A stretch of DNA of 64,000 nt from Mesostigma viride (lineage: Eukaryota > Streptophyta > Mesostigmatophyceae > Mesostigmatales > Mesostigmataceae): assembly GCA_009746045.1 (NCBI GenBank), contig RPFO01000080.1, forward strand, positions 9,322,613 to 9,386,612. The letters are read 5' to 3'. The notes below the pieces were generated by a model. That model was not told the origin of the DNA. It worked only from the letters and a program-made list of their open reading frames with translations, and ran no database searches. Positions 1-64,000 of the stretch are shown here, piece by piece. A program made the translations under genes and the position numbers. The number at the start of each line of letters is the position of its first letter. Position 1 is the first letter of the stretch.

Positions 1-433
1 CGTCACGTGAGCATAAGTCCTCAGTGGGAGGGGAACATGGGATGGAATGGATGGTATAAGCTATCTAGGTCCTAGTTACAGGGGTGTGGGCACCGCGGCC
101 CGAATCGCTATGAATGCCATAGTTGGTCACACGCAGAGCCCCCACAGGCTTGGGGTGGTCTCCTTCATCACTACTTGCCATCTATCCTTGCGCACCATCT
201 GCCTCCATATTACAGACAAACCAGGAGGCTGCCCGGGGGTGAGCCCGTCACGTCTAGTGTAGCACATGTCCATGCCGAGTCTATCACGAAAAGTCCACGG
301 GTGGCGGCCCTGCCGCGCGCGGCCGGGGGCACGCCAGGTGAGGACATATCGCCCAGGCTGGGCGGGCTTGGTGCCAGCTAGTCTATCTGATGTATCTACC
401 TGATCTGTGCGGGCCAGGTGCCCGGCTAGGCCC
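1..433 (-). repeat. 5'-truncated LINE copy (family 1, copy 1)
   Basis: This stretch closely matches 889-1325, which is the end of the reverse-transcriptase ORF plus 3' UTR of the longer LINE at 851-2680. It is in the same (minus) orientation. Its first bases (cgtcacgtg) are one arm of the 19-bp palindrome seen intact at 871-889, so its AT-rich tail lies just outside the window. It is cut at 433, where it joins copy 2. It has no intact ORF. The assignment rests on internal similarity alone. Confidence 0.75.
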
Positions 434-610
434 AGGGATGGAATGGATTGTGTAAGTAAGCTATCTAGGTCCTATAGTTACAAGGGTGTGGGCACCGCGG
501 CCCGAATTGCTATGAATGCCATACGCGGTCACACGCGGAGCCCCCACAGACTTGGGGGTGGTCTCCTTCATCATTACTTGCCATCTATCCTTGCGTACCA
601 TCTGCCTCCA
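434..610 (-). repeat. 5'- and 3'-truncated LINE 3'-UTR copy (family 1, copy 2)
   Basis: It is nearly identical to 683-850, covering the block from the ATGGAATGG motif to the TCTGCCTCCA motif. In minus orientation it starts directly after the TTAA-repeat tail of copy 3 and ends abruptly where copy 1 begins, without its own palindrome or tail. The missing end suggests a deletion or unequal exchange between neighbouring copies. It is non-coding. Confidence 0.7.
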
Positions 611-850
611 TTAATTAATTAATAGACACGTGACTGCGTCACGTGAGCAGAATTAAGTCCTCAGTGGGAGGGGAACATGGGATGGAATGGATGGTATAAG
701 CTATCTAGGTCCTATAGTTACAAGGGTGTGGGCACCGCGGCCCGAATTGCTATGAATGCCATACGCGGTCACACGCGGAGCCCCCACAGACTTGGGGGTG
801 CTCTCCTTCATCATTACTTGCCATCTATCCTTGCGTACCATCTGCCTCCA
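611..850 (-). repeat. 5'-truncated LINE 3'-UTR copy (family 1, copy 3)
   Basis: This copy of about 240 bp ends on the minus strand with the palindrome (627-645) followed by a TTAA-type tail (611-624). Its 5' end lies directly against the tail of the larger LINE (851-868), so it reads as a second insertion into the tail of an existing element. Sequence between the ends matches 886-1095 almost base for base. Confidence 0.75.
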
Positions 851-2680
851 TTAATTAATTAATTAATAGACACGTGACTGCGTCACGTGATCAGAAGTCC
901 TCAGTGGGAGGGGAACATGGGATGGAATGGATGGTATAAGCTATCTAGGTCCTAGTTACAGGGGTGTGGGCACCGCGGCCCGAATCGCTATGAATGCCTT
1001 ACTTGGTCACACGCGGAGCCCCCACAGGCTTGGGGGTGGTCTCCTTCATCACTACTTGCCATCTATCCTTGCGCACCATCTGCCTCCATATTACAGACAA
1101 ACCAGGAGGCTGCCCGGGGGTGAGCCCGTCACGTCTAGTGTAGCACATGTCCATGCCGAGTCTATCACGAAATGTCCACGGGTGGCGGTCCTAGCTGGGC
1201 ACCGCGCGCGGCCGGGGGCACGCCAGGTTAGGACATATCGCCCAGGCTGGGCGGGCTTGGTGCCAGCTAGTCTATCTGAGGTATCTACCTGATCTGTGCG
1301 GGCCAGGTGCCCGGCTAGGCCCAGGCGCCTGTGCCTAATAATGTGGGAAACATAGGGCAAATCAGCGTACAAATCCTCATTACTAATGTGCAAACCAAAG
1401 GGGATGTTAAGGGCCTTGCGCAGCATCTTGGTGACGGCGCCGTCGAGTCGTTGCTCCAGCTCCTGCGTCAGTGCCCACGTCTCGGCGCCGTAGGTCAGGA
1501 TCGTCAGAATGACGACCTTGAAGAGGTCACGCTTGACGATCCGGGGTAGGGCGGGGTTGCTCCACCAGCGGCGGTGGTCATGGAGGTGCGCCCACGCCAT
1601 GCCGGTCCGTGTCGTCATGTCGTCCTCGCAGTCGGGAAGCCAACTGCCGAGCAGCTAGAAGCGGCCTGAAGGAGGGTAGTTGACCTCGGCATTGTCTAAG
1701 AGGCGGAGTGTGGGTGGGGGCCCTGCCATGCCGAGGGCCAGGGCCTCCGTTTTGGGGCTGATTTCTAGACCAACCAGCGCCCGAGCCTCAAGCGCCAGGC
1801 AGTCCAGCCAAAGTTGGGCAGACTCCGGCTTCTCGATGAGCGTGATGTCGTCGGCATAAATTAGGTCAGCTAGTAAATTCTGCTTGTTAGTCGGCCCCCC
1901 TTCCCCAAGCTCGTTCGTGATCGCTAGGCCAGGGGCACGGCCTGCAATGCTAGCAAAGCGAGCACGTGCCTGGCGCATAACATAATCCACTACAATAATA
2001 AACAGGTACGGCGACAGGACGCAACCCTGCCAGACGCCGGTCTGCAGTGGGCATGGCGGGGTAATGCCGTGTTGAGTGCGCACCGAAGTGGTCGACCCCT
2101 CATACAGCGTGCGGATGACGGTAATCAGGGGAGTGGGGACGCGAGCGCGAGCAAGTACAGCCCATAGAGCGTCCCAGAGGACAGAATCAAAAGCCTTGAT
2201 GAAGTCGACGAAGATCAGGATGGCGGGAAACTCACCAGGTTGCAGGAGAGCGATTTCCTGGAAGAGGCGGCGCGCGACGAACATGGCCATGACGGTGTTG
2301 CGCCCACGACGAAAGCCCATTTGACTTTCCCCTAGGTGACGGTCGAGAGCAGAACGAAGGCGGTTGAGGATCATGCGCATGAACGACTTTCAAGAGTGCG
2401 GCGCTTTGGATGCAGACTCCTCGGTAGTTGGCGGGGTCGTAAGGGGAACCTTTGTTTTTGTACAGCATAATACGGTAGCTGTGCTGCCACTCAGGAATCG
2501 GCGGCGCGTCGGCAAGCAGGATCCGGTTGCAAACGTCAAGCGGGAACCCCGTGAGCGCCATCAGTTTGAATCACCTGGGCGGGGAGCTGGTCAGGCCTCC
2601 GACGGCTGCGTAGAAGCGGAGTTGCTGGGTGGCGGCCCGCATGATAGACAAGGAGAAATGGGCTGCCGTCTGCGATAAGC
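851..2680 (-). pseudogene. LINE (non-LTR retrotransposon) reverse transcriptase, frameshifted
   Basis: On the minus strand three overlapping frames together give a LINE reverse transcriptase: 2561-2232 (contains LYKNKGSPYDPANYRG), 2380-1655 (motif A FVDFIKAFDSV, motif B GVWQGCVLSPYLF, motif C LIYADDITL) and 1618-1091 (C-terminal region with TYGAETWALT and RHRRLGLAGHLARTDQ). Joining them needs frame changes near 2370 and 1640, so it is not translatable as one protein. The catalytic YADD is kept. No endonuclease domain is visible, so it is 5'-truncated; the 5' edge is approximate (2680-2870). The 3' UTR ends in a palindrome (871-889) and a TTAA-repeat tail (851-868). Confidence 0.85.
871..889. 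other. Perfect 8-3-8 palindrome at the LINE 3' end
   Basis: The sequence cacgtgactgcgtcacgtg is an inverted repeat with 8-bp arms and a 3-base loop. It recurs at 627-645, half of it at 1-9 and at about 2897-2909, each time next to a TTAA-repeat tail, and as a one-mismatch copy on the plus strand at 26150-26168. Its fixed place before the tail suggests a 3'-terminal RNA hairpin recognised by the element's reverse transcriptase, as is known for some LINEs. That role is inferred. Confidence 0.6.
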
Positions 2681-3394
2681 GTGTCCCGTCATCACGTGTG
2701 ATTGATAATCAAATACAATTAACAGGCATATCATACATGCAAAGAATATATCCACGGGCACCCTCAGCCTGTGGCCACCGAGCAGTACGATGTAAGTGCA
2801 TTAGAGTGGATATATTCTTTAGAGTGGGTCCTTTCATACATCCATTGACCAACTGCCTTGCATGAGCGCAGCGTTAATTCATTAATTAATTAATAGACAC
2901 GTGACTGCGCGGCATGTACAATGAAAATAACCATGATGACTATGAAACCGGCCTAGCACTAATGCCCCGGCCTGCATTAGTTCTTCCCTGATAACAAACA
3001 ATAAGGTACGTTGGTACTCCTTATGCCTGCAAAGTGTATCTAGTACGTGATGCTTTCTGTCAAGGAGACAACTGTCAAGGACACAACAATGCATTCAAGA
3101 CTGGATTTATTATGTCACCCTTGACTCCATCAATCGAATCTGCCTTGAATGCATGTCTAGTGTCTCTCGGCTGTCCATGGATCCAAGGAACATTCGTGTT
3201 TACGGCGCGTGTGAATGAATGAATGATTGAGTGAGTGAACGAATGATTGAATGTTGGAATGCATGAATTATGGCATGAATGAGAAGGAATGACTTCATAA
3301 TTACACTTCTGACCCTAACGTGCCAATATATCAGTGGCAGCGCTAGTAATTAATGGTACTACGCGCACGGGGGGATGGGGTGCCAGGGGGGTGA
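2681..3394. other. Spacer between LINE array and RWDD2-like gene
   Basis: No convincing coding region is seen. A further LINE tail (TTAA repeats followed by half of the family-1 palindrome) is at about 2880-2909. The minus strand has an AATAAA motif (plus-strand 3106-3111) about 285 bp past the RWDD2-like stop codon, a candidate polyadenylation signal. At 3213-3260 there is a short run of GAATGA/GATTGA-like degenerate repeats. Confidence 0.5.
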
Positions 3395-6300
3395 TCATGC
3401 CCCTGGCCTCTGTATCTTCATGGCGGTAAGGAACAACGATTCCAGGCCTGCATCTCGGCACATGGTCGCCAGCTCGGACATGCCGTTCTCCAAGAGCTCG
3501 GTGATGGACCGCTGCGACTGGGTGCCTGACATGTATCGTGCGTGCACATGTATGTATGCATAGGATCCACGGATTGATCAATCATTCTATCGTGAACATG
3601 GACAAGCAGAGTAGGGCAGGGTAGGTTCAGAGTAGGGCAGGGCAGGTTCCTTACGTTTGTTAGAATCAGGCTAGTGATGGATTGCTGCGGTCGGGTGCAG
3701 GCGTGGTCTCATGCATATGCACACGCCACACACATGCATAATAAATCATTTCATAACACGGCCAAACAGTGTGTTGCATCCTACCACAGCAGTAGTAAGG
3801 TAGACTTATTGGCGTGTGACAATGCGCCACTGATAGCAGAGAAAACGGTCAAGTATTTGACTTCAGAGTTAGCTTGTGCCAATCCGATGGGACCGGCATG
3901 GTGCCCCCCCGCTCCGTGCCATAGAAGTATTCGTCACACACCGTATCGTTCACCTCTGTGATGACCAAGCGTAAGCAGATATTTGTATGAGTGTGCCGAA
4001 GGACCCAAAACCTGTGTTCTATGTTTGCTCAGGTCCGGTTGGCCCGGTGTCTTTACGTTCTGCCAACAGGCAAGCGGGAGCATGTGGCGCCGAGCGCGTG
4101 CGCCATCGCTACCGCGTGCTTGTCAAGGCATTTTGATGAGGAAGGTGGCCCTTCCTATGCGCTCATGGACCTGAGCTGGCGACGCATGACAATAGTTCTC
4201 AAATCTCAACCATTGTCCCCAGACAGTTGACATCCCAATATCAATTGTAATAAAGACGACATCCGTTATATCAAACAAACAATAATAAAGCTTACACCTC
4301 ACAATCCGATGGTCAGATATTTGTGCGAGTGTGCCGAACGACCCCCAAGTGTGTGTTCTATGTTTGTTCAGGGCCGGTTGGCCCGGTGTCTGTTCGAATT
4401 GTCAAGAGACTAGTGGGAGCGCGTGGCGCCGAACGCGTGCGTCGCTGCCACCGCGTGTTTGTCAAGGTATATTGATGGGGAAGGTGGCTGTTACGTCGCG
4501 TAACAATCTGTTACTGTTACGGACGTAAATTAGGTCCTTCGCCTCAGTCGTTCTTGGGTTTACGTTTAGTCTGTACTGTTGGACACTGTCGTCCCGGTAC
4601 CGTGGTGCAGTTGGCGCCGCGCCGCGTATTTTAGTAGTGGTCCTTATCCTTTATGTATAATGTGGTGGACCTGCGTGAATCTGTGCATCTGTAGGCGAGG
4701 GCCATGTCGGCCCGAGCATGCTGGACCGTTGGTGATCATTTATGCACGTCCTACCCCTCGTGTTGGCACTTGGCGTGTGTTAATGAATTGACACATATAG
4801 CTAGGGTCATGGCAGTGTAGTAGTGTTTCCTTCGTTATCCTGGAGTAAACGGGTTTTGGTTGAATGGCCTACGGCATATTATAGTTGTACTTTAATGCAT
4901 TGAGATCCAGCTCGTCACGTTCGTCTTTCGCACAGGGATTAAGTAGAGGTGGCCTCACTAACTTAGGTAGTATTCGACGGGGGTTAGGTAGAGGCGGAGG
5001 TAGAGAGCAGAGTCGCAACAGTGGCCCAACCTTCCCACACGTTCATGGACCTGCTGAGCCTGCGTCACATCATGTAGTTCTCTCACCCTTGTCCCGTCTA
5101 GTTGACCCGGAATCACGGAATATATTATTGAAATAAACACGTTTGCGCGAGCATTTCAAGTTGCAACCCGCTGTCCGACGGGAAGATCTTTCGTGATACC
5201 TTGATCAGGATCCGACCCGGATCTGGTAATAGATCGCGCACGTAACATCGACGTGGTCGTCATTAGACCGTCGCGGTCAGGGTGCACGTGGACCACTCCG
5301 TGGAAAATCCTGAGGTTGCTCGTTGGGGCTGGTTGCTCGGCGCTTTCGAACGGAGATATGATAACCAGGTGTGCAGTGCGCTAGAGAGTGTTATCCGGAC
5401 GCTACGACTCAAGTGGCGGCACTGCGAACGGCCGCAGATGGTGCGAACGGCCGAACGCCGAGACGGGCCGGCCAGGTGCGACGGTGGGAGTATCGACGGG
5501 CGTGCAGGGGGGCCGCCCGCGTTGGGGCCCTCTGGTTCCACAAATGGCGGAAGACTTGAGTCATCGTCGTGAGAAACAATGGCGCGGTACACCAGGTGTG
5601 TGTGCTCGTGTTGATGATGCCAATGGATCTCCTTGGGCGTGCACTCGGTCACAAATAAGTTTGACGGCCACGCGGTTCCGAGTGGTTAGATGTAATAATG
5701 CTTTTTTCTCCCGGGTATGCGTTACTGGTCAAGTGAGCACTTCAAACTCCCTCGGAGACAAGCCCACACGGGGGAAAGGGAGCCCCATACTGGAGCACCA
5801 TAGTTGGGTTGGATCGCGAGGAAAAAATAAAGTCAAGCACACTTGGGTCAATGACTTGAGACATTTAGGCCTCTGAGAATGAATCAAGCCAAAGGAAGCC
5901 AATAAACGAAAGACATCCCTGCTCGGGTCTACTACATGCCATAATGGCCTATCCACTAGGGCTGGGACATCCGCCGCATACCGAACACGAACATGTTCGG
6001 GCGAATACCCAACATGTTCGGTGTTCGGGTCGCCTGAAATGTTCGGCCGAACATGTGCTGTTCGGGTTCGGGTCACCCTCGGAACTTACAGAACATGTTC
6101 ATGTTCGTGTTCGGGTCACCCTGGGTCACCCTACGAACATATCCGCCTCTGACCCGGTACTGAACATTTACATACTTTTCGGTTGTTGTTATTGTTTTCA
6201 GCCGAATTTTCGAGTACCAAACCGCAGAACTTTCCAATTATCATTCGACAATTCAGTACCAACCAATGAACAGGATACTAAAATACGAAGCTTTCTTTCT

Positions 6301-9300
6301 ATCGGTTTCAGAAGTTCAGACGACAGCTAGCATGTTGCTTTCTTTTGTGACCGTTCAATTGTCCTCGTTGACTAAAAGGATGGTGTCCGTATCCTACTCA
6401 CAAGTGTATCTTCATGAATTGTTCGCATGCGGTAAATGTTCGGGTAATGTTCGGGTTCACGTTCGGGTCACCTTCAAAGCTTACAGCACAAGTTCGTGCT
6501 CGTGTTCGGGTCACCTGCCACCTGGGAATGTACCGAACATGTTCGTGTTCGGGTTCTGGTACTCTCGCCAGGTGTTCGTGTTCGTGACCGGGTCGCGAAA
6601 TGACCCGGATGTCCCAGTCCTACTATCCACCATGTCCCTAGGTAGTACGCTACTAGCTACTGGTAGTTTTCACCAAGAAAGGGGTGACTGCTGGCAGGCG
6701 TCACCGTTGTAAATACACTGACTAAGATGCCATAAATTGCAGGGACAAGTGCCCTACTTAAAATTGTCTAGTGACTTGTGACGGAGCAAGAGAAGGGTAC
6801 GGTTCAGGAGAAGGAATAACAAGGGTACGTGGGGCACGGCGAATAGGATTGGGGACAAGATGACCACGCCTATGCAGCCCTTCTGGGGCATGCAGGTTAT
6901 CTATGAGATATTCATATGTAGCATCCAACCAAGGAGTAGAAACCTGGAATATTCACACTGAGGGATACCTATGGTGATGTCACTTGTTGTTGCCCAGCTG
7001 AATATTATGCCTGCGAACGTAGGAGTGATGACAGCAAAGAAAGTATAGTTACTACCCGTACCACTAGGGGGCCAAACTGAGCTAAGATCACGGGGTACTC
7101 TTTCCTTGCTATGGGATGCCAAGCACATGCCAGGGGGGCATGTGCTGGGCCCCAGCATGGTGAACTGGCCTAACTTGACAATGACTTGTACAATGATTTT
7201 GAGGGTGTGGCTAGGCTCAACTGTTAAAGCTTGCACACAGTTATTGTAATAAACTTGTTTCTCTAGTAGGAAGGCACTCCAATGGACCTTAGCTTCAGCA
7301 CCTATCTTTTGAGCTATCTGCTCATTTTATACTTATGTTGCGGAGGGCTCTAAGGGGGCCGATCTGCCGCCTGTAGCGTAGCTCTACCGTACGTCACCTA
7401 CACCATGTAAGGTGCTTGTTGTTACATAGGACTAGAGAGAAGGGGACCGGCGTTGTGCCGGTACTAGCGCCTACTGGCAACCGTGCCCGCCCTTGATTGA
7501 GGGGGGCGTGGCGTCTTGAGACATGTGCTTTGTTTTTCATTTTCACATCCTACTTAGAGTGGTGTGGTGAACGTAGGGAGGCCTTTTTGCAGCTCCCACC
7601 CACCCACCGTCGCTGCTGTTGGGGACAAGATTGGACCAAGGGGGCATGTGCTGGGCCCCAGCATGGTGAACTGGCCTAACTCGACAATGACTTGTACAAA
7701 GATTTTGAGGGTGTGGCTAGGCTCAACTGTTAAAGCCTGCACACACTTATTGTAATAAACTTGTTTCTCTGGTAGGAAGGCACTCCAATGGACCTTAGCT
7801 TCAGCACCTATGTGAAACTGTGGCAGCATTTCCCCTGTAAAATTGGGGTATGCCGGCCAGAATGGAGCCGTAAACTGGGTCGTTGCCGTCTTGGGCTGGG
7901 CCCTTCACCACTTCCACGCCCTTCACCAAGGTAAGAAACAATGAAAAGAAATGCTACCCACCTCGGCGTCCTAGCTCAACGTAGCCGTCTCGTGTAAAAG
8001 AGGGTCAAAACCACGCATGCAAGGCCTAAACTATGCGAGCATAAGCCAAGCCGCGTTTCCTAAATAATCTAAAGCCATGAGACCTAACCAGGGACACAAG
8101 CATTCCATGCAATCATGCCAATTCACGAAACTTTTGTTCTAAAATGGCGGCTCGGGTCTGGCCGCTTCATTGGGTCAAAAGAAGGCACTAGATCACCAAC
8201 ATTTTCAATTCCAAATGCAGCCAGGTAGTAAGGGAAGGGTCTCCCCAACTTTTCTGAACTGTTTTCGAGAAGACAGGACGAGTAAAACCCAAATTGAGCG
8301 CCTAACTTCGGGCAGGGCCTGACAGACCATCAACCGCAATGACACGACCAAAATTTCACAATAATTTGCCAAGTCGCGTCCAAAAGCTGGCAGCGTATCT
8401 ATGAGGCAAAAGAATCTAAAAAGGTTTGTAGAAAGGTGCCTAAAAAGACTATAAAAAGGTTTGTAGAAAGGTTCAAAAAAAGATTTAAAAAAAGGTTCGA
8501 TTTCGGGTAAGTGCGTATCCCAAAAGGTTCGATTTACTGCATTAGCACCAGTAAGACCGAAGTTTGCAAGGCTTTTATCCACCTATTATACTGAGCATCT
8601 GGTGTGCTCTGGACAACTTTCCCGGCCTGCAGGGGCCTGCACCTTGCTGCCGGCCATCGCCGGCACTAGCGCCTAAAACGAGCACGTGAGTACGTACCTC
8701 GTAACCTCCGCAAGTCATCCACCGTTTGGCCATCTCTGCCACTTTCGGATGATTCGCCCCGTACCGCCATGGCCTTCCACCGAAGGCTGTGCAGCCTCTC
8801 AACGTACTCCGCCAGCGACACCGGCTCCCCCTGGCCGATGCCGAGGGACACATCAAGGAGACAACAATTCGGAACGAAAATAGCATAGCAGCACACATGA
8901 GGGGAAAGGTTGCATGACAGTCAGTGCTTGACTATTCGTTATTCGGTATCCGGTGGGGTTTTGAATGCCCTACCAAATAATTCGATAAATATCCGGTAAG
9001 TATTCAATATTATTCGGCACCCCTCGTTTAGTGCTTTTTAGTAGGGGCCTTGAGGGGTTCTACTATGTCCATTAGGATGCGGTATTGAATCCACATCATT
9101 TCCATGCCTTTGGCTACTTTATTTATGAGGCCAACCGCTTGGCACCCGCATCGAGTGATGGTAAGGTAATGGCCAGCCATACCTAGTATTTATGGCTTCA
9201 TGAACTCAAAGAGTGACAAGTAATCTCTGCACAATCATGTAAGGGTAGAAAATCACCCAGCAATATAAGGGTCACGCAGTGGCATTGATTCATTGGTTAA

Positions 9301-12300
9301 CTGGTCTCAAGCAACGAAGTAAGCACTTGCGCGTGCAGGTCCGAGGGCGGCAGCCTCCGTAGCACCACAGAGTACGTTACGGAATTAATAAAAGCATCGA
9401 AATCGAAATGCTATGTGTGCTATACAAATGCATTAGTCACCGTCCACGTTTGTCGCCGCCCGGCACATCACCATCGTTCCGCTAAATGGGCTCATCCAGC
9501 TCCCCTCTTGGAGCTGCTCGCTTGCATGCTCGTGGCGCATCCTCTGCCTCTTGTCCTCCCCCTAAAAAGTGCTTGCATGGCCAGCCTTGCCTCCTTGGGA
9601 ACCTTGTCGCACCCTCAGACGTTGGCCCATTTTCACCGGCGAAGTGGGTATGTGGACCTTCGATCACCGTGGGTATGGATGCCGTGAAATTTCAATCGCA
9701 GTAACTGCACTCAGTCATGGAGGTTCTTCTCCTTGGAATTCTTGCCCAGCCTTTTGACGAGTGTGAGTTAGTACGCCGAATTATAAGATAAATACGCCGT
9801 ATAATACGATGAATACGCCGTATTATACGATGAATATGCCGTATTATAAATGAATACGCCGTATTATACGATGAATATGCCGTATTATAAATGAATACGC
9901 CGTATTATACGATGAATGCGCCGTATTATAAATGAATACGCCGTATTATACGATGCAGGGGGGGGAGGGGGGGGGGGGTTGGCGTACTAACGTACTAGAA
10001 ATACGCCATATCGCTTTCTTAACGCAAATACGCCGTATAGTGCGTATTTTCACGTATTTTTTTCACGGAGCTCTGGAATTTGGCGCCCGACCTAATTTTG
10101 GCGCAGCTCACCTAGGCACGTACGCAGCCTAAACCGTACTCGGGGAGTACGAGCCTACGGTTGGTCCCGCTTGTCATCTCTGCCAGTTCACGGCGTTGGT
10201 AAACCATGGCAAACGATACCGACTTGCATAAAAATAATAATTGAGGTCCGCGGCCACGGAGGTGCAGAAGACTGACTGGGATGAGAGCATGGCTTGACAT
10301 TTTGAACTGCAATTTGCAGGAATGATCCATAGGTCTTAAAAAGCTTATATCCTTGGCCAGGCAACGTCTGGATGTGAGCAGATATGTCTCGACCTTCTGC
10401 TCGGTGCAGCAACCTCGTTTCAGTCGTTTGATCAGCGACCAGGACGGTCGCCGGGCATGTGCAAACTGTTGCTAGGGGGGCCATACATTTGTACGCGGAT
10501 AGATGTGTCAAATAATTGCTGACATGATTAGTTTGCGACGACGGCCAGGAAAGGCTCGCAGCTACGTCCATGAGGTGGGCATGCGGCTAGCTCCAGCAAG
10601 GAAGGTTTATACGTAATTAATCTGCGGTTTTGATCTGGTATGTGCTGTCCTGTTCACGTATTTATTGTATAATGTATCAAGTTTTTGGGTCGATTTTAAC
10701 ATAAATCGTATACCTAATGGTTGTCATAAGGAATAATTCAAGTAGCAATCTACATAGCATCCAGTGGCCGGATGAGTATCACACTTCATACAATGAGACA
10801 ACCAAGTGAGTGTCAAAGGCTACGTGCATTGTATTTACGCCACGTCAAGATTGAGGCATCAGTTAGCGCGTTTGAGAGGCACAACCATGGGATCAGCACC
10901 TTAGAATATGACGAGAGACTTGCCACCATGAATAGCGGCTCGAAAAAGCCCTTTTGGAGCTTTTGAGCTTTTGGCATATGATACGCGTATAACACGCAAT
11001 GCCATGCAGGACAAGACGCGGTGGAAGAAGATTGTCAAGGCGCACACGCCCGACCCTGTGGGCAAGCCACCTCCCCCCAAGCGGAGGAGGCGTTTTGATG
11101 AGTAGTGCAGTTAGGATTTTCTAGATAGAGTTAGGATAGTTCGATCACGCGGCTTCCTCCACCCCATCCATCATGAAATATGTGCTACATGACCTCCCCA
11201 CGGAGGCATGTTATAATTTAATTTAATTTAATAACACGCAATACGACAATACGCCGAGGTTTGGCGTATTGCCGTACTAGTCGTACTAACTCACGCTGCT
11301 TTTGACATACCGTGCACCGCCATGCCAGAAATCTGGAACAATCTGGACCATGGTAGCTAGAGCCTGCTTTTATCTTTAATCTGCACTTGTCGAGTCGTTC
11401 AGGAGGATGGAAATGAATGGAGATGGATTTGTGTAGCCGTGGAGATTAAAAATTATGGCTGGCTAACCTTCATCGAGACCTAGACGGTTTAGCTAAAAAT
11501 AACCTCGCGTGGTCAGGGCAAAAAACTTGTTCCTATATAGCGGCCATGAGTGTCCAGTTGTTAGCACCACTGCTGCGATCGCTCTCCCGCCATTTAACAC
11601 GAGGAATCACCCTCGATGGAGATACCTATTTATGTCCATAATTCTCACGTGTCCTCTGGTTCTTCTAGCAGGCGCCGGGCCGACCAGCCCTTAGCAACCC
11701 TGGTACACACGATTAGGGACCATTCGACAAAAGGGTCAGCACAATCGCCGTGGCAGGTGCGCAGTGCCGCTGCTACATCACAGGTAATATACTGCAACCC
11801 CCCCGCCCCCTCCCTTTGGTGGGAAGTACTCTCCCTATCATGGGTCTTATGGAAAGGAGGACTCAAAGGCCTATCACGTGATGGCTTTCGCCTTGTGGGC
11901 TTTATAAGCCGCAGAATCTTTTCCGCCGGGGTTGACAATGGCCTGCATGCACAGCTCGTTTGAATTTGTTGCCATGGCGGGGTTTCATGGCTAGAGCCAG
12001 CTCCATACGGCGGGGATCTTCCCAGTATTGACGGTACAGCTAGGGCATCCGTTAGCATGGCACGGAGCGCACCGCTGACTCTATTGGCTGTCTTCCTGCT
12101 ACAAAATCATTCCTGTGGCCTCCACCTTCGCACCCCCACGTTTGTCCTATCTACCGGGACCCTTACCTTTTTTAAAAAATTGGTCCAGTTCGGCATAGGG
12201 CCATCTGTCTAGTCACACTCACCCTGGAAGGCGCTACGGGCTTCCAACACATGACAGGTATACTGGCGTTGGACATCACATCGAACCTCCTGGGGAGGGC

Positions 12301-15300
12301 GTTCTGCCATGAGGTAGGCATCCTCCCAAACTCCCTCGGGCAGCAGTCCAAGAGATGCTCATAAATATCGGTGTTGCGTGACAATGTTGTGAAGACGGGC
12401 CCAATCAATAAACAATGGGAATCGGGCTGGAAGGGTCGAATCGCCATGACCAGCTCATGGCTCATGGCTGTCTGAGCATCCCTCAGGTTCAGGGACCGGT
12501 GAAACTCAGGTGAATATAGCAGCTGATACAGCTGTCGCCCTGTTAGAGCATAGCACGTCCAAACCGGAAATCTCTGATGCGCCGCCGCCGCCGGTCGAAC
12601 TTGTACACGAACCAGATGCGTCGCAGACGTGTGCCTCCTACTGCTCTGCATTCAGGGGTTACACATGTGCGTTGGTCAACTGGCACAACGGCTGGCACCG
12701 GGGCACGACGTAGTGGGGCGATCTGCGTGAGGATCTCCACCCGCGCGGGAGCTGGCGCGGCATTGCCGAATTGGTGAAGAAAATACACGCCCGATGACGA
12801 GTCTCCCGTAAACTCATCATCTACAGATGACGAGTCTCCCGTAAACTCATCATCTACAGATGACGAGTCTCCCGTAAACTCATCATCTACAGATGACGAG
12901 TCTCCCGTAAACTCATCATCTACAGATGACGAGTCTCCCGTAAACTCATCATCTACAGATGACGAGTCTCCCGTAAACTCATCATCTACAGATGACGAGT
13001 CTCCAGTAAACTCATCATCTACAGATGACGAGTCTCCAGTAAACTCATCATGTGGGTAGAGGTGTGGACAAACGGTTCACCTTGGATGATTGGGTCGTCG
13101 CATGCGCTTAAAAACCCGTCAACGAACCCAGATCACGAGGTGGATGCCTAAACCGTCAGGCTGAGCATACGGTCTAAGGCCCCAAGGCGGCGCAGGGCCA
13201 TCTCCAGATGGGAAGAGACGGGTCTTCAACCACCGGCGCTACCCGTGGGGGTGGGGGCCCGAAATAGTCCTCTCTTGGGGGCAGAGGTACCTACTGGTAT
13301 GTGCCCAAACGGACCTGGTGACCCTGCCTACGCAAGGGGCAGCATAGCGGGGCCCGCTGTGGCCGCCTGGGCCAGCACAGAGTTCTGCACTCCTGGAGCG
13401 GCCGCAGAGGAACCTCCCCCAATTCCTGAAGGAGCACTGGCATCAGGCTGGGCACATGCCCCAGGGGCTGATGACATAAACCCACCTCCCCTGGGTCGAC
13501 CCTGACGCAGGGCAACTGAACGGGGCACAAAACCGAGTGCCAGCGGCTGGCAAAGGCGAGGGCTGGGACATGTGCTACAGCCTCAACCCGCCGGACGGGG
13601 AGACCTCAAGGGCCTCGGGATGGGTCGTGACTCACCCTGGGAATGCTCGGGAGGGACACAAGTGGTTGAGAAGGTGGCGGGGCCAACCTGACCATGAATG
13701 TCAAGGAGACGATTGCTGCTACGCAAGGGATGGAGTGGTTGTGGGATTGTGTGCCGGATTGAGGGATTGTGTGCCGGACCATGCAAGGCGTATCGGGGCA
13801 AGCACGTCGTCCGACTCGAGGACTCCAGCGCGGTGGTGGTGGCGTCTGTCAGAGGGCGGTCATCCTCATACCGCCTCAACTGATGGTTCGATGCCCCTGC
13901 GCCCTGTCACTAGCTACTGACACGCACAGCCACTGGGTCTGGGTTGCTACTTCCCACAACCCTACTGACCACTGTCACCAGCCGGCGCAGCGCCTGGATT
14001 CCCGACTTGACCTGCAGGTGCAGTGACGTGCACCCCAACCAGGGGCATGGGGGGCCGCGGCGCCCGCGGGACTTTGTACTTTTGGAGGGAACTGCAAACC
14101 CCATACTACATGGCCAGCTTACCGGCGTGCGGTAGCTGCCTACGTGGCAAAGGCGCCACCTGATGCTGTCGACCCTGCTGACGCGGAAGCCATTTTCTAT
14201 AATTGGATTTCTGCTATCTACCATGCCCGGGATGGGCGTGGTCGTACCTTACGCCAGCACGCCAAGGCCTACTTGCACCTGTACTACCCCCGGACCTAGT
14301 TCGGAGCTGGGTACTGGCAAACCGCATGCTCGCGGGGTGGCAGCGGCTTGTTCCGGCTGTCAGCCCTCCCCCTATTATTCCCCAGAGCCTTTGCTATTTC
14401 ACTGCTAAGTTGCTTATTTCACGTCGACAGGTGCAAAATACAGGTGCATTTGAGTGCATTGACCAGTATTTACGCATTAGCGAGGCGCTAGCTAGTTGCG
14501 GGGTTGGGATGTAGAGTATGCTGGCCAACCCCCTCTCGAGCCAGGGCCCACCGTCGTTGCCCTTGCGCTGCGCAACCCCAAAACTGCGCAGGGGGCGGCC
14601 AAGCATGTCCTGGTCCGGGACCTGTGGCTCCTGCGTCGCTTCACGACTGGCCCGGCCCGGGATGCACTTCATTTTCGGGGATCGTACAGCCAGGCTAGGC
14701 AGCAATGGGAGGCAGTGCAGGCCCGCATGGCCCATGGGCATTCGTGGGATGTTTCTTTTCGCGCCCTCGGTGGGATGTTTCTTTTCGCGGCATGGGGGGG
14801 ACACGCATGATGCCATCACTGGCGAGTCACCGGAGGCCATCCAGCTGCGCGGCCGGTACATAAGCTTCAGCCTTCTCGGTCACGCGCTACTTTCCTCCAC
14901 CGCAGCCTGCTGGGGCGGGACATCCTGCCGGCGCTCTGGGCCCCCAGCGCTCGGCCCTGAGCTTTGAAGCTGCAGACTTCCGGCGCCATATCGGTGGCGT
15001 CATATTGTGACACCTTCCAGTCTGCTCTTATCTCTCGTCTTTTAGCTATTAAGTGACCTACCGTTGTGGGGGGGCTCAGGGGGGAGACGGCTTTACAAAC
15101 GCGAGGGTGAACCTGCGTTGGGACAAAGTACCCCAATAGCTAGCGTAGTTAACTTTTCTTTTTGGCATGTCACACGTATTCGGCTGTTAGCCATGTACGG
15201 AGATGTGGGTAGAGATAGGGCACAGCGGCTGTGTGCTGGCCCTGCAGATTCACATAGTGTGCTCACCCAAGCATACAGATGGCCGTGTGGTCATCTGGTA

Positions 15301-18300
15301 GATAAGACTGTCTGTGTTATTATTATTATCAATCCGCGGTATTATAGAGCCAGCACACATACTGACATAAATTTGATGTTTTGTGGTGATGCATGCAAAC
15401 CAAAGCAAGGCCAGAAATGGATCGCTGGGATTCGCCAAAGAAGACCCTTTATCTAAACCTTGGGAATCGGGTGGAGGAGCTTCTGTCAGCCAGGCGGCAG
15501 TTCAACACTGTGTACTACACAATTGTGGTCATCGCCTACCGTACAAGCGCACAGTAGAAACTGCAGGTTTGCAGGCACGCACGGCGTGGCGCGCCCTGGT
15601 GGAGCTGCGGCCAGTAGCTGAATGGTAGTGCCCAATGATCCGATTCGGTATTCGGAAATTAACGGCTTTGTTTGTAGTTCGACACGTAAAAGGTAGTAAT
15701 ATCGAATACATTGGGCACAGAATACGGGGACCCCTTGTAGAAATCAAACATATCCATACGGCAGACCTATTGGAACCGAACATTCCATTCGGAAGGCAAA
15801 CATGGTACTTGGCACAACCCTACTATCAACTCCGATCATGCAGCACACCCATCCTCCCGCCTACCTGCACTATCACCACCACCACCATCCGCCTACCTGC
15901 ACCAGCACCAGCACCACCCATCAAGGTCTCTCACCTCTCACTCTTCAGCACACCATCGACCACCACCCATGGAGGTCTACCATCATCTCTAACTCCACCA
16001 CCAGCACAAACTATTCTATCATGGATCATTTCCCCCGCCCCCCCCCGCCTGCCTCTGCCACCGGAGTACCACAAATACACTGCTCTCATCCTCCATCACC
16101 CCTCTGCCTGCCCGTTCTCTTGTCTTACCCACCGGCCCACCCTCCCCCCCGCCTACCCTCGCCCCCTCCCACCCTTGCCACCTCTCACCCTTGCCCCCCC
16201 CCACCCTTGCCCCGGCCCAACCTTGCCCCGGGCCACCCCTGCCCCAGCCCACCCTTGCCCCCCCCCACCCTTGCCACCTCTCACCCTTGCCCCCTCCCAC
16301 CCTTGCCCGGGCCCACCCTTGCCCCGGCCCACCCCTGCCCCAGCCCCCCCTTGCCCCCCCCCACCCTTGCCCCGGCCCAGCCTTGCACCGGCCCACCCTT
16401 GCCCCCGCCCACCCTTGCCCCCGCCCACCCCTGCCCCCGCCCCCCTCCCCCCCGCCTACCTCCACCACCAGCACGCCCGGGTAACCCGGCTTGCACACGC
16501 CCGTGACTGCCAGCTCATCGCCCCACGCCACGATCAGCTTGCGCTTGGTCAGGGACTTGATGTGGTGGAACCTGCCGCATGTCATCACGACCAGCACGCG
16601 GAGCCGAGCATGCATAGGAGGATGGGCGTTACATTGGCACAATATATAACACATTATGCTTGGCACAATAATAGAACACACTATACTTGGCACAGTATAT
16701 AACACATTTTGCATGCTTGGTCAGTGCCTCGATGTGGTAGAGCCGGGGGTGATGGGGCACATGCACGAAGGCCCACGCATATGCCGAGATGCCATGGGAA
16801 CAGATCGCAGTCTATTATTGGAACTACAAAAAAGACCTTTGTCAGCCTGACGCGAATGATTCTGGCAGAGAGCTCCCCCCCTTCCTTCCCTCTTCTCTTC
16901 AGCATCTCCATCCGGCTCCCACGCAACAGCAGTCGGGCATGCTGCTGGCTGCAAAACAACAGCCATTCCAACATTCTGCAGGCTGTCCCTACTCACAAAA
17001 GCCACAATAAAGCACACAGGGAGTAATTTTCCAAACCCTTAGTCTTGCAGGACCAAGGTACGACCAGTCACCAGTGCGCCCATTGGAATCGCCTCCCACC
17101 CATTCACCCTCACCCACACAACTCGATCCGTGGCCGACTGGATACTACAGTAGGACTAGTTCATACACCGGCATATACACTGGAATATACACTGGTATAT
17201 ACATTGGAATATACACTAGTATATACACTAGTATATACAGTAGCTTATACACAGTACATATTATACACAGTATATATTATACACAGTATATACCAGGCTA
17301 TCACTTAGATTCGATCCACTGGTTCATATTGGAGAATTTCGGACACGCATGCACCGCTCTCCGGTAAAGAGCCTTTTCGCAGTTGGGCTATCGCTTGGGA
17401 TGCCATCGGATCAGGAGACCCCTAGCCCCGAAATCATGCAAGAGGTCCTCTGTTCGAATCCGGAATGGTACCAAAACAATTTCACACGAGCATGTGCAGT
17501 ACTATTTCACACAGGGCACCAGCGCTGGCATGTGCAGTCTCATATACATTCGCAGGCCGCACACACGTGCATTTCGCCACAGGAGAGCTACCACACAGGA
17601 GAGCGACCACACGTGCGAGGTACCACACAGGACTCACCAGATGAGCCGGCGCTCGATTGCAGGCACCGTGGTGACGGCCGGCGGCGGCCCCCCGCGTGCA
17701 GGGTCCCTGGTCTGCTCCCCATCTCCCGCGTTGCGCGCTGACGACAACGCGAGGGCCGCTTCCTGACAAGCCAAGTATAGGGATGATAAAAGCCAAGTAT
17801 AGGGATGATAAGGGCACGTGGCAGTGGTGTCTACAGATAGGCATCACAGGGAGTCAAATGCTTGCGCAGTGGCATCTCCAGTATCCCAGTGACAATGTAT
17901 AGTGTCCCAACCACAATCTGTAGTTTCCCAGCGACAATGTATAGTGTCCCAACGACAATGTATAGTATCCCAGCGACAATGTATAGTGTCCCAACCACAA
18001 TCTATAGTATCCCAGCGACAATGTATAGTGTCCCAACGACAATGTATAGTATCCCAGCGACAATGTATAGTGTCCCAACGACAATGTATAGTATCCCAGC
18101 GACAATGTATAGTGTCCCAACGACAATGTATAGTATCCCAGCGGCAATGTATAGTGTCCCAACGACAAATTATAGTGTCAACGTGAGTGGCACTACATAG
18201 TGTGCCACACAACCTCACGGACGACAACCTGCCCCGCGTCACTCGCAATCCTTCATGGCCGTTGGGGATGGTTCAACGCAGAGTGCGTTGTCGCGCTCAC

Positions 18301-20836
18301 AACTACCTTAGATCCCCCACCCTGTGCGCCCCCACATCCCAGTTATCAAGTCAGAGGAACGTGAATGAGTACAGGGACAGGGCGAGGGACAAGACAGTTC
18401 TAGCACGAATACTGCTGTCTACCACGCTGATAGCAACTATCCGCATGCTCTTCATTATGCATGTACGGACAGACGCTACCCAATGGGGTTGTCCTGCGTG
18501 CACAATATGCTAACGATTTATTTCCTCGCACCTGCACGGCTGCAGCCAACACTCCAACACTCAATGTTCAGCATTCCACGTGACTACAGGCCATGTTACG
18601 GGAGTCACATACATGTGACATTACCATGATTACGAGTTAGTAACTAGAAACTCTCAAACAATCAACCCTGCATGCACCTGCACTGCCACATCCAGCACTC
18701 CACGTTATAATGTGCACCGCGTTACTCTAACTGGGGTCACGTGTTCCGTTCACTGTTGCCCTCACACCCACCTGCACGGATGCGACCAAGTCCAACACGC
18801 ACTCCATGCCCAGCGCACGCGCGACCGCGCCCTCGGCTGCGCCCTGCAGCTGCTCCTGCTCCCCACGGGTGGCCCCTGCCAGCACCAGCCGCACCAGGGG
18901 CGACACGTACCGGGGGGCGCTGCTGTGCGCACAGCCAGCCGCACTAAGCCCTGCTAAGGTGTCGCTTTGCCCAGTTCTAGCAGCACTCACGACCTGGGCC
19001 TCGTCCTTCTGCCGCAGCCCACTACTCGGCGTTGTGGGGGCCACCCCTCGCTCCAAGGGGTCCGATGCCATACGTCTACCCGCTGCCTCGTGGCCAGACA
19101 GCTCCAGCCCGTTCCCCAGTTGGGCCGCTAGCCGAGATGCCACACCGCCTTTGGATCCGGCCTTAGAACCGCCGTCCAAGCCCTCTCCACAACCAGCATG
19201 ACCCCTGGAGCATCCTCGGGCAGCACAACGCCCACCCATTGTCTTGTTGCACGTGTCAGGACCGGATCCGTCGTGAGGATCGGCACGCAACCGCTGGCAT
19301 TCGTCACAGCCACCCGACGGTACGGCCACCTCCTCCGCGCAACCCGCGTTGCCACCTGTCATACCAGGGTACCCCCTGGGGAGGGTGACGTGGACGCCCA
19401 CGTCAAATGCGAGCTCGCCGGGCTGTTGGGGGAGCACGTTCACTGTAAAGGATAGTAGCGGCTGGTCACACAATAACTCTAGCAGACCATTTGAATTGCC
19501 CATACTATCCTTGCTACTGCGGTTCTTATTATCATTGCTGCTGTTGTCTAGAGGTCTGCTATTTATGTTGTAGTCATTGCTGATGTCATCTCGAGAGGAC
19601 AGGGGGCCCATAGCGATGAGCTGGCGCGCGGCCGCCAGTGCGTCCACCTCATCCTCGGTGAACACCAGCTCGCGCTCGCCGGCATAAACGCATTGGAGGG
19701 CATCCACCTGGGTGGGTGTGGGAATGAAAAAAAAAATACAAATAATAATACAAATAATAATACAAATGGGAAAACAAAACAGTCAATGAATCATTATTAT
19801 AGACTGACAAAAAACTTCAAGGATCGGGGGCATAGAAAAATGAACATAGGATCAGCAAGAATAACTGTAAAAGACGGGCAAGCCTAGAGGCACGGGCGAG
19901 CAAGGAGGGAAGGGGTTGTGGGACTCTAGGGTTGTAGGGTTTAGGGCTGTAGGGTTGAAAGTCGTGGGTTTATGGTTTAAGGGTTTAGGACGGCAGTGAG
20001 ACTGGTTGGTGGGAGCCGGTGGGGAGGCAGGGATGCTCTCAAGGATTATGTAGAGATCATCATAGCATGATGCGAGCAGTGTATGAGGGTGTTTCTGAGA
20101 CTAGCAAAAAATCTCAAGCACGAAATCAGGCACAACACATAATAGCTGCCAGGCTCGTCATGGAAGGTTTGCCAGGAGTCGACCCTGCACAGATTTTGCC
20201 AAAACTCCCCACAACAACGCTTTTACCGGGGTGGTGAGTGTAGCATGATAGTGATTCTACCAGGATGGCAAATTAAGAAAAGATGGTGAGATAGAGAAAA
20301 AAGGAGACCGAGGATGGGCCCTTGTTTTCTACCTCATGCTGTACTTATCCTCCCACACAACGGTTATAAGCGATGCTAGGCCCCTAACAAGTCACAGCGT
20401 TGTTAGTCATGGAGCTCACTAAATAGACGCGTCCTTTCCATGTGAAAACAACTGCGCGGCGGACGCTGCTCCTGTATATGGCTACCCAGGTGAAAAAGAC
20501 TCGCTAACTCCGTGGAAGAAGTGGAACCGCAATGAAGCGTAGAAATCAGGAAAAGATTCCCCGAGTGACCGCGATATAGAGGACTCTGGGATTGCTCTTG
20601 CACAACTACCACATATGTATGTCCATAGTTTGCCGTGTCATATGTGTAATACGGAGATACATAAGCAGGATCCTGATGTACACGACAGGAGACGTACGTA
20701 CCGAAATGGACTGGCGTTGAATACATAACGATGACGCAAACCGTACCTCAGCCACCTGCCTCTCCAAAGATTCCAGCAGCGCAGAAGCGGTCAGGCCAAA
20801 ACCAGACTTTGCCCCGTTGGGTCCATATCGGGACAT
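3395..20836 (-). CDS. RWDD2: RWDD2-like protein (RWD domain + DUF1115)
   Basis: Six minus-strand exons join in phase: 20836-20747, 19707-18772, 17762-17638, 16571-16460, 8830-8698, 3525-3395 (508 aa). Exon 1 gives the family-typical N-terminus (ALLESLERQVAE) running straight into VDALQCVYAGERELVF. The RWD fold is read from LLSFTVNVLPQQP and VTLPRGYPG to ECVLDLVASVQ. DUF1115 follows: RRLIW joins FHHIKSLTKRKLIVAW across exons 3/4 through a split Trp codon, then GVCKPGYPGVLVVE, EYVERLHSLRWKAMAVRG, and MSELATMCRDAGLESLF at the end. The order and motifs match animal RWDD2 proteins, which have no settled biochemical role; RWD domains usually mediate protein contacts. Oddities: about 170 low-complexity residues are inserted inside the RWD domain in exon 2, and introns 4 and 5 (7.6 and 5.2 kb) are full of mobile elements. 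The acceptor of exon 3 is the least certain junction. Confidence 0.85.
3966..4260 (+). repeat. Unidentified 300-bp intronic repeat, copy A
   Basis: It lies in RWDD2-like intron 5. It is about 75-80% similar by eye to 4313-4488 plus 5021-5140, beginning at the motif cagatatttgt and ending near aataaagacg. The end carries TGTAATAAA, which resembles a polyadenylation signal, so it may be part of a transcribed element. No family was recognised. Confidence 0.55.
4313..5140 (+). repeat. Unidentified intronic repeat, copy B, split by a solo LTR
   Basis: The two halves, 4313-4488 and 5021-5140, match copy A as one continuous stretch. They are separated by 532 bp absent from copy A and flanked by a duplicated GTGGC. 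Copy A therefore shows the empty-site state. The 3' half ends with AATAAA near 5133-5138, parallel to copy A. Confidence 0.55.
4489..5020. mobile_element. Solo LTR (532 bp) with 5-bp TSD
   Basis: The insert begins TGTTAC and ends CAACA, the TG...CA ends expected of an LTR, and is flanked on both sides by GTGGC (4484-4488 and 5021-5025). The related repeat at 3966-4260 lacks it at the matching position, which supports an insertion. No internal retrotransposon sequence or second LTR is present, so it is best read as a solo LTR left after recombination. Which strand it reads on is not established. Confidence 0.65.
5957..6622. mobile_element. hAT-like non-autonomous element, perfect 8-bp TSD
   Basis: The 666-bp element has terminal inverted repeats of about 17 bp with one mismatch (TAGGGCTGGGACATCCG left; TAGGACTGGGACATCCG as the reverse complement of the right end). 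It is flanked by an identical 8-bp duplication CTATCCAC at 5949-5956 and 6623-6630. The first bases fit the hAT terminal pattern YARNGNTG, and 8-bp TSDs are typical of hAT. Subterminal regions carry many GAACATGTTCG/GTTCGGGT motifs. No transposase ORF is inside, so it would need an autonomous partner. It lies in RWDD2-like intron 5. Confidence 0.85.
7134..7305. repeat. 172-bp direct repeat, copy 1
   Basis: About 95% identical by eye to 7640-7811. On the minus strand both copies keep the same open frame (KVHWSAFL, EKQVYYN, VQALTVEPSHTLKI), which may mean it derives from a coding piece of an unidentified element. It lies in RWDD2-like intron 5. Confidence 0.65.
7640..7811. repeat. 172-bp direct repeat, copy 2
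   Basis: Partner of 7134-7305, same orientation, 506 bp further on. Edges are sharp (GGGGGCATGTG at the left, AGCACCTAT at the right). The spacer has no recognised coding content. The pair could be the ends of a small composite or miniature element, but no target-site duplication was found. Confidence 0.65.
9780..9953. repeat. Tandem repeat of the ATACGCCGTATTATA unit
   Basis: Seven to eight degenerate units of about 20-24 bp based on aatacgccgtattatacgatg form the subterminal array of the enclosing TIR element. A G-rich run (9957-9978) follows directly. The unit is itself near-palindromic. Confidence 0.8.
11001..11230 (+). mobile_element. 5'-truncated LINE insertion (family 3), 12-bp TSD
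   Basis: The insert is flanked by identical 12-bp copies of ATAACACGCAAT (10989-11000 and 11231-11242). It encodes the last about 32 residues of a protein (DKTRWKKIVKAHTPDP, then a proline/arginine-rich end and a stop at 11103-11105), which resembles the C-terminus of LINE ORF2 proteins. A 3' UTR and an ATTTA-type tail (11215-11230) follow. This is the signature of target-primed reverse transcription with strong 5' truncation. Confidence 0.75.
11320..11505 (-). repeat. Dispersed repeat, inverted copy of 23080-23290
   Basis: The reverse complement shares blocks such as AGCTAAACCGTCTAGGTCTCG and CCAGATTTCTGGC with 23080-23290 in cyclophilin intron 3, in the same order. A shorter piece (GATTTCTGGCCTGCGCTG) recurs at about 25458-25475. 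It is an unclassified non-coding repeat family. Confidence 0.55.
12172..13078 (-). other. Unidentified open frames, possible transposon ORF remnant
   Basis: Two overlapping minus-strand frames are open: about 13078-12543 (no ATG; begins in the 33-bp repeat and ends in an arginine-rich segment, FVYKFDRRRRRIRDFRFGR) and 12651-12172 (contains GRQLYQLLYSPEFHRSLNL and MSHELVMAIRPFQPDSHCLL). The second looks protein-like rather than random, but I recognise no family. They lie in RWDD2-like intron 4 next to a decayed tyrosine recombinase, so they may belong to the same lost element. A random open frame is also possible. Confidence 0.3.
12793..13050. repeat. 33-bp minisatellite, about 8 copies
   Basis: The unit is gatgacgagtctcccgtaaa followed by ctcatcatctaca, almost perfectly conserved. 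Only the last two units carry a C-to-A change (tccagtaaac). A 33-base unit is 11 codons; on the minus strand it reads VDDEFTGDSSS, in frame with the downstream open frame, and on the plus strand DDESPVNSSST. Confidence 0.9.
14080..14960 (+). pseudogene. Decayed tyrosine recombinase (DIRS/Crypton-like)
   Basis: Plus-strand fragments in shifting frames follow the order of a phage-integrase-type tyrosine recombinase. There is an N-terminal helical part (AIFYNWISAIYHARDGRGRT, 14177-14236), a catalytic-domain start with LVRSWVLANRMLAGWQRL and later IDQYLRISEALA, a strand with LRNPKTAQ, and a C-terminal block RHGGDTHDAITGE then IQLRGRYIS, which parallels the R-x-GG-AT...GRW region of DIRS and Crypton recombinases. 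At least three frameshifts and early stops make it dead. It lies antisense in RWDD2-like intron 4. No reverse transcriptase was found beside it, so the choice between a DIRS-type retroelement and a Crypton is open. Confidence 0.45.
16140..16456. repeat. C-rich minisatellite abutting RWDD2-like exon 4 donor
   Basis: Degenerate units of about 12 bp (cccacccttgcc) run to within three bases of the GT donor of exon 4 (donor at 16459-16458). The plus strand has almost no G or A, so all three plus frames and two minus frames stay open; these open frames are artefacts. Confidence 0.8.
16629..16766 (-). repeat. Three 30-bp units plus a copy of the exon 4 acceptor edge
   Basis: Upstream (in transcript terms) of exon 4 there are three TTGGCACA..ATAACACA units (16633-16711), then a diverged copy of the first about 30 bases of exon 4 (16720-16748). 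The copy reads CTCTACCACATCGAGGCACT where the exon reads TTCCACCACATCAAGTCCCT. The copy has lost its AG acceptor, so it is probably not spliced. Confidence 0.6.
17884..18172. repeat. 21-bp minisatellite in RWDD2-like intron 2
   Basis: About 14 units alternate between gtatcccagcgacaatgtat and gtgtcccaacgacaatgtat types. Because the unit is 21 bases without stops, several reading frames stay open for about 100 codons on both strands; none is considered real. Confidence 0.9.
19925..19989 (+). repeat. Degenerate interstitial telomere-like TTTAGGG tract
   Basis: Short run of TAGGGTT, TTTAGGG, GTAGGGTT, TTTAAGGGTTTAGG and similar units in RWDD2-like intron 1. TTTAGGG is the telomere unit of plants and many algae. 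Units are too degenerate to be an active telomere. Confidence 0.5.
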
Positions 20837-21601
20837 TTTAGCCCAACAAACAGCTTTATAATTAGTATATCAAGGGTACCAATTTTCACGCAATTTCGTC
20901 GGCCTAGCAACAGCAGTGGCATACAACATGAATTACTGGACTGTCTTACAAGCGCATAATTTTCAGGTAGAGGTAATGTGCCTTATAAACTGGCAGCTTA
21001 TTGTTTCCCGGGGCTTCAAGTGGACACTAATGAAGGCCAATATGCGCAGTTCAAGGTCGCAACTTGTTCTATTGACTAAACGTATGAAGAACTAACTAAA
21101 AGCTAGCCAATAATGCGAAATAATTAGATAATCAAATTTGTCGTTAAACATTGCAGCACCAGCAAGCCTCACAATGTCGGCTCTGTGCTGACGCGACAAC
21201 GCAATGGCTAATGAGAACAATGGCAAATGTAATTGATAATCAAATTAATAATGTAACCACTAGTCCACAACAAAAAATTGGCCATGTACAGTAGCAAAGC
21301 GAGTGTCACCACTCAACGCCAAACGTCGCGAAGTCCGGCTTCTATCCAGTTACACGAGGTTACACGTGTACAATACCTACGTCCGCGACGTAAGGAGTGT
21401 CGTTTCTGCTGGCGTTTGCCACCTTCCGTGGCGGTCAGGGTCCCTAAAAAGGCGGGCCACTGCCAACGCGTGACGCACTCGAGGTCGACTGTCATCTTCT
21501 CTCTCCCTTGCGCCATCGCCTCTTCTTGTTGTTGAACCCTAAACAAACGACCGGAAACAGAAAGACAACGAACATTGAGCAGCGTGCAGCGGTAACAGAA
21601 A
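20837..21601. promoter_or_regulatory. Divergent promoter region, RWDD2-like and cyclophilin
   Basis: The 765 bp separate two start codons pointing away from each other, so the region must hold both promoters and 5' UTRs. No open frame fits a gene. AT-rich stretches lie at about 20850-20880 and 21060-21260. No specific TATA box or operator can be claimed. Confidence 0.5.
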
Positions 21602-25222
<3,621 letters not shown>

Positions 25223-26635
25223 GTGTTTCCTGAGTGCGTTGAGACTGTGGAGCTTCTCTCATGGAGGGGCTGAGCCTGTACAAAACATGCATCGTGATGC
25301 ATGGAGTGATGTGGTTGGCCCCCCTCTTATTTTACCTAGGTTGAGACAATAAATGCAAGTACTTGAAGCGGTAACAGGGCGCGGGTTCTATGATTTTGAA
25401 ACGCAATAAATATTCTTCAGCTATATTCTCCTGTCTCCAGGGTCCGGATTCTCCCGATTTCTGGCCTGCGCTGGTGGTCTCCTTGATATTCCCCTGTCTC
25501 CAGCAAAGGTGATTCATGTGTTTTACCAAATGATATAGAGTGGTTTGACTAGCCACGGAGACATGTATCAACTGTGACCACGTACAACATTATGACATGT
25601 TGTTTGAGAGTCATTGTGTCAATTAATTCACGGCCGCACAATACAAGGATGCGCTATCCCTTTCCATCCACCACATTAATCACATCAATCCACCACATGC
25701 ATGCGCACTAATAAAACACGTGCTCCCTTTGGGGAGTACCGTCACGGGGCACCAAAGTACGTGCTTTTCATCCCTGTGTGAGCACAGCAGGAAGGGGGCA
25801 GAGAACCCCCCTGCCCTCATGCCACGGGAATGCCAAAGGTGCAATCAGACACGACTAAATGATCTGGCATCCACTGTGGGTGCAATAAGACCAAGAGTCA
25901 CATGAACATGGTCAGCCCCTTTTGTTTTCACTCGCCTTGCTCCCTCCATGCATGCAGGTCTTCCTACATGCATGCAGACAGCCATGTGGCAATGCCGCGG
26001 TCTTTGCGCCCTTCCTCTCAGACACGACGTTACTCTAATCCAATAACATGATAATTAACATATTGGACAGCCATGAGTCCAGGAGTAGTTGTCTCACTAC
26101 TTCACATTCTAGATACTACTATTACATTCAAACCATTATCTGGTTGTCTCACGTGACGCAGTTACGTGTAACTTAGTCAACTAATTAATTGATTAATCTG
26201 GTTGTCTAGCTCATTGATAATTCGGCACGTAGATCAAATGTCTGCTTGCGTGCACCAGGTCTCCGGGGTTGGGCCCCAGGTGGGCTAGACCAAGTACTTG
26301 CCGGCCACAAGTATTTAGAAGAGCCCTTGCATGCTGGCTAGGTTCGTGTAGAGTGTGTCCGCGATCGTGCCCCCTTGTCCCTGCTGCATGATGGCCGATG
26401 GGCACTGTGTGGCTAGGGCCGGGTTGACCATGACCGTTTCCAACTCTTTAGCGCGTGGTCCAATAAAGCATTCACCATCAATGCACATGCCCCTGGGGGC
26501 ATGCACCACGCTGTGACCTATATATCAAAATGGTGCATATCAACATGAGACAATGTGCGTACAACTGTACACTGCAAAATGGCGCAGCATTCCCAATAGT
26601 GACCGCCAAACAGAACCCTGCAGCAATCTGCAGTA
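25223..26635. other. Convergent 3' region between cyclophilin and XDH
   Basis: This holds the 3' UTRs of both genes. AATAAA at 25347-25352 suits the cyclophilin transcript. Pieces of mobile repeats are visible: a GTGCTCCCTTTGGGGAGT stretch (25718-25735) like the 3' end of the LINE at 61149-63271, and a family-1 LINE end at 26150-26196. No open frame looks like a gene. Confidence 0.5.
26150..26196 (+). repeat. Family-1 LINE 3' end, plus orientation
   Basis: A near-perfect copy of the 8-3-8 palindrome (cacgtgacgcagttacgtg, one mismatch) is followed by a TAATTAATTGATTAAT tail. It repeats the arrangement seen at 611-645 and 851-889 on the other strand, so a short LINE end probably inserted here downstream of XDH. 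Confidence 0.55.
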
Positions 26636-55221
<28,586 letters not shown>

Positions 55222-57179
55222 CGTGGCTTGAATTATGCCCCTATCCAGTCAGCTGGCAACCCCAGTTATCTACCTGAAGCCTGGCCTGCCGCTACACATT
55301 AAAACGCTGACGGCTCGAGAGACACGCTAAAATTCAAATTCAATTTATCACTTGCAATTTGGCGCTTGCTCGGTAATTCTCGATGGCCTCGCACTAATAG
55401 CAGTGCAGGGCATATGCATATCCAAATCCACGCAAACCTGACGCTCGAAAAGCCAGAAATTCCACATCACGTGCGATGTCGTCCAACCCAAGCTAGTCGG
55501 CAACGCGCCGTGACGCTTCATCTTACCAACCAGCCTGCAGTCCGCATAGGCATTTCATTGGACATTATTCCGCACCGTCCTTATTCAAATGCACACCAGG
55601 AAGGCGACTCACTAGTAATGATTAAAGTCTCGGAAAAAGAAATAGGCAAGCAGTTTTTACTTTCCTAACAGGACATCGTTGTCCCAACGTCCCAACCTTC
55701 GGTTATACTGTACCTACTGTAAGACCCTTTGCTCCAAACGAGGGGCTATGAACTTGCCGTGGCTTCTTCAGTACACTTGGCATCGGATCACGCATACGGC
55801 CGACCTATCCACGAAAGTCAAAGCGGGCGAAACGAAACAGGCAATGCCTAATAAGTAGAGCTTTCCTCAAGCGGTGTCGTATGGGCATACAGGGAATACG
55901 TGCTCCCTCGGCCCTGGTCAATAATTCCTGTACAGAGCAAATCCCGCCGTGAAAAGCTTCGAGGCATGCTATCTCATAGCCGTCATAGTTAATTAGAAGT
56001 GAGGCTTGCGCATGGGTAGTTACCTTCAGTGGAACTCTCATTGAAGGCGGAGGTGGTCAAGAGCCGCAGGGTCCGCTGTACCCCGATCCGGAATTCGTAG
56101 AGACACACCAAGGTTTGCCGAGTAGTCCTGCGCGCGTGTGCTTGCCGAGCTTCACGGTGAGTATCTAGATGCCTTAACGTAGGTGGCTTCACGGTTGTCA
56201 AACAACGAGAATGCGATTTATCGGAAAGGAAGTGTCAAGTCCTATAAGCCGCCGAGATAAGCATTTTTTGATCAGGGTTCGGAGCAAAGCCTTGTGTTTA
56301 CGTTGTTATCCATTGTGGGCGAGAGAGGTATTGCTCGGGCCAGCTTTTGTCACGGAGGTAGCACATTGCGATAATATTCATTCTTTCCCTGGTTACCGCG
56401 GTAGTCAGCATTGCTAGCCATTGCCCCCTACCTTGCCCATTTGGTGACGTCCTCAGGCGACGTTGACAGGCAACTTATCCTTTCCAATGCGACGCAAGGG
56501 GGCAGTGACATTCATGTTTTCAGCTTAGTATCTGCGCTGTACAAGGTGGAAGGCGACGTAGGCCGACAAATGCTGCACGCGCTGCTCTATCCAAGGAGGC
56601 ATTCATTGGTATCTCATCGGGAGGTTCTGGGGGCCACCAGACAGAAAGCATGAGCTGGCACTTGCGGGGGGTTGTTGTTGTACATTTACACTGTCCCTCG
56701 TGATAATTATGGAATATCAATACCACACATAACAATTCTCTCTGAAGATTTGTGTCCGCTTGCACGGTGCCTCGGCGCAGGATTGCCGGCACACGGTGAC
56801 CGTTATGTCCACTTCAGGTCCGTGGCCCCTGTACCTGCCGATCATCGCTTGGTTTCGAGTGATATCTGTGAGGCCACAAAGGAAATCCTTTGCTGTTGAG
56901 CCAACAGGGACAACCGCTTGAAACAAGCCACAAGTAGACATCGTGCGGTCCCCACGGTGGCAACAAGGAGGCTCGTCCTTGCGAGCTAGCTAGCGTTATC
57001 CCCTAAAATAGAACCAACCATCCAGCAAGACAAACATTAATATTCCAGGATCGGCCAGAAACCAGCCCCATCCCATCCCAGCCAGGCTCAGCGGACTCGC
57101 TGCCGATACTAAAGAAAAGGAGCTCGTTGGACAGGATATTTCATAGTTTTAGTGTCTCGATAGGAACAAAAAGGAAGCA
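55222..57179. promoter_or_regulatory. Divergent intergenic region, XDH and SEC14-like
   Basis: Nearly 2 kb lie between the two start codons and must hold both promoters. No open frame has a recognisable family or gene-like composition, and the GC content is visibly lower than in the exons. No clear repeat, tRNA or transposon end was found. Transcription signals cannot be assigned from sequence alone. Confidence 0.45.
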
Positions 57180-60100
57180 ATGTCACCACCGAGCGGCGCC
57201 GCTCCGGAGCTAGCCGATGTCAAGGCACTAATCGCGGAGCACCGTGGTGCGATCGACGGCATTAAGGCCGCCGAGGGGGTCTCCCTGACCCCTGAGTGGG
57301 ACGACTACTGGCTGCTGCGATTCGCGCTCTCCTTTCCTGACCACGACAAAGCGGTGGAGGCGGTCAAGAGGGCGGTTGAGTACCGAGAGGAGAAGAAGGA
57401 GCTGCTCGCGATGGCTGCTGCCGGCCGCCCCCCGCCAAAACACGAGCTGATCCGCAAGTACTGCGTGGCGGACGTGCACAAGTGCACCGACAGGGGGGAG
57501 CCGTTGTACCTGATCCGTGCGGGCCTGTCGAACGTCAAGGCGCTCCTGCACGTGGTCTCCGAGGATGAGGTCATGGATTGGATGATGTACAAGGTGGGCT
57601 ATAAATAGCGGTGCGGCTGTACATCACTTGTTGTCTGCTTGTGGGTGTTTACTACCGGCGGGGCCTGTTCTAATAGAGGATGAGGTCGTGGACAAGAAGC
57701 TGGGCAGGTGTCTACAAATAACTTATTTTTTGTTGTTGGACGCTTGTGGGACCGTACTCTCAATCTACCCTTTCTGAATGCCCCATCATCGCCATTTATT
57801 TGTTGTTGGACGCTTGTGGGACCATATTCTCGATCTACCCTTGCTGAATGCCCCATCGTCGCCATTTGTTTCTTGTTGGACGCGTGTGGGACCATATTCT
57901 TGATCTACCCTTGCTGAACGCGACATCGTCGACATTTGTATGTTGCTGGACGCGTGTGGGACCATATTCTCAATCTACCCATTCTGAATGCGACATCGTT
58001 GCCATTTCCTTGGGCAGAAGGAGATCCTCTTCCGCATGTGCGGCGCCTGGTCACTCTGTCCCTCACCATATTCTCTGTCTATACACTCTTGCTGAATGCC
58101 CTGTCGTGATGTGTTCCATGGCAGAAGGAGATCCTGTTCCGCATGTGCGACGCCAAGACGCGCGAGAGCGGCCACTTCGTGCGCATGATCAGCGTGAACG
58201 ACTTCCGCAAGCTGTCCATCCTGCACGGGGGCTTCAACAAGAAGTTCTCCAAGATACTCGGCCGCGTGTCCCACCTGTCAGGTAGGGTTATCGTGCATGC
58301 GTGGAGCAGCCAAGGTAGACCATGCGTGTCGGGGGCATTTCCTGCATTGCCAAGCCCTGTATAATCAAGGTATCTGGTGTGTAGACTGTAGGGGGGGGAA
58401 GGGGGTGCGGTATTATTAATGCTTAGTAGAAGCATGAGTGGTTGTGAGAAGGCTGGTTGGGGTGGTCGTGGTTGGGGATGTGGGGAGAGGGTAAGTGCCT
58501 AGAAGTGTAGGTAGGGAATGGGAGGAGTCTCATCCCTGCCTGTTAGTGTTGAAATGCAGTCACCTGGTGGTTGCGTTCCGGTCGGCAAAAGAAGGGGAAG
58601 TTATGGATGCTGTCAGACGGCGCATGCCTAGACGTGTACAGTGGCAGTTGGGTACAGCGACCAGTTGGGTACAGCGACCAGTTGGGTACAGTGACCAGTT
58701 GGGTACAGCGACCAGTTGGGTACAGTGGCAGTTGGGTACAGTGACCAGTTGGGTACAGTGGCAGTTGGGGACAGTGACCAGTTGGGTACAGTGGCAGTTG
58801 GGTACAGCGACCAGTTGGGTACAGTGGCAGTTGGGTACAGTGACCAGTTGGGTACAGTGGCAGTTGGGTACAGTGACCAGTTGGGTACAGCGACCAGTTG
58901 GGTACAGTGGCAGTTGGGTACAGTGACCAGTTGGGTACAGCGCTAGTTGGGTACAGTGACCAGTTGGCTACAGTGACCAGTTGGGTGCAGTGGCAGTTGG
59001 CTACAGCGACCAGTTGGGTACAGCGACCAGTTGGGTACAGTGGCAGTTGGGTACAGTGACCAGTTGGGTACAGTGGCAGTTGGGTACAGTGACCAGTTGG
59101 GTACAGTGGCAGTTGGGTACAGCGACCAGTTGGGTACAGTGGCAGTTGGGTACAGTGACCAGTTGGGTACAGTGGCAGTTGGGTACAGTGACCAGTTGGG
59201 TACAGCGACCACTTGGGTACAGTGGCAGTTGGGTACAGTGACCAGTTGGGTACAGCGCTAGTTGGGTACAGTGACCAGTTGGCTACAGTGACCAGTTGGG
59301 TGCAGTGGCAGTTGGCTACAGCGACCAGTTGGGTACAGTGGCAGTTGGGGACAGTGACCAGTTGGGTACAGTGGCAGTTGGGGACAGTGACCAGTTGGAT
59401 GCAGCGTTAGTTGGGTACAGTGACCAGTTGGGTACAGTGACCAGTTGGGTACAGTGGCAGTAGGGTACAGCGACCAGTTGGATGCAGTGGCATTTGGCTA
59501 CAGCGACAAGTTGGATGCAGTGGCAGTCGGGTAGATTGATAGAATCGTACTATTGATGGGGCAGAGGTGGTACGTTTTTGCTTGCCGCGGTGCCTGCAGG
59601 CTGCTGTATGCTTCAATCAGGGACACTTGTGTCCGTACGCAGACAGGGTGTGCATGAGCTCTATTGCTGCCACCAACGTCACCTCCTCAGGGCACTGGAG
59701 TGACACGTTACTACATGCTAGGGCTAGGAGTGACACGTTACTACATGGTAGGACTTGGGACAGCAACCCCTTCAGCATGCAGGGTCCACCCTCGCGATGC
59801 CTAGTGGTCTGTCCTATCATTCAACATAGTGGTCTGCACCTGCTTGTCCTGTCCCCCGTCTCAGTCTGTCCTTGCTCCTTGTGTTTTTCCTTGCTCCCCC
59901 CCCCCCCGGCAGAGACGGTGTACCCCCAGCTGTCAGAGAAGAATGTGATGATCAACACACCGCGCATCTTCTCTTACATATTCAGGTGGGTGGGGGCAGC
60001 GCGTGCGGTGGGTGGTGGGGCAAGGGCGTGATGATCAACGTGCCCCGCATCTTCTCGTACTGTATATTCGGCGGATGGTCCGTGGCGTGTGCGAGCAGCA

Positions 60101-60781
60101 TTTACGGAATTGGGTATTTGTGCGGTCTTCTGAATGGTAATGGAAATTCTAAAAGCGGACGCCTCTTCAGCCCATGACAACGTGGGACAGTGACTAGCCC
60201 CTACCCTCTGACTATCACGCTACCCTCTGACTATCACCCTACCCTCTGACTATCACCCTACCCTCTGACGATCACCCTACCCTCTGACTATCACCCTACC
60301 CTCTGACGATCACCCTACCCTCTGACGATCACCCTACCCTCTGACGATCACCCTACCCTCTGACGATCACCCTACCCTCTGACTATACCCTCCTCGCTGA
60401 CAACCCTGTGACTATCTCCCTATATGTATCTGCAGCGTGGCCAAGCGACTGATGAGCGCCAAGACGCTCGCCAAGACTGCTGTGTGCCCTGGCTTTGCAA
60501 AGGGGGCGGACGCGACCGCGTGCCCCTTTTTGGCGGGCCGCATGTCCATGGCCTCCCTGCCCACCTTCCTGGGGGGCACCTGCACGTGCGGCGCGTCCAA
60601 CGCGTGCATCGGCGGCCACCCCAATGACCAGGCGGCACCAGACAAGGAGGGAGACGCGACCGAGGTGGCCAACGGGGAGGACAACTTTGACGACATGACA
60701 GCGGAACAGCTGGCGGCGCTGGACCTGGGGGCTGAGGATGACGAGGATGGCAAGGGCACACCACGGAGCAAGCCGACATGA
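57180..60781 (+). CDS. SEC14-like CRAL-TRIO domain protein
   Basis: Four exons join in phase: 57180-57593, 58125-58281, 59913-59985, 60436-60781 (329 aa). Exon 1 holds the CRAL-TRIO N-terminal helices (DDYWLLRFALSFPDHDKAVE, AVEYREEKKE). The lipid-binding core follows: VSEDEVMDWMMYK joined to KEILFRMCDAKTRES, FVRMISVNDFRKLSILHGGF, YPQLSEKNVMINTPRIFSYI and SLPTFLGGTCTC, the last two being the familiar YPE..IINAP and LP..LGG signatures. The C-terminus is acidic (EDNFDDMTAEQLAALDL). Such proteins move or present phosphoinositides, phosphatidylcholine or other hydrophobic ligands at membranes; the ligand here is not predictable. There is no signal peptide, so it is probably cytosolic. All three introns contain copies of their own exon edges, and introns 2 and 3 are mostly minisatellite. 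Confidence 0.92.
57711..58047 (+). repeat. 69-bp tandem array ending in a copy of SEC14-like exon 2 start
   Basis: Four units (TTGTTGGACGC...ACCATATTCT...GCCATTT) run through intron 1; in the last the unit passes into gggcagaaggagatcctctt, which is the exon 2 acceptor and first 30 coding bases (58018-58047). The true exon 2 begins at 58125 after one more degenerate unit. A copy of the exon 1 donor edge lies at 57675-57708. Confidence 0.75.
58638..59520. repeat. 16/17-bp minisatellite, about 53 units (SEC14-like intron 2)
   Basis: Two unit types, cagttgggtacagtgac (17) and cagttgggtacagtgg (16), alternate so that pairs make 33 bases. This gives spurious open frames (QLGTVTSWVQW repeats) on both strands. 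Confidence 0.95.
60021..60071 (+). repeat. Copy of SEC14-like exon 3
   Basis: Reads GTGATGATCAACGTGCCCCG then CATCTTCTCGTAC, against GTGATGATCAACACACCGCG then CATCTTCTCTTAC in exon 3. It lies 36 bases past the true donor. An inserted TGT and a GC..GG where the donor GT should be make it unlikely to splice. Confidence 0.8.
60196..60392. repeat. 19-bp tandem repeat (SEC14-like intron 3)
   Basis: About ten units of taccctctgactatcaccc (or gacgatcaccc), ending about 45 bases before the exon 4 acceptor (60435). Confidence 0.9.
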
Positions 60782-61148
60782 TGACCCATGAAGTGGACAT
60801 TGCATGTGGCAGCGACAGTTTGCGTGGGTGACCCTGCGGTTTGGTGTCACTTTGCGTAACATACGTTTGTCCCACTGGCATGTTACGATCCTGAAGGATC
60901 AGGGTCTTAGTATGTTTCCCATGAGACAGCCAGTATAGTTGTCTTACTTAGTATATAAAGGTTAACGGTACAGCGAGCGCGGGCCTGAAATATGCGAAGA
61001 GTCATAGAGTGTAGAATTGTAGTCATCTTTCTGGGCTCAGCTGCCTTACAAGGGTATTAGTGCGAGGCAGGTAATTCAGCACGTGCATGTTGACTCCCTC
61101 ACAGGATAACAGCCAGGTAACTAGAACGTACGTGTACACACAAAAACA
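60782..61148 (+). other. 3' flank of SEC14-like gene
   Basis: Probable 3' UTR and spacer. No AATAAA or TGTAA was found; the nearest candidate is TATAAAG at 60953-60959. No open frame of interest. It ends at the AT-rich tail of the LINE on the other strand. Confidence 0.4.
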
Positions 61149-63271
61149 TAATTAATTAATTAATTAATTAGACTCGTGCTCCCGTTGGGGAGTCACGGAG
61201 CATTAACCCTGATGGATGGATGGGTGGATGCAAACAATCCTACCGGTCTAAGCTATCTACATCACCTACCTACGGCATCTATCTAACAGCATTACTACCT
61301 ACAACATCTATCTATACAGCACTGGCGTGCCTCCCACGGGTTTGCACACGCGGGCGCTTCCCCACAGGAGGGGGCTCGTTGTCCTCTATGACCTGGGCCC
61401 ACTTGGCCTTGTCCATCATCTTCGTCCAAATCACGGAGAGGCCTAAGCCCCCCATGTCCTCTACTAGTTGTTCTTTGAAGGTGCGGGCCTTGCGGCGTCT
61501 AACATCACTGGGCCCGGCCCACGTCAAGAGGTGCCGGCCAAGCTGGGCTGGTCGCAGTCCTGCGGGGGGGCCACGTGAGGTGTCTACCTGGTTGGTGCGA
61601 GCTAGGTGCCCTACTAGCTGCAGGCGGCGTTGCTTAATGGTGCTGGTGATATAGGGCATGCCCTGGTACAGGTCCTCATTGCGGACATGAGCAGCATATC
61701 CTACTCTGAAAATGGAACGCAGCATGCTGGTGACCGCGCCGTCCAGCTTGCGGGCCAGGTCGGCGGTGAGGGTCCACGTCTCGGCCCCATACGTGAGAAC
61801 AGCCGGAAGGACGAGGACCTTGAACAGGTCCTGTTTCTCGATCTTGCCCAATGGCTTGCGCCACAGGGCCCGGTACTGGCGTAAAGCGTGCCAGGCGAGG
61901 GAGATGCGATGATCCACATCAACCTCGCAGCTGGGGAGCAGGCTGCCCAGCAGCTTGACGCGGTCCCGATACAGGACTCGAGAGCCGTCGAGGAGATAGA
62001 GGGGTGGCGGTGAGTGGGTGAGCCCAACCGCCAGGGCCTCTGTCTTCTTGCTGACCTCAAGCCCCACTGCACGGGCCTCAATAGCCAGGCAGTCAAGCCA
62101 TGTCTGCACGTGCCCAGTGTCCTCGAAGAGGGTGGTGTCGTCTGCGTAGATGATGTCTGCCAGCCGAATCTCCGTGTCCGCTCCGCCATGCCAGTATTTG
62201 TTAGCAACCTGGCACCTGCACCCCTGGTTCCCTACCCACGATCACGGGCAAATCGCTTGCGCGCCTGAATCATTACATATTCGACCACAATAATGAACAG
62301 GTAGGGCGACAGCACGCAGCCCTGCCACACACCCTTCTGTAAAGGGCATGGTGGCGTGGTCCCGTAAGAAGTGCGCACCGAAGTGGTGGACCCTTCATAC
62401 AGGTTGCGGATGACAGCAATAAGGGGGCGGGGGATCCGAAACAGCTCCAGGATGTCCCAAAGCGCAGGCCAGAAAACCGAATCGAAGGCTTTGATGAAGT
62501 CCACCAGCACAAGGTGCAAAGGGGACTCACCAGGCTGAAGGCGTTGCAGTTCCTCCACCAGTCGGCGAGTAGCGAAGAGCGCCTGTACTGTGTTGCGACC
62601 TGAACGGAAGCCGTGCTGAGTCTCGCTGAGGTGACCGTCCAGGGCCGTGCGCAGGCGGTTCAGGATGAGCCGCATAAGAAGCTTGAGGGGGGCACTTTGA
62701 ATGCACACCCCTCTGTAGTTGCCGGGGTCGGCTGGCGACCCCTTGTTCTTGTACAGCATCGTGCGAAAACTGCATGTGTTGCCAGGCCGCTGGAGGGGGT
62801 TGCGACGACAGCAGAAGGCGGTTGCAGATGTCCCGGAAGAGCAGCATAACACCGGTGTCCTCGAATTCGGCTGCAAGTTTCACAACTGCGGCGGGAATCT
62901 CGCCGGAGCCGGTGGCTGCGTCGTAACGCAGGCGCTGGACCGCCTCCGTGACCTCGCGAGAGGTGAAAGGAGGCATGTCGGACGGGTCGCCAAGTGGGCC
63001 GACCAGCGGGGGGGCTAGGTAGTCCGCCGCTGACCGAGGCGGGGCCGGGGGCCCAGCGGGGCCGGCCTGGCAGGGCGGCCGGGCAGGCGGCGGCGGCCTG
63101 GGAGCAGGGGCGGGGGCGGCGCAGCTGTCGGCCACGACCTCGGCCGTGGCCGCGGCCCAGGTACGAAGCCGCTTGGCTGGGGTGCCGGGGACGTCGTGGC
63201 GGTGGGGCCGGCCGAGGCCGTCCGGGTGCCCGAGGCGCTTGTACCAGAACCAGGCCCCCACCCAAAAACAT
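61149..63271 (-). pseudogene. LINE (family 2) reverse transcriptase, frameshifted
   Basis: Minus-strand frames give a LINE pol: 63261-62527 (proline-rich start, then DMPPFTSREVTEAVQRLRYD), 62876-62232 (LYKNKGSPADPGNYRG, LVDFIKAFDSVFW, GVWQGCVLSPYLF) and from about 62200 to 61312 (LADIIYADDTTLFE, TYGAETWTLT, a long C-terminal region). Two frame changes, near 62770 and 62220, break it. It is a relative of the LINE at 851-2680, with about half the residues shared by eye. There is no endonuclease domain, so it is 5'-truncated. The 3' UTR ends with GACTCCCCAACGGGAGCACG and a TAAT-repeat tail (61149-61170). Confidence 0.85.
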
Positions 63272-64000
63272 AGGTAATCATATTGTTTGTTGTAAGCCAG
63301 TACCTGATGCAGTTAAAGAACTGCAGTGCAACAAATGTGTCAATGAATTAAACACGTGCTCCTGTGGGGGAGTCACGGAGTATTAACCTCAATGAATTGA
63401 TGGATGGACATTCAATCCTACCGGTTCTATTCTAAACTAACAAACCGCGGGACATGCTACGTAGCAGTGCAACAAATGCATGTGGGGCCGCCGCGCCCTT
63501 TTCTACTTCTTTTCATACATGGCTTGCTTTGGGTACGTTCATCGACGCTCATCGACGGTGCAATCCGACGGCGGAGAATAAGTTCGCCACAGCACAGCGC
63601 GACGCAAGGGCTCTTTTCCACATCAATTAGTACAACGTGAGATGCATGGCTGACCGGCAATCCGTCCAACACCGTCGTACAGTACTACCAATCAGTCGCG
63701 TCGCGTCGCCTAGCTTTTCCAGCTATCAGATATCAGAGTCTGGCGGCGGCGCATTCCCGCACTCTTCCGCGACTTCAGTACCTTCTGTCACCCTTGACAT
63801 CTTGTCGTACAATACTACACATTTACGCCAATAGAAACTCGCCTCCAATAATATCACTTGGATCCAGTGGTATATTTTGATCGAGGCATGCCTCTTATTA
63901 TTATAATAAGGGGGTTGCGGGTTCATCAATTAATTAATTGATTAAACTCGTGCTCCCGTTGGGGAGTCACGGAGCATTAACCCCGATGGATGGATGGATG
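63272..64000. other. Window end with two further LINE family-2 3' ends
   Basis: Blocks at 63335-63410 and 63930-64000 repeat the LINE family-2 terminus (TAAT-type tail, GTGCTCC..GGGGAGTCACGGAG, ATTAACC, GATGGATGG), minus orientation. They are 5'-truncated or only partly in the window. Between them (about 63420-63925) nothing gene-like is seen. Confidence 0.6.

Follow-up and report, generated by a model that had tools for sequence, protein, structure and literature searches.

Worn copies of exon edges in the introns of Mesostigma viride and their probable origin in local tandem duplication

Many introns of Mesostigma viride, a good share of those solved here, hold decayed copies of the adjoining exon's edge, a few dozen bases long. 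Of 78 introns, 19 contain a nearby copy of the 40-nt donor edge and 7 one of the acceptor edge (score ≥ 14), and these exon-edge copies are genuine. Probably, they stem from a general local tandem duplication that lengthens introns, in which units crossing a donor are tolerated and stay visible through the reference copy kept in the exon.

Gene models and sampled introns

The window, i.e., the whole 64,000-nt stretch of nuclear DNA analysed (Mesostigma viride, GCA_009746045.1, RPFO01000080.1, forward-strand positions 9,322,613-9,386,612), contributed 32 solved introns from its four genes, and 46 more were solved elsewhere, making up the 78. The xanthine dehydrogenase gene (XDH; 26639..55221, minus strand), which has 22 exons and 21 introns, was modelled by tblastn and exact splice solution against the database protein P0001, and all 21 junctions were solved with 0 amino-acid mismatches. 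The SEC14-like (CRAL/TRIO) gene (57180..60778, plus strand; P0128, 0 mismatches; PF00650) consists of four coding exons with introns at 57594-58124, 58282-59912, and 59986-60435. The cyclophilin domain exons (21849..25183, plus strand) were placed by spliced profile alignment, with introns at 22008-22823, 22900-23570, 23634-24332, and 24396-25043. The RWD/Prp3_C-like gene (3398..19611, minus strand; P0129, 0 mismatches; PF06544), named RWDD2-like in an earlier sequence-only reading of this DNA, has introns at 18771-17763, 17637-16572, 16459-8831, and 8697-3526.

The 46 outside introns comprise 16 from one SNF2-type gene and 30 from other cyclophilins, the window's own cyclophilin locus (L028) being kept out of this set. 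Three doubtful cyclophilin introns (two from C1978, one from C557) and SNF2 intron 13, which was unsolved (30 mismatches), were left out before counting; in the cyclophilin sampling, 5 of 35 matches were without a locus and two loci yielded no intron. Protein searches with joined gene pieces retrieved SNF2-type, SEC14-like, and RWD-like proteins, and the same searches gave no protein for a transporter-cyclase-like or a repeat-protein-like gene, pieces of which were included in the queries.

Frequency and extent of the exon-edge copies

Exon edges are more similar to the intron they adjoin than to introns of other sequences. Comparison with exon interiors had been set beforehand as a test of the pattern, and the excess is present, since only 2 of 670 interior tests recur against the 19/78 donor and 7/78 acceptor edges. 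When the 40-mers were shifted 20 nt inward, 3/74 recurred on the donor side and 1/74 on the acceptor side, and at 40 to 100 nt inward from the exon edge the count was 0/131 on either side; the copied exon part is thus short, more so than expected if break points were spread uniformly. Reverse-complemented edges, used as a control in XDH, showed no excess of matches.

The donor edge is copied in 13 of the 32 introns of the window genes. The pattern also occurs in other genes of the genome, as it had been expected to, with copies of 6 donor and 2 acceptor edges among the 46 introns outside the window. The SNF2-type gene, with 16 introns, gave a single clear case among 32 edges. The sequence-only reading had found copies in nearly every intron, which was overstated, as either edge is copied in only 23 of 78 (score ≥ 14).

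All 26 edge copies share the orientation of their source and lie at offsets of 28 to 467 nt, 25 of them within 240 nt, in a search reaching 600 nt. As a set, the copies extend across the junction, with the intron side copied too: against a same-intron control, the set of 26 gave a Stouffer z of 10.4, while taken singly the intron side reached p < 0.05 in 12 copies and was not significant in the other 14. Donor copies outnumber acceptor copies 19 to 7, a modest difference (binomial p = 0.03), and a count by blastn gave 12 introns with donor copies and 6 with acceptor copies. Introns with a copy are longer in trend only (median 1009 vs 700, p = 0.14). An apparent avoidance of multiples of three among the copy offsets (5/26) was set aside, being weak and obscured by indels that came afterwards.

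Exon-edge copies in the window genes

Fifteen donor-copy intervals in XDH had been listed by the sequence-only reading. Against a null of 2000 random intron segments from other genes, 14 of them align to their own donor region (p ≤ 0.0015), and the exon 9 interval (45801-45828) does not (p = 0.23). Because these intervals had been picked by that reading, a best-in-region test was added, in which the 40-nt donor edge reached p ≤ 0.05 against introns of other sequences in 9 of the 21 XDH introns; the acceptor edge did so in 4, about 1 in 21 being expected in each case. The acceptor copies claimed at exons 4 and 12 were recovered in intron 3 (E 0.007) and intron 11 (E 6e-6). In an unmasked run, the intron 3 copy was found again, and the intron 11 copy was not.

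All XDH copies lie on the minus strand. At exon 6 (49931..49970; score 30, p 0.0005), GTGAGG is kept and the real donor has its junction copy 106 nt downstream, -39..+9 aligning to +67..+115 with 82% identity. The exon 8 copy (46471..46514; score 23) represents -50..-13 at an offset of 188. Exon 14 has three copies, at 35001..35050 (score 29; offset 128; 79% over 52 nt), 34845..34870 (score 16; offset 313; -57..+34 aligns with 67% over 95 nt), and 34612..34668 (score 23; offset 506; 72% over 53 nt). The exon 15 copy (33962..33993; score 18) covers -6..+12 and is mostly from the intron side, the 40-nt exon edge by itself being not significant there. The exon 16 copy (33297..33322; score 21) aligns -63..+12 to +65..+149. 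Two copies follow exon 17: the first (32556..32600; score 19) keeps GTGGGC at an offset of about 93 and aligns -26..+100 to +67..+207 with 62% over 141 nt; the second (32455..32500; score 23) lies at an offset of 200 with 84% over 32 nt. GT is lost in the copies of exon 18 (30893..30940; score 19 plus junction letters) and exon 19 (29850..29880; -17..+19 to +98..+134). The latter is among the weak accepted copies (score 14), together with that of exon 5 (50612..50640; -15..+11; score 14) and the two of exon 11 within 42341..42466 (42438-42466 and 42341-42366; scores 13 and 11).

Copies had also been claimed for exons 1 to 3 of the SEC14-like gene, where donor copies in introns 1 and 3 and an acceptor copy in intron 1 were found, and none in intron 2. 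The acceptor-edge copy of exon 2 (58018..58047, plus strand) lies 107 nt upstream, keeps AG, and is identical in 28 of 30 exon bases, and the donor-edge copy of exon 3 (60028..60093, plus strand; score 23), with GT lost, aligns -40..+22 to +43..+108 (75% over 67 nt). The cyclophilin has donor copies in introns 2, 3, and 4 of its four, including those in intron 3 (23696..23726, plus strand; offset 91; 81% over 31 nt) and intron 4 (24530..24555, plus strand; offset 154; 88% over 26 nt; GTGAGT kept). The RWD-like gene has donor copies in introns 1 and 3 and acceptor copies in introns 2 and 4 (score 14 or more). The acceptor-edge copy of its exon 3 (16715..16744, minus strand), with AG lost, lies 172 nt upstream (83% over 30 nt), and a G-rich array (16097..16531, minus strand) starts roughly 71 nt within exon 3 and continues into intron 3; here -71..+185 aligns to +96..+363 with 71% (exon part 48/70; tandem array 16132-16460), a low-complexity case of lower confidence.

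Young arrays crossing donors

The cause of the copies is shown by young arrays, whose tandem units span the splice site. Intron 2 of a PPIL1-like gene (C1106:9992149, minus strand) carries an array with a 29-bp unit made of 21 exon bases and 8 intron bases, so that 15 identical TGG|GTAGGT donors stand in a row; the frame is open from the first only, and all 14 downstream donors would run into a stop. Three further young arrays begin in the exon and extend into the intron, one in SNF2 intron 9 (28-bp unit), one in intron 2 of C1513 (85-bp unit), and one in intron 3 of the C1978 cyclophilin (80-bp array). The last reaches about +1770, and no more than 10 of the 14 bases in its exon part agree. 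This array was not scored as junction-crossing by TRF.

Origin of the copies

The proposed recurrent tandem duplication, acting locally and adding to introns, is supported, with copies that share orientation, differ in age, and occur in other genes too. We suggest that Mesostigma introns lengthen by frequent local tandem duplication, with edge copies mostly 28 to 240 nt apart, and that some duplications may grow into minisatellites. When a unit spans an exon-intron junction, the exon edge and splice site would be copied into the intron. If a donor is spanned, the old upstream donor would still yield the correct mRNA, so donor-crossing units would be tolerated and such changes could be fixed as close to neutral; if an acceptor is spanned, correct mRNA would require the downstream copy to win, which should be harder, so that fewer survive. 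Selection would preserve the exon copy, and only the copy in the intron would decay. Old events would therefore stay readable at exon edges, where the exon keeps a reference copy, whereas equally old intron-intron copies would fade.

According to the sequence-only reading, duplication is anchored at junctions. In a mechanism of this kind, exon-intron junctions would themselves trigger it, through R-loops, stalled replication, or spliceosome-linked breaks. Anchoring appeared likely at first, since in the window genes outside TRF arrays edge copies occur at 9/27 donors and 5/28 acceptors, 8-fold and 4-fold above TRF-masked intron interiors (about 4%). It was then weakened by a simulation and by the few arrays found at junctions. 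In the simulation, edge copies were detected 3 to 7 times more frequently than intron-intron copies at a divergence of 0.25 to 0.3 per lineage, and much of the old-copy excess can be accounted for by such one-sided decay. The 78 introns contain 63 recognisable arrays (period 15 or more), of which 3 span a donor and none an acceptor, vs 6.4 expected for each by random placement (P 0.09, not significant, and P 0.0008, respectively; together P 2e-5). Anchoring is thus unsupported, because recognisable arrays cross junctions less than random placement predicts, and the low share of donors copied outside the window also speaks against it. On the other side, copied exon parts are short and clustered at the junction, and interior arrays lie close to junctions more often than the 7.0 expected in each case, 12 starting no more than 100 nt from a donor and 13 ending no more than 100 nt from an acceptor. 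By our estimate from the simulation, a constant rate over time would predict an edge/interior ratio of only 2 to 3, so the observed 8-fold and 4-fold values imply a predominance of older events or some real excess at edges. A moderate true excess at exon edges is possible; that junctions trigger the duplications is improbable.

It had also been proposed that the copies supply spare splice sites. Retention as reserve or regulatory sites (decoys, spare donors) would agree with the intact GT in 12 of 17 donor copies and with the 15 identical donors of the PPIL1-like array. However, GT retention is near the square of about 0.8 identity, the neutral expectation, and mismatches are spread nearly evenly over codon positions (.163/.127/.208 in 15 copies, RWD intron 3 excluded), with no sign of coding constraint. 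The intact PPIL1-like donors need no selection, because the array is young, and reading from any of the downstream ones into a stop ill suits a reserve. Selection retaining the copies thus gains no support from codon-position and GT counts, and judged from these sequences a reserve role seems very unlikely.

A known model of intron gain, in which an intron is born when an exon piece bearing AGGT is duplicated in tandem, likewise involves the tandem copying of exon sequence together with splice sites (PMC2891723; PMC4974935). This model places the copy of the upstream exon end beside the acceptor, but the donor edge was found in the last 64 nt of 0 of 78 introns, the two intron ends are alike in 1 of 78 (p ≤ 0.05) and in none when a score of at least 14 is required, and most copies are found 28 to 240 nt away from the edge they derive from; tested over 78 introns, it is scarcely credible for these copies. 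Chance similarity or assembly error is less probable still: the listed copies include weak ones (exons 5, 9, and 11) and misassembly is possible in repeat arrays, but the copies exceed other introns, exon interiors, and reverse-complemented edges, diverged copies are not expected from misassembly, and the frames are intact with 0 mismatches.

Comparison with known systems and significance

Intronic minisatellites are head-to-tail unit arrays within introns; unlike ordinary ones, some Mesostigma units take in an exon edge and a working donor. Introner copies are common to different genes, whereas each Mesostigma copy resembles its own adjoining exon. As described in PMC9860276, Introners are transposable elements that make introns and thus resemble the present case as a recurrent process shaping introns; the main text of that source does not contain the word Mesostigma. 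In the potato RdRp gene, a single tandem duplication over the intron 1/exon 2 boundary is described as having made a new intron (PMC4974935). There, as here, splice signals are copied along with a duplication that spans the border of exon and intron; unlike the potato gene, Mesostigma shows many events, mostly at donors, which lengthen existing introns and would leave the mRNA unchanged. Intron gain through tandem duplication of proto-splice sites, as described in Drosophila (PMC2891723), also draws its copied splice signals from tandem duplication, but its new introns arise inside exons and have similar ends, while the ends of the Mesostigma introns are unlike (alike in 1 of 78) and the copy sits close to one edge of an intron that was already there. 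The top-ranked open PubMed Central literature gave no account of exon-edge copies across one genome's introns.

According to the Mesostigma genome paper, repetitive elements make up 30.1% of intron space and are linked to long introns (PMC6947507), and worn junction-spanning duplications may add to this fraction. With the exon as a reference copy, the edges would offer a fossil record of intron growth, in which events older than recognisable intron repeats could be counted, and the predicted asymmetry of more donor than acceptor copies could be checked in any repeat-rich genome. A more tentative reading of the sequences, which we consider somewhat doubtful, is that the donor-crossing arrays reflect continuing genome-wide intron growth under a strict "first donor wins" spliceosome rule. 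If true, the upstream-most of identical donors would be used, donor duplications would be nearly free, and acceptor duplications would be costly and rarer. The PPIL1-like gene, with 15 identical donors and an open frame from the first alone, is a natural experiment on how the spliceosome chooses among equal donors.

Recurrence of exon edges within introns

The sequence-only reading had listed 15 intervals within XDH introns as copies of donor edges (exon ends with their splice sites), and 14 of the 15 were recovered here, while the one assigned to exon 9 was not. The recurrence of exon edges was then measured in a total of 78 introns. XDH (minus strand; 22 exons, 21 GT-AG introns) showed 0 mismatches to the database XDH protein P0001 at every junction. 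The SEC14-like and RWD/Prp3_C-like genes of the window (three and four introns, both named by Pfam) were likewise solved with 0 mismatches, and the four introns of the window cyclophilin were defined by spliced profile alignment. Outside the window, an SNF2-type gene on contig C1468 supplied 16 introns (0 mismatches; short, median 476 nt; one further unsolved intron dropped), and other cyclophilin genes supplied 30, which are less exact since they rest on profile alignment (three doubtful introns dropped).

Each exon edge, taken as 40 nt, was tested against the neighbouring 600 nt of intron, with the introns of other sequences as control, and about one in twenty edges is expected by chance at p <= 0.05. 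At this level, donor edges were recovered in 9/21 XDH introns, 7/11 introns of the other window genes, 1/16 of the SNF2-type gene and 6/30 of the other cyclophilins; the acceptor figures were 4/21, 4/11, 2/16 and 2/30. At a score >= 14, copies were found for 19 of 78 donors and seven of 78 acceptors, and 23 of 78 introns carried a copy of either edge. The window (donors 13/32, acceptors 5/32) was richer than the genes outside it (6/46 and 2/46), which is expected because it was picked for this pattern; the SNF2-type gene had one case among 32 edges. Exon interiors, tested as a control, gave matches in 2/670 tests, and 40-mers taken 20 nt inward from the donor edge or further in gave 3/74 and 0/131. 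Blastn against the 78 unmasked introns recovered donor copies in 12 and acceptor copies in six.

Anatomy and age of the copies

The aligned copies span the junction (negative positions on the exon side of the donor, positive on the intron side): -39..+9 recurs at +67..+115 in XDH intron 6, -57..+34 at +256..+344 in intron 14, and -26..+100 at +67..+207 in intron 17. Offsets between source and copy range from 28 to 240 nt, plus one of 467 nt, and identities are mostly 64 to 84%. Few offsets are divisible by three (5/26 edge copies), in a sample too small to judge. The intron flanks are also similar between copies (combined z 10.4 over 26 copies, against segments of the same intron), significantly so at p < 0.05 for 12 copies taken singly and not for the other 14. 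Intron 14 holds three copies and intron 17 two, so some copies are remains of longer arrays.

Four young arrays show the same process in a fresher state. In intron 2 of a cyclophilin gene on C1106 (L012/L014; donor 9992149, minus strand), presumably PPIL1-like from our reading of its protein, a 29-bp array starts 21 nt inside the exon, each unit joining 21 terminal exon bases to eight initial intron bases. It presents 15 identical donors, TGG|GTAGGT, and the frame is open only with splicing at the first; the remaining 14 each run into a stop. A 28-bp unit lies across the donor of SNF2 intron 9, and an 85-bp unit across that of a gene on contig C1513. A cyclophilin gene on contig C1978 has an 80-bp array that reaches about +1770. 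Its first unit begins 13 nt inside the exon, where only 10/14 bases are alike, and the six further units inspected all carry a CAG|GTTGGT donor.

Donor copies outnumber acceptor copies (binomial p 0.03, Fisher p 0.017). After duplication of a donor, the old upstream site would still yield the right mRNA, while after duplication of an acceptor the downstream copy would have to beat the one encountered before it. That the first of several equal donors should be used is not self-evident: splicing of human DOK7 favours the intron-proximal donor of a competing pair, and such choices are shifted by SR and hnRNP proteins (PMC5585400).

Alternative explanations

According to the intron-gain model, the two ends of a new intron resemble each other, and birth of the present introns in this way was rejected, as their ends are alike in just 1/78 (p <= 0.05) and none of the 78 repeats its donor edge within its final 64 nt. 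Upkeep of the copies for a purpose left no sign in codon positions (15 copies) or GT counts (17 donor copies). Mismatch rates at codon positions 1, 2 and 3 were 0.163, 0.127 and 0.208, as expected from free decay of the intron copy together with mainly silent exon change, and GT was kept in 12 of the 17 donor copies reaching the junction, with about 11 expected from 80% identity.

The sequence-only reading had further proposed duplication anchored at exon-intron junctions. Among window edges outside recognised arrays, 9/27 donors and 5/28 acceptors have copies; for 40-mers from intron interiors the figure is about 4%, ranging from 1.6 to 4.8% between gene sets. One-sided decay probably accounts for much of this difference, as the exon copy stays nearly constant, whereas an intron-intron pair loses likeness in both copies. 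In simulations with a divergence of 0.25 to 0.3 per lineage, ages with which the observed identities are consistent, 66 to 80% of edge copies were detected versus 9 to 25% of intron-intron copies. For a constant rate over time, the simulation curves give an estimated edge-to-interior ratio of only 2- to 3-fold, so a moderate true excess at edges is possible. Interior arrays within 100 nt of a junction are also in excess (12 and 13, against 7.0 expected each), which favours anchoring. The direct test, the placement of the 63 arrays that can still be recognised (period >= 15), points against it: three cross donors and none crosses an acceptor, versus 6.4 expected for each from random placement (P 0.09 and 0.0008; jointly, P 2e-5).

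Relation to known systems

Tandem duplication over an intron-exon boundary produced a new intron in a single potato gene (PMC4974935), and tandem duplication of proto-splice sites has been put forward as a model for intron gain (PMC2891723). The pattern in Mesostigma represents the same kind of event with a different outcome, in that introns are lengthened, the inferred mRNA is unchanged, and many introns of one genome are affected. No prior description of such a pattern was found among the top matches in open papers.

Genomic background

The window occupies positions 9322613-9386612 of contig C1106 in a 440-Mb genome, and its XDH protein is 99% identical to the Mesostigma viride record P0001 (jgi/Mesvir1) over 47% of the draft query. 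The published M. viride assembly is described as 441.8 Mb, with a mean intron length of 1142 bp and 30.1% repetitive elements in intron space (PMC6947507). Tandem repeats make up 18.6% of the window versus 8.2% of a 200-kb stretch of C1468 (L032-L051) that includes 5 kb of N. XDH intron 12 contains a 2-kb (CAGG)n array (window 37566-39576) of about 500 copies with 99% matches. A reverse transcriptase piece (PF00078) was identified at window 62235-62879 (minus), and a second, judged by eye, at about 1319-2570; both probably belong to a non-LTR retroelement. On C1468, at about 4047572-4053572 (minus; L036/L037), an ammonium-transporter-like open frame is closely followed by nucleotide-cyclase-like exons, as judged by eye, and the two possibly form one fused gene.
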